Source: Edaphochlamys debaryana (Eukaryota; Chlorophyta; Chlorophyceae; Chlamydomonadales). Taken from it: DNA of 64,000 nucleotides. Below, piece after piece: positions 1-64,000 of the stretch. The stretch covers positions 682,001 to 746,000 of the forward strand of contig JAEHOE010000049.1 of assembly GCA_016858145.1 (NCBI GenBank), in the 5' to 3' direction. Within the stretch, counting starts at the first letter, position 1, and the number at the start of each line of letters is the position of its first letter. A model generated the notes under the pieces. It was not told the DNA's origin. It searched no databases and saw nothing but the letters and a program-made list of their open reading frames with translations. A program made the position numbers and the translations under genes.

Positions 1-173
1 CATACGGTGGGGCCGGAGCCTGGGGGGGGGGGCCTTGTGAGCCCAGCGTACGGTGGGGCCGGAGCCTGGGGGGGGGGCCTTGTGAGCCTGGTGTACGGTG
101 GGGCCGGAGCCTGGGGGGGGGGGTCCCTGGGAAGGGTCCTTGGGGCCAGGCATACGGTGGGGCCGGAGCCTGG
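1..173 (+). repeat. G-rich tandem array with four copies of a TACGGTGGGGCC core
   Basis: Copies of a roughly 21-base core beginning TACGGTGGGGCCGGAGCC start near 3, 49, 93 and 153, separated by G runs and CCTTGTGAG-like spacers. Degenerate copies continue to about 350. The core contains a possible splice donor (ACG then GTGGGG), and the array lies upstream of the first GT60 exon that I can read. It is therefore probably intronic and may derive from the donor of an exon lying left of the window. That last point is inference. Confidence 0.7.
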
Positions 174-530
174 GGCGTTGGACCTCAAGGCAGTGCCCGC
201 ACGGGTACAGCCCAGAGTCCTGAGGGGCCCGAGGGTAAGGGGCCCACTCTCTGAGGAAGGGCCCTTTGAGCCCGGCATATGATGGGACCAGCTGGGGGAG
301 GCCCCTGGGATGGTGCAAGGGTTTTGTTAGCCTGGTTTATACGTGGGCCAGCTGAGGGGGTCGAGGGCTGAGGGCGGGGCCACCTGAGGGGTTTGGAGGA
401 GAAGGCAGTTGATGCAGGGGCCAGCAAGGGAGCTGGTGGAGACGATAGGGCAGTGCAAAGTTTGGAGGGACCTCTTCACCCTCCCTCTGGCCCAAGCCCC
501 CTCCATCCTCCTCACACATACCCCTCTCAG

Positions 531-3500
531 GCGCCTGGCTCTGTCCCACCTAGACGCCAAGGGACCGTTCGTGGCGCGCAGCCACTCGGCATCGCTGTAC
601 GGCGGGGAAAGATACGTACTGCAGGTACGGCTCAGCTGCTGCACCCACGTGTCTGTCCCTGCTGCGTCCCCACAGCGACTCGTCTTCGGACCCCTCCTCT
701 ACCTTCCATCCCACCCCCCAAACCCACCTCCTCTACCACCCACGAAAAGCCACGCCCCTCCCTCTCCTCCCCCCCAGATCGATTCCCACGTCGTGTTCGC
801 CCCCGGCTGGGACACGGAGCTGCTGCGCATGCTGCGGAGCCTGCGCTCGCCCAAGCCGCTGCTGACGGTGGGGCGCGATGGGGGGTTTCGGGCCCAGGGG
901 GGCGGCGGGGGGAGGGTTCAGTGCCCAGGCCGCTGCTCATGGTGGGGCGTTAGGGGTGTGTCCGTGTGGAGTGACGGGGTCCGGAAAGGTTAACTGTGTG
1001 CCCAGGCTGCTGCTGGCGGTGGGGCGCTGTGCGGAGGGACGGGCCCAGGGGGGTGGCGGGGGCGGGCGGGCGGTGTGGCCGGAGGGTTTGGAGCTGTTGG
1101 GGTGTTTGGCGGGTCAGGGCCACATGAGTGCCCCATCTCCTGATCACGGTGGGGCGCAGCGGGGAGGGGCGGGGGCGGGGTGGAGTGGCGGGGGCATGCA
1201 GCTGGCGAGGGGGTCGGGAGCTGCCGGCCAAACCCCTGCTGACGGTGGGGCGAGATGCTGGGGCGTGGGGGTGGTTGGCGGGAAGGGCGCCCAAGCCGCA
1301 GCTGGTTATGTGTCTTTTGCACTGAGGTGGGAGGCAGGTGGGAGGTGGGAGCGGGCAGGAGACCCCCGTCTTGCCATGCCTCCTGACGGCCCCATCGCCC
1401 CTTGGTCCTTTCCAACGAGGCATGCAGAGCGCGAGCTACGTCAGGCGATGCAGTTCTGACTCTGTGCTTAATTAACCCCAAAGCCGTCTGTCTCCCGTTG
1501 TTACCCCCCTCCCAGACATACCCCGCCGCCGTCACGGGCTTGGACGAGACACGGGTGCCCGTGCTCTGCGTGGCGTTCTGGCGGCAGCCCTCGGGGCTGC
1601 TACGGCTGGGTACGGTGCTGGAGCCGCAGCCGTACAGGAACCAGTACAAGGTAGGGCGTGCCGTACGCGCCATACGGTACGGCAGGCCGGAGAGTAACGG
1701 GGAAAGGGGAGGTCCTTGGGAGATGGGCTATGGGGTCAGCTTCACTCACTCTTCTCCCCCTAGTCATCCGCTGCTCCCCCCCCCCTGTCCCTCAGCCCGT
1801 GCCCTTCGCGACCGGCGGTCTCATGTTCGCACGTGCTGACGTGTTGGCCGAGGTGCCGTACGACCCCACCCTGGAGTACCTCTTCCACGGGGACGATGCG
1901 CTGTACAGGTGGGCCCGGGCTGGGCCGCGGTCGGGGCCTGGGCTGGGCCCGGAGGGGCCCGGCGGGCGGCACTGGCGGGCACACAGGTGCGGGTGCGGGG
2001 TGCCCCCCGCACACGTCGCACAAACAGCCCTGAGAACGCACCGCAGCCCCCCTGTGACTGCTTCCCCCTTCACCCTTTAGGAATGACGCGTTACAGGGTT
2101 GCGGCCAGCGGGCAGACGAGCTGCCGGCCCCGCATAAGGGGGAGAGAGTCAACTTCCCCCGACCCCAGGCGTTCCCTAAGGGATCGTCCACTTCCGAGTC
2201 GCCACCTACTCCAACCAAGCCAAAGAATTGAGACACCCGGCCCACGCGGGACGCGGGGAAAGAATCAGCAGGCCGAAGCCAAGTCCAGGGCCGAAGCCCT
2301 GCCATGTCCACACCCGCACCACCGAAGCCAAGCTCCAAAGTGCAATCACCGCCAGACCGACCACCTACTCGCAGCACAGGACCGGGGGGGGCGCACAGCC
2401 AGGCGCAAACCCCCACGAGAAGCGGGCAGCCGAAGCTCCCGAAAGAGACCACGGGGGAAGACCCCCGAGAAAGGCGGGCCGGGGCGAGCACAGCGCCCAC
2501 AGCCAAAAGTCGGGCCCAAAGGCCAAGTCGAGCAGACCGCTCTCCTCGCGTCATTCCTAGGCAGCCCCGGGAAGCGGGGAGGCTCCAGCGAGCGCCGAAC
2601 ATTCGCGGCCGACCATCGCACCACGCCAGAAGCACCACCGGACACGCGGCCTGCGCAGGAGTCCACGAGAAGATCCTCCAGAGCAAGTCCGCCAGACGGC
2701 CGACGCGAGGTCCTCGGCTCCCCCCACGCGATTCCAGAAGGCGGCGCGCCGCTCCAAGCCAGCGCAGGCGGCGCTGCCCAGCGCGAGCTGTGCGCCCTTT
2801 CACAGTCGACGCGGGCCCGCATGGCCATAACGACTCCGGAGCGCGCCCGGGGCACGGCGCCGACCGATGTCCAGAAGATTCTCCAGCAGGCGCTCCACTC
2901 GCTCCCGCCGCCCAGACCGCGCGGCGAAGGTGCCTCAGTCGTGCGAAATAGCCAGCCACGAAGCCGGCGAGCGAAGAAGAATGGCCCCGCACAAGGGCCG
3001 ACAAAAATTGGGCAACACAGCTCGCGCTGGGGCACAGAGGCCCCAGCAGCGGAGCCTAGGGCTAAGCTATTAGCCCAGCCCGATCCCGCAGCGGGCCTGC
3101 AAGTCAACGCGCCAGGCCTGCCCGCTGACCCCCCACCCCCACCCCCACCCCCACCCCCACCCCACCCCACCCCCGCTCCCCCAGCGCCCGGCTGTGGACC
3201 AGCGGTTGGGACTTCTACACTCCGGACCGGTGGGCACGGAGGGAGGGGTGGGGAAAGGAGGGGTTGGGAGGCCTTGCGAGGGAGCAGAAGGATGCGCATA
3301 TTGGCTCGTGGTGCGCAGTCAGGGGGTGTTTTCTTCGAGCGGAAGCAGGGGAAGCAGGATCTTTCAGACGGACGAAGGGATGGGGCGAGGGAGGGAGGGT
3401 GGCGAGCCCCCCATCGTCCTCCCGTCCCCGCGTCACGGGCCTCCGCGAACGCCTCAATCCGCCCGTCACCTGGCATTCTGGCCCACCCCCCGTCGCCCCT

Positions 3501-6064
3501 CGCCCTGCCTCCACCGCCCCTGCCCCTCAGGAACGTGGTGTTCCATTCCGGCGGCTCCGACCCCTCCCCCCGTGCACCTCCCCCTCCACCGCCCACCCCC
3601 CCTTACCCCCACCCCCCCTACCCCTCAGGAACGTGGTGTTCCATTCCGGCGGCTCCGAACGGGGCCTGGACCTGCCCGCCTTCCTGGCTGATGCGGGGCG
3701 GGGGGCGGGGGTGGCGGAGAGGAAGCGGGAGAGCGAGGAGAAGGTGTGTGAGGGAGGGGAGGTTGAGGTGATGGGGGAGGAGGGGACAGGGGAGGGGCCA
3801 GGAGAGGACCCCCGGACAGAGCTCCTTCTTGCTCTCCCATCGCCTCCAATGCAAGCGCGCGTGTGTATGGTAGATCGGGCCGAGGCTGGATCTGGTGGGT
3901 GTGGGTTCAGGGTTCGTCTTAATCTTTCTACCTGGCGTTGATGTCTCCTGCTGTAGCTTGCAACGATGCTGGTGCCAGCATCGATGCGCGCTATGACAGG
4001 CGACGTCAACGCCATGTTGAAAGGCGAAAGCAAAGCCTGGAGGAAGGGATGAGGCTCCCGAGCCAAGCCGGTCCGCTGCGCCGTGGTACCCGGGGCCGCT
4101 GGGCGGGGCACCTGTGGATCTATGGATCTATGGATCTATGGATGCACAGCTCAGCCCCTGTCCCCCTCGCTTCGCCCCCTGGTGCACCCCCCCTTGTCGA
4201 ACGATCACACCTCTCCCCCCCTCTGGTGGACTCCTCCCTCCCCCTGCCCCCAGGCGCTAGCCATCCTGACAGGTCGGTACGACCCCTCGTATCCCTTCGG
4301 CATGGGATCCGTACGGCCGCTGTCCGACTGGTGGGAGTACGCCGGACTGGATCCAGCGGATCACACGGTCAACGCCGACGGATCCAGGTTCTGCATGTGA
4401 GCATTAAGCTGGCCTGCTTACTGCGTAGGCAGAGGCGGATGGGTCACGTGTGAGTGGTAGTCATCATGGCCCATGGCTTCCATACTGCCGTACCGCACCG
4501 CATAACCGTAACAACGGGCCCATGGCTGCCGTACTGCCGTACCGCACCGCATCCGGGCAGCGCCTAGCGGCGGCTTGGCCGATAAGCCTCTACGGTCTAC
4601 CACGGGGGCCTGGCACTGACACGCACAAGCCCCCATACACACCTCCGCACCCCCCTCCGCCCCCCGCCCCTGCCCCCACAACCTCAGGACTCGGCGGCGC
4701 GCAGGGCCCCAGTCCCGGCACGGGGGCCTGGCACTGACACGCACAAGCCCCCATACACACCTCCGCACCCCCCTCCGCCCCCCGCCCCTGCCCCCACAAC
4801 CACAGGACTCGGCGGCGCGCAGGGCCCCAGTCCCGGCACGGGGGCCTGGCTCGGCGCTTCTCCCTCCGCAACGGAGTGCTGCAGCACGCCTCCCCGCCGC
4901 CGCCACGCAAGCGACACCACAAGGTGCGCTGCCCGCTAGCCCCGACACGCCCACGCCCATACACACCTCCACAACCCCCGGAACACTTCCGTCCTCGGTG
5001 TCCCCCACCCGCCGCCCCACGGTCCGCGGCCACAAGGCCATATGGCTCTGGCCCTCACACGCACACGCACACGCTTACACTCATACACACCTCTACAGCC
5101 CCCCTCCGCCCCCCGTGTCCCCCACCCGCCGCCCCAAGGTCCGCACCCACAAGGCCATGGCTCTCGCCCTGACACGCACACGCACATGCACACGCCCATA
5201 CACACCCCTCACAAACCCCTCCGCCCCCCGTGTCCACCACCCCTCCACCAGGTCCGCGCCCACAAGGCCATCGCGCTGGCAGTCGTCTACCTCAGCCCCC
5301 CGCCCGCCGCGGCCAAGGCATCACACGCCGAGGCGGCCGACGGCGTGGATTCAAGGGCGGAATCAACCGAGGTGGCGCATGTGAAGGCACTCCCTGCCCA
5401 CGCCGGGGCGACGGACGCAGTGGCCTCGGCGGACGGCCTGACTGCGTCGCACGTAGTGACATCACATGCGAAGGCGGTCGACGCGTCGCTTGCATCGCAT
5501 GCATCGCATTCAAAGGCCGCGGGCGCGACGGAGTCTGCGGCGCACGCGGCGCATGCAACGAGCGCGGTCAAGGAGGCGGAGGGCGGGAAGGAGCAGCGTG
5601 TGGCAGCGGCCACGGAGGCAAAACACACGGGGGCGAAGGAGAAGGTGAAGGAGAAGGAGCACGAGGCGGAGAAACCCCATGCCAGTACCAGCGGTGGCGG
5701 CGGGGGGGGCGGGGGCACGGCGCGGGGCCACCACGCGAGTGTGGAGGGGGCCCGGGCGGTGAGCGACATGCAGAAGGCCGCGGCGGGGGCGGCGGCGGGG
5801 GCGGAGGGGGGGGCGGCGGCGGAGGGGGCGGCGGGGCGGGAGCACCATGCCTCGCCCTCGCCCAGACCGGAGGACCGGCATCACTCACTCACGCCGAAAG
5901 CGGAGGAGCACCATTCTTCCTCGCCGTCTTCCTCTGCAACGACGACAGCGGCGGATGCGGCGAAGCTCGCCTCGCCTCGCCACAAGGCGGAGCCGTCGCC
6001 CTCCCCAGGCGCGGGGGTCAGGCACCGGGTGAAGATCGAGCCCGAAAAGACGGAGCGCCGGTAG
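531..6064 (+). CDS. GT60 family (Skp1-type) GlcNAc-transferase, 5' partial, nine exons in the window
   Basis: Exons: 531-624, 778-867, 1516-1650, 1796-1908, 3185-3229, 3629-3743, 4254-4396, 4806-4923, 5252-6064; all phases close. Conserved GT60 blocks appear in family order: LDAKGPFVAR and YVLQ joined to IDSHVVF (exons 1-2, the presumed metal/nucleotide site), KPLLTTYP (2-3), FATGGLMFARADVLAEVPYDP and LFHGDDALYSARLWTSGWDFYTPD (4-5), NVVFHS (6), FGMGSVRPLSDWWEYAGLD (7). Known members transfer GlcNAc to hydroxyproline of Skp1 in the cytosol. The N-terminal part lies left of the window. Exon 7 ends either at a TGA (4398-4400) or at the consensus donor GTGAGC at 4397. If spliced, exons 8-9 add a roughly 310-residue Ala/Lys/His/Gly-rich disordered tail ending at 6064. 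The catalytic part is firm; the tail could belong to a separate product. Confidence 0.85.
851..1310 (+). repeat. Array of copies of the GT60 exon-2 donor edge
   Basis: The real exon end is CCCAAGCCGCTGCTGACG followed by GTGGGGCG (donor at 868). Diverged copies of exon edge plus donor recur in the following intron at 924-949, 1001-1026, 1131-1156 and 1228-1252, with a sixth copy near 1290 that has lost the donor. Spacing is irregular (62-130 bases), so this is not a simple minisatellite. Confidence 0.8.
1909..3184 (+). other. Long GT60 intron with an A-over-T skewed insert
   Basis: This 1.28 kb intron separates codons of the contiguous LFHGDDALY / SARLWTSGWDF block, so the many long open frames through it are not exons. 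From about 2090 to 3110 the plus strand is poor in T and comparatively rich in A and C. A perfect 13-base inverted pair, TAGGAATGACGCG at 2078-2090 and its complement at 2547-2559, may mark the ends of a small inserted element. I see no clear target-site duplication. Confidence 0.6.
3531..3661 (+). repeat. Acceptor-side exon-edge duplication (period 98)
   Basis: The last bases of the intron (CCCCTCAG) and about the first 33 bases of GT60 exon 6 occur twice, at 3531-3563 and 3629-3661. The second copy runs into the remaining exon and is the one I use; the first is a decoy acceptor followed by C-rich sequence. Confidence 0.85.
4601..5285 (+). repeat. Two exon-derived tandem arrays in the GT60 3' region
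   Basis: A 118-base unit starts at 4601, 4719 and 4837; it carries the acceptor and first half of exon 8 (GACTCGGCGGCGCGC). A second series of about 98-117 bases repeats the exon-9 acceptor edge (GGTCCGCGCCCACAAGGCCAT) at about 5021, 5138 and 5251, with a CACAAGGTGCGC relative at 4918. CA/AC microsatellites occur near 5060-5090 and 5175-5200. Confidence 0.8.
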
Positions 6065-7715
6065 ACGCTTTTCGGTGTCCCGGGTGCAAGTCTAGCCACC
6101 CCCTGGCGCTTGGAAACGGCGGATGCCGGGATTCCCAAGATGGCTCGGCTGTGAATTGACACCTGAAGGACGTACGCCTTACCCCGTGTCTTGCGGACTT
6201 GGGCGCCGTGTTTCGGACTGTCAGCGGCGGTGGACGGCTGGCTTTATCCATGCAGGGTGGGGAGCCGCGAGCGGCTCGAGCTAGGGCAAGAGCTACTGAC
6301 GCGATTGTGCCTGGCAGCAATGGAGTGCTAGGGGGTTGTGGGCGCTTTGTATTGTGTGCCGGTCTGGAGGAGGTGAGGCTGATGTGGGTCGCCAGCAGCA
6401 GGTTGGTGGCACGGAATGGGGTTGGGCAGGGGTTACGCGAGGGTCAGGGCGTGACGAGTCTTGACTGTTGCTGAGGTGCAGCGCATGGGGAGCACGAGGC
6501 CATGCAAGGGGTTGGGCGCTAGCCAATGCGGGGTGGGAACGGCGCACTGGGCAGCGGGTCGAGGCTGGGACAGGAGGGGCCACGGGGCAGGCAGGCAGGC
6601 AGCAGGCAGTCTCCCTTCAAGGGTCAGAGGGTCGGAGGGTCGGGTAGGGTGCTGGTAGGGTAGGGGTAGGGTTGAGGTAGGGGGCGGACCGAGACGTGAT
6701 GCCATAACTGTGGGACTAGCCAGGAGCCCGGACTAGCGGGCACATTGTGATACGGTAAGAGTTCCTCATGCAGGGGCGTAGATAGGCTCTGTGGAGGGTG
6801 GAGGCAGCGGATGTTGGGGAGGCGCGCAACGCGAGGGCAGCACGCGTGGAGAGAGGTGTGCCATGGGGCACAGTGAAGATGAACAGGCCGGAACTTGGGA
6901 AGCGTAAAGCACCCGTAACGCAATCCGGGAAGGCCTGGCGCTACCCTAGCGTCCCTAGCACAAGGCACACGTCCTCAAAAGCGGGTTTTGCAGCCGGGAA
7001 GCTGCATGCGTCATCATGCACTTGGTTACCGGTACTCCCCCCCCCCCCCCGCCCCCCGCCCCCCCCCCCCCCCCCCCGCTCCTGTACAGGCGCGGCGCAG
7101 ACGGGCGGAAGCGCGCGAGTCGGCGGGCCGGCGCCCTCCGAGGTGCTGCGCCACGCACCGGCGCAAAGCCCTCAAATGTGAGTACACGCCTGCGGCTTGT
7201 GCGGGGCCGTGGAAGCCAGCCCCGGCGGTACAGCGCCTGCAGGCGCCAGCCGTCCTAGCCGGCGCCCCACGCGCGCCTGGCATTTTGCAAAGCGGTATTG
7301 CGATAGAAAGATCTTCAGTGGATGCTGCAAGGTGCCAGGCTCAGCACGCGGAAGAGGGGGAAACGCAAAACACTGGCTTACTTGATGCCGTACCAGGGGA
7401 AGCCAGGGAAGCTGGGAAGCGACCGGTGCAAGCCGGCGCGCTTCGAGCGGCCTTCTCCGCAAGCGCCCATGCATGCATGCCGCGCCGCTTTCCGTGACGG
7501 GAACGATATAATCAGTCGAGAATGCACAGCGACGCTCACACAAGCAACTCAGGACCATTTCCTAAGACATACCTCAGACATGCGTGCCCGCTAATCAGCT
7601 CTCGCGCGCCCCACCACACGCATACAGCAGGTCTAACTACTCCAGCAACCAAGTAAACGCTAAAGTCTAGGTAGAGACTGGTGCCGTGCCCGGTTTTGGC
7701 AAACTCCTCGCCGAC
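6065..7715. other. Intergenic region between GT60 and GH9
   Basis: No exon chain with conserved protein blocks is visible on either strand. The region contains a GGCA run near 6587-6605, a loose GGGTAGGG-rich stretch at 6630-6690 and a poly-C tract at 7037-7078. The GH9 promoter should lie at its right end, but I see no convincing TATA box. Confidence 0.5.
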
Positions 7716-10700
7716 ATGTCGGTCGACATGCGCGCGCCGTCGCGGCGCGGCTATGGCCACGTCCTCGCCCTGTTGGCCGCAGCGGTATGTCCGACCGGCA
7801 TTAACAGTCTTCCATCATTTATGCGTGGTTCGTTGCTAGCCCCCGTGTTGACCTTCGCGGCGGGCGCTCCCCACCCCCCACCCCCTCTTCCCCACCCAAA
7901 CCCCCGCTTCACTCTCCCACCCCCCGCAGCTCCTCCTGGCCTCTAACAGGCCCGCGGCCTTCATCGCGACAGCTGCAGCCTCGACTGCCTCAACCACAGA
8001 GTATGACTACGCGGCCCTCCTCGACGCCTCTTTCTTCTTCTACGAGGCGCAGCAGAGCGGCCCCCTGCCCCCCTGGAACCGGGCGGGCCGCTGGCAGCCA
8101 GGCGAGTAGTGCCGTACCAATGGCTTACCAATAAGTGCCGTACCAATGCAGCGAGTGGGGGTAGAGGAATACCCATTCGCAGTAGAGAAGACGCGGGGTC
8201 CTTACGTCCTCTTCCGTCGGGATTTGTCGTCCCTCGTGTTGACAAATGCTATGCCCTTCGCATGCGCACCCCACACCCTCCATCCCAGGCGGCTGGCGCG
8301 ATGCCGCATACATGGACGATGGCAAGGACATTGGTGCCAACCTGACCGGGGGCTGGTTCGACGCGGGGGGTGAGCTGGGGCGCGAGGGGTTGGGGTCAAA
8401 AGGGGCTGGAAGATGGGAAGGAACGCGGACAATCTACCCGTTCAACCCCCCTCGACCGCGCCCACGCCGGCCTTGCACCCCACCCACCACACTCGCTGCC
8501 CCCTTTCTTGCCTTCCCGCCCCTACTCCCAACCCAAATCCAAAATAAAGATCACATGAAGTTCCAGCTGCCGTACGGCTGGGCCGCATCCACCCTGGCCT
8601 GGGCCCTGGCGGACTTCCCGGCGGCCTTCGCCGACCCCCCCGCGCTCAGGGGTGTGGCGCTGCGCAACCTCGAGTACGCGGCCGACTACATCGTGCGAAG
8701 GTGGGCACTTGTGGGAACGAATACATCGCCTGGTTAGGGGATTACCCTAGTGCCCTGACCCCGCACCTGCCCTCCTAGGCAAGGGCTTGGCCCGTGGTGG
8801 GTGGCGGGTGGCGGGTGGTGGGTGAAGGCCGTCACGTGGTTGACCTGTACCCCACTCCCCAAACCCCCTTGCAGCCACATCAATGCCTCCGACGTCCCCT
8901 CCGAGAATACGTACGTCGCCCAGGTGGGTCCGCTTGGGGGCGGAGAGGAGGAGATGGCGACGAATGCGTCGATGTTCAGGTGTCATGCAGAGTCCCTTCC
9001 CACCTGTGTACCTCAGCCCTCCGCACCGCACGCATTGCACCCTACGGCATCCTTTGTTAGCAGCAAGCCTCCATCCATCTTCCTTCCAGATTGCTCGCCC
9101 CTCTCCTCCTTACCCCCCCCCCCCTCCTTACCCCCCTTCTCTCCCCCCCCTGTCAGGTCGGTGACACGGACACGGACCACGCCCGCTGGTGCCGCCCCGA
9201 GCAGTGCCCCGCCGTGGAGGGCCCCTACCGCCCCACCTGGCTCGCGACGCCCGCCCGCCCCGGCTCCGACGTCGTGGGGGAGGCCGTGGCGTCGCTGGCG
9301 GCGGTGGCCATGGTCCTGCGGGTGAGTAAAGAGATGTCATCATGTGCGGAGGATCTTTTGGGATCTTCCGGGATCTTTCGGGATCTTTCGGGATCTTGCG
9401 GGATTTTGCGGGTGGATCTTGCCATCCGTGGAGGCCGTGGCGTCGCTGGCGGCGGTGGCCATGGTCCTGCGGGTGGGTGGCGGGAGGTGGTGATGTGGGG
9501 AGAAGGGGGGAAAGGGGGAGGGCGGTTCGGGCCTGGTTACATGCAGTGACGCACTGGTCGTGCCGGGGCCTGCCCCTGCCCCTGCCTGGTCTGCGTGCCG
9601 TGCTCCTGTCACCCGCCGCCCCCGCCCCTGGCCTTCCCCGGCCTCCCTCCTACCCCCCCGCCCCCCCCCAGGCCTCCGACCCCGCCTCCCCCCGCGCCGA
9701 GGAGCTCCTGCGGCACGCACGGCAGCTGTACGGCTTTGCATGGTCCTACCCCGGCACGTGGGAGATCCCCTCGGGGGACTACCCCTACCGGTGAGGGGGG
9801 AGGGAGGGAGGGGCAGGGCCTGAGACGGTTGCGTTCGGAGGCCGCTTCCATCAACCCAGTCCTTCCCTTGCACCCCTTCGTACCTCATCCGAACCCTTCC
9901 CCATTGTACGGCTATGCGACCGTACGGCAGGTACGGCAATCACGAGTGGGTGGACGACATGCTGTGGGCCGCGGCCTGGATGTGCCGCGCGCACCCCCCC
10001 GGCACCCCCTCGGGAGCCCCCTCCGCCCCCTCGACCTACTGCGGCGATGCGGCGGCGCTGTGGTCCCGCGGCAGCGGCATGGGCATCGGCTGGTGCCCGG
10101 GAATGGACTGGTGAGGGACTGAGGGGGTGGGGGTCTGGGGGATGAGTTATGGAGACATTTTGCGGGTCCCAAAGAAGAAGTGGGGCGTCGGCTTGATGCA
10201 TGCCTTTCCATTCATCTGTTCCATTCCTGACTGTGTGTGCCGCCTCTGCCCACTTCTCCTCGTGTGCCCGCCTCCCTTCTCCCCTCCCCCTCCACACACG
10301 GCTCCCTGCTCCGCCCCCCCCCAATCCGCCCGCGCCCTCCCCCCCCCCCCCAGGGACAATGCCTTCAATGAGGCCAGCGTCATGATGCTGGGCATGGGTG
10401 ACAGGTGGGGGGGAGGGGGGGAGGAGGAGGGGTAAAGCGTGTGTGTATTGGGCACGTGTGTCCCATGTCTGGTTGGGGCGAGCAGGCTTGGGGGGTGTCA
10501 AGCTGGGGTGCAACCCTCCCTGCCCCCTCCTGTGCTGACCAAACACCCCCCTCCCGCTCCCCCCAGGCTGGGCGCCTCCTTGCTGTCGGGTGTGCGCACA
10601 CGCATGGCCCAGAACCTCAACCTCTGGCACGTGAGGCCCCGGGGGGCTGGTCTTGGGGGGGCCCCCGGGGGCCGGGGCACATAGACGGTGCGAGGAGCGT

Positions 10701-13005
10701 GGGACGGGGGACCAGGGGGAACTGCGAATGCGAGGAGGACGTGGGGCCTAACCCTCCCTCCCTCCCCCTCCCCCGTCCCCCCCCTGACAGGTCGGCATAC
10801 AGTGTACCGCCCCCCCTCCCGGCTACGACGCCAACGGCGACGGCATCGTGGACGACGGCCGCATCTGCTACTCCCCCCGCGGCCTGGCGCACCAGATGCA
10901 GTGGGGCACGCTGAGGGTGACGGCCAACGCGGCGGCGCTCAAGCTCTCGTTTGCGCAGGCAGGCCTGGGCACCGGCCGGGCGGGGGGAGGGGGGGGGCTG
11001 CTGGACCCCACGTCCCCACGTCATAGGCCACAAACCAACCGTCACGTAACGCACCTCTTCCTGGCATACGGTACCTCTATTACCAGCGTACCGCGACCCC
11101 ACCACCTGTGCACTCCGCTCCGCTCGTTGACCCGCGCCTCCCCCGTTCCCCGCCGTGGCTTCCAGGATCAGCGCTGGCCCAGCCCCTGCAGGGAAGGCCT
11201 GGCCCCGGCAGGCGCCTCCTCCAGCTCAGCCACTCATCCCCAACCCTCATGCCTCCCCCTTGCCACGCTCCTGCCCCCCTCCCCCCCCCCCAGGCCCTGG
11301 CGGCCACCGGTGTCCCCACGGATGCGGTCGAGGCCCAGCGGCAGCGCTGCTGGGCGCGGCGGCAGGTGAGAAGGGGGGGCGGGCAGGATAGCCATCGCCT
11401 CTTTCCTCACACCCTTAGTCGCCGTTCACTTAGCCCCCCCCTCCCCCTCCTTCCCTTCTCCCCTCCCTCCACCTCTACCCTTCCCCAGATCCGGCTGATG
11501 CTGGGCGACTGGGGCCGCAGCTTCGTGGTGGGCATGGGCTCACCCCCCCCCACGCGCCCCCACCACTCGAGCGCCATGTGCGACCCCGACCCCGCCACCC
11601 CCTGCGACGGCGCCACGGCGGCCCTGGACCGCCCCAACCCCTCGGTGCTGCGGGGGGCGCTGGTGGGGGGCCCCCGCAAGGACGACAGCTACGAGGATAA
11701 CAGGATGGACTACAGTGAGTGTGGGGGCAGGGGGGGGCAGGCAAGAGGGGTGGAGGAGGGAAGGAGGGGAGGAGGAGGGAGGGAGTGGGGCCAAGGGAGG
11801 AAGGGAGGGAAGGGAGAGGGGGGAGGGACAACAGGATGGACAACAGTGAGTGGTGTGTGTTTGGGGCGAGAAAGGTGTCTGGATCGACCTGTCCCCCTTC
11901 CTCAATACTCTGGCCTCCCTCCCTCCATCTCACCTCCCTCCCCCCTTCCTTAACCTCCCCCTCTTGCCTCCCCCCCCAGTCCTGAACGAGGTGGCCATTG
12001 ACTATAACGCCGGATTCACAGTGGCACTGGCGGCGCTGCAGCAGCTGGGAAGGGCCGACGTGACGGACTGGGACGCCTACTGCGGCCCCTTCCCCTCCCC
12101 CTCGCCCTCGCCCTCTCCGTCTCCCTCGCCTTCGCCTTCGGCCACTCCCTCGCCTTCACCCTCGCCCTCTCCGTCTCCTTCGCCGACCCCTACGCCCTCA
12201 CCCTCGCCGTCTCCGTCCCCCACTCCGCCCCCCTCTCCTTCCCCCTCGCCCTCCCCTTCCGCCACCCCCACCCCCTCCCCCTCCGCCTCGCCGTCCCCCT
12301 CGGGCTCCGGCCTCTGCCCCGCCGCGCGCTGGGAGTGCGGCGCCTGCGACGCCCCCACGCCCCCCGGCTCGCCCCTGGCCCCCGCCCGCCCCGCCTGCTA
12401 CGCCTGCGTCAACGCCCGCGGATCGGCCCCGTCCTGGCAGTGCCACGCCTGCCTGCAGAAGCCCGCGTACACGGCCGATCAGGTGGGCTGGGGATTGAAG
12501 GCGAGGGGAGAGGGGAGGGCGTGTGTGTTTCGGTCGTGGCGGTGCCCATGCCTGCCTGCAAAGTGGGGATGAGCTGCCCCCATCCCCGCTTTCTCGCCTG
12601 CTGGAACTTATCCCGGCCGCCCTTGCCGTGACCCCTTGGCCCCCGCCGGCCCCTCCCCCGCAGGCCGCCACGTGCCTGTCCTGTGTGGCCGCTGGCGGCG
12701 ACGCCTGGGCCTGCCAGCAGACCTGCACGGATCTCACCACGGATCCGGATCTGCTGCCGATCTGCTCGGCCTGCGCCAGCGATCCGGCTGTCATGGCGGC
12801 GGGCGCCTGGCGCTGCGGAAGCTGCATGGAAGCTGCGGTGCGTGCCAACGGCGCCGATGCGGTGTCGGGCTGCTCCGCGTGCGTGCGTGCTGGGCGTGAG
12901 TCGTGGGCGTGCTCCGCGTGCGGCGCCAAGGCGGATGCCGCCGCACGCAACGCATGCCTGGCGTGCGTGCTGTCCTCCAGCGCGCAGTGGAGCTGCGTCG
13001 TGTGA
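7716..13005 (+). CDS. Secreted GH9 endoglucanase with Pro-Ser linker and Cys-rich tail
   Basis: Fifteen exons (7716-7784, 7930-8101, 8289-8369, 8550-8700, 8875-8923, 9157-9321, 9672-9790, 9931-10110, 10354-10404, 10567-10630, 10791-10958, 11294-11365, 11489-11714, 11980-12482, 12664-13005) give about 803 residues with every phase closed. The order is: signal-peptide-like segment (HVLALLAAALLLAS), GH9 catalytic domain, a linker of SP repeats of about 75 residues, then a module of about 215 residues with many CxxC pairs. GH9 marks are YDYAALLDASFFFYEAQQSG, GGWFDAGDHMKF (catalytic Asp region), YGNHEWVDDMLWAA, RPHHSS, and DNRMDYILNEVAIDYNAGF with the acid Glu. The family hydrolyses beta-1,4-glucan by inversion. 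Secretion suggests cell-wall or extracellular glucan turnover. Introns after exons 2 and 11 use GC donors. A later ATG at 7728 could also serve as the start. Confidence 0.95.
9279..9475 (+). repeat. Donor-side exon-edge duplication (46 bases, period 151) with an 11-mer array between
   Basis: The 3' end of GH9 exon 6 plus the start of its donor (ending GTCCTGCGG then GTG) occurs identically at 9279-9324 and 9430-9475. Between the copies, 9352-9420 is a short tandem array of an 11-base unit resembling GGGATCTTTCG. Confidence 0.9.
11695..11854 (+). repeat. Donor-side exon-edge duplication (period 131)
   Basis: The end of GH9 exon 13 and its donor (AACAGGATGGACTACA then GTGAGT) at 11695-11723 recurs at 11826-11854 with two substitutions (GGACAACA then GTGAGT). 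The second copy retains a consensus donor inside the intron. Confidence 0.85.
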
Positions 13006-13984
13006 GGGGGGCGCCTGCGTTGGTGCGGAGTGCGGACTGCGCCCCTTGGGCCCTGGCCCCCTCCTGCAAGCTGAGGATGGGCCGTGAGGGATGCAGCGCA
13101 TGTATCACGAATCGACGTGCGTGCGTTTCAGATCGCTCCTCGCGGGAGCGCACAACTCGCTTTAGACGTTGCTGGAACGGTGCTACGGCATGACCTACAG
13201 CATGTCGTACCGTGCGATTCATTGCAGTACTTGCTATTCATGGTGGGCCCGTGTTGCCCAAGTATTACATAAGCTTTTGCCGGGCGCAACTGAGACGGCG
13301 TGCTCTCGTGCTCTCGTATCACATAAGCCCTGCTAGGAATGTACGGCCCAGGTCTGCGCTTATCCGCAGCGTCACATGGGCCATCAAGTTTGGGCCCCTT
13401 GCTAGCTGCGTAGCTAGCCGATAAATGAGTGGCCGTAGCCAAGCGCCCTTCGGGCCCTTCATGGATTGATCCTAAGGTGGATTGGTCCAAAGTTATGGAC
13501 ATATAGGTCCTTCCATTCATGATGCCATCCCAGCTGTGAGGCTGGAGTCGTGGAACATGAATTAGTCCCAGCGCCGAGAGGGCGCCCCAGGGCTTTCTAG
13601 GTCCGGGGTACGGTAAATGCCAGAGGCAGGCTTGCTTGGCGTGCACTGCCCTGGCAGAGCTGCAGGCACAGTACTTGACATGGCGGGGTGCAGATATCGC
13701 TTTCTTGCGCTGGTGGGTTCGGTGGGTTCGGTGTACTCACTGCTTACGTAGGGGCAGCAGGGGAGCAGGGCCAGGCGTGACGCGTGAGGCCCGACCACGC
13801 TGCGTCGGGGCCTGCCGCTGTATCTGTGCCGTGCCGCTGTGTGGACACACGAGTTGGGCCCGGAAGACTTGCGGCGGGTCCATGCGCCATGCCCAAGCAA
13901 ACGCTGTAAACGCGTTCTCAGACCCTGTGCTTCAGACCCGCCCGGTCTGTCTCCATCTTGCGGAAGTACTTGCGGTACTCCAGA
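13006..13984. other. Intergenic region, no gene seen
   Basis: Downstream of the cellulase stop I see no exon chain or RNA gene. GC content is lower than in the flanking genes. The short open frames lack conserved blocks. Confidence 0.5.
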
Positions 13985-14436
13985 CGGGATGGAGGAATTG
14001 CAGGGAGCAACGTGGGGGATGAGGAAGCGACGGGTTGTAGCAGGGGAGGCAAGGGAAGCCGCGGGCCAGGCGCGCTGCGGGCGTGTCGACGACGGCCGCC
14101 CTTCCCCACAGTGCGTGCGCTGAAACCCGGGCCGCACCTGTGGCGGCGGCCAGCGACGTTACCGCGTCCATCAGCGCTGAGTACTTGCTGGGCCCCCGCG
14201 CGAAGGCGACGACGTTGGAGGCGTCGCTCGTCGAGGACGGCTTGACGCGAATTGCGGAGTCCACTCCACGCGGCAGCACCAAGATCGGGCCAGAGGCTGG
14301 GGAGACCCACGCCACGAACTCGCTGTCAGCGGTGAGGCCGGCGAGGGCGTGCACCTCCTCCGGCAGAGCCGAAAGCGAAGATGTCCAGGCAGTGGGAGTA
14401 AGGTGTTGGCGCGACGCGTCGTAAAGGCCCGCGACC
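13985..14436 (-). pseudogene. Extra copy of exon 2 (plus part of its 3' intron) of the 16238-18461 gene
   Basis: About 450 bases match 17767-18216 in the same orientation at roughly 95 percent by eye. The match covers nearly all of exon 2 (VAGLYDAS through SLAAATG), the donor GTGCGG and about 150 bases of the next intron. The first few codons and the original acceptor (LNITSA) are missing; unrelated sequence with an AG replaces them. The frame is open throughout, and the roughly seven differences I can align in the coding part are all synonymous. I file it as a gene fragment, but that pattern makes an expressed paralogous exon possible. No other exons of the parent are recognisable nearby. 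Confidence 0.75.
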
Positions 14437-16237
14437 GCAGTACGCCTGGCCTGCCGGTGGGCCCCAACCCGTCACCCGTGTCAGGAATACGCTGCGTCTT
14501 GACTCTTGGCCCATGAGTCCCGCACCGCCCCGGGCCTTCAGCGCAGGCCCGCGCATCAGGTAATGTTCACCACACAAGGCAAGCCGGAGCATGGAGCGTG
14601 CATATTACAGGCGGAGCTCTCATTCGAGCAGCGTTGACGTCTGCACCCATCCCACAGCGAGGCAGCAGGTGCCGCCATCCACAAGAAACCGTGCACTGTT
14701 GCTTCATTCGACTGCGGCACGAGTCGAGTCGACCTTGCACAGATACCCTGGGAGAAGACAAGGGTGGCTGCCTGTAGGCAGGACAAGGGCCGAGCCCCCA
14801 TGTTTGAAACCACACCCCTCCCCAACACCAGCGCGCATGGAGAAGAAAGAAGAAAGGCTACGACACAGACCACTCTGCTGTGCACTCGACGAGCTGGAAC
14901 GCTCGTGACAGTACTCGCCGACTCTGGCTTTCCCACGCAAACGCCTGGTCGACCGTATGATCGACCGTACGGCAATCTCGAATGCCCACACCGAAAGTGC
15001 TTGACTCTAGCTCTCCTCGCAGACACGGCCTCTCGTGTGCACACATACCAACGCAGACTATCAGCCGCTTCTCGAGCACGCTCCCAGCCCCCGCACAAAA
15101 GGGCCCTCGATCTCTCAAACGACCCCAGGCATCCAAGCCACCAAGCCCCCCACCCAGGGAAAGGGCATCATCGGTCAGTCTCCAAGCCACAGGCTAAAAT
15201 AAAGTAAGGCGAAAGCGATTAGAACCCACTCCGACTCTTCGCAGCAACGATCAGATGAGCCCTCGAAGTTTCATCCATGCACTCGGGCCGTACATGCGTC
15301 GGCTCACAGACAACTACGTACTTGCGCCAGAATACGGCAAACCCAGTAGAGAAGACCTCTGAACTCGAGGTTGGACCCGTATGTCCCGTTCCCCTTCTCT
15401 TATACGCAGTGGCACAGATGGTGTGTGGCCACCGCTTGTGTTAGAATTAGTAAGGGTCTCAAAGTCGTTGGTACTATCACCATGAGTCAATTGGTGTTGT
15501 GACGGTCGGTTGCTGTGTGTGCAAGAGCCCGACCCCTTAATAACTGGACCCGACACCCCGCGACTGCGCGGAGCTGCTCGGGGACCCCGCCACGACTGGC
15601 GTTCCCCCTGGCGTTGCCGGCCTTGCTGTCCAGAAGGAGAACACAAACCCCTTTAGGTCCCATCCCACAAGCACCCGAAGCATTCTCCAGCCATGCTGCA
15701 ACCCACGACCCACCAGAAGCGCACACAGCACGCCCCGCCCACGCCCCATTCACCAAGGTACTATGCCATAAGCATTGGGCAGAACACACAAAGACAGACG
15801 CACAAGGCGGTTGCAGCGCCATGCGGTGTACACACGTTCACTCTTCACACTGGGAAAGGGATGGGGTGCTGACTGCACCGCGCGGAAAGCACACGTCGCA
15901 GCGGGGTAGAGAGCATCACTCGGAAGCAGGTTCGCACCAAAAAAGAGGCCAAACACAGCAGCAGGGGCCGCGCACGCGTGTGGCGGCCGCGCCACGCCCC
16001 CACACAGAATCCCGCACCCAGAGAAAGCCCCAAGCCCTGCGGTCAAGAGCAATCGTTGAAGGGACAACACACAGTGCCATCCTGGCAACCCTGCCAACTC
16101 CGTTGCCACCATGCGCCGGCGCTAACCGAGAAGACTCTGTACTGTCGCCGACCAATCCCACCGTGCCATCTCACGCCGGCTCAAAGCGCGCTTCTGTAAC
16201 CCGGCCCCGGGCCGCTACCACCGCGGTCAGCACGCGC
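14437..16237. other. Intergenic region, A-rich on the plus strand, no gene seen
   Basis: Around 14820-15250 and 15515-16200 the plus strand has more A than T and few stop codons in one frame, which keeps a long meaningless frame open into the neighbouring gene. I find no conserved protein blocks, tRNA-like box B or repeats of note. Confidence 0.5.
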
Positions 16238-18461
16238 TCAGAGGTAAACCTGCACGGCGCGAGCGCCGGGCGCGGCCGACGCGGGCAGCTCGACGGTCAG
16301 CATGCACCCCTCGGCGTCGTACGCCCAGGCCGCGGGCCGCCCGTCCAGCGCCACCCCCCGCACGGGCGCCTTGCGCAGCCGCGAAGCCGCTGCCTCCAGG
16401 AACACGAGCAGCGTCGAGGCGCTGGCGGCCGTCACCTCCACCTCCAGAGCCACGCCCAGGGCGGAGGCTACGGAGGGGGCGGCGTCGGAATCGGCAGAGG
16501 CGGCGGTGGCGGCGGCAGCGGCCGCCGCCGCCAGCGCACTCGCGGGCATCACGCGGCAGAAGCCTACGGTGGGCAGGCCGCGGCCCTTGACGCCCACGAT
16601 GCCGAAGCTGGCGAGCACGCGCGCAGGGGCCGTGGTGGCGGTGGCGAGCGGCGCTGCGGCACCCTCCGACGCCGAGGCCGCATTGGACAGTGCCGCGTCC
16701 TGGCCTGCCACGATCTGGATGATTGGGGCGGCGACGATGGACCGGCCGGCCAGGGAGAGCGTGGGCGCGGCCGCCGCAACGGCGGCGGCCTCAGCGGGCG
16801 CCTCGCCGGACGCCGTTCCGGACCCGGATCCCGCCGTGCTGTTGGTGCGGGAGAGGCGGCCGGCGCCGGTGGGCGTGGCAGAGCCGGAGGAGGCGGTGGA
16901 CACGCCGGCCGAGACGCCGGCGGGGGACTCGTTGCCGGCGGCGGCGGAAATGCTGAGGGCGCGGGCCAGGGAGCCCAGCGGCGCGCCGCCAGAGCTGATG
17001 CGCATGCCGCTGCTGGGCGCCATGCGCAGCGCCGAGGGCGTGTCCATCACGGCCAGCACGTGGTTGGTGGCGGTGCCGTACACCACGGCCCTGCGGAGGA
17101 GAATGGAGGCAGGGCGGTGTGGCGGCGAGGTGAGTGGTTGAGGGTGGTCACAGGGTCAAAGGGTCGTCGTGCAGGACTCGCCGCCCGACCCACATGGCCG
17201 CACCCCTAGAGCAGCCAACCCACATGCCTTGGACATTGCCCCGGCCCAACCCACAAGCCCGCAAAGCACCAGTCCTCCCGTTTCTCACGGAAGACCCAGA
17301 CCTCATCCTGGCCCCGTTGCCCCCCTTCCTTGCCCCGCCCCGACCCACATGCACATATACCCCTCGCAACCAAACCCGCCCCCGCCCCGCCCCGACCCAC
17401 ATGCCCGAGTAGCACACTCTCAGCGGCTGCGCCATGCCCAGGCAGGAGCGCAGCATCGGGGCCTGCGTGAGCGGCTTGGCGGGCGTGTCGTGGCCCTCCT
17501 GGACGAGCACCGAGGAGTAGAGGTGCGCCTCCAGCGCCTGCACGGCGGCGGCCGTCGCGGGGTTGCTCCCGGCCTTGTCGGCCGCCGCGGAGGACGGGCT
17601 CTTGGCGCCCAGGGTCGAGGGCGAGCGCTCCTCGTTGAAGGCGCTGCGGTTGATGTAGTCAAGCAACGGCAGCGCGTAGGAGCGCATGTCGGAGGCGGAC
17701 ACGCCTGAGGATGGAATGGGCGAAGTGGGTCGAAGAGAAACGGGAAATACGGTGGGTGAGAGACGGGGTGGAGGAATTGCAGGGGGTTATGAGAGGGATG
17801 AGGAAGCGACGGGTTGTAGCAGGGGAGGCAAGGGAAGCCGCGGGCCGGGTGCGCTGCGGGCGTGTCGACGACGACCGCCCTTCCCCACGTGCGTGCGCTG
17901 AAACCCGGGCCGCACCTGTGGCGGCGGCCAGCGACGTTACCGCGTCCATCAGCGCTGAGTACTTGCTGGGCCCCCGCGCGAAGGCGACGACGTTGGAGGC
18001 GTCGCTCGTCGACGACGGCTTGACGCGAATCGCGGAGTCCACTCCACGCGGCAGCACCAGGATCGGTCCAGAGGCTGGGGAGACCCACGCCACGAACTCG
18101 CTGTCAGCGGTGAGGCCGGCGAGGGCGTGCACCTCCTCAGGCAGAGCCGAAAGCGAAGAGGTCCAGGCAGTGGGAGTAAGGTGTTGGCGCGACGCGTCGT
18201 AGAGGCCCGCGACCGCGCTCGTGATGTTCAGCTGCGAAGAAGCACGGAGCACGTCAGATGGGTCGGCGAGCGGCGTCGAAGAGCCGAGGTAGGCTAGGGC
18301 ATCGACGCATCGCGAATCCTCCGCCTTGACCGCGCTCCCAAGCTGGTAATGAGGTGGAGCGGCGCTAAGGTGCAGGCACGTACCTCAGATAGCAGAACGG
18401 TGCCCTCTGCGTTGACTGCGCTGTGGTCCGGGCGCACCAGCGAGGCCGCCACCGAGCTCAT
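16238..18461 (-). CDS. Unrecognised 511-residue protein, four exons
   Basis: Exons in transcript order: 18461-18384, 18231-17916, 17704-17416, 17090-16238, with all phases closed (1536 bases including the stop). The start ATG at 18461 opens MSSVAASLVRPDHSAVNAEG. Residues 27-130 form a compact, conserved-looking block (VHALAGLTADSEFVAWVS, ILVLPRG, FARGPSKYSALMDAV); this is the part copied at 13985-14436. Residues 130-230 contain MRSYALPLLDYINRSAF. The C-terminal half (exon 4) is Ala/Ser-rich with a hydrophobic, possibly beta-rich end (LEVEVTAASASTLLVFLEAA). I recognise no family and see no catalytic motif, signal peptide or clear transmembrane helix. The donor of exon 3 (GTGCTA) was chosen over GTGTGC because only it restores the frame into VAVVYGTATNHVLAVMD. 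Confidence 0.65.
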
Positions 18462-19050
18462 AGCCACGTCCAAGGATGGATGTCAGATGCCGCGGTGGTT
18501 AGGCGTGCGTGTTGGCTAGTGCGTGAGAGGCAGACCGGGCGCCAATAAGCGGGAACAGCTGGTGCGTCGCGGCAGCTGTGTGCAAGCCTTGGAGCAGGTG
18601 GTGAGCGTCGAAACGAGTACGCGGGGCGGGCTATGCGTAACGAAGACTTCCGTTGGCGATTTTGCGCTTCGAGGGGATCAAAGCGCCGAGGATCCGAGCG
18701 AGATGCAGCACTTTCGCATGCGGCTCGAGAGCTTTCTCGAGCTGTGCATGCCCCCTGAAGCCTGAAGCAGAACTCCCCTCTGCCATCGTCCTGAGTTCAG
18801 AAGGTGAAGGAGCGCCAGCCTTCCGAGCGATGGCGCGCATGCTCGGGCGAGAACCAGAGACCACACGCGTACACAGCAGCTCACGGCCGCACCATTCTGT
18901 ACGTGTTGGAAGCAGCTTGCAGCTTAAGTTCAAACCCTTGCGCCTGCCGCCATTTCCCATCCATCCACACCCGTTTCCCGCGCGGCCAAGTCCGGCTCCG
19001 TCCGTCACACTCGGCCTTGCTACAGCCACCCTCTGCCTCCCCTGGCATCC
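18462..19050. other. Short intergenic region between two minus-strand genes
   Basis: This separates the carrier's stop (19051) from the ATG of the 511-residue gene (18461). It should hold the carrier's 3' UTR and the downstream gene's promoter. I see no distinct signal in it. Confidence 0.5.
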
Positions 19051-22000
19051 TCACGCGTGCGTCGTTGCCGCAACAGCCGCGCCTGCCCGTCCTGTCCCCC
19101 CGCTTCGCGCCACGCGCTCCACCGCCTCCACGCCCGGCACCCCCGCCGCGAGGCCCTCCCGCGAGGCCTCGCGAGCCGCCTTGCCGCCGCCCGTGGCCGG
19201 CGCCGCGGAGCTGCCCCCTCCCAGCACCCGCAGCGCCGTGGTGTATCCCAGGAACGAGGCCCCGTCCATGACGAACGCGCGGACCAGCGTTGGCGCCACA
19301 CCGCGGAAGAAGGCGCGGGCGCCCGCTTCGGCCCACATCTGGGGGTGGGGTGTGCGGCCAAGGAGGTGAGAAGGGGATCGACAGAGGCCCGGTGGGCCGG
19401 ACCTCGGATGATCAGGACAGGACATCGATAAGAGTCAGGCCAAGCCTGTCGTACGCCATGTGCATGAGCCCTTCCACATCCCAGGCCCCACCTCCTGTAC
19501 GAAGCTCGTCCAGCCTCGCCCCGCGCTGGCCGTAACGCCCACGGCCTGCACCCGGCTCTTGATCACGTCCAGGGGGTAGATCGGGATCCACGCGATCACG
19601 CCCGCCAACCCGCCAGCCACCACCTTGGGCGCGGGGGGAGTGGCATTGGGCAGATGCACAAGTGCCGTTGGAAAGAGACAGGGGGGGCCGGGCCAAAGGG
19701 CATCTGACCGGGGCTTGGCCTCCGAGGCTCCAACCACGGAAGCCCACGCGACCGCTCTGCGCCTTAGCGGCTTCCAAGCACGCGTCGCCAGCCGGGCCCC
19801 GCGGTACTGGTGCCTCCACAGGGGGGGGGGGGTACCGGCCCGCGGTTCACCGCAGCAAGGTGCTCACCTGCGTGGCGGGCGGTGCGGCCTCGGGGTGCAC
19901 CCCGGGGGAAAGCGCCGCCGCGATGTCGTGGTAGAGCCTGGAGGGGTGGGCAGGGGGTGGGGTGGTGGGTGGGGGGCAGGGGGCGGCTCGGGTGGCGCGT
20001 GGGGGCAGGGTGCATCCGCAGAGGGTGTGGCATGTACTTCCAGCTGCCTCGCCTCGCCCCCCGCCAGCCAGCCCTACAGCCAGGGAGCGGGGAGGCGGGC
20101 CGCCCCCACACTGCCCTCTGCTTCTACCACAAGCCGCTGGTTGACGTGCGCAACGCCCGATCCACCCTGAGACACACGTTGCGCAGTGACTACCCACCAG
20201 GAGTGGATGGCGTAAGAGGGCCCGTGCCTCAGGCCCTGCCCCACCCAGACTATCACATAGCGCATTCCTGGGTATCCCAACACACACCCATACACTCCCA
20301 GGGGCAGTCACGTTTGCAGAGCCCCAGCGCCAACCGCCACTCACCAAAAGTACATGGCGTAGGAGGGCACGTCGCGGACCACCGTGAGATTGAAGCCCCG
20401 GTACAGGCCTGCGAGGCAGAGCGCGTGCCCACCAGTAGGGGTCAGGGGTCAGGGGTCAGGGGTGCGGTGGCCGGAGCCTGAGCGACTCTCTTTCTCCCCT
20501 TCCGTAGCTCCCCCAAGCAGCGCTGGGCCGATGGACTGCACGGCTAGCCGGGCTTTCCCTGCTCTTGACCCCTCCCTCAACCTCACGCACCCCGCCTAAC
20601 GGGCGTCCGTTCAACAGCCCCATCCCCTCAACCCGCACTACCCGACCGCCAGCTCTCCTGGGAGCTCACGCGCACGTCGCCTACATCGCACAGCACACCT
20701 TCCAGTCAAGACGCCCGTCCCCACCTCCCCGCTCCCCCCTCCCCACCTCTCACGCCGTCCGCCCGCAGCACCTGCACCGCCAGCTGCGCGGGGTTGAGGT
20801 AGGCGGGGGAGCCGCGGGGGGCGGTCTGCAGCTGCGCGCGCAGCTTGAGCAGCTCCACGGGGGACCACAGGAACACCTGAGGGGGTGGGGCAGGGGGGCG
20901 GATGGGGGGTTTAGGGGAAGGCGTGAAAGCCTGCTCGGTGTGTATGAGGGGCAGGGGATTGCTGCGAGCCTCCGTAACCCAGACCCTGACGCCCATGCTT
21001 GGCGCCCGCGCCTAGGCCCCCTCCCGCCGGGCCCCCTGCACGCCTCCAACCTCCCCTTCAGTCGCACCTGGGCCATCCCCGCCACTGACCCCGCCAGGAA
21101 CCCCTGCCAGGGCGTCGGCAGCGCGGCCGGCCCTCCTCCTCCTCCTCTGTCGCCGCCATGCCCTTGCCCCTGCCCTTGCCCGACCCCTTCCCCTCCGCCG
21201 CCTGCGCCTCTCCCCTTCTGCCCCGCGCTCCCGACAGGCTGCCCCGCCGCCGCCAGCGCTGCGGCGGCCGTCCCGCTGCTGTTGCCCCCGCTGCTCCCTT
21301 GCCCTCTCCCGCCGCTCGTGCTGCACCCCTCCGCCTCCGTTCCGCCGCTGCTAGCCGAGCAGGCGATCGCTCCTTCCCCTCCACCAGCTCCGTCTCCGCC
21401 TCCTTCCCCCGCGGCGCGTGTGCTGGTCACTATGGGGCGGAGGGTCCGGGCCCCAGGGGGCCCAGGCAGGCCCAACCGCTCCGCCACCCACGCCGCCACC
21501 GCCCCCGACACGGAGGCGGGCCCGTGGACCCCTGCTGGGTCCTGCTGGGCCCCGGCGGGCAGGGCGTGATGGTGGTGGTGGAGGTGGAGCGAGTGCAGGG
21601 AGTGGGACGAGTCGATTGAGGCGGGGGACGAGGCAGAGGCAAAGGCGGAGGCAGAGGCCGGTAGCGATGAGGACAGTGCTGGGCGAGAGGTCAAGGAGGA
21701 TGGGAGGGAGGAGGAGGAGGGGGAGGCGGAGGACGAGGAGGCGCCGGCGAGGAGCGCCGGGGCATCCTGCGTTTCCGGTTGGGCGGCTAGCTGCCGAAGG
21801 GTCCAGCCGTACGCCTGGGGAAGGATCGAGCAAACACCCGCGGCAGGGGAACGCATGGTTATGTCTCAGGCAATCCAGCCAGACGCATTGCTCCAACGGT
21901 ATGGCCAGCACAGGTAGGCGCTGAAGATTACGCTAGGGAGGGGTTTCCCTCCCTCCCAGGCCCAGACCCCAGGCGCCGGTAAGGCGGACCAGGCTGAGGG

Positions 22001-22408
22001 TCCAGGGTGCTGACCCCTTCCCGTTGAGGCTGGGGCCGGGGCCCTCCTTGCTGAAAGGGCAGAGCGACGCGCCCATACACCCCATCCCGTCTGCACAGCG
22101 GGGCTTCATCTAGCTTGCCTGGAAGAGGATCGCCGACTGCACCGACGCGAACAAAAGGGGGTACGTGAGCCCGCGCCATGGCGAGAGGATGCCCTCCTGC
22201 CGGAACATGGCTGCCAGCGCGCCCAGCGTGTTCTGCGTGGCGCCGGCCTGCTGAAGGCGCACACGCACGGTGTCCAGAGGCTGCGAGAGCGTGATGGCGA
22301 AGGCTCCCGCAACCGCGCCTGTCGGTATAAGGACAGCGTCCCGCGAGCGCGGGTTGAGAGGGGGATTCGTGGGGGGATGGGTGCTGCGGGGTGGTCGCCA
22401 CCGGGCAT
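19051..22408 (-). CDS. Mitochondrial carrier family (SLC25) protein, eight exons
   Basis: Exons in transcript order: 22408-22402, 22318-22119, 21814-21068, 20876-20747, 20408-20345, 19937-19868, 19623-19492, 19338-19051. All three signature repeats are present: SQPLDTVRVRLQQ, SPVELLKLRAQLQ and YPLDVIKSRVQ, each followed by its conserved partner (WRGLTYPLLF, GLYRGFNLTVVRDVPSYAMYFW, FFRGVAPTLVRAF). Such proteins have six transmembrane helices and exchange metabolites across the inner mitochondrial membrane; the substrate is not evident. Unusual points: exon 3 inserts about 200 residues of Ser/Ala/His/Gly-rich sequence between helices 2 and 3, the intron after exon 2 starts with GC (CAG then GCAAGC), and the first exon would be only seven bases (ATGCCCG). 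That start is the least certain part. Confidence 0.88.
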
Positions 22409-24797
22409 GAGACGAGCCGATCAAGCTAGTAAGTGCCAGCATGCAACCGAGGGCTGCGCGAGCGACCACGTCACCCCGTGCCTCCAACGCCGCGATGGCC
22501 AGTCGCGGTGATGGCGAACACGCCTCAAGGCCCGCAACGGGATTTCAGCCGCAAGTGGGTCTCACCGGCGAGGAAGTCCCTCGTCGTGGGGCTGAGGTCA
22601 AGCTCTAGTCCTATTCGGTCCATGGCGGTCCTATGCTCTCAAGATACAGTTAACCCCGGGACATGGGCGCCCCCGTCATGTCAAGGCAAGTGTATGTGCC
22701 TGCGCGCGTGGGAGCTCTTGGGTTGTTCTGGAGGCAGCAGACCCTCATGCAGCGAAAACTGCAAAGGGGCCATCGCCTGCAAGCGGCACAGGTGTAGGTG
22801 CATACATCTTGTACTCATACAGCTGACCACGCTTAGCCAAGCCGTGACACCTCGCCGCGACTTGCAACCTTCGAGCGTGCTCCAACCCCCTGCTGCCTCT
22901 CTGCCTGCGTTTGTTCACCAATATTACGTAACATACGGATACACTGTTAACACCTACGGGTAGTCTTGGCCAGGTTTGCATTGGCCCGCCTTGGACCTCC
23001 CGCTGCTCAGCCGGGACCCGTGCCTATCCGAAGCTTATCACATCACCAGCAAGTATCCCCAGAGCTGTCCGTGGAGCAGTACCGCGCGCATTACCCGCGG
23101 AGTGGACACACGCGTCGCGCGGTCCCAGCCCTGCGGGCGCTCGACGGCGGTATGGAGAGCTAAGCGTCTGCCAGAGCGCGGCCAGAGCCTGCGCCCTGGC
23201 TGACGGCTCCGCGACCACGCCATGGCATCCAGCTTACCCAGCGTCCATCGTGGCGCCGTCCTCCTGGGCACGCCCGGGGCTGCCAGCTTGCCGCCCCCCT
23301 CAGGTGCGACTCGTAGCAGGGGGGCTGTCCTGGAGGACGGGGCCAGACGGCCTCAAGCCATCTGCTCCCGGGCTGGCGGGGAAACGCAGAGGCCTGAAAC
23401 GGAAAGTGGTGTGTGTGTGTGTGGGGGGGGGGGCGGGGCTCCCAAGCGCGGCACGGCCCGTCAGTGGGGCCGCGGCCCTGCCACTCAGCCCTATGGCGGA
23501 GGCGGGGCCCGCACACCCCTGCTCCGTCTGTGGCGAGGCCCGGGGCAGGGCCCACCCAGCAGCACCTGCGCCCCACAGCCACGGGCAGGGCCCGAAGCGG
23601 CGTCAGAGTGCATTGAGGCACCCCTGGCACGGGCCTCTGGGCAGAGGCCGCTGAGGCGCTGCGTCAGGGCAGCCCATGGAGTGGGGGCCAGGCGCCGGGC
23701 GTTGGGGGCGGGGGACCAGCAGCAGAGGGGGCTCGGAGGGCTGGGTGCCAGCGGCGGATGCCCGGGGCCGGTCACCAGCGGTGTGCCGAGCCACCAGGGG
23801 GCAGCAGGGAGCGCAGCCCTGGAGGCAAGGACTGCAGGAGGCGCCCGGCCCGGTTTCTATCTGGATCGTGGAACCAGCTATGAAGCCAGCTATCTGGATC
23901 TGGATCGACTTCTTTCTGGATCGGGGAGCCAGCCGACGGGCAGAGGCGAGGCGTTTGCAGGGGCGGCCCCGCGGGCGCCAGCCAAAGTCGGCGGCAGCGG
24001 CGGCGGGAGGGAGCCTGCGCCGGTTGCTCCGGACCGCAGCTCCCCCGGCCAGGACGGCCGGCTCCATGGGGGCGGAGGGGGGCTCGGGTGACGTGGTACC
24101 GCCCGGGTCTGGAGCGTGGCTCCGCCTCTGCCCTATGGCTCGAGAGCGATGCGGAAGCCCGGGGAACTGGTAGAGTCCCAGAGTCCCCGCCGCGGAGGCC
24201 TGGGGACCCGGCAACGCTCCTCCCTCGGAAGTCTCGGGGCCCTCCGGGCCCGGGGCCCGCGCCGGCCCATAACTCCAGCGCACGGCTCATCCCACGACGG
24301 CCCGGGGCCCGGATTATAGGCCCGGACTATGGGCCCGGATTATGGGCCCCCGACCGACCCGGCCCCCCGCTGCGTGGGGCCCAGGGAGTGGGACGGACCA
24401 GGGCGGAACCCGGCTGCGACAGGCGGCTCGCGGTCAGGCACCACGGGGCAGGGTTGACCGGCCAGCCCCGCCCTCCAGGAGCCATGGACCACAGGGGTGC
24501 AGGGTGCAGGGGTGCAGGAACCGGCTTCGGGACAGCCGCCCGGTTGTCAGATGTTCAGATGGCAGGGGCAGCCGGCCCGCGCCAGCCGCCGCTGCCCTCC
24601 TGGGGGCCGCTGGTCAGGGGGCGGGAGGCAGGCGGGGGTGGGGGGGACCGAGGCCCCCGCATGACCCCCTGCTGGACTGGATCGTGGCGCGCCGGGCGCG
24701 GTCGGCCGCCCGCTGATCCCCGTGTCGTGCGTACCGGTACCTCTCTGAACGTCTGCAGGCCTTAGCACCACGTGTGCCCCTCCCTACCTTTCCGCAG
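22409..24797. other. Region between divergent genes; may hide 5' exons of the IQ gene
   Basis: The carrier reads left from 22408 and the IQ gene's first readable exon is at 24798, so promoters of both should lie here. Open frames at 23222-24091 and 24088-24765 lack recognisable blocks. Minor repeats include a GT run at 23407-23420 and three GGCCCGGAYTATRG-like units at 24300-24350. The missing N-terminus of the IQ protein probably lies in the right half, but I cannot choose the exon. Confidence 0.4.
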
Positions 24798-27700
24798 GGC
24801 CCCCTGTGGTGGTCAACAGCAGCTGGACCCACCGCTTCTCTGATGAGGGTGAGGGCGGGGGCAAGGGGTAGGAGGGGGGGTTCGAGGGCGGGGTTGAGGG
24901 AGGGGGAGCGGAAGAGGGCGCGGGGGCGGGGCGCTGGGGGCGCCGCTTGGCTGACCCGGGGAGCGGCTGCTGACTCCTGACGCGCCCCCCGACCTCTGCC
25001 AGCCTTGTCCACGGGCCCCCTATCCCCGGGGCATTGCGCCTGACCTGCCGAATGCACCGCCCCTGCACCGCCCCTCCACAGCCCCGACCCCCACTCGAAC
25101 GCCCCTCCACCCCCCACCGTGCCCGGCTGCCGGCCTTGTCATAGAGCCCGTCCCCTCCATGTCCATCCACACTTCTTCCCCTCCTCTGGCCTTCCACCGC
25201 CCCTTCACCGCCCCCACGCCCCCACCGCCCCCACCCGCTGCCCCGCCCGCTGCCTCCCCCAGGGCTGGATGCGGGCCGCGCTGGGTCGCCCTTCATGCTG
25301 ATCCGCTCCGGGGCCACATCGCTGCCGGGCGCCGGGGGGCCGGGGCCCGGGGGGGCGCTGGGCGGCGGAGGGGGGTCGCAGCAGGAGCTGCCAACCACTG
25401 CGGAGGGGTGGGTGGGGAGGGGTGGGGAGGGGGTGGATGGGGACTGGGGTGGATGGCTGTGGTGGGGGCAGGGGAGGGCGGGGGGGCCGGGGCCGGGGTG
25501 GGGCCAGGGGAGGTAGGGTGGTGGCAGGGGCAGGGGTGGGGGCTGGGGCAGGGGTGGGGGCAGGGGCAGGGGTGGGGGCAGGGTAGGGAGGGGGCAGGAA
25601 GCGGGTGAGGGTAGTGGCTTGGGGGATGGGAGAGGATGCGCAGCGAGCGGGGGAAGGCCCTCAATTCTTCCCCTCTGCCCACCGCCTCCACCCCAGGCTG
25701 CACCGCTACCTTCGGGACAAAGTCAGCGCCGCCCTCAGCGCCGCCCGGCCGCCCCTGGCCTCCACAGCCGGCTTCACCTCCCCCGCGCCCTACTCCCTCT
25801 ACACCATCTCCCCGCCCGGCTCACCCCAGCGGCCCGGCCGCGACGCCTCGCCGCCCGACCGACCGCCGCCCACCGCCGGGACGGACCGCAGCATGTCCCC
25901 GCCGCCCGGCGGGCGCATGATTAGTCATGACGCGTTCGTCAGGTGGGCGGGACGACGGGCGCTGCAGCGCCGGGTGCCGGACACGAGACTCCCTCTCCCC
26001 TCACCGGGGCACGGGGCCCTCCCCCTCACTCTCTTCACTGCACCCTGCCTCACACCCTACCCCCCACTCCCCGGCCCCTCCCGCACCCGTCCCCGCTCCC
26101 CCGCTCCCCCCCAGCCGGCCGTCCACCTCCGCCGCCGAGCGGATCCGCCTCTTCACCGGATCCTCCCACGACCTCCGCTCCTCCCTGGCTCGAAGCGGGC
26201 CCGGCTCGGGGCCGGGGTCCGGGGCAGGGGCCACGCCCAGCGCCTCCGTGCCGTCCACGCCGTCGGCGGCGCAGGCGGCGGCGGCGCGGGACATGGCGAG
26301 GGCGAGGAGCCGCGCCCGCGCATCGCAACGTGAGCTTGGGGGAGTCGAGGGTGTGGAGGGTGTGGAGGGTGTGGGGGTCGGGGCTCGGGCCGGGCGTGCT
26401 GTGCGTGGAATGGGCGTGTGCTGTGCTGTGCACGGGCATGTCATGGGACGTGGCGGGGACTGGGCGTGCTGTGAACGGGCGTGGGGACGGGAGGCGGGGG
26501 AGCCGTGTGCTGAGGCCCGCGTGTGTGTGGTCGCGAGCCCCCCTCTTCCTCCTCCGACCCACATGGTGCGCGCCCCACCCCACCTGCCAACCCCCTCGCA
26601 CCCCCCTGCCCCCGCCGTCCCCCGCAGCCTACCCGGCACCGCCCGGGTCGCCCCACGCCTCGCCGCACGGCCCGCTCCACGCCCCTCCGCCGGGCGCCAT
26701 CCAGCCCTACCAAATGGAGGTCCTGGCGCTGCCCCCGCCGCCCCGCACCGCGCCCGCTGGGGCCACGCGCTCCACCTCCCCCCGCCCCTCCATCCTCGCC
26801 ATGCACCCCGTGGGATCTGGGTCGGCGGCGGCGGCGGTGGCCGTCATGGCGGCGTCACAGGCCCAGGTGAGGCCCAGCCGTGGGGCCCAGCACCGGGACC
26901 AGCATGGGCCCGGTGGTGGACGCGTATTGATTGCCGCGGGGACCGAGGGCTCAGGGGTCAGGACGAACGAGTTGTGCAGGCCTGGGCCTGGGTAGGGCCT
27001 GGCCTGGGGCTGAGTGCCTCACCGCTGATCTGGGTTGTGGGCCTGGCATCCTTTCTTCTCCCAAACTGCAGATCTCGCGGGCCCAGGCCGCCGCCACGGC
27101 CGCCCAGAAGCTGGACCGGTTGGTTGCGCTCGACGTGGAGGCCCAACTGTCAACCGCCGACTCGCCAAAGTCGGTTACGACGCTCACGCCCGGATCGCTC
27201 GACGGCATGGGCCATCCCGTACTGATCGCGGCGGATGGGGCCCGCATCCACAAGAAGATTGACCGTCACCTGCCACGTCACGCCGCCACCCGCATGAACG
27301 CCGGGGCGCCCGCCCGACTGGACGAGCTAGGGCTCCTGCCGGATCTCGCCATGGATCCAGAACTGTCGTACATTGACAACTTTTACGGCACCGCCGACGA
27401 CGAGGGGGAACCCGGGCAGGGGCCGGGCCAGGGGTTTGTGTCGCCACGGCCCCAGACCTCCCCAGCGACCCTCCCCCGCGTCGGCGCGCGCGGTTTCTCC
27501 CGGGGCGGCGGCGGACCCGTGGGCCTCCTCAACATGAGAGCCGGCGCGGCGCGCGCGGGCGGCGGCGGCGGCGGCGGCATGAACCGTTCCCACTCTTCCT
27601 CGCCCGGAATGCGGCGGCGGTTGGCCGGAAACGACGGGACCAATGGTTCCGGCGGCGCGGCTGGATCCGGAACCGCAGACCCGGGCGGCGGCGTGAGGCC

Positions 27701-30700
27701 CAGCCGCATGGGCGGGGGCCCAGCCGGGCCCAGTACGGCCGCAACGACGCCCGGCGGGGACGGCCGGCCGTCGCCCACGTCAGCCCTTGAGCTGCGGGCG
27801 GGGGAGTCCTTCACTGGGCCTGGCCTGGGCCTGAGCATTGGCGGAGGAGACAATTCGTACAGCGGTGGGCCCCTGTCGCCGGATGGGGGCGGCGGGTCGC
27901 CCAAGCTGTTTGGTATGTACATGCCCAAGGTGGGAGGGAGGGCGGGAGGGTACGGAGGGGGCAAGGTCTAGCAGGGGTTAGCAGGCTCGAGGGGGGCGAG
28001 TGGGAAGGATGAAGGGCTTACGGGTCAAGGGGGGAGGGTAAGGGGGAGGGTAGATGCCCAAGGTGGGAGGGAGGGGGGGAGGGAGGGGAGGGGGGGGGTA
28101 CGGCGGGGGGAGGATGGGGGGGCATTTGGAGCATCTGAGAGAAAAGGAAGAGATATAGCGGCAGCCAGCGAGCCCGATGCGCACCGAAGTCCAGACGGCA
28201 GGACCGGGGGCAAGGGGCGCATGGGTCAGCAGGCTGGATTGAGGCAGGCTGGAGGGGGACGGGTACACGGGGCAAGGAGTGAGCGTAAGGGGCAGGGTAA
28301 GAGTGGACAGCAGGCGCACAGGCTGACGTGGACGCTGACCACCGCATGCGTGCCGCGGCCTTTCATCTCCGCAGGAGGACCCGCTGGGCCTGTGGATGGG
28401 CAAGCGCATGACTAAGACCGAGATGGTAGTCGAAAAGCGCCTGTACGCCATGCGCCACAACCCGGGTGAGTCACGCGAGCCCCGATACGACCCCCTGCCC
28501 CTGTACGACGCTCGTCTTCGTCGCCTTCCGAAACACACCGGCACCTGCCTCAACCGCTCTTTCCCCGCACTCACCTGCTTAGGCCCCGCTCCTGTAGCTT
28601 CCCAACAACCTCTGTCATATCTCTCTCGGTCCTACGTCTGTGCACCTTCCTTTGACCTGAGCAGGCATGCGCCTGGAGCTGGAGGGCCGTGCATGCGACA
28701 CGCACCCGCAAACACACACGACTTCACCCCCTCTCATGCCCCCCTCCCCCCCTCCCCCCCACCCCACCCCAGGCATGCGCCTGGAGCTGGAGGGCCGTGC
28801 GGGGGACGCCCTCCGCGCCCGCGCCGCCCAGCAGGCCGAGGTGGCGGCCATCAGTCAGCAGCGGGAGGCGGAGGCGGCGGCGCGGAAGGCGCAGCTGGTA
28901 GGGGTTTGGGGGTGGGGTGGTGGGGGTGCTGACGGGTGTGTGGCTGCAAAGCTGGGGCAGCGGCTGGAGGGCCTCCGGCCGTGTAGCGGGGTTCAAACGG
29001 GTTTCAAAGGGATTGAAGGGCCGATGGTCAGGCGTCCACGTGCGGGCGGAGAGGGGTCCGAGAGGGGTTTGCTCGGCGGGTGGGCTCGCGGGGTGGACTC
29101 GGAGGGTGGACTCGCAGATACACACACGTTTTACCCCTCATTTCCCCCCCTCCCCCCCCTCCCCGCCTCCCCCCAGCGTGCCGACCTCGAGGCCCGCCGC
29201 CGCGGCCTGGCGCCGCGACACAACGCCCGCTCGCCCAAGCGCGGGCCCCAGGTGCGCCCCGGTCTGTGCCGGAATGGCCTGGTGTGGCCTGGTGTGTGCC
29301 CCAGCTCCGGCCCTAGCGGGAGCATGCATGTTGGGTCAACGCCCGAAGCATCTGCCTGTCCGACTGCCTGCAACACATGTCTGTTTCGCGCAGCACGCCA
29401 GCTCTTGCTCTTGGGTCAATGCCTGAACCAACTGCCTGTCTGACTGCCTGTAACACCTCATACAAAGCCTGGCTTGTGACCCCATGATAGAACCTGTCTG
29501 TCTGTAACACCTGTCATGTCACACCTGCCATATCTGTCCGCCTGCCCAGGGCCTGACGCGCGACGCCAAGCGGGCGCTGGAGCGGCGGCTGATGGAGGAG
29601 CGGTTCGACGAGGTGCGGGGGCCGCTGAGCCGGGACGAGGCGGCGGCGCGGATACAGGCGGCGTGGCGGGTGAGAGGAGGGGGGGGCTGGGGAGGGGGGG
29701 CTGGGGAGGGGGGGCTGGGGAGGGGGAGGGGAGGTGTGGTGCGGGGTAGGGATGAGGCGGCGGGTTGCAGGCGGCGTGGCGTGGGGGAGGAAGGCGAGCG
29801 GGAGAGGGTGGGGCTGGGAGGGAGAGGGGGAGGGGCTTAGAGGTCTGGGGTTGGGGCGGACGGTGAAGGGGCGTTAAGTAGGGCCGTTGCGGGCAGCGGA
29901 GGGCAACGGCGTTCTTGGCTTGGGTATGCTCCCCCTTCCCCGCCCTGCAACCCTAACTCATCTCACCGGCCCCCCCTTCCCCCGCCCTCTTACTAACGCA
30001 GATGTACCGCCAGCGGCGCTCCTACCTCCGTACGCGCGGCCTCATCATCCGCCTGCAGCGCGCCTGCCGCCTGCGGTACTGCGTTGTACGGACGACGCGG
30101 CGGCACCGGACGGCGGCGCACCTGCTGCTGGACTTCCTGCAGGCAAGAGGGGGGGACAGAGGGGAAAGTGGGGCTAGAAGGACGACTTTCCCTGACCTGC
30201 CCGCCACCTGCCCGCGATATCCGCCAGCTTAAACATCCATTCCTCCCCCCCCCCTCAGGCGATCATAGGCACACGGCAGGCGTCCGCCGCCATGGACCTC
30301 CGGGAGCTGCACTCCAACTGTGAGGCCGGGGGGGGGGGGGTAGGCAAGGGGCAGACATAGGAGGCAAGGGAAGGGGGGAGGATTGGGGAGGAGGGGAGGG
30401 GCAGGCGGGTCAGCCATGGACCTCCGGGAGCTGCACTCCAACTGTGAGGCCGGGGGGGGGGGTAGGCAAGGGGCAGACATAGGAGGCAAGGGAAGGGGGG
30501 AGGATTGGGGAGGAGGGGAGGGGCAGGCGGGTCAGCCATGGACCTCCGGGAGCTGCACTCCAACTGTGAGGCCCTGGGAGGAGGATTGGCAGGGGGGACG
30601 CAGAGGCACGGGCAGGAAAGGGGGAGTGGGAGGAGGTTGAGCATGCGGGGATACAGGGAGGGGGGTAGAGGGCCCTTCTTGGCTTCCTCTCTCCCAGGCA

Positions 30701-33700
30701 ACTGGCGCCTCCGCTTGCCCCGCCCTCCTCCCTGGCCCCACTCCCCCTCACCCGACCACACCCTAACCCCTGCACCTGCCCTACTCCTTTCCCCCCTGTC
30801 CCCGTCCACAGACCTACGCCGCCGGCTCCTCGAAAAGAAGGGGGACCTCCGCTACCAAACCGCCGTCGCGATCCTGGTCCGCGAGTGGGATATGGTCGAA
30901 TCCAGGATCCTGGCGCTGGGAACCCGGGCGCACCGCATGAACCTCAAGGGCGCAGGAAACGCCGCCATCGCGGCGGTTGGTTTCGCGGCGGTCGCAATCG
31001 GCGGCGGCGATGGATCTGGATCCGGCGGCGGGGCCAAGGGCGGCAAGGGCGGCAAGGGGGGCGACAAGGGGGGAGGAGGGGGCGGGGGGGAGCCGGATCA
31101 TCTGTCGGATGTGGCGGGGGACGCGGGGTCGGCGGCGCACGGCACGCGGCTGCTGGGGCGGGCGCTGGAGGCGCGGCGGAAGGGCGTCATGCTGGTGGCG
31201 GAAGGTGAGGGGACGGGGGGGGGGTTTGGGGGGAAAGCTCCCAGGGTTCGTGTCAGACAGGAGGGGTTGGGGCTGGGTGGGAGACGGAGCGGGCGAGAGT
31301 CAGAGGGCGGGGAGGCCCCAGGGTCTCATGCAAGTCGCGGGGTTGAGAGGATTCGCGGGGAGGGAGCCACCCAACCCATACCATCTAGCTCCGCCCAACC
31401 CCCAACCGCCCAACCGCCAACCGTCCAACCGCCAACCGCCCAGGCACGGGCGACCTGAACAAGCAGCTGACGGTGGAGCACGCCCTCGCTCACGCCGTGG
31501 CAACGGACAAGGTGGTGCAGGTGAGGGGGAGGGGGGACGAAGGGGGCCATGGAGGGGTAAAGCGTGTGTGTTTCGGGACACTTCGGGGCGGTGACGGCAT
31601 CCGCGTGGGGGCGGGTTTCGTGCCGGACGAGCCTGCTGAGCGAGGTGGTGCAGGTTGGGGGGAGGGGGGTGGAAGGGGCCGGTGGGGAGGGATTGGGTTG
31701 ATCTTCAACGAGCTGTAGACCGGAGAGCCCGAAAGGTATGGCGGTAGGGGGGAAGGGTGGTGGGACCTTGAGACTCGCCCGTCTGCCCCGCGCCCCTGAT
31801 CCCTGCCGGCACCTTCCCTCCCTGACCCGCCCTCTTTCCCTATCCCTTCGCCCTCCATTTCGAACAACCACCGCCCAACCCCCCGAAACCCCGAAACCCC
31901 CGAAACCCCAAACCCCCGAAACCCCAAACCCCCGTCCCCCCTCGCCGTCCCCCCCACCCCCCCACCCCCCAAACCCCCCAATCCCCCCATCCCCCAGGAG
32001 AACCGCGAGCCGGTCGCCGCCGAGGTCAAAGCCGCGGTGTGCGCCTGCTACATGGAGCACAAGAGCCACGCGTACAACGCCCTGGTGGGGGTGATCTGGC
32101 TGGTGAGGCGGGGGGGGGCGGGGGGTAACGCGTGTGTGTATGGGTCTGGGGACGTGCCGGGGAGGCGGGGGGAGGGGGTGCGGAGGAGGAGTGTGTGGGC
32201 TGGGTGGATGCGTGTTCACACAGCCTCTCCCTCCCACCTGCTCCTCCATCACCTCTTCCACCGCTGGCTGGTCCGCAGCCCACGCCCAAACACACACGCC
32301 ACCCCCGGCTTCCCCCTTTCCCCCCAATCCGTCGGAAACCAACCCCCTTCGCCGCGCCCACGTTTTCCCGGCTTTCACGAGCAGCCCTCCACACACGCCC
32401 ATACACACACGTTTCCCCCCTTTCCCCCCCTCCCCCCCAGCGCCGCGCCCGCTGGTTCGGGCTGTTCAAGCAGCAGCGGCAGATGGCCATGGCCCGCTCC
32501 GTGGTCGCCACGGGGAGCGCCTGGCAGGAGATGGACGAGCTGACACTGGTGGGCCTGGGCCTGGGCCTGGGGCGGACATGGGATGGGCCTGAGATGGGCC
32601 AGGGGTGGGCCTGGGATGGGCTCCGCGCAATTACGTGAGGTAGCTGCGCCAGAGCTCGGCCTCTCTTCGCATCGAGCGCAGCTTCCTTCCTGACGGTTGT
32701 CGTAGCGTCTATGGTTGTCGTAGCGTCCATGGTTGCCGTAGCGCCGTACAGCGCTTCGGTGGCCCGCCGCCCAAACACACATCCCCCCGTTTCCCCCCGC
32801 TCCCCCGCAGCAAGCCACGGTGGCCCTGGCCGGCCCGCTGCCCCAGCTGCCCCGCATGCGCATCACAGCCACCCTGAGGGAGCTGAGGTGCCTCATGCAG
32901 GTGGGGGCGCGGGGTGTATGGGGGGGGCACGTGGGGGGGGGGCGGGGTGCCTCATGCAGGTGGGGGCGCGGGGTGTATGGGGGGGGCACGTGGGGGGGGG
33001 GCGGGGTGCCTCATGCAGGTGGGGGCGCGTGTATGGGGGGGGCACGTGGGGGGGGGGGCGGGGTGCCTCATGCAGGTGGGGGCGTGTGTATGGGGGGGGC
33101 ACGTGGGGGGGGGGCGGGGTGCCTCATGCAGGTGGGGGCGCGGGGTGTATGGGGGAGGCACGTGGGGGGGGGGCGGGGTGCCTCATGCAGGTGGGGGCGT
33201 GTGTATGGGGGGGGCACGTGGGGGGGGGGGCGGGGTGCCTCATGCAGGTGGGGGCGTGTGTATGGGGGGGGCACGTGGGGGGGGGCGGGGTGCCTCATGC
33301 AGGTGGGGGCGTGTGTATGGGGGGGGCACGTGGGGGGGGGGGGCACGCAGGGAGGCACGGGGTGCCTGTGTGTGTTGGGGCAGGGGGGTGGGATGCAGGT
33401 GGGGGCATGGGATGGTGCACCCTGAGGGAGGCAGGGAGCTGACAGCTGAGGTGCCTCATGCAGGTGGGGCGTGGGTGTGGGTGTGTGGGAGGGGGGGGGC
33501 ACGTGGGGGGCGGGTCGGGGGCAGGGGGAAAAGGTAGGGGGAGGGGGGGGGCAGGGGGGGCAGGTGCACCCTGGGGGAGCTGAGGTGCCTCATGCAGGTG
33601 GGGGCGTGGGGGGTGAGGGACGCGGGAGGAGCAGGGCAGTGAGGTCCATGCCCTGCAAGCCGCTCAGGTCCTCAGTGGGCGCTGGCCCGCTGGCCCGTCC

Positions 33701-35134
33701 CTTGCCCTAGTTGCCCACCCCCCTGTCTCCCAATCCAACCCCACCCGCCCCTTTCCCCCCCACCCCCCCACCCCCCGATGCAGGCCGGGGTGCAAGAGGC
33801 GGCGCTCTTCACGGCATACATGGTCCGGGGCGGCATCCACGAGCTGGAGAAGCGCCTGCACGTGAGTGCCGTACGCGTACGGCAGCACACGGCACTGCGC
33901 ATGTGCATGTGCCGTACCGATATTGCTGAGCCGGAGTCCGCGTCAGCCCCAGCCCGTTTTGCGTCCTGATGTCCTCATACAACCCTGCTGCTGCGTTCTG
34001 GGGAGGCTCCACCCATCTACCCACCCCGTCACCCACCTACCCATCCACCCACTTAACCACCCTTAATCTCCACCCCCTTTCCCCCTTCAGAACGAGATGC
34101 TGATGCGCTCCTCCTTTGGCCGCATCCTGTCGGGCAACAACGTCCCCCGCGCGCGCGAGTCTCGAGACTCCAACTCCCCCGCCCAGCTGTCGGGTCTGGC
34201 CCCAAGCCTGCCGCTGCCTCGCCAGTCCAACAACGGCGGCGGCGCAGGCCCGGCGTCGCCTCGCGGCATGCCGCCGCGGCGCATCTCGCTCGCGGGGCTG
34301 CCGCCAGGCGGCGGCGGCGGCGGAGCTGGCGCATCCGTGCCGCCGTCGCCCTTCCACGCGGCGGCGCTGCGGCGTACGGCAACCATGGATCCGCACGTGA
34401 TGGATTCGCCGACACCCATGCGGGCGACGGGCCTGGGGTTCGTTGCGTCGCTCGCGACGGCGCCCTCGGCCCCGAGCACGCCGCTGGGCGGGACGCGGTC
34501 ACGGCGGGGCATGATGCTGGGCGGTGCCAGCCGAGCGCGGATCGACCCCGCGGGTGAGGCGTGGGCCGTGGTGCAGGCTTGTGGGGAGTGGGGAGGGTGG
34601 CGGCGCCGGCCGAACGTTGGGGTCCGCAGCCATGCCCAGCAATGCCCAGCCGTGTCCGTGGGGTTCAAACAAATTCCCCCCAACTCACAACCCCCCTGCT
34701 GAAAATGCGTTCCCTCCCCTGCCCTTGCCATGTCCCCACCAGCGATCAACCCCACCACCGACCCCAACCTAGACACCATATCCGAGGTGGGCTCGGCGGA
34801 CACGACCATCTCTACCGCGCAAATGGTGCTCAATTCCGGCCCCGCGGCCGCGCGCGCGCGCTTCCTCGCGAGCCAGCCTTCGCAAAAAGCGGGCGTCGCG
34901 CAGCTCAAGGAGCGCTGGTGGCGCGACGCGGTGGTTCGCGTCGACGCATGTTTGAAAAAACGGTACAAGATGAACAACGTGAGCCTGGTCGTCGCGCTGG
35001 AGGACACGACCGCGCCCGCGATCGAGCTGTTTGCGTCGCGACTCTCTGAGATCAACGCGAACCCGGAGAAGGCGGAGGCACTGCTGGCGGCCCTACCGGG
35101 CGGTGGCCTCCCGGCCGGCGTGGCGTCGACTTAA
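24798..35134 (+). CDS. Large IQ-motif (calmodulin-binding-like) protein, 20 exons, N-terminus unresolved
   Basis: Exons: 24798-24848, 25263-25407, 25697-25942, 26115-26329, 26628-26866, 27072-27929, 28375-28465, 28773-28897, 29177-29251, 29550-29669, 30002-30142, 30259-30319, 30812-31204, 31444-31520, 31998-32102, 32441-32548, 32811-32900, 33784-33861, 34091-34553, 34743-35134. All phases close, giving about 1356 residues. The first 580 are mostly Pro/Ser/Gly-rich. Residues 640-680 are helical and charged. Around 710-745 come AARIQAAWRMYRQRRSYLR (a full IQ motif) and LQRACRLRYCVVR (IQ-like). A mostly helical region follows (REWDMVESRILALGTRAHRM, CACYMEHKSHAYNALVGVIW, RRARWFGLFKQQRQMAM), then a Gly/Pro-rich stretch and a helical C-terminus (ERWWRDAVVRVDACLKKRYK). 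IQ motifs bind calmodulin or related light chains. No motor or kinase domain is visible, so the role is unknown. One intron (after 30142) uses a GC donor. Confidence 0.8.
28665..28800 (+). repeat. Acceptor-side exon-edge duplication (period 108)
   Basis: The acceptor and about the first 28 bases of IQ-gene exon 8 (CAG then GCATGCGCCTGGAGCTGG) occur at 28665 and again at 28773. Only the second copy continues into the open exon. Use of the first acceptor would lengthen the mRNA by the 108 bases between them. Confidence 0.88.
30289..30565 (+). repeat. Three tandem copies of an exon-12 donor edge (period 122-124)
   Basis: The end of IQ-gene exon 12 (CATGGACCTCCGGGAGCTGC ... AACT then GTGAGG) starts at 30291 and is repeated at 30415 and 30537 together with the G-rich start of the intron. 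All three copies keep a consensus donor; the first is used in my model. Confidence 0.9.
32639..32768 (+). repeat. Short, internally deleted relative of the repeat at 37635-38250
   Basis: The first roughly 59 bases (GGTAGCTGCGCCAGAGCTCG onward) match 37635-37693 with about four mismatches. The last 29 bases (AGCGCCGTACAGCGCTTCGG onward) match 38222-38250 with two. The middle is replaced by three 18-base units resembling ATGGTTGTCGTAGCGTCY. It lies in the IQ-gene intron before exon 17. Confidence 0.8.
32884..33610 (+). repeat. Minisatellite grown from the exon-17 donor edge, about ten copies
   Basis: The exon end and donor (GTGCCTCATGCAG then GTGGGGG) at 32888-32907 begins a tandem series of about 57-60 bases per unit, repeated without break to about 33330. 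More isolated copies lie near 33450 and 33585. Each unit carries CTCATGCAG/GTGGGG, a usable donor, followed by GTATGGGGGGGGCACGTG-like sequence. Long frames across it on both strands are repeat artefacts. Confidence 0.92.
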
Positions 35135-37634
35135 ACATGTGGGGGCGCTTTTGTGCGGTGTGAGGGCGCCGTGGGTTGGGTTGGTAGTGAAAGCAGGTGC
35201 AGAGCGCGGGGAGCAAGAAGAACTGTTGGCGGAAGTGTGACGGTTTGCTGTGCGCGACGTTTCGCCTGCGCAGGGTTACAGGCCGCTGATTCGATCGCGC
35301 AGAGCTCAAGGGCTGCGAAGGGGCTCGGAGTTGGTAGCTAGAGCACGAGGGCGCGGCTGCTGACAGCTCTGGCAATGCATCAAGACGGGTTTACGTGCAA
35401 GGGCTTCATGGCCGGGATTCGAGGAACTGTGGTGATTGGGCGGGGGGTGAGGGGGGTAAACGCGTGTTTGACCTAGTCCGGAGGGGGTTATGCCCAACCG
35501 TGCACACCCTGGATTTATGCCTCCCGTCGTGAAGTCGTGACTCATGTGGCTCGCAGCGCCCGCGGGGCGCAGGCCGACTCATGCGAACTCGTGACTCATC
35601 CGCATACCGTAGTGTGTACGAAATCGCTGGAGCGCGGTCGCGCGCATTTAAAGTCGCGAGTCACTCTGTATGCGTTGCGGCGTTTCAGTTCAGGCCGCTG
35701 CGGAGCAAAGGGACAGAGCCCTGTCAGCGCCTGCGGGCGCCGGCTCGCTCGCATCACGCCGGCCTCAAGCGACTGAAGGCGCACCGGAAGGCCGGAATAG
35801 GCCCCTAGGCCAGGCGCCGGCGCCCCCTCGGAGAGCTCCCAGACGCCCCAGCCCATGCCCCGCCGCCCTCACCTGCGCAGCAAGGCTCAGCCCCCCCAGG
35901 CCCAGGGGCGCGCCAGCTGCGCGCTCGCCACTGTGGTAGGTGGATGTCGTAACAGGCAGTCAAGGCAGCAGGTCTACGCTTCTGCGGAGCCTCGCTCGGA
36001 AGGGGTTAAAGCAAAGCGCTATGCAGCGCAGAGCACAATGGCACGCTTGGCTCCGGACCGCCAGTCACCTCACGGCCGTGGCAAAGCAGGAGATAAGAGT
36101 GAGGTGTGCAAGTAGCCCAGCGCGCTCGCATGTTACCGTATGGGTCTTGAGCGGTTACTGGCGACATGTCAGCTCTCCGGCGGCTCGCAAGCGGTCCCGC
36201 CCCGTGCAGACCATACGTATACAGACCTGTAAGTGACGGGAGAACCGCCGGAGAAGAGCGAAAGTGGCGTCAGGAACTTGCTCGAGGGCGCATGCCAGCA
36301 CGGCGACGCAGGCTCGGAAGGGGTATCCCGCCTCATCCCTTTGGGTTCTATGTAGGGTACACAGCGCTGTCAGCTACACCGTGCAAGCCCGTCACGCACC
36401 CTCACTGACTACTGCTCACAGTCAGGGAGAGGTAGAGAGTTGAGGGGGAGCGAGGGGGGGTTAGGGGGTGATGCTGACGGGCACCTGGGCTGGGGGCAGC
36501 AGGGACAGCGCTGGAGGCCAGGGGGTGGGTGGCTTGGCCTTTCTCCTCCCCCTCACGCAGTCACGCTCCGGAGGGCGCCAGGTCACCACCCGCAGTCCCG
36601 CACTCACACACGTGGGGGCGCAAGGGGGTGGCCACCACCATAGCGTCCCCCTGTCCCGGGCAACACGGCAGAACCGCACAGCTGCACGCTGCCTTGGACC
36701 CCCCCCCAATCCTGCGCACTAACGGACAGCTGCACGCTGCCTTCACCCCCCCCTATCCTGCGCACTAACGCGGCTTGCGTGTGACTCGGCAGTTCTCGGC
36801 CTTGGTTCGGCGGAGAGACCGACACTTGCACCGAACGGTGAGGTGCGGGCTGCAAGGGGGCCAGGGGAGCAGGCTCCTGCAAGGGCGCCTGCTGGGTGCG
36901 TTGACCGGGGGCAGCGCGCAGGGCCAAGCATGGCCGGGCGTTGAAAGCGCCGCTCAGCCCCCGCCTTCGTGTTTCTGGACTCTCGGCGCTGTCGGCCCCT
37001 GCTCCAAGCGCCCCGGTGCCATGTGAGGGCTGCGGGCGGGAGGGGGCGAGGGGCGGGGGCGCGGGGCGCCTAGGGCACACGCCGGTCGCAGGGTCAAGGC
37101 CTGACAGAGGGGAGGCCTGGGGGCAACGGCAGCTTTGGCCCTGTGTCCGGGTTCTGGGCTCTTCGTACTCAGCCCTGTCTCTCCGGGATCCCCAGCGCCA
37201 GATTGCAGGAAGCTGGTTCCAGCAGCTACGAAAGTAAGGGAAGGGGGGACGGGCGTTTCTTGTTGCTGGCAACACCGAAGGCTCCTCCCCGAACCGGGGG
37301 CTATCTGTCGAGGGCGTGGAAACGTTTATAGGATGGCCGCCCAAGGCACTGTATGTGTTCGGTCGGCACCCGATGTCTCTCCTGCCCGCTGCGCTGCGCT
37401 GTAGCTGTCAGTGCCGCCGTGCCCGTCAGGTAGCGGCGGAGGGTAGGAACGTACAGGTCCTGGCCAATTGGCGCTGCAATTGTCAGTCCCTGGCCGTGGG
37501 TGGAAACCGACGCTTCGGAAACGCTTCGGAAACGCTGTGACAAATGTGTGGAGTGATGCCGGATTCAATTGAACAACTTCATCGCGAACAGTACGTTGGC
37601 GGGGGGAGGTGAGGCAAGGCTCGCAGACGGGCTG
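35135..37634. other. Intergenic region after the IQ gene, with one small tandem duplication
   Basis: I find no conserved exon chain. A 48-base unit (ACAGCTGCACGCTGCC onward) is duplicated at 36678-36725 and 36726-36770, and GTGACTCAT occurs twice near 35537 and 35589. Otherwise nothing stands out. Confidence 0.5.
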
Positions 37635-38250
37635 GGTAGCTGCGCCAGAGCTCGGGCTCTCTTCGCATCGAACGCACCTTCCTTCCTGACGGTCCTTCCT
37701 TCAGCGCCATTTACGCTGTGGCTTCAAGACCTAGCAAAACGGTCAGGAGGGACGACACGACTGAGAGCGTGGCCCCTCAGCAGACTTCGCACCGCCGCGA
37801 CCGAATCGGCGCGGAGCTCTTGGTCGCTCTCCGCTCTGGTCGCTCTCCCCTCGGCGCTCTGGGCAATCTCATCAGTACCAAGCTAGCGCATGCTAGCGCG
37901 GCCATCGCGCAAGGCCGCGCCGACAATCCAGTACTGCGGGGGGCAACTGCCGCGACCGAATCGGCGCAGCTTGCTCTATACTGCACCATTCCCAGCTGTT
38001 TTCGCTTCATAACATAGACAGAGCCGACCTTTACTCCACTCAAACTACAAAGGACACTCAGTTAGGGGACCGCAGAAGGGCGCCAAGTTTTGGGCGCGAG
38101 CACCGCGGACGGCCTGGGACCACCGCCACAAACTGAGCAGCGCTAGGACCGCACAGCCCTGGCGACAGCCTGAACGTGTTGGACTCTGGGCTCGGCGCCG
38201 ATGGAGGCGGGGTCCGGCTGCAGCGCCATGCAGCGCTTCGGTGGCCCGCC
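37635..38250 (+). mobile_element. Putative non-autonomous dispersed element (about 615 bp)
   Basis: Both ends match the short copy at 32639-32768 in the same order and orientation, which makes this look like a longer family member. Inside, GCCGCGACCGAATCGGCGC occurs twice (about 37793 and 37949). I see no terminal inverted repeats and no coding capacity. The right end includes the ATG of the F-box gene. It could instead be a gene-capture event carrying a promoter and first-exon fragment. Confidence 0.5.
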
Positions 38251-41200
38251 CCTTCTATCGCTTCCTCAAGAGCTGCTGCAGGTGAGCTGAGACTTGAAGC
38301 CTGGTGCATGTTAGAGCGCGCGCGTCAAGCTTTGGCAAAAATGCAATTCTGGGGGGAATCGCGAAGAATTCAGGAAGGCCGGGCCCGGACAGAGACGCGA
38401 CATTTTGGCCGCCAAGCAACAGACGCGACCATCGCATGCAACGAGGGTTGCTTAGCTAGCGCGCCATTAAGCACGCGTTCTACTACGGCTGAAACCCCCC
38501 GCCCCCCGCGCGCGCAGGACCTCGGCCTTGGGCGAGTAATCTGCAAGGCGCTTCGCAGCGCATCATCCAGCTCGGCGATACTCCTTCGTGCGGAGCGACT
38601 CAGGGAAAAAGGCCCAGAGTAAGACCCGTGGGTAGCGTGACTCTTGCTTTTTAAGCTTTCGCCCGTGCCAGTTCAGAACCTAGTTTGGGGCTTAGGGCTT
38701 CAACTGAGGGCTCAAAGGGCCAGGCTGGCAACTTTGAAACCGAAGCGTGTCTCACTCGGACCATCTCTGGACTTCGGTTGCAGGCGCGAAGTCGCGGCCG
38801 CACTTGCGGCTTTCCCTAACGCGCGGCGAGTAGTGATCGACTTTGGTCGGCGCGGCGGCCTCCTCCGGCGAAGCACCCTCACGCCGCCGCGGCGGTTGGG
38901 GGGGCACGCTGGACATGCCGACCGCGACGCTGGTGCCATGTGCTGCGCCTCCTCCAGCTCCCACGCCTGCTCGGCGTCTCACACGCGACTTTCAGACGCC
39001 GAGCTGCTGGAGGCCACGTTGCTCGCGCTGAGCAGGCGCGAGCGACGCCGGGACGCGGCATGCGGCCTGCCGGACATTACCGCTGCCGCATCGGCGGTGA
39101 GCTCCATTGCGCTGTTGCACCTCCCGTGCAGCCCGCCCTCGCTCGCCAGCCTCGCACACCTGGCGCCACAACTCACAGAGCTGGAAATCAGCGACGTGTC
39201 GTACGCAACCTCCGTGGAGCTCGGATCCTTCCATGCCCTCGCGTCCCTCGCCGATGCCCGGAGGCGATCAGACGCGGCGATCCAGCTCGCGACCTCGCTA
39301 CCGGCGCTCAAAAGCCTCTCCCTGGCGTACTCTAGCTTCTCCCCCGACGCTGTGGCGTCGCTATCGGCGCTGACCAACCTCCAGCGCCTGAGCCTATGCG
39401 GCGCGATGGAGTGCCCGGGCGGCGAGGCGCAGGCCGCCGGCGCGCAGCGTGCCGTACTGACGCTGCCGCAGCTACGGCAGCTGCGGCTGCCGATGGCCGT
39501 AGCATCTGCCTCGGCGGCGCTCTTCGAGTCTGACGGGGAGGACGAGGACGAGTCGGACTGGGGGGACGCCCGGGCCGCGCGCCTGCCGGCCGGGGCCTGG
39601 CTGGAGCCCGGGCCTGGGCTAGGCCTGGGCCTGGGTACGGGGCTCCTGGGCTTCCACCGTGTCGATGCCGCCGGGGGGGCGGCCGTCAGGCCGGCGGCGG
39701 ACTCCTGCGGATCTGCAGCTTCGAGCGAGCTGGGGTCATGTGGGGGCAGCGAGGCGGGCAACGACGAGGTGTCGACGCGGGGAGTAGTCGACGGAACGGG
39801 TGAGCCGACCGTGCGTGTCCCGACCGCCCCCTGATCTCTGGCGGCGACCGTGCCTGACTCGCTGCTTAGCTTCGCCCCGCCTTACCACTCCTGCCTGAAG
39901 CAAATGTGCTGCACTTTCCTCTCTTTTCCATATTCCATCCCCCAGGGAGTGACACGGACTCGGACAACAACCGCTTCGGAGCCGACTTTCCCCCCTCGCC
40001 CACGCCGACGGGGCCCCCGCCCCAGCCCCAATCACCGCACAGGGGCCCCGCCGTCACTTGGGCGCCGCCGCCGGCGCCCCGGCGGCCGCCGCCGCAGGCA
40101 GCCCGCTCCGCCGCCGCCGCGCGGCTGCGCACGGCCCTCTTTGGCCCCCCGCCGCCGCCGGCGGGCCTGGCCTCCGCCGCCGCTGCCGCCGCCGGCGCTC
40201 CGGCGCTGTTGATGGCGGTGCCACCGGTGCCGTCACCCGAGAGCGTTCTGGCGGCGGCGGCGGCGGCGCCCTCGGTGTCGCTGTTTGGGGCGCACCCTCC
40301 CCACGCCGGCGCCAAGGTCCCGCCGGCGGAGGGCTTCCCCGCCCCCGCCGCCCTGCAGCTGCCGCTACTGCCCGCCATCATTGCCCCCTCGCCCACCGCT
40401 ACGGCGCTCTTCCCCCGCGCTCCGGCCGCCGCTACCGGCGCCGTCAGCGCTGCGCCGGCGCTGGGCCTCGCCGCGACGGCGGCGGCAGCCAGCGCCGGGG
40501 CGGTGGCTGCCCCAAGCATGGCCGGCCGGGCGGCGGCGCGGCAGCAGCAGCAGCAGCGGCCGGGCCGGCGGCAGTGGGGCCAGCCGCAGGAGGCGGCGGC
40601 GGGTTTCAGCTTCCCGCCGCACCTCGCCGACCTGACTCTGCCGCTGTGCTCTCTCAATCGGGCGCTCTTCGAGGCCGTCTGCCATCACTACGGCGCCGCC
40701 GCTGCCACCGCGCCCGCCAACGCCGCCGCCAGCGCTTCCCACGGCACCACCGCTGGGCCCGGCTGCCTCCCCGCCTCGGCTCCGGTGAGAGCTCACGCAT
40801 CTGCTCCCCTTGCTCCTCGCACGCCGGCCCTCCCTGCCTCGAAAACCTCCCTGCCACGCTTGAATCTCCACCTTTAGCCGCCATCACCCTCCCCTCGCCC
40901 CGCCCATCCCACCTCCTTTCCTCGTCCCCAGGCCCTGCGTTCCCTCCACATCCCCGCCCTTGCCGGCTACTCCCAGTGGGACGGCTCCTTCCTCACATCG
41001 GAGCGAGACTTCGCCGCCCTCGCGCGGCTGGGCCCCGGCCTCCAGTCGCTGCACGTCACGGTGGACAAGAGCGCGCTGAGGCCCGCGCCCAGCGCCCTGG
41101 GGGCGTGCATGGCGCGGCTGCGCGGACTGACGGGCCTGCGGGTGAGTGTGGGCCTGGGTTTGCGAAGTACAGCGGGGACTGGGGCTGCCACTGACGTAGC

Positions 41201-41723
41201 GCTGACCTGGGGGGCATTCCGGGGCTGACAGTGACACCACCTGGCGCTAAAGCTTCCCGATTCGCGCCCTTCGCCCTGCCGCCCTCCTTGCGTCCCTTTT
41301 CAGGAGCTGCGTATCTCGGAGGCCCGCCAGCCGCTGTGCTTCTCCACGCGCAAGCTCTCGGCCGCCACCCGCGCGGGCGGCGGCGCGGCGGGCTTCGGTC
41401 CCTCGGCCCCCGCCTCGACCTTTGCCTGCCTCGCCTCCACCACCCCCGCCCCCAACGCCAGCGGTCCCAACCGGGGCGTCGCCGGTGTGGCTTCCACGCT
41501 CGAGGCGCTGCAGACCGCATGGCCGCAGATGCGCGTCCTGAGCGTGTTTGGCGAGACGGCCGTGCGCGACGGCGGCCGCCTGCGGGTGCCTCGCGGCCTG
41601 GAGGATGCGGCCCTCATGCCCGGGGCATGTGCTTGCTGCACCGAACCCCACATGGTGGGAGCGCCGAGGCAGAGCGAGGGGCGCTGGGAGTCCATCCCTG
41701 GGAAGCAGACGCTGTGCTGCTGA
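38228..41723 (+). CDS. F-box protein with leucine-rich-repeat-like region, six exons
   Basis: Exons: 38228-38281, 38518-38618, 38784-39799, 39946-40784, 40932-41141, 41304-41723; phases close to about 879 residues. Exons 1-2 join into an F-box-like segment (LLSLPQELLQ then DLGLGRVICKALRSASS), the class that binds Skp1 in SCF ubiquitin ligases. Residues of about 140-280 hold LRR-like strands (LTELEISDVS, LPALKSLSLAYSSFSPDAV, LTNLQRLSLCGAM, LPQLRQLRLP). A long Ala/Pro/Gly-rich insert fills exons 3-4. LRR-like strands return in exons 5-6 (ALRSLHIPALAGY, LQSLHVTV, ELRISEA, MRVLSVFGETAV). LRRs usually select the substrate. The F-box is short and diverged, and the start is chosen because it puts the motif in frame. 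TGTAA, the usual green-algal polyadenylation signal, lies at 41961. Confidence 0.75.
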
Positions 41724-44700
41724 GGGAAGTACGTACGGGATGCGGTACGGCTCGTACGACGCCAAGGTTGAGGCCGGTGCTGAGACGTGTCGTGCGGCCG
41801 TTGGGGGAGGGTGCGCGGGGAGGACGGGTTTTCCTATCACCGGTCGGAGCGCAAAAGTTCCGACGCAAGCGCAGGGCCTTGGGATTTCATTGTTAGCACA
41901 GGATACGCAGGACGTCCAGAGAGCTGCTGAACCGCTTCCGGTTAGTACACATACCCTCATTGTAAATATGCGGGGGCCGTTTCTTTCGGGGGCGTTTTAG
42001 GGTTCTGGTCGTGTGTTTTGGGAATAGTTTGAGGGTCTCAGGGCTCCCGGTCACCACATGGTTGCAGGTGAGGGCGTCAGCCTCCCGGCGGCCCTACTGG
42101 TTCGTGGCTTGCAAGCCATTCCGGCAACACGCGCAGAGTTTACTAGTCTAGTAAGCAAGTTGTGCAGCAGGCATGCTTTCTTTTGTGGGATGGTATGGGC
42201 TGTTGGTTCTGCGTGCGTGCGGAGAGCCGGGTTTCATGATTTCAGGACCGACGTGGCCTGCGAAGTGTGTGGGCGCTTGCCTTTTCCCCAGTCGTCTTTG
42301 TCTAGAGTGTTTGCGTGCCGAGCGCTTGAGTCCGCGTGTCTGAACGCGCGGAACGCGAAGAGTGCGAGCACTTGCTGTCATACGTACGTTTGCGTAGCTT
42401 CTCTTGACCCCGGCGGGTGTTCCTGCCCGCCGATGTCCACGAAACCTCCACGCAGCACAGTTCCGCATCCTTTGAGTTTAGTCTTCGCCGAATTAGGCTG
42501 TTCACACGTAGGTTTCCGGGAGTGGAGTCAACTCACACGGCTTTGCGTCGGCGGGGTTCCATGTCCAGACCTTTCGTTGTTTGCGCCCCTGGGGTATTGG
42601 GGTGAGCGGGTAGGTTTTTAGGCAACAATAATGTGGTGTGGTGTGTTCTGAAGCTTTGAAAGCCGCGCTGCTTTCAAGCGTAAGGTTTGGATCGGTGCAG
42701 GCGGGTGGGTCTGCGAGGCAAGGCGGGTTGGGGGGCTACACGTTACCCCCCGCTGGCATGGTACGCAGGCGGGGGGGTTCCGCATAAATGCTATACGATA
42801 GTGCAGCTGGTTATGGAGCTTTGTGTTTAGGAGCCGGTTTCTCTGTGTGAGTGCGCGTGGACTGGTTGACAGGGACCCGGGGTCGCACTGTTCAGTATAG
42901 GGCGTCCGGCTGTCGTGTGGTGAGATGTTTCCTTCACTTGAGGCGGGGTACCGAAACAGGCCCCCTGTGGTGTGCAACACTGCTGCTGTGGAAGTTCGTG
43001 TGCATGTTTTGGGCCCGGTCCGGGTCGGTCCTGTCCGATCTGGTTCTTCGCTGCGAGGCTGGCATGGTTGTCTGGGGTAGGTTGAGGTGTCAAGCGCTGT
43101 CTGGGACGTGAAGAAGAATACAGAGATCGGATCAACGTCGGTAGTACGGCAATCTGGCCGAGTCAGAGGTGTGAGTGTGGTACTCTTTACGCTTGACAGC
43201 TTTGCTTATCACCCCCGTGGCACGTGTTGGGGTCTTGCCATGCTTCTGGTGGCGGTGGCAGGGTCGAGTCAGGGCGTCTGATGGGGCATTGGATCCCTGT
43301 AGTGCAGGCGCGGTGTTCTGCACTGGAGAAGCGGAGAGTGAAGAGACGGCGAGGGGTGGCCGCGCGGCATTGCCGTTGGGAGCTGGCTGGCGACGCCGTT
43401 GGGTCGGTTGGCCGTTGGCAGTTGATTCTGCAGGAGGTTGCAGTGCGTGGACTCAAGTGAGGGCGACGGAGAGCGGTTTGAGCGGGGCGCATGAGTGCGC
43501 GGGAGAGGCGGTGTCGGGCTGAGGAGAAGGGTGAGCGGAGTGTCCAAAGTATTCAGAGGAGCAGGAGCGCGGAACCTAAAGAGGGCCTCCCTCAAAGGAA
43601 CACTTTGCTATTAGAGTTATGCAACTAAGCGGCCCCTACAGGCCGATTATAGGCCGGGGCTAGGCGCAAGCACCTAGGACAGGGACTCAGCACTTTCTTA
43701 CAACGCCCCTTTTTCCTCCTGGTGGGTGATGGCCCTTTTCCTTTCGGGCGGCATTTCGACTATTTCTGGGGCCCCAGGGAGTGGCACTCGGGAGGCCTGC
43801 CTGGATCAATTTGAGCGTGTGTCACTGCAGACGTCAGGGGTTAACTGCACGGGCGTTCTTGGTTTCGAGGGCAGCTATCATATGGAGCCGTCCTTTTCTG
43901 CGGCTCCAAGCAAAGCATCTCACAGACAGTCTTAGTCAGAGTCTGCGTGGCGTCTATCAGGTTCCCGAGTGCTAGGTAGCCAGGGTCCCAATGGCTCGTG
44001 TTCGACTGTGCTCGTGTGTGTGGCAAGGGACTGAGTGACTATCAGCGCTCGAAATTGGTCTGAGAGGAAAGCGCCGCCCCATTTTTCGCGAGCTGGTTGG
44101 CTGGCTTTAGTCACCCATATTTTGGGTGTACTGCAGGCGTACGGCGCAGGTGTACTGCAAGGGGTGCGAGCGTTATTAGCGGTAGAGCGTGGCATTCCTC
44201 CCGAGCCCTCATGTTGTGGGCGGGGTATTGGTGAGCGTGCTCAAGTGACCGTGTGCGGCGCGTTGCTGAACTCTAGATAGAAGGATTGAGTTCAGATGAC
44301 GGGCTTAGTAAGAGCGCGTGGGTTCATGCGCAAAGGAGCGGGACTGTGTCGGGGGATGCCTTGAAAGGCTCTGCACTTGGATGGTGGGTGACAAAGGATC
44401 TATCCCCTAATGGACCAAAGTCCTGCGTACCAGTAACGAATACTGCCTGACTTTGACGAGCCCGCTTGCCCCCGGGCCGCGTTCCTGATGCACACTTGCA
44501 CGCATACGCAGCGACACCTGCAGCTGAAGGGCCAAGCTTGTGCCTCGTCCGTAGGGAGCCTCCCCGAGACCTCGCGCACTCGCTTGCCCTGCCACCCCGG
44601 TCATTACCCCCGAGACCGCATGGACGAGTGGCCAGGGCCACAGGGAGCCCCGTGCTCTTCCCAGCATTGGTAGCCCAGTACAAGCGCAAGCTTCGTTACG

Positions 44701-45364
44701 AGCAGCGGCGTTCGGGTGGGGTGTAGTAGATGCGTCTTAAAAGGCAGGTCTAGACTTGACAGGAACCCCACTCTCTTGCGTCATCGCCTCCGTATCCTTG
44801 AGGCGGGGAGCGTGTCTGCTACATGGGGCTTGGCCTGGGTTGGCAGGAGCACGCGAGGCGCCCTCCTGGGACGTGGGACCGGAGCCACGTGGACCACCGG
44901 CGACCCAACCAACAGACGCAGTTCCTGCGCCGAACCGCAGTGCTTGGGTCTGTGCTGGCTTGAGCCAGTTGAGCGGCCTCCTGTAAGCCGGAGCCTAGCG
45001 GTGCGAGCGGTGGCGCGTGTGGAAGTCGGGGGACAGGAAAGGCATGGCGTGCATGGCATCGAGTCAAGCTTGCGGGCTGCGGTGCGGGACGGTGCAAGCC
45101 TGCAGCGCAGGCTGCGGGACGTGGGTATGTTGGAGGGCATCGGGGCACTGGGACAATACGGGTGGGTGGGTGGCGCCGCGGTTGACACTGGCGTGTGGGT
45201 GCGGGCCGCTGGCGGGAAGAAGAGTGGGGGAAAGGCACGAACCCCCGCGTCGTGTTTCGCGATCCCGCTTTACATGTCACGCGCCGCGAAACCCCGCAGA
45301 CACGGTACTCACCATAGTCGATATAGCACGCCTTTCCTTACTTCGGCCTCGCCTGGCGCTGGCC
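41724..45364. other. Long intergenic region, G/T-biased, no gene seen
   Basis: Between about 42000 and 43550 the plus strand is enriched in G and T, unlike the C/G-rich genes around it. The short frames have no recognisable blocks. A frame at 44716-45555 merely runs into the next gene. A non-coding transcript or degraded transposon is possible, but nothing here proves either. Confidence 0.45.
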
Positions 45365-48300
45365 ATGGCATCCGCAAGCATACTGTTCCTCATTGCAGTC
45401 GCGTGTCACATTCAAGCGCATGTCACGGCCTATGTTGTTGGTGGCGTAGTCATGCCACATGGCGCACTCATCCTCGACCCTCGGAATTTCGGGAATTCGT
45501 CGACCTGGACGAACCGTACCGACGCAGCTTTCGCGCTGCACTATGCCGCTCTTGAGGCCGGAAGATTCGTGCAAGTAAGCACGGGGTCTCTGGGGCTAAG
45601 CACGCCGGCACAACCGGTCTCGGCCGGTCACGTGGCCATCCAACCCCGGACGTCCACACCACAACCCCCGGCCAGCCGCCAAAGCCGGGTGCAGGATGGG
45701 GCCAACCAATCGCCCTTAGCTTTTCGCATGTTCAACCTGTCACGTCCCCCCTGCCAGATGATACTACAAGTCCATATCAACCAACTCAGCTGCCAACCGC
45801 CCTTGCACCGCCCTCCCACCCCGGACCCCGCTGCCACCGCTTGCAGGAGCTGGAGGCAGAAGTACTGCTGCTGCTGACCCCCCACGGTCTTGCGCTGCCA
45901 CGTGCATTCGTACTGTACGACAATCCCACAGCGGGTGCGTGCGCGGCACCAAGCCCTTCACTGCCCTTCACTGGTTGGCGTGGCTGCGGCTTAGCATTGT
46001 CAACCCTAAATGCCCTTGCGCGAGATGGGCATCTCATTACAACACCGGTACCACCTCACCTGCAGTGTGAACGGCTACTCGTGTTAGCCGGGAAAGCGTA
46101 GGCGCGGCGGTTAACCGGCCGGTTCTAAGTACTTGAAGCCCGCCCCATCCCGCTCACCTGCAGTGTGTAACCCCCCGCGTTCAGCCCACCCCATTCCACG
46201 CCTTCCCCCCGGCCCCCGCATGGCCCCGCCTCCACACTCCGCGGCCTTAACCCCGACTGCCTCCCACGCACACCACCACCACCACCACCACAGAGGGCAG
46301 CGTGGACGTGGGCTCCTGGCTGCCCTGCTCCTTCCCTCCCTGCTCCTACGCCGCCTCCGCCGCGGTCAGCACGCCCCTCACACAGCGTCTGGACGCAGCT
46401 CTGCGTGCGGGGGGCGCCGAGGTCACCACCATCTCTGCCTTCGGGCCGCCCGGGAACGGCAGTCTGCCGCTGCCCCTGGGCTGGGCCGAGGTCATCCCGC
46501 TGTGGTTCATCGACCGAGCGTACGACAGCACGGACGACAGCAAGGGTGGGGTGGGAGGAGGAGGCGGCGGCCGAGGGCAGCGGGGTTCTGGCAGTGCCCC
46601 CAGCGGGAGGGGGCCAGGGGAGGGTGACGGCGTGAAGGCGGAAGCGAAGGCGGAAGGGGCGGCTGGAGGGGGGGTTGGGGCAGCGGCAGCAGCAAGAGAG
46701 GAGCGGTGGGAAGCGCAAAGCGGGGTGTCAGGTTGGCGCAGACGCGCAGCGGAGCAGCAGCGGAGACAGCTCAACAGTCGACGAAGCGCGGTCGCAACGG
46801 CCGATGCGAAGGCGGCGGAATCTCAGGACCGCATCCGAGCCACGAGGTCCAGGTCCAGGACTGACGCGAGCAGCGGCAGCGCCAATGGCAGATCCTCCAA
46901 ATCTAGATCCAGATCCAGATCTGGACCCATGGGATCCATGCCCGATCTAATGATCATGGGCATGCCATCAAGACGGTACGAGCATGCCGCGACCATGGTC
47001 TCGGAGCTTCTGACGTTGGGACACGACCTTTTCAGGTGGGGCCTGTGTCGTGTGTGCTTGCCCGTCGGCGGTAGTGATGCGCTCGCGCTCGCTTGTGGAT
47101 GGGGCCAAAGAAGGAAGGAAAGGGGGGGAGAGGAGGGCGTTGGAAAAGGCGGTTGGCGTTGGGTAACGGACGAGGCAAGGTGAGGGTACGGTATGTCGGA
47201 GGCTTCCTTCAATAACACTCCGCGGGGCGTCGCTCTGTGTGTCCTCCATCGCAGATTCCTGGATCCACTGGACGAGCGGATCGCGATCGTGGTGTCGGCG
47301 GATCTGGCGCACACGTGGGACCCCCACGGGCCCTACGGCTGGAGTGCGGCGGCTGAGAAGGTGCGTGAGCCTCTGCTCAGGGCCTCTCCACGATGCTCCG
47401 GGGACCCACGTCCGTTACCCTCTTCAATCTCGCTTGAGGGGTGGGGCCCCGTTAGCCGGCCACCTGCGCTGGCGTCGCATGGGGGCACTCCATACCCTGC
47501 CTGTGCCTCTTGAGCCTCCTCCTCCGCTCCCCCCTTCCCCAACTACCACCGGTGTACACCTCTCCCGGCGGCGCAACTGCGTCCCTCCCCCTGTCCCCCG
47601 CCGCCCTCCCCGCCCGCCCTCCCTGCACCCACCCGCCCCCTCTGCACCCACCCTTCCCCTCTGCACCCACCCCCAGTTTGACGCTGCCGCGGCGCTGTGG
47701 GCGCGGGAGATGGACCGAGAGGCTCTGCTGCGAGACGCGGCGCGGGCCGTGGGGGAGGCCAAGAGCTGCGGCTTCCCCGGACTGGTGATCCTGCAGGTGG
47801 GCTGCTTCGTTTCTGCCTCTTCAGGAGTTGGGGAAATGGGTTGCGAATGGAGGTGGAAAGCGGTGCTGTGTGGTAGCGGCAGGCGGGCAGGTGTGGGGTG
47901 GTGTGGGGTGGTGTGGTGCGGTGCGTCCCTCTGCAGAAGCTGGTCAGGGGGCGCTCGGCTCCTGGGGGTGAGGGCGCTGGGTGGGCGGTTGGGAGGTTGG
48001 GTGGGTGGGGTCCACTGGCTGGGGAGGGCGAAGCACGCCAGATACTGTTGGCTGGATGATGGCCCGACCTACCGTACCGCTGCATCAGCTCCCATCTCAC
48101 GCCTTCTTCCGCCCATGGGCTCGCTCCGCGCCCCGCCCCCGCCCCCGCCCCCGCCCCCGCCCCCGCCCCCGCCCCCGCCCCCGCCCCCGCCCCCGCCCCC
48201 GCCCCCGCCCCCGCCCCCGCCCCCGCCCCCGCCCCCGCCCCGCTGAGATGCCCCGGATCTACCCTTCCTTGCGTCAGCTCCCGTCTCGTGCCCCCTATAC

Positions 48301-49039
48301 CCCGCCCCCGCCCCCGCAGGGCCTCATCGACAAAGTCAAGGTGGGCCAGCGGCAACCAACGTCGGGACTCGAGGGAGGGTCTTAGGCAGTTACGCGCCCC
48401 AGGCCGTGAAGTTGGGTCCTGCAGCTCTGTCGAGGATGCCTAGAGCGTGAAGGCTCTGTGGCAGAGCCGATACTGTGACACACCGTCGGCCTGAGCCACG
48501 CCTAGCCTGAGCCTGAGCTGCTCGGTTTGCGACCCGTGTTGCAGCCGCCCAGTCCCCAATCCTTGTATTGCCCGCCACTCTCACCCCCTTCCTCCCCCAC
48601 GGCAGCCGGACAACCTCCACAACATCATGCTCGAGTGCGGCCACCCAAGGTGCGGCCCATGGGTCATCTGGCGCTGATCCCCGCTTCCTGTTGCTCCCTG
48701 ATATCTAGGGGATCTAGGGGATCCTATCTAGGCTATCTAGTTGCTCCCTCCCATCGGTCCGCTTCATCACTGAGTCACTGAGTGCGGTGGGGCCCCAACG
48801 GACACTGTGTTGGAGCCTTGGGGTGGGCGTGCAACCCTGACTGTCCTCTCGCCGGGGCCCTTGCTCTTGTCCAAGTGGTAGTTGGCGATTGCTCAGACCT
48901 TCGCTCCTTGCTCACAGCTGCTTTCATACGCACTGTCCTCCGACCCCTGACCCCTGACCCCTCCTCCCACCCCCCACCCCTCCCTCCCAGTTACTACGGC
49001 ATGATGGCCGCCATCTTTGACTTCCAGGGCGACGCCTAG
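45365..49039 (+). CDS. LigB-family (class III extradiol dioxygenase-like) protein with signal-peptide-like N-terminus
   Basis: Exons: 45365-45574, 45847-45934, 46294-47035, 47255-47360, 47677-47796, 48320-48340, 48606-48649, 48991-49039; 1380 bases, 459 residues, all phases closed. LigB-like blocks occur in order: VMPHGALILDP and LLLTPHG (metal-binding His candidates), IPLWFIDRAY, IAIVVSADLAHTWDPHGPYG, GFPGLVILQ, and MLECGHPSYYGMMAAIFDF. The family opens aromatic rings with Fe(II) or, in MEMO-like members, has non-enzymatic roles; the substrate is unknown. The N-terminus (ILFLIAVACHIQAHVTA) resembles a signal peptide, and NSS, NRT and NGS sequons suggest a secretory route, unusual for this family. 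Exon 3 inserts about 140 Gly/Arg/Ser-rich residues including RSRSRSRSG between conserved blocks. Confidence 0.85.
48129..48242 (+). repeat. Hexanucleotide CCCCGC repeat, about 18 units, in a LigB intron
   Basis: A near-perfect CCCCGC array in the intron between exons 5 and 6 of the LigB-like gene. It creates long Pro or Arg-Pro open frames that are not coding. The G-rich complement could form quadruplexes. Confidence 0.95.
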
Positions 49040-51126
49040 ATCCAGATCCAAATCTAGATCCAGGCATGCGCCTGGACTGGATCCGACTAGCAACCGAGTC
49101 TCTGAGTTGGCGAGGCTCCGCTCCGTCCCGCACAGCCCCGTTGAGGCCGGAGGTGGAGGCACAGGCTGGCGGTGGGCGGCAGGCAGTGGTACAACCGGCC
49201 GGGGCCGTCCGGTCCGGACTCCGGAGCCGTCCGGTCCGGGGCCGTCCGGTCCGGGGCCGTCCGGTCCGGAGCTGCAGGCAGGTGCTAGGACTCTGCAATG
49301 GTCGAGGCAGGTGGTCGGAAAGGGCGGGAGCGGCACGGGACGAGGATGCATAATGAGCAGGCGGGATACGCGTGTCAGCGTGTCAGCGGGTAGCGGGATG
49401 CAACAAGGCCATATGAAGGCGCTCGGCTGTCGGGTGTCGTTGCGGGTTTGATAAGGCATGGGCCCCTTCTACCCCCTCGACTATCTCTTGACTGGCGGTT
49501 CCCTCTTGCCGCTGCTATGGTGTGCCTGATAGGCCCTGCTGAGTGGGAGGCTGTTGGCGGCTCTGCTGTAGCGCGGTGGTTGGCGAGTGTCATAATTCAT
49601 TCGAGAACGCCCTTTGAGGCGCCTGACGCGGTGCACACTGCCTGGGGTTTGGGCGCGCAGTAGTGACGTGCCACACGCCGTGCTCCTGGGCAAGGCTAGA
49701 TTCCGTTGACCTCGTTGACGCTTCACTGGACACCTGTCCCTTCGGCCATCGGTCCGCATGGGAGTTCACGGCTGGTACAATGTCCGTGTAACAACAACAA
49801 CATTGGACGGAGCCACAGTTCCCCGAGCTTCCGAGGTTGTCCTGCAGATGATGGTGGGTCGTCCCGTGTGGCTGAGGCGCTGTCAGCGGTCTGGCATGGG
49901 CCCGGGTGGGAGCGTGGCGATGGGCGGCAAGGGCCACGAGGCCCTTGAAGCGCGGGGGTGAGGTTGCCAGTTGCGCTGTTGCAGCTGGGCGGCCTGGGGG
50001 GACCCCCCCCCGTCATTGCGGTCCAGGAGCAAAGCTGTTCAGTACACCGGCATCGCCCCTGGGGCTGCTGTGCTGGGGCCCGGGGCCGGGCGCCGGCAAG
50101 ATGTCCTCATGGGACCGCTGGCTCCGCAGATTGCTGCACGGCTGCTGCACTGACTGAGCGATTGAATCCACGCGTCTGAGGCGTGGCTACCCTGGCTTTC
50201 TTGTGGCTGCTCATGCCGAGAGCGAGCGGGCTGTGCCGAGGTGCGCGAAGGCTTGTGTGTGGGCGTGGGTGTGACTCAGTCGCGCTCTGTCTAGCATGGG
50301 TGCCGACAGACGACGTCCAATCCGTGTGCCGTTCGAAGCTGCCCTGGGTACATGTTCCCAGCGTGGGACGGTGGGAGGCTCCCAGGCGGTGTAGGCCCAT
50401 CACAACACACGCTTGCAGCGAGGCAGGGTCACCGAGAGCGACTCTTCACAATACACAGAATACTAAGACCAGCAGAGGCGGAATCATCCAAGCAAGCTGC
50501 ATCCCAGCGCCACCGTTTACGTCGGCCGCTAAGCAAGAGAGCCGGATCAACGCCGAAGCCTGCACTCGGGGTCCTTCCCCCTAGCCTAATGCCTCGGACG
50601 CACGTGTGGCCCCACACAGTAACATCTTTGCAAGGACCTTCTTCTCACAAGTCACAATGCAGAGCTGCCCCGAGCGCAGTGGGATGTCCGGTGCCAAGAT
50701 CCAGAAGGAAGCCCCAACGGGGCCACCATAAGGAGAGCTCAGAGCCAAAACCCCAATAGCAAGCCGTCCTCAATTCCTCAGGATGCCCCTCAAGCGGCCC
50801 CAATCAAAGGGCCCAGCGTCCGCAATGCAGCCCCGCCCCCGACTTCAGTCCTGTTCGTGCCTCCATCACAGCCCACCAGGCCACCACACAGCTCGTTCCC
50901 AAGGCCTGGCTGCCAAACCCTACCCCTCAGCATTCCTGCTACCTTGCTCCTCGAGGCCCTGTTGCCACACCCTACCCCTCAGCATCGTGGGTACCTTCAT
51001 GTGCTGCACTCCCCACAGCACCCGCCCCCTGTTCTTCCCAGGCTTCCACCCACGCCCACGCCCAGGCCCGCCTACCCGACCCCCCATCGTACCCCACAAG
51101 CCCTCCCCCCATGCACCCCGTCACGG
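49040..51126. other. Intergenic region with a 15-base GC minisatellite
   Basis: At 49197-49270 a unit close to GGCCGTCCGGTCCGG is repeated four to five times; CCGGTCCGG and CTCCGGAG-like palindromes are embedded. Near 50903-50985 a segment with CACCCTACCCCTCAGCAT is imperfectly duplicated at about 50-base spacing. No coding region is supported. Confidence 0.6.
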
Positions 51127-52490
51127 CTATACCCCCGACTTAAGGTTCTGCGCCGCTTGCCGCTCGCCCACGTCCTCCGGTGCCAGCCCCTGCTCCTCTC
51201 TGAGCTTAGCCATTCGGGCCTGGTCCTCCTCGCGACGAGCGTTCCATCGCTCCTGAAACTTCTTTACTCGGGGCTCTCGCACGGCCTTCTTCTCCTCTTT
51301 GAGGCAGGCCGACAGGTCCCACGTGATCTCCGAGCACACGCCGATGAACTTTCTGTACGGGTTCTCCGCGCGGCACTTGAGCAGCTCCTCCATGTACTGC
51401 GGGAGGGCGGGGCGGTACAAGGCGTGGTACGGCGTGTACGGCACTGTACAGCGGACATGTGACGGCCGGGGTTTGGGGTCAACGGGAGGGGGGGCTGGGG
51501 CCCGGGAGCCGGGTCTAAGTGTCGGGAGTATGGGCCAGAGGATGGAAGTAGGGTGGGGGCCCATCTCCCTGGCCCTCGAGAATGACGTAGCCTGCCCTCC
51601 TGCCAAGTGCCTGTAGGTTTGTATGGGAGGTATGGGTGGCTGCATTGGGCGCAGATTCAGTTGCAAGCTGAGGCCCTGGGCGGTATGGTGGACACTGGTG
51701 GTGGGGGGCCTGCAGCGGCGAGAGGGGCTGCAGGGATTGCGGCCAGGGCCAGGGCGGGCCCTATCTGCCGTCTGGTGCATTGCACACATTGGCTCCGGAT
51801 ATCTTGGATAGCAGGCGCACGGCTTTGCCTAGCTCCCTGACCCGGACAAAGGAGTTCCCTGGCCCCCACACCCATCAAGTCCTCGCCTCCCCCACTGCCC
51901 CAGTTCGCAAGGATCCAGCTCCTGGGTCCGAAGCGGATACCCTGTGCCAGCTTCAAGGGGCCGCGTAGCTGAGCTGATGCTAAGACAAAGAGGAGACAGT
52001 TAGAGTAAAGGGAAGGTATGAGGGGCGGGGAGGGGTTCATCTGTAACACAGCAGTAAGCCCTAAGCGCAACAGGTCCTAAGCGCGGGGAGGCGCCGGGAG
52101 CGGTCTTCCCCGGTAGAGAAACAGAGGATCGACACCCTCCTTTCTATGACCCTGAACAGCTAAACCCGGACAGCAAGCTGAATAGCAGCGCTCAGGAGTT
52201 GCTTGCAATTTGGAGGTGTGTACCCTAGCAGCGGATGACGCCCGGGGCCGAGGGGCTGAGCGCGCTGAACTTGACGTGGCCTCGTGTGTGTGTGGCGCGG
52301 TACGCCGGCCAGGACAGGGGACCCCGAGACCCCGAGACCGCGGCTCCACGCCCAGGTCTTGCTAGTAGTAGTAGTTCCCGCGCGTCGCGTGTAGCAAGGG
52401 CGTGTTTGATGGCCACCGCCGGGAGTCGCGGGTGCGATTGCCTACCTTGCCACACATCGGGTGCTTCTCCGGTATAAGCGCTGGATGCAT
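51127..52490 (-). CDS. CMC2: COX assembly mitochondrial protein 2 (CMC2), two exons
   Basis: Exon 1 is only 45 bases (52490-52446) and exon 2 is 51396-51127, joined across a 1049-base GT-AG intron; total 104 residues. The splice creates the first CX9C motif (CGKYMEELLKC); the second, CSEITWDLSAC, lies wholly in exon 2. The N-terminus MHPALIPEKHPMC and the block ENPYRKFIGVC match the CMC2 family. CMC2 proteins fold in the mitochondrial intermembrane space through two disulphides and act in cytochrome c oxidase biogenesis. The charged C-terminus (RVKKFQERWNARREEDQARM) is longer than in animal CMC2. There is no cleavable presequence, as expected for Mia40-type import. Confidence 0.92.
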
Positions 52491-53510
52491 CCTTGCAATA
52501 GGTCAGCAAATCGGGCTTTGTGGAGCAGAAAGCGTAAGGCAGGGGAGTCGCGAGATGGGATGCTGGTTTGAGTGCACACGTTATTCTGCAGCGCGGTGGA
52601 ATGAGTGCAGGCGCCTAGGGTATGTATGCCCTCTAGAGCGAGAAGGCAATTGAGAGAGCGCAGTGCAGACCGGCGCATGAGCTCAATGCGGACGGGTTTG
52701 GCCATCGTGCCCGCCATACACACGACGCCCCGACGCATCACCCTCTAGTGCATCCTAATTACAAACGCTAGGTGAGACTTTGGCCCCTGCGTCCGTGGGA
52801 AGGCCATACCAAACCCGCATTCATCGGTACACCCGGGACCTCTTGACCACTCGACCGCATAAGTTGCCAACTCTTAGCTAACAACCGGGATAGGTGTAGG
52901 CGGGATGGAGCAACACGTAGGGCTGGGACGGAGACGAAGGTGTCAGAGTTCGCTCCGAACGGCACTCCGGTTTTCTTGATTGCTTCATACCTCTGGAGTA
53001 TTCTACAGCAGCTTGCTGTGCCTGGGGTGGGCAAAGGACGCTCGCTTGCGAAACTCGGTGAGCTGTTTCCGCGGTGCGTCCTGGGGAATACCTTCCGCCT
53101 CTTGCATATCGTGCAGCAAGCACAGACGGAAAACTGGGCTCTCTGGCGCCTGGACTGCGGAGGTACTGTGGGGGTTTGGCAATTTTGGTCGCCAGGGCCG
53201 CTGCGCCGTCTGCGGGCTCAGCCGCTTGCTGCGGGGTGCACCGTGGAACCGGTGCCCATCATCATAACTCCTCTTATTTCCGCTTGTCGCCCGGTGTGTC
53301 CCCCCACCGCCCTTCACAAGCCACACGCCCCCCCCCCCCCCCCTCCGCCCCCCTCTCAATCGACTTACGCAGGCACACCCCTTTGTGGCGAGGGCTCGCC
53401 CTTTAGGCCGAGCGCAGGAGCTGTCTCCTCGGGGCCCCGGCGGCACGAAGGGGGCCCGCATCCCGTTGAAGGGAACGCAGTGTGACTAATCGACATCTTG
53501 ATCAGCCGCC
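52491..53510. other. Region between divergent genes, no gene seen
   Basis: CMC2 reads left from 52490 and the next gene reads right from 53511, so this should contain both promoters. It holds a poly-C tract at about 53328-53343. I see no conserved element that I can name. Confidence 0.5.
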
Positions 53511-56500
53511 ATGGCGACGGTGCTTGGCAAGCTGTTCCGACGCAAGAGCCACGCGGACCGCGCCCCGGAAGCGGCTCCTCGGCCGCCCCCACCAGCAGCT
53601 TCACCGTCCCAGGCGTCAAACGATGACAGCCCGGGCGATGCCTCGGTTGACTTGCTGCCGACGAGGAGGCAGAGCAGCCAGGCAAACCTCAACAAGTGGG
53701 TGCCAGCTGTCAAGGCCGTGGCAGGGTTGGCGTTGCCGTTTAGGTTTTGGGCTGGGCTCGTGCAAGTGCACAGCGCCGAGTGCGGTGGCGGCATTGGGTG
53801 CATGGGAGAGCAGTCCGCCAGGCAGCCGTGACCAGAGCTCAGCCGCAGTCCCCTGGCGCGGAGAGTGTTCCCTAGGGGGGCGAATCCTGCGCACCCTTTG
53901 ACCCTTGACCTCGATTCCCCGTTGGACGCAATCCCGCTCATTTCTGAAACGCCCCTGTTCTTGCCCCCAGGTACTTTGCTAACGCGCCGCTGGGGCTCCA
54001 AGCGGTGCTAAAAAAGCCGTCCTGGCAAACGTTTGAAGGGGAAGGTCTTGCGGGCGGGGCCACGCCCGCGCCCCCGCCGGGCGACGGCCCGCCCTCCGCG
54101 TCCCGAGCCATGCGGGAGCGGCGGCGATCCCAGACGCTGGGTGACATCCCCGTGACTAATGGCCTGGATCCAGCGCAGGTACGGCAGGCGGGCGCTGGAT
54201 CTCGCTATGTCCTCGCTGGGGCTTACGGTACTGTTAGCGTTGCTCGCTTGCTCGCTCAACTCGGCGTCACTTGTACCCGGCACGTGTGGCAGTGCACCCG
54301 GCTGTTGCTGTGTGTCCTGGCTGCGCCATGCTGTGTTCTGCCTCTGGAGCGGAACCTTCACTTGACCGCCGGACCTGCTGTTGGGGAGCCACGCCCAATG
54401 TTTTTGCTAGCGCCCCCGGCTGTCACACGAAAGCACCGGACCTGACGACGGCTCTCTTGTGCCCCTGTGTGCAGGCAGCTGCCATTATGATGCCTCAGCG
54501 CCTGAGGCAGGAGCTCGGCGGCGGCGGCAGCGGGGTGCCGTACCGCGCCTCGGGCGATGGCACGGGCGGCGGCGGCGGCGGCGGCGGCGGGGCCCACCTG
54601 CCTGCACTCGGCGGCCGGCCCACACCGTACGCCTCACACTCCACAAACACCCTCCTAGGGTCACACCCCTCCCACTCCCACTCCCACCCCCACCTGGCAT
54701 CGGTCACAGCCAGCGGCGCCGCCAGCCACGGCAACGGCGGCGCCTACGGCGGCGGCGGCGGCAGCAGCGGCGGCGGCGGCGGCAGCAGCGGCGGCGGCGC
54801 GCCGCCGGCCGGCCGCAGCGCCGACGGCGGCATGACCAGCGGCTTGGGCAGCGGCGCCGCCATCCTCTCATCTCGGCACGTGGACCGCAAACCCTCCATC
54901 ATTCGGGAGGCCGTCAGGCACACCAGCCAGGCCCAGGCCCAGGCCCAAGCCGGTGGCGGCAGCAACTCCGCCAGCGGCGCCGCCACGGAACGCTCCGTCA
55001 GCGGCGGCATAGAGCGCGGCGGCCAGCTGCAGCCCCGGCCCCCGGCGGAGCTTCGCCAACACGCGGCGCAATTCGGCGGTCAGTTGGAGCAGGCGTCACT
55101 GACGGCCCTGGCGTCGGCGCTCGCTGGGCAGGGGCCTACCCGGGCCTCGGGCCCGCGCGTGGGCCAATCCGAGCGCCGGGCTTCAATGCTCATGGCACAA
55201 CAGCAGGCGCTAGCGATGGGAGGCACGGGGGGGAACAACCGGGCATCGGTGACTGGGGAGGGGCGGGACGGCCCGGGCCCAGGCGGGCCCAGTGCGGGCC
55301 CGGGCCCGGGGCCGCAGCCGCGCTACGCGCGCCGGTCCGACACGGGCGATCACTACGGCAACCGCCGCGCGTCGATGATGACGTCAGCGCCGATCGATGT
55401 CGTACTACAGAACGTACGGGGGCTTAACAGCATGCAGCGGCCCTGGGGCGAGGACGGCGGCGGCGGCAGCCTGCACGCCAGCTCCAAGGAGCTTAAAGAT
55501 CCGTCGACCAGCTCGTCGAAGGACCTTCGACGGGCGGTTGCGGTTGCCGCCGCCACGTCATCCGGGGCCGCGGGGCCCGGGCCCCGCGGGGACGATGGGG
55601 ACCACGACGGGCCCAACAGCGCCGGGGACGTGCGGCTTCCCACCATTGGGGGCAGCAGCTCGCGGAGAGCGGTTCAGACGGACGTGGGCTTGGGCGGCGG
55701 CAAGAACGTGTTGGGGGCGGCTGACGTGGCAGCAATCACAGAGGCGCTCACGGCGTACCAGGAGCAGGTGGGCGGGTTGCGGGCGAAATGGATGCAGCGG
55801 CTTGGGGACGCTGCCTAGAAAAGGCTGGCCGCCGCCACCCGAGACCGTCCTGCGCTCGTTCACTGCATACGGTACGCGCGACGCCCCACCAACCACTGCC
55901 CTCAGCGCACGCCGTGCTTGCCTGCCATAGTCCCTCAGCACCTCGTGCCTCTTACCTCCTCTGCCCACCCTGACGCTACCCCCCACCACCCTCCACCACC
56001 CGGCATCAGAACGGGCGCCTCCGCAACGCGGCCCTGCGCAAAGTGGACACCAGGATCAAGCGGGCCGTGCAGGAGCGACACATGGGACCGGAGGACCCGT
56101 CCCTCTCGGGCCCCGGCCCCGGGGCCCACTCCCTCCCACACGCACACCCACACGCGCACGCGCACTCGCTCTCGTCCCCCTCCACGTCAGCACCGGCCTC
56201 GGATCGGCACCGGGAGCGGTTGGAGGCGGCCAGCGGCGACGACTACGGTGGGATGGGCAGCGGCAGGGCCAGCGGCGCCACCAGCTCCGCGGCGACGCCC
56301 ACGATTCGGTCGCCGCTGCCCCACGCACGGTGCGATGCGTGCTGCGACTGCTGTGCTGTGTGCTGTGTCCTGTGTGCTGTGTGCTGTGTGTGTGCCGTGC
56401 GGTGTGTGTCGTGCACGAGCGCTGGGTGGGAGGCTGGCCCGAGAGCCGAACGCTGTCCTGAGGTTGTGAGAGAGAGAACTCCTGGTGCTAAGGGATTCGC

Positions 56501-57408
56501 AGGGCCAAGGACCAGGCCGTACCATGCCTCGTGTCGTACTGTGCTGCGCCGTACTGCTCGCATGCTACTCCATACGCCAATCGCCCTGCGCCCGACTTCC
56601 CCGGGCCCGCCGGCCTCTCCCGACGCTTCCTCTTCCCACACCCACCTTCCCATCCCCATACGCAGGACGCCACTGCCCCCGGCCACGGGCGCTTCTCGCC
56701 GGAATGGCTCGCCCCGCGGTTCCAGCACCCAGGTGCCCGGCTCGGGCGCGGGTGCCTCGCAGGCAGCGGGCGCCGCAGCAGCGGCTCCGCCAGTTGACTC
56801 TGTGGCGCGGGCGCGGGCTCTGCTCAAGGTGAGGCGCTTCGGGGTTGAGTTCCGGGATAGAAGTGTAGGGTTTAGGAATAAAGCGAATGAAGTCCTCCAC
56901 GTGTCTCTGAGGACTTCAGCGCGGTCCAGGGGCGCACCAGGGGCGCACCAGGGTTCACGCTCCAGAGCTGGTTGCGAGGCGACTCCACTCCCGTTGTGGT
57001 TTCACAACGTGCCGCACGCCTGCCAACCCGTGCAGGAGACCGAGCTGGAGGCGGCTGAGGAGCTGTCGCAGCTGCGGCGCAACAGCGTCGTCAGGGGACC
57101 CAAATTATGTGAGTACTTGTGACCGCAGCGACCTGGGAGTGATTGTGGGGGTACTGGTACTTGTTGCTGTGGATGCGGGGAGGTAGAGCCGACCGCCGGG
57201 CTGCAGGGTGGCGACCGCTGGGGACCGATGCGGGTGCGTGCGGCGGGCTGCTGAAGCAACTGGCAGTTGTGCACGCATCGGCCTCTGCCGCCCGTCTCAC
57301 CACCTCGTCCCCGCCCCCCGCCCCCGCGGCCCCTGCCCGCCCCCCGCAGCCGAGCTGATGTTGGACCCACCCCTGCCCTCCACAAAGGTGATGATGCGCC
57401 ACCTCTGA
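53511..57408 (+). CDS. Unrecognised Gly/Ser/Ala-rich 766-residue protein, seven exons
   Basis: Exons: 53511-53695, 53971-54178, 54475-55767, 56010-56329, 56666-56828, 57036-57108, 57350-57408; all phases close. The start MATVLGKLFRRKSHADR is basic. Residues 62-85 (KYFANAPLGLQAVLKKPSW) look structured, and RERRRSQTLGDIP resembles a phosphorylation-type basic/Ser patch. Exon 3 is low-complexity (GGGGSSGGGG, QAQAQAQA) with repeated RRAS/RASM patches. A short helical segment joins exons 3-4 (EALTAYQEQ then NGRLRNAALRKVDTRIKRAV). The end is KLSELMLDPPLPSTKVMMRHL. I recognise no family. Without splicing of the intron at 55768 the frame ends 17 codons later at a TAG (55816), which would give a shorter protein. 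Confidence 0.65.
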
Positions 57409-60034
57409 GCGCGAGTGCCCGGACGGGATGCGGCGCGGCTCCTGGCTTCCTGGCGACAGCTGCAGCTGGCTGTGGGGGCTTGCAGCGGCCGTGGCTCGCT
57501 GAAGGCGGGCTGTGCTAGCCACCAGCCAGGGGCCATCCGGGACCAGCGGGGGCCACCCTGGGCCCGCCACCCCTGAGCGCCCGTGGGCGAGCTGTTGCGG
57601 CGGCCTCCGGCTGTCAGGACCCAGCGATGGCGTCGGGTGGATTGCGGGGGCTCCAGCTTTGTCATCCCTGGCCCGGCCTTGGGGAAGGCGGCGCCAGGGG
57701 TCGAGCGGCAACCGTCGACCCGCCCCGTCACCCGCTGTGCGGCGGGGGTCGAACGCGGACACCATGCCATGGCTTCTGGGGAGGCCAAACGGTACAGCCA
57801 GGATCCAGCCAGGATCCAGCCAGAATCCAGCCAGAATCCAGCCAGGACCCAGCCAGGATCCAGCGGGTCGGGCCAGATCTTCAGGGGTCGCCTCACCATG
57901 GGGCGGGCTGGGTAGCACGACAACTGTGGCCGCCCTTCGGGGTTCGAGGTGTGGGGACGGCGGGATGCGCAAGGGCAGCATTGCGTGCTTGCTTGCGCAT
58001 TTCGACATGCATCGGTGGCATCCATTGGTGATTTTTGGGCCTGGTAGGCGGCCGGCGGCGGCGGAGTGACCCCGGGACGCCATGCTTGGCGGCTTGCTGG
58101 CTGCGCGCATTCTGGCAGGAAGTGCGCTAGCCTGGAAGGAATGGCGCTTTGTTTTTTCCTGTGTACGTATGCTTTTTACGTATGTTTCTAAGTTTCTTCT
58201 GTTGCGTTCGCTCGGCGCGGGGTGGCATGCCTACGTGGCGCCGAGCTGCGATCGGCGCATTGGTTCTTTGGTCGACCGCCTTATATCCTACGCGGCTTCT
58301 TGCAATGCAGTTATGCAGGCGGCAGCAGTGAGCTGACACCTGCCACATTAATAAGCAATTGTCATCAGCCTACACGATTCCCTCTTGAGATCTTTCTTGG
58401 GCTGTTGCGCGTGGCTCTTGAGGGTACCGAGCGATGCCCGTGCGTCTGCATCGGTGCGCATTGGGTGAGCGTGTCGACGGTCGGCGTCACTGCAGCGCGT
58501 GTAGAGGGCGCGCGCGTGGACATGGGCCCGTGTCCTCCAGGGCCTCGACACTCCGTGTACATTTAACTTCTATCTGGGACATTAATGACGGTATCTCGAT
58601 TGAATGATCTCGAGAGCACTCTAGCCTGCAGACGATGGGCGGCATGAGCTGAGCATGGGGGCAGCTACGGTACATACCGTGTGCCCGGTGCCCGGTGGCC
58701 GATACGATAACGCACACGCACGGGGACGCTCCTGTCCGGCCCCATCGGCGGTGTCGGCCTCCTCCTGCTGAGCGAAAACGGTTGACATCTTCATGGTTTA
58801 CGCAGGACTGCTATTTGGTTCCGAAGATCCTTGGTGTCACCCCACCCCCTGGCGTTTGGCCGCAGTGCACCTCTGGGCATGGCGCATGCTTGCAACACCC
58901 ACGCTCCGCGGCTCTTTGCCTGGTTGTTCCAGGGGGGGGCAGGAAGTGTAAAAAAATACACCACGCTTTAACTTTGGAGAGCTCGACAAGAGGAGCCCGA
59001 ATCCGCCTTCAGAATGAAAATCGAGGTTCTAGGAAAAAAGTTATGAGCCCTCAAAGTTGGGGGGGGGAGGGGGGTCCCGAACTTTTGTACAGCTCCCGTC
59101 CGAACTTTTGTCACAGCGGTCTGACGCAGCCCAAGGGCCCTTTCCTTGCATAAACGCGTGGTATCAAGGAGAGGCTGAACCGTGGGTGTGCCTGAGCACC
59201 ACAGACCATAGGGATGGTGGTCGAAGGGTGGCTGCGGGTGCCACATGTCGGCATGTCCGCGCGTGGGACACGTCACGACCGGCACTGCTACCGCTGCTAG
59301 GCGTCCGGGTGTACTAGTATGACCGTACCTCATCATATAGGAGGCATAGGGCATGAATAGCGCGGATGCAAGGTACCGGAGAGTGGTCCATGGACGCGGG
59401 GATGGTCAATGGACAGGACCCAAGCCTCATCGACGCTTCCGGTTCACGCGCAAGGCAGTAGCGCACATGAAGCGCAGCCGATTGGCACAAAAGTCGAGGG
59501 AAATGGTTTACATTATGGCCATGTACGGCAGTGTGTGCAGTGTACGGCAAGGGGGGGGTGGGGGGGTCGGGGGGGTCCGAACTTTTGTGGGGTGGTGTAT
59601 GGAACTAATGTTTTTTACCCCCCCCCTGGTTGTTCTGTGTGTACCGTCTACTGACGACGGGGAGGTTTCGCCGCCTCATTCAGCTGGGAAGTTCTGAGCG
59701 CGAATGAAGGGGCACGGCGCTGGTTTCTCGGGCCGTGGCCCCAGTTCTCGTCCCGAACTGGAAGCCGGGCTGACATGTGTCGGGCAACAGCCAGGCAGGA
59801 CCGTGCGTGCCCGAGACTGTGCATGCTGGCGCATGGCAGGGCCGCGTTCGAGCGCATGGCTTGTGGCATGGTCTGCCTGTGGTGCCAGTGTGATGACTGC
59901 TTACCTTGACCCTCGAACGCAAGAAGAGCTCACTCATCTTGCATGACATGGTGTCACGGTAGCGGTCAGACCCAGAGGCTCCCCTGGTCCGACCGTTTTG
60001 CCCGGGAGCCCGCCTGTCCTCGCCTGCCTGCCTG
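57409..60034. other. Intergenic region with small repeats, possible transposon debris
   Basis: No coding region is supported. At 57795-57864 an 11-base unit (CCAGGATCCAG) is repeated about six times. CCGAACTTTTGT occurs at 59077, 59100 and 59577, two of the copies directly after G runs, next to an unusually AT-rich patch at 58947-59040. This may be debris of a mobile element, but no ends can be defined. Confidence 0.5.
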
Positions 60035-60719
60035 CTCTCCCTGGCGAAATGTTTGGTCGTTTCGGCCCACGCCAAGCCCCGACCCGCACCCCTTTTCCGC
60101 ACCCTTTGCACGTCTCTCCGCAATATTTGACCTTCTCTATCGAATGGTGCCCGGCCCAACTCCCAACGCGCTCTATGCTGAGAGAACGAGCCCCCCCCGT
60201 ACAACTTTGCTCGCACACTCAGCGCGCCGGAGTTACGGCCACAGGCTCAATCAGCTTGATGCGCTGCGTTGCGCTGTGTTGCGGGCTTGAGCGCCTTGGG
60301 GTGGCCGATTCGGGGGTGCATTACCCGCGCTTGGGGCCGCCTCTCCCGCGATACATGCTACATGTGAAGGTCTCTAGCAGCTACAGCCGCGGTGGCTGCA
60401 GTGCGCGGCTGTGAGGCGCAGTCGTACGGGGCTTGAGCGGGCTGGTCTGTTGGGCAAGCTTGTCGCCGCGTGGCATAACTGAGCTCACTGCTACACACAC
60501 ATAGCTTGAGAGAACGACCGTAGGGCACCCCAGCCCCGTGTAGTCCCTCAAGTCCTCTTGGCCATTTCGCTTTGGCGGGAATAGCCGGCTTCCTCCTGGC
60601 GCGCTGCTCCCCTACGGCACCTCGACGGTGCTACACGGCGGACACGAACCCGCTGCCCCCAGCAGCCCCCTCCAATCGGGTAAGCCAGGGCTACTGCCCC
60701 GTCATTGCAGGCCCCTAGG
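60035..60719 (+). repeat. Long direct repeat, left copy (at least 685 bp)
   Basis: This is identical, as far as I can read, to 63316-64000 with a constant offset of 3281 bases. The left boundary (CTCTCCCTGGCG) is sharp: the bases before it differ between the copies. The right end cannot be set because the second copy runs off the window. It contains an open frame of 121-138 residues without recognisable blocks. Confidence 0.95.
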
Positions 60720-61601
60720 GACTCGTTCACACCGGACTGCGTGGGTGGTCGCTTGTGCGATGGCGCGGCATCAGCCTGGATGCGGACGGCGCGCTAAAGC
60801 CCAAACATTCCTCCCCGGAGTGAAGAGCCGGCCTTCGCCCCCGAGCCCGTGGCGTTTTGAGCCCGGCAGAGCGCGCGCTGCATACATACTTTTGCTAGCT
60901 TTAAGCTAGCCTGCTTGCGGTACACAATTGCCGCTGTGCCTGAAGCGGGCCCGACGCATTTCCACGAGACCATGTCCCTTTCTCGCCATTCGACAGGCAC
61001 GCTTTACATACACACCTGAGCAGCAGCACCACCACGATACATGCAGGAGCCAGTGCTGCTTGGGAGCCGCTGCTGGCGCGGATGCCGCGATATAATTACT
61101 TCCGAGCGGAATGCTTTTCTGCAAGGTGCGTGCCCGCGCTATATGATAGCAGGGTTGAAGGTGTACTATTTGAGAGTCAGGCCCACTCGGCTGGCATCAC
61201 TCGCTAACCCTAGCCCCCGGCATTGCACGCGCGACACCCGTCCGAAACCCCTCGCCGGGGGTATCCAGCTACGTGCTCCCCGCGCCCTCCCCTCCACGTA
61301 AGCGTACAGCATGATAGCTAAATAATCGCCTGTACCGACCGCGTCCGATAGGACGCACACTGCAAGGAGTAGATGCCCAGCGCATGCGTTCATGACACCA
61401 GCGACACACCCCTTGGCAAGCAAACGCCCCCGCCAACACATAACGAGCTGCGTTGGAGAGATCACTGACTAGCAAAAGAATTTACACTAACAACAGTATC
61501 TATGCATGCCCGGAGCCGTGGCTTGATCTCCTGGTAGGGCTGCAGCTTGCATGGCCCCCTCCCCAGCCGCAGATTCCCTCCCCTCGCGTCCCACCCCGCC
61601 C
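60720..61601. other. Sequence between the left direct repeat and the transposase
   Basis: No gene is visible. It may be the continuation of the direct repeat (not testable here) or the 3' flank of the transposon. I could not find terminal inverted repeats around the transposase by eye. Confidence 0.4.
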
Positions 61602-63001
61602 TCAGCGCGTGCCCTTCTTGCCCCAAAACCCCTTCTTGCGCAGGATCTCGGGCAGCGTGACCTGGAACAGCCGGCGCACGGCGCGCTCGCCCCAGCCCCT
61701 GTCCAGCTGCTCCTTGAAGTAGTACTGGAGCCGCTCAATGAAGAAGGTGAGGGGCTGGTCGGGGTTTTCGTTGATGTCCACCTGCAGCGCCCTCTCGAGG
61801 ATGGCGTGGGACTGCTCGATGACGTTGTGTAGGTCCGGGCCGTAGGGGGGAAGGCCGCTGTGGTTGGCGGTCGTGATGCCCAGGCGCTCCCAGTCGCCAG
61901 GGTCGCCGCTGGCGGATCCAGCCCCAACACGGCCGTGGCAGCGCGGATTGTCCCATGACCAGATCCAGTCCTCGGGGCCCAGATCCGGAAAGAGCTCGCG
62001 CAGCTTGGCCTGCACGTCGCGCACAAAGTCCTGATGGTGGCGAGCTTGAGGAGGATGCCGCCAGTCCGGAAGCTGACGGCGGAGTAGTAGTAGATGCAGG
62101 AGGCCTTGCTTAGCAGCCGCTTGTCCCCCTCCACCGTGTGCGGGGCCCCAGCCATGCCCCATGACATGTGCGACTCGGGTATGTTCCAAATCTTCTTGGC
62201 GTCGATGAAGATGAGGCGCTTGGCCCAGTCGGTGAGGAAGTCGAGCGTGTCGGGGAAGGGCTGGGGTGGGCTCAGGAAGCGTGGGGGCACGAGAGGCAGG
62301 GTCGGGTGCGCGGTGGGGTCGATCTCTAGCAGGGGTTGGCTGGGCACGGGCTCCTTGAGCCCAAGGCGCAGCCAGCGCTCTGCGGCCTCCCAGCGCTTTC
62401 GTCGCTGGGCTGGGCTCAGCGCTTTCTTGTACTCCACGTGAATGCATTTGCTGATGCATGGGTACTCGTCCAGCACCCGCCTCCACACCGTGCCTGGTGA
62501 CACGTGGTACAGGTCGCAGAACGTGACCCAGTTCTCATTGTGCCGCATAGATTTCTGTGAGTTTGGCCGCTGTCTGATGATCAGGGTGGCTGCGACCTTG
62601 ATGGCGGTTTCGTCCAGCTTGGGTGGACGGCCGGTTGACTTAGCATCGTCAACTGAACCCCTGTTCTTGAATGCCCAGTACCAGTATCTGATGAAGCGCG
62701 TTGGCTGTGCGGGCGTGTAAACCTCAAGCCCCCGCGCTCGATCAGCTGCCTGGGCTTTGGCAAAGAGCCGTGCCGCCTCTGGTCCCCAACGGGCCTGAGA
62801 GCCTGTCAGGCGCCGCTGGACTGCCACAGCCGACATGGCGCTCTGCACGGCGTCCATCCGCGCCCTCCGCAAGGCTGGCAGGTCCCAGCGCTCCGTGCAG
62901 TTGCTGTCGGAATCGTCTGCATCAGTGTCACTGCCGTCGGACTCGTAATCCGAGCTGTCATGGTCTGACAGCTCGGTGCCACCGGCTGCGGGCTGCTCCA
63001 T
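61602..63001 (-). pseudogene. Tc1/mariner-superfamily transposase with one frameshift
   Basis: From the ATG at 63001 the frame runs to about 62035, where it must shift to continue into the conserved C-terminal part ending at the TGA at 61602; total about 465 residues. The N-terminal part has an acidic Asp/Ser patch and a helix-turn-helix-like region (STGRPPKLDETAIKVAATLI, VSPGTVWRRVLDEYP). The DDE catalytic triad is readable: Asp in RLIFIDAKKIW, Asp in WIWSWDNPRCHG, Glu in LPPYGPDLHNVIEQSHAIL. The shift falls after GGILLKLATI and before QDFVRDVQAKL, equivalent to loss of one base or gain of two; no intron fits there. Otherwise the gene is intact, so decay is recent or the shift is a sequencing error. 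Confidence 0.85.
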
Positions 63002-63315
63002 GCAGGCCCAGGCACTGAGGGCACAAGGGACAGGGCCGGGATGAGCACCAGGCACGTCAGCTGAGCACTTGGAATTAAGCGGAGAGGAGGGGGAGTGGTG
63101 GGGAAAGCGGGGGAGGGCAGCGGGGGGTGGCAGTTGGGTGGGCGGGGGAGTCAGGGTTTGTGCCACGGGCAGCACCCATCTGCCCATGCACAGCGTGCCC
63201 TGGCGGTTGACAGTTGTGCCGTACTGTATAGACACTCCCACGATCTATTGATTACACCGCTAACCCCTTGCGAAACCTGGGAGGCGCAGCTTTGTCCGTA
63301 CATCACATCTCACTT

Positions 63316-64000
63316 CTCTCCCTGGCGAAATGTTTGGTCGTTTCGGCCCACGCCAAGCCCCGACCCGCACCCCTTTTCCGCACCCTTTGCACGTCTCTCC
63401 GCAATATTTGACCTTCTCTATCGAATGGTGCCCGGCCCAACTCCCAACGCGCTCTATGCTGAGAGAACGAGCCCCCCCCGTACAACTTTGCTCGCACACT
63501 CAGCGCGCCGGAGTTACGGCCACAGGCTCAATCAGCTTGATGCGCTGCGTTGCGCTGTGTTGCGGGCTTGAGCGCCTTGGGGTGGCCGATTCGGGGGTGC
63601 ATTACCCGCGCTTGGGGCCGCCTCTCCCGCGATACATGCTACATGTGAAGGTCTCTAGCAGCTACAGCCGCGGTGGCTGCAGTGCGCGGCTGTGAGGCGC
63701 AGTCGTACGGGGCTTGAGCGGGCTGGTCTGTTGGGCAAGCTTGTCGCCGCGTGGCATAACTGAGCTCACTGCTACACACACATAGCTTGAGAGAACGACC
63801 GTAGGGCACCCCAGCCCCGTGTAGTCCCTCAAGTCCTCTTGGCCATTTCGCTTTGGCGGGAATAGCCGGCTTCCTCCTGGCGCGCTGCTCCCCTACGGCA
63901 CCTCGACGGTGCTACACGGCGGACACGAACCCGCTGCCCCCAGCAGCCCCCTCCAATCGGGTAAGCCAGGGCTACTGCCCCGTCATTGCAGGCCCCTAGG
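63316..64000 (+). repeat. Long direct repeat, right copy (runs off the window)
   Basis: Second copy of 60035-60719. Together they flank the transposase like long terminal repeats, or they mark a tandem duplication of a 3.28 kb unit. The copies do not begin with TG, so a standard LTR retrotransposon is unlikely. Confidence 0.95.

Follow-up and report, generated by a model that had tools for sequence, protein, structure and literature searches.

Genes and exon-edge copies of the window

The window, by which we mean the whole stretch of DNA analysed (64,000 nucleotides), comprises positions 682001-746000 of contig C49, in a genome of 141.9 Mb and 502 contigs. Its plus strand carries a gene matching the GlcNAc transferase family PF11397 of Pfam (3e-14), which we take to be of the GT60 type, a GH9 gene (PF00759, 8.9e-79), and a gene named IQ in the original prediction for this DNA, one exon of which was searched against Pfam and matched no family. 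One minus-strand gene encodes a mitochondrial carrier (PF00153, 1.1e-56), another minus-strand gene has three introns, and further genes lie at 38-57 kb. A predicted minus-strand gene at 61602-63001, whose copy in the window matches no Pfam family, is followed by further copies at intervals of about 3.28 kb (99.4-99.9% identical; 64883, 68165, 71446 and 74728 in window numbering), a long tandem array that reaches nearly to the end of the contig.

Gene models for the 228 kb surveyed (a 178-kb part of C49 containing the window, and five 10-kb stretches on five other contigs, L021-L025) are ab initio predictions of a self-trained simple gene finder, and yielded 315 introns, or 297 after removal of 18 predicted exons shorter than 15 nt. 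A minus-strand model from -606 to 1673 was recognized as an artefact after the plus-strand GT60 exons were recovered; the 297-intron counts still include it, together with the one event it contributes. Introns of the window genes have separate, hand-checked coordinates (e.g. GH9 exons 8289-8370 and 8551-8700, predicted as 8289-8388 and 8650-8700), and copies in them are called at a score of at least 15 with at least 9 exon nucleotides.

The exon-edge repeats first reported in introns of the GT60, GH9 and IQ genes are real, with copies of a gene's own exon edge present in 13 of 43 hand-checked introns (5 of 9 in GT60, 2 of 14 in GH9 and 6 of 20 in IQ) and 1 to 9 copies in each. A weak GH9 candidate at 12483-12663, whose copy ends 25 nt short of the junction, is left out of the GH9 count. 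The remaining genes had been described as free of such copies, which holds for the 16 hand-checked introns at 38-57 kb and the three of one minus-strand gene, but not for the mitochondrial-carrier gene, in which one of seven introns has a weak copy. The features are as follows.

-143..6, plus strand: GT60 exon before the intron at 7..530.
7..530, plus strand: GT60 intron with donor-side copies at 39-62, 138-166 and 261-289; an array with a ~45 bp period at its start (TRF and hand list).
868..1515, plus strand: GT60 intron whose donor-side copies (923-949, 1000-1027 and 1225-1252) are decayed.
3523..3560, plus strand: GT60 acceptor-side copy of the exon start 3629-3658, with 30/30 exon nt and its own CTCAG.
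3561-3628: GT60 block separating copy 3523-3560 from the live exon.
4678..4732, plus strand: GT60 acceptor-side copy of the exon start 4806-4850 (45/45), tandem-like.
4733-4805: GT60 block after copy 4678-4732, with antisense matches to blocks of other genes.
5021..5251, plus strand: two GT60 acceptor-side copies (5021-5041, 5129-5167) separated by blocks, with a unit of 115-117 bp.
9322..9429, plus strand: GH9 block between exon edge and copy, with no further genome match at E<=0.001.
9430..9478, plus strand: GH9 copy identical to the exon edge 9279-9321 (43/43); the donor hexamer after it is a different one, GTGGGT.
10425..10453, plus strand: GH9 core F1, sense, near the donor of intron 10405-10566, in which no exon-edge copy was detected.
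11826..11852, plus strand: GH9 donor-side copy of the exon edge ending at 11714, followed by GTGAGT.
20192..20225, minus strand: mitochondrial-carrier gene, weak donor-side copy.
28050..28072, plus strand: IQ donor-side copy, 13 exon nt and donor.
28662..28692, plus strand: IQ acceptor-side copy that repeats the exon start 28773-28800 (28/28) and carries an AGCAG of its own.
28693..28772, minus strand: IQ element block between copy and live exon; its antisense core at 28691-28734 is a profile seed.
29749..29791, plus strand: IQ donor-side copy of the exon edge ending at 29669.
30320..30573, plus strand: IQ tandem array with a 122-bp unit; 31-nt exon-edge copies at 30413-30453 and 30535-30573 (TRF and hand list).
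31552-31582, plus strand: IQ core F1, sense, before the copy at 31643-31663.
31643..31663, plus strand: IQ weak donor-side copy, 11 exon nt and donor.
32121..32147, plus strand: IQ core F1, sense, near the donor of intron 32085-32440.
32392..32421, minus strand: IQ core F1, antisense, near the acceptor of intron 32085-32440.
32901..33606, plus strand: IQ intron containing nine copies on the donor side, in 59-bp units as far as 33311 and with longer copies at 33444-33469 and 33567-33606 (TRF and hand list).

The window contains other repeats as well. A 59-bp stretch of an IQ intron (32639-32697) recurs in intergenic DNA at 37635-37693 with 95% identity and is a possible dispersed repeat. The segment 13982-14438, downstream of the minus-strand gene, is a partial gene copy that repeats 457 bp of that gene's exon and intron sequence (17761-18216) with 96% identity, and a predicted intron includes a nearly pure (CCGCCC)n run of 19 units at 48126-48241.

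Frequency and placement of the copies

Among the 315 predicted introns, 40-nt exon edges match their own intron at a score of at least 14 in 29 cases on the donor side and 17 on the acceptor side, where introns of other genes give an expectation of 0.28 and 0.37 respectively. Control windows from exon interiors match their own intron in 2 of 170 and 0 of 175 cases, and 124 local repeats are present in the real C49 sequence versus none in a block-shuffled one. Low sequence complexity as the cause of the copies is ruled out by the other-gene null, the shuffle and a check of detection power (below).

Copies are present in 51 of 297 introns (53 events) across the 228 kb, in 16 of 37 predicted multi-exon genes and on five of the six contigs; they occur in L021, L022, L023 and L025, with none in the seven introns of L024. 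The effect had been taken to be regional, an idea that we reject given the copies on four of the five other-contig stretches and a gene-to-gene heterogeneity that is not significant (permutation p 0.10). Between 38 kb of the window and the end of the contig, however many genes are crossed, all 26 introns lack a copy (p 0.006), 10 of them being in copies of the one tandemly repeated gene. Introns with copies are longer than the others (median 350 versus 239.5 bp, p 2.8e-6), although length itself provides more room for copies.

The copies cluster at splice junctions. Among local repeats spaced 60-260 bp apart, a junction is crossed by 33 and 6 are interior to an intron, the remainder being five exon-intron pairs that do not reach the junction and two intergenic pairs. 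Planted 30-nt repeats are detected equally well inside introns (0.91) and at junctions (0.92), and the junction excess of 33 out of 39 has p 5e-17 against uniform insertion into introns and p 7e-6 against random 112-bp duplications.

The inner copies were also said to keep their GT or AG signals, and this is borne out: a splice dinucleotide is retained in 19 of 24 (17 of 22 without two misfiled arrays), with ~5.5% expected by chance. The inner and live sites have different hexamers in 10 of these 19 cases, as expected if the inner site was formerly a live junction.

The intervening blocks and their core

Joint duplication of an exon edge and the adjoining intron start predicts that the two copies are followed by matching sequence. 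Such agreement is seen in 12 of 53 events, or 14 when two misfiled arrays are added. In the 41 others, as classified by the script rule, similarity after the copies is not clearly above that of unrelated introns; two of the 41, IQ intron 18 and the 20-549 array, are in fact arrays that the rule failed to recognize, leaving at least 39 of 53 that are non-tandem. The sequences after the copies are unrelated even where the exon edges are identical over 43 (GH9), 39, 30, 28 and 24 nt, with a weak agreement in GH9 that persists over 30 nt after both copies. The spacer from live junction to copy has a median of 79 bp (IQR 65-94), the junction-to-copy distance a median of 117 bp (46 events), and copy identity ranges from 0.76 to 1.00. 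The copy falls at least 7 nt short of the junction in 13 of 53 events, which may reflect later deletion.

These data bear directly on plain tandem duplication, i.e. minisatellite slippage that copies the exon edge together with the intron start, the copies decaying afterwards. It would account for the events with matching sequence after both copies, and arrays with units of ~100-122 bp are present both in the window and elsewhere. At most loci, though, simple tandem duplication is rejected by the unrelated sequence that follows identical exon parts, since both intron parts would be of the same age, and the scarcity of interior repeats at equal detection power also speaks against it; as a general account we consider it very improbable. 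Of the tandem junction duplication first proposed, the lengthening of introns at splice junctions is supported by the difference in median length and by the retained splice dinucleotides; a tandem primary event is not supported for most loci, 12 to 14 of 53 events qualifying.

A shared core around GGGGGAAAGCGTGTGTGTATGGG is present in 13 of 42 spacers, and a profile built from these 13 seeds was run on the 228 kb at E<=0.5. All 27 resulting matches, seeds included, are intronic. Sense matches lie 27-58 bp from a donor in 14 of 15 cases and antisense matches 35-61 bp from an acceptor in 9 of 12, about half of this agreement being by construction as the seeds were taken from such places. Intron ends with a core have a copy in 12 of 23 cases compared with 41 of 571 without (p 4.8e-8), an excess that is not independent given that the seeds come from copy-bearing ends. 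In the whole genome a 21-nt core has 366 matches with up to 2 mismatches and a degenerate version 498, arrays included, and reversed-core controls have none.

Two observations are independent of the seeds. One block matches the intron acceptor end of another gene on the opposite strand over 70/70 nt at 83% (E 4e-14), and dust-filtered matches between intron ends of different genes have the same polarity in 71 of 76 pairs. Between-gene matches with this filter occur at 23 of 281 five-prime and 18 of 281 three-prime ends, the corresponding figures being 5 of 99 for mid-intron segments, 11 of 303 for intergenic ones and 9 of 117 for those from exons. The core is conserved on one side only in 32 aligned sequences, and the block ends are variable; it is also short and of low complexity, with a single 35-nt match within 3 mismatches, such that the ends of the element are poorly defined. 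Many blocks have no clear family, and the GH9 block beside the 43/43 copy matches nothing else, which weighs against the element insertion proposed below.

The blind test used 12 loci, taken in list order from the 23 listed perfect matches to the core, with the C16 array left out and no use of gene models. A flanking direct repeat is present at 9 of the 12 loci, with 95-123 bp spacing and scores from 15 to 58, and absent from three; the null from 132 cross-locus comparisons has a mean of 8.8 and a maximum of 15.5, so that one of the nine positive loci (score 15.0) falls inside its range. In L026, L030, L032 and L034 the repeat can be followed by eye into the G-rich intron start, and the duplicated stretch therefore spans the splice junction, with the live and inner splice sites both within it. 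L034 has a second, diverged core deeper in the intron, as expected for an older layer.

Contiguous head-to-tail units are found in some 12 to 14 of the 53 events and not in the others. Arrays are also present at two loci elsewhere: L039 has 22 core units of ~104 bp, its 42-nt exon edge occurring 22 times within 5 mismatches (the exon included, 21 intronic) with a GT after each, and L038 has 17 core units of ~117 bp on the acceptor side, with a 35-nt edge occurring 18 times (17 intronic) and a splice dinucleotide with each. The sequence changes after the last copy of either array, which fits one insertion and subsequent unequal exchange between its flanking repeats.

The blocks could alternatively derive from DNA template switching, in which a polymerase that stalls at an intron's G-rich start or C-rich end would jump to another intron end, copy 40-80 bp and rejoin the exon 20-50 nt upstream; intron ends would seed each other, with no mobile element involved. 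Consistent with this, G5 runs reach 16.5 per kb over the first 50 nucleotides of introns and C5 runs 27.3 per kb over the last 50, block ends vary, many blocks lie outside any large family, and partial-length matches of ~70-95% link blocks with other intron ends. Against it, the recurrence of a single core hundreds of times with none for the reversed control, together with the narrow repeat spacing at the nine positive blind loci, suggests a specific unit, and we regard template switching as rather unlikely.

The same composition offers a simple reason for element polarity, the intron start being G-rich and the end C-rich. G-tract targeting fails as a full explanation, since G5 runs are more numerous overall in mid-introns than in the first 50 nt and the sparing of mid-intron tracts is left unexplained. 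Across the 228 kb the G-start/C-end strand asymmetry of predicted introns is far above that of exons and intergenic DNA. In a separate observation, the C49 intron at -44102..-43753 (window numbering) has donor-side and acceptor-side copies around a middle that starts with GCGAGG and ends with a C-rich AAAG, this middle being possibly an older intron inside newer layers.

A selected function might also be envisaged, either through pairing of intron-end motifs (GUGUGU with ACACAC) or with the copies acting as regulated alternative splice sites. Cores are present at both ends of the same intron in 2 introns versus 0.42 expected, and the retained splice dinucleotides would suit such a role. The co-occurrence is nevertheless based on just these two introns, the inner sites would keep the reading frame in only 10 of 40 cases if used, and the spread in copy identity is what ageing neutral sequence would be expected to give; this explanation we hold to be extremely improbable.

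Proposed origin and relation to known systems

The repeats, the unrelated block between them, the families to which part of the blocks belong, their polarity with respect to intron ends, their placement and their confirmation at blind loci are all direct observations, from which we infer that the block is mobile. The exon-edge copies are probably the flanking direct repeats of a short dispersed element that inserts at existing splice junctions. Such an element would land just inside an intron, duplicating 20-70 bp across the junction. At a donor the predicted order is a proximal part, with 20-50 nt of exon edge, the splice site and the first few to ~30 nt of intron; then the element, with the rest of the G-tract, the core GGGGAAAGCGTGTGTGTWTGGG and a short variable tail; and finally a distal part, with the same exon edge and old splice site followed by the old intron. 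Acceptors would have the same arrangement on the opposite strand, the element supplying the C-rich tract before the AG.

With the exon-proximal splice site presumably used, the protein would be unchanged; the intron would gain ~115 bp per event, the old junction would be stranded inside as a fossil, and unequal recombination between the flanking repeats could then give rise to arrays. Insertion may proceed by nick-primed copying at G-tracts, a G-rich 3' end priming on a C-tailed RNA. That these elements constitute a mobile class which homes to splice junctions on both strands, duplicating a 20-70 bp border at each landing and building rings of ~115 bp with fossil junctions, is a bolder claim that we advance only tentatively. 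If it is correct, each ring pushes the live splice site outward and leaves a datable fossil junction, and the process may account for this alga's long G-start/C-end introns, perhaps also for those of its relatives.

Intron lengthening is less understood than intron birth. Insertion of this kind would offer a way for introns to grow without protein change, and each step would leave a marker, namely the exon-edge copy and former splice site, with which intron growth could be dated and counted. L039 in turn provides a natural test of how the spliceosome chooses one junction among 22 near-identical ones. No description of the pattern was found in the openly accessible article texts searched.

At 20-70 bp and of varying length, the flanking repeats exceed those usual for the common transposon classes, a point against the proposed insertion. 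Short retroposons (SINE/LINE) have target duplications of variable length and a simple tail on one side; unlike them, the elements described here have a core of ~20-35 nt and a G-rich tail. Other inserts flanked by direct target repeats are likewise similar in kind, the differences being that the repeats here are long, some of the inserts belong to recurrent families, and existing introns are lengthened.

In the AGGT model of tandem genomic duplication, reviewed in PMC3443670 and treated also in PMC4974935, direct repeats also contain the splice sites, and the intron constitutes one repeat period. The original prediction offered stages of such intron birth as one of two readings of the repeats, and this one we reject: the intron 3' end resembles the upstream exon end in 0 of 289 introns and the intron start resembles the downstream exon start in 0 of 292, and most of the repeats are split by unrelated sequence.

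The closest parallel is with introners, which the passages available from PMC9860276 (Gozashti et al. 2022) and from PMC3443670, where the Micromonas introner elements are described, present as short dispersed intronic families with target duplication, a strong genic bias and splice sites derived from element or target. A family dispersed in introns of many genes is found here too (27 of 27 core matches intronic, 13 seeds among them, and 366-498 matches in the genome). Choice of the splice junction itself as target, which the proposed insertion would add, is not described in those passages of PMC9860276 and PMC3443670. According to the same sources introners create new introns, whereas the inserts described here lie at existing junctions, the new-intron signature being absent from the 289 and 292 introns noted above. 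Introners have target duplications of 3-9 bp (PMC9860276), terminal inverted repeats or both, and the flanking repeats here are ~20-70 bp and span the splice junction; also unlike introners as those passages portray them, the inserts occur in both orientations, with the same end facing the exon.
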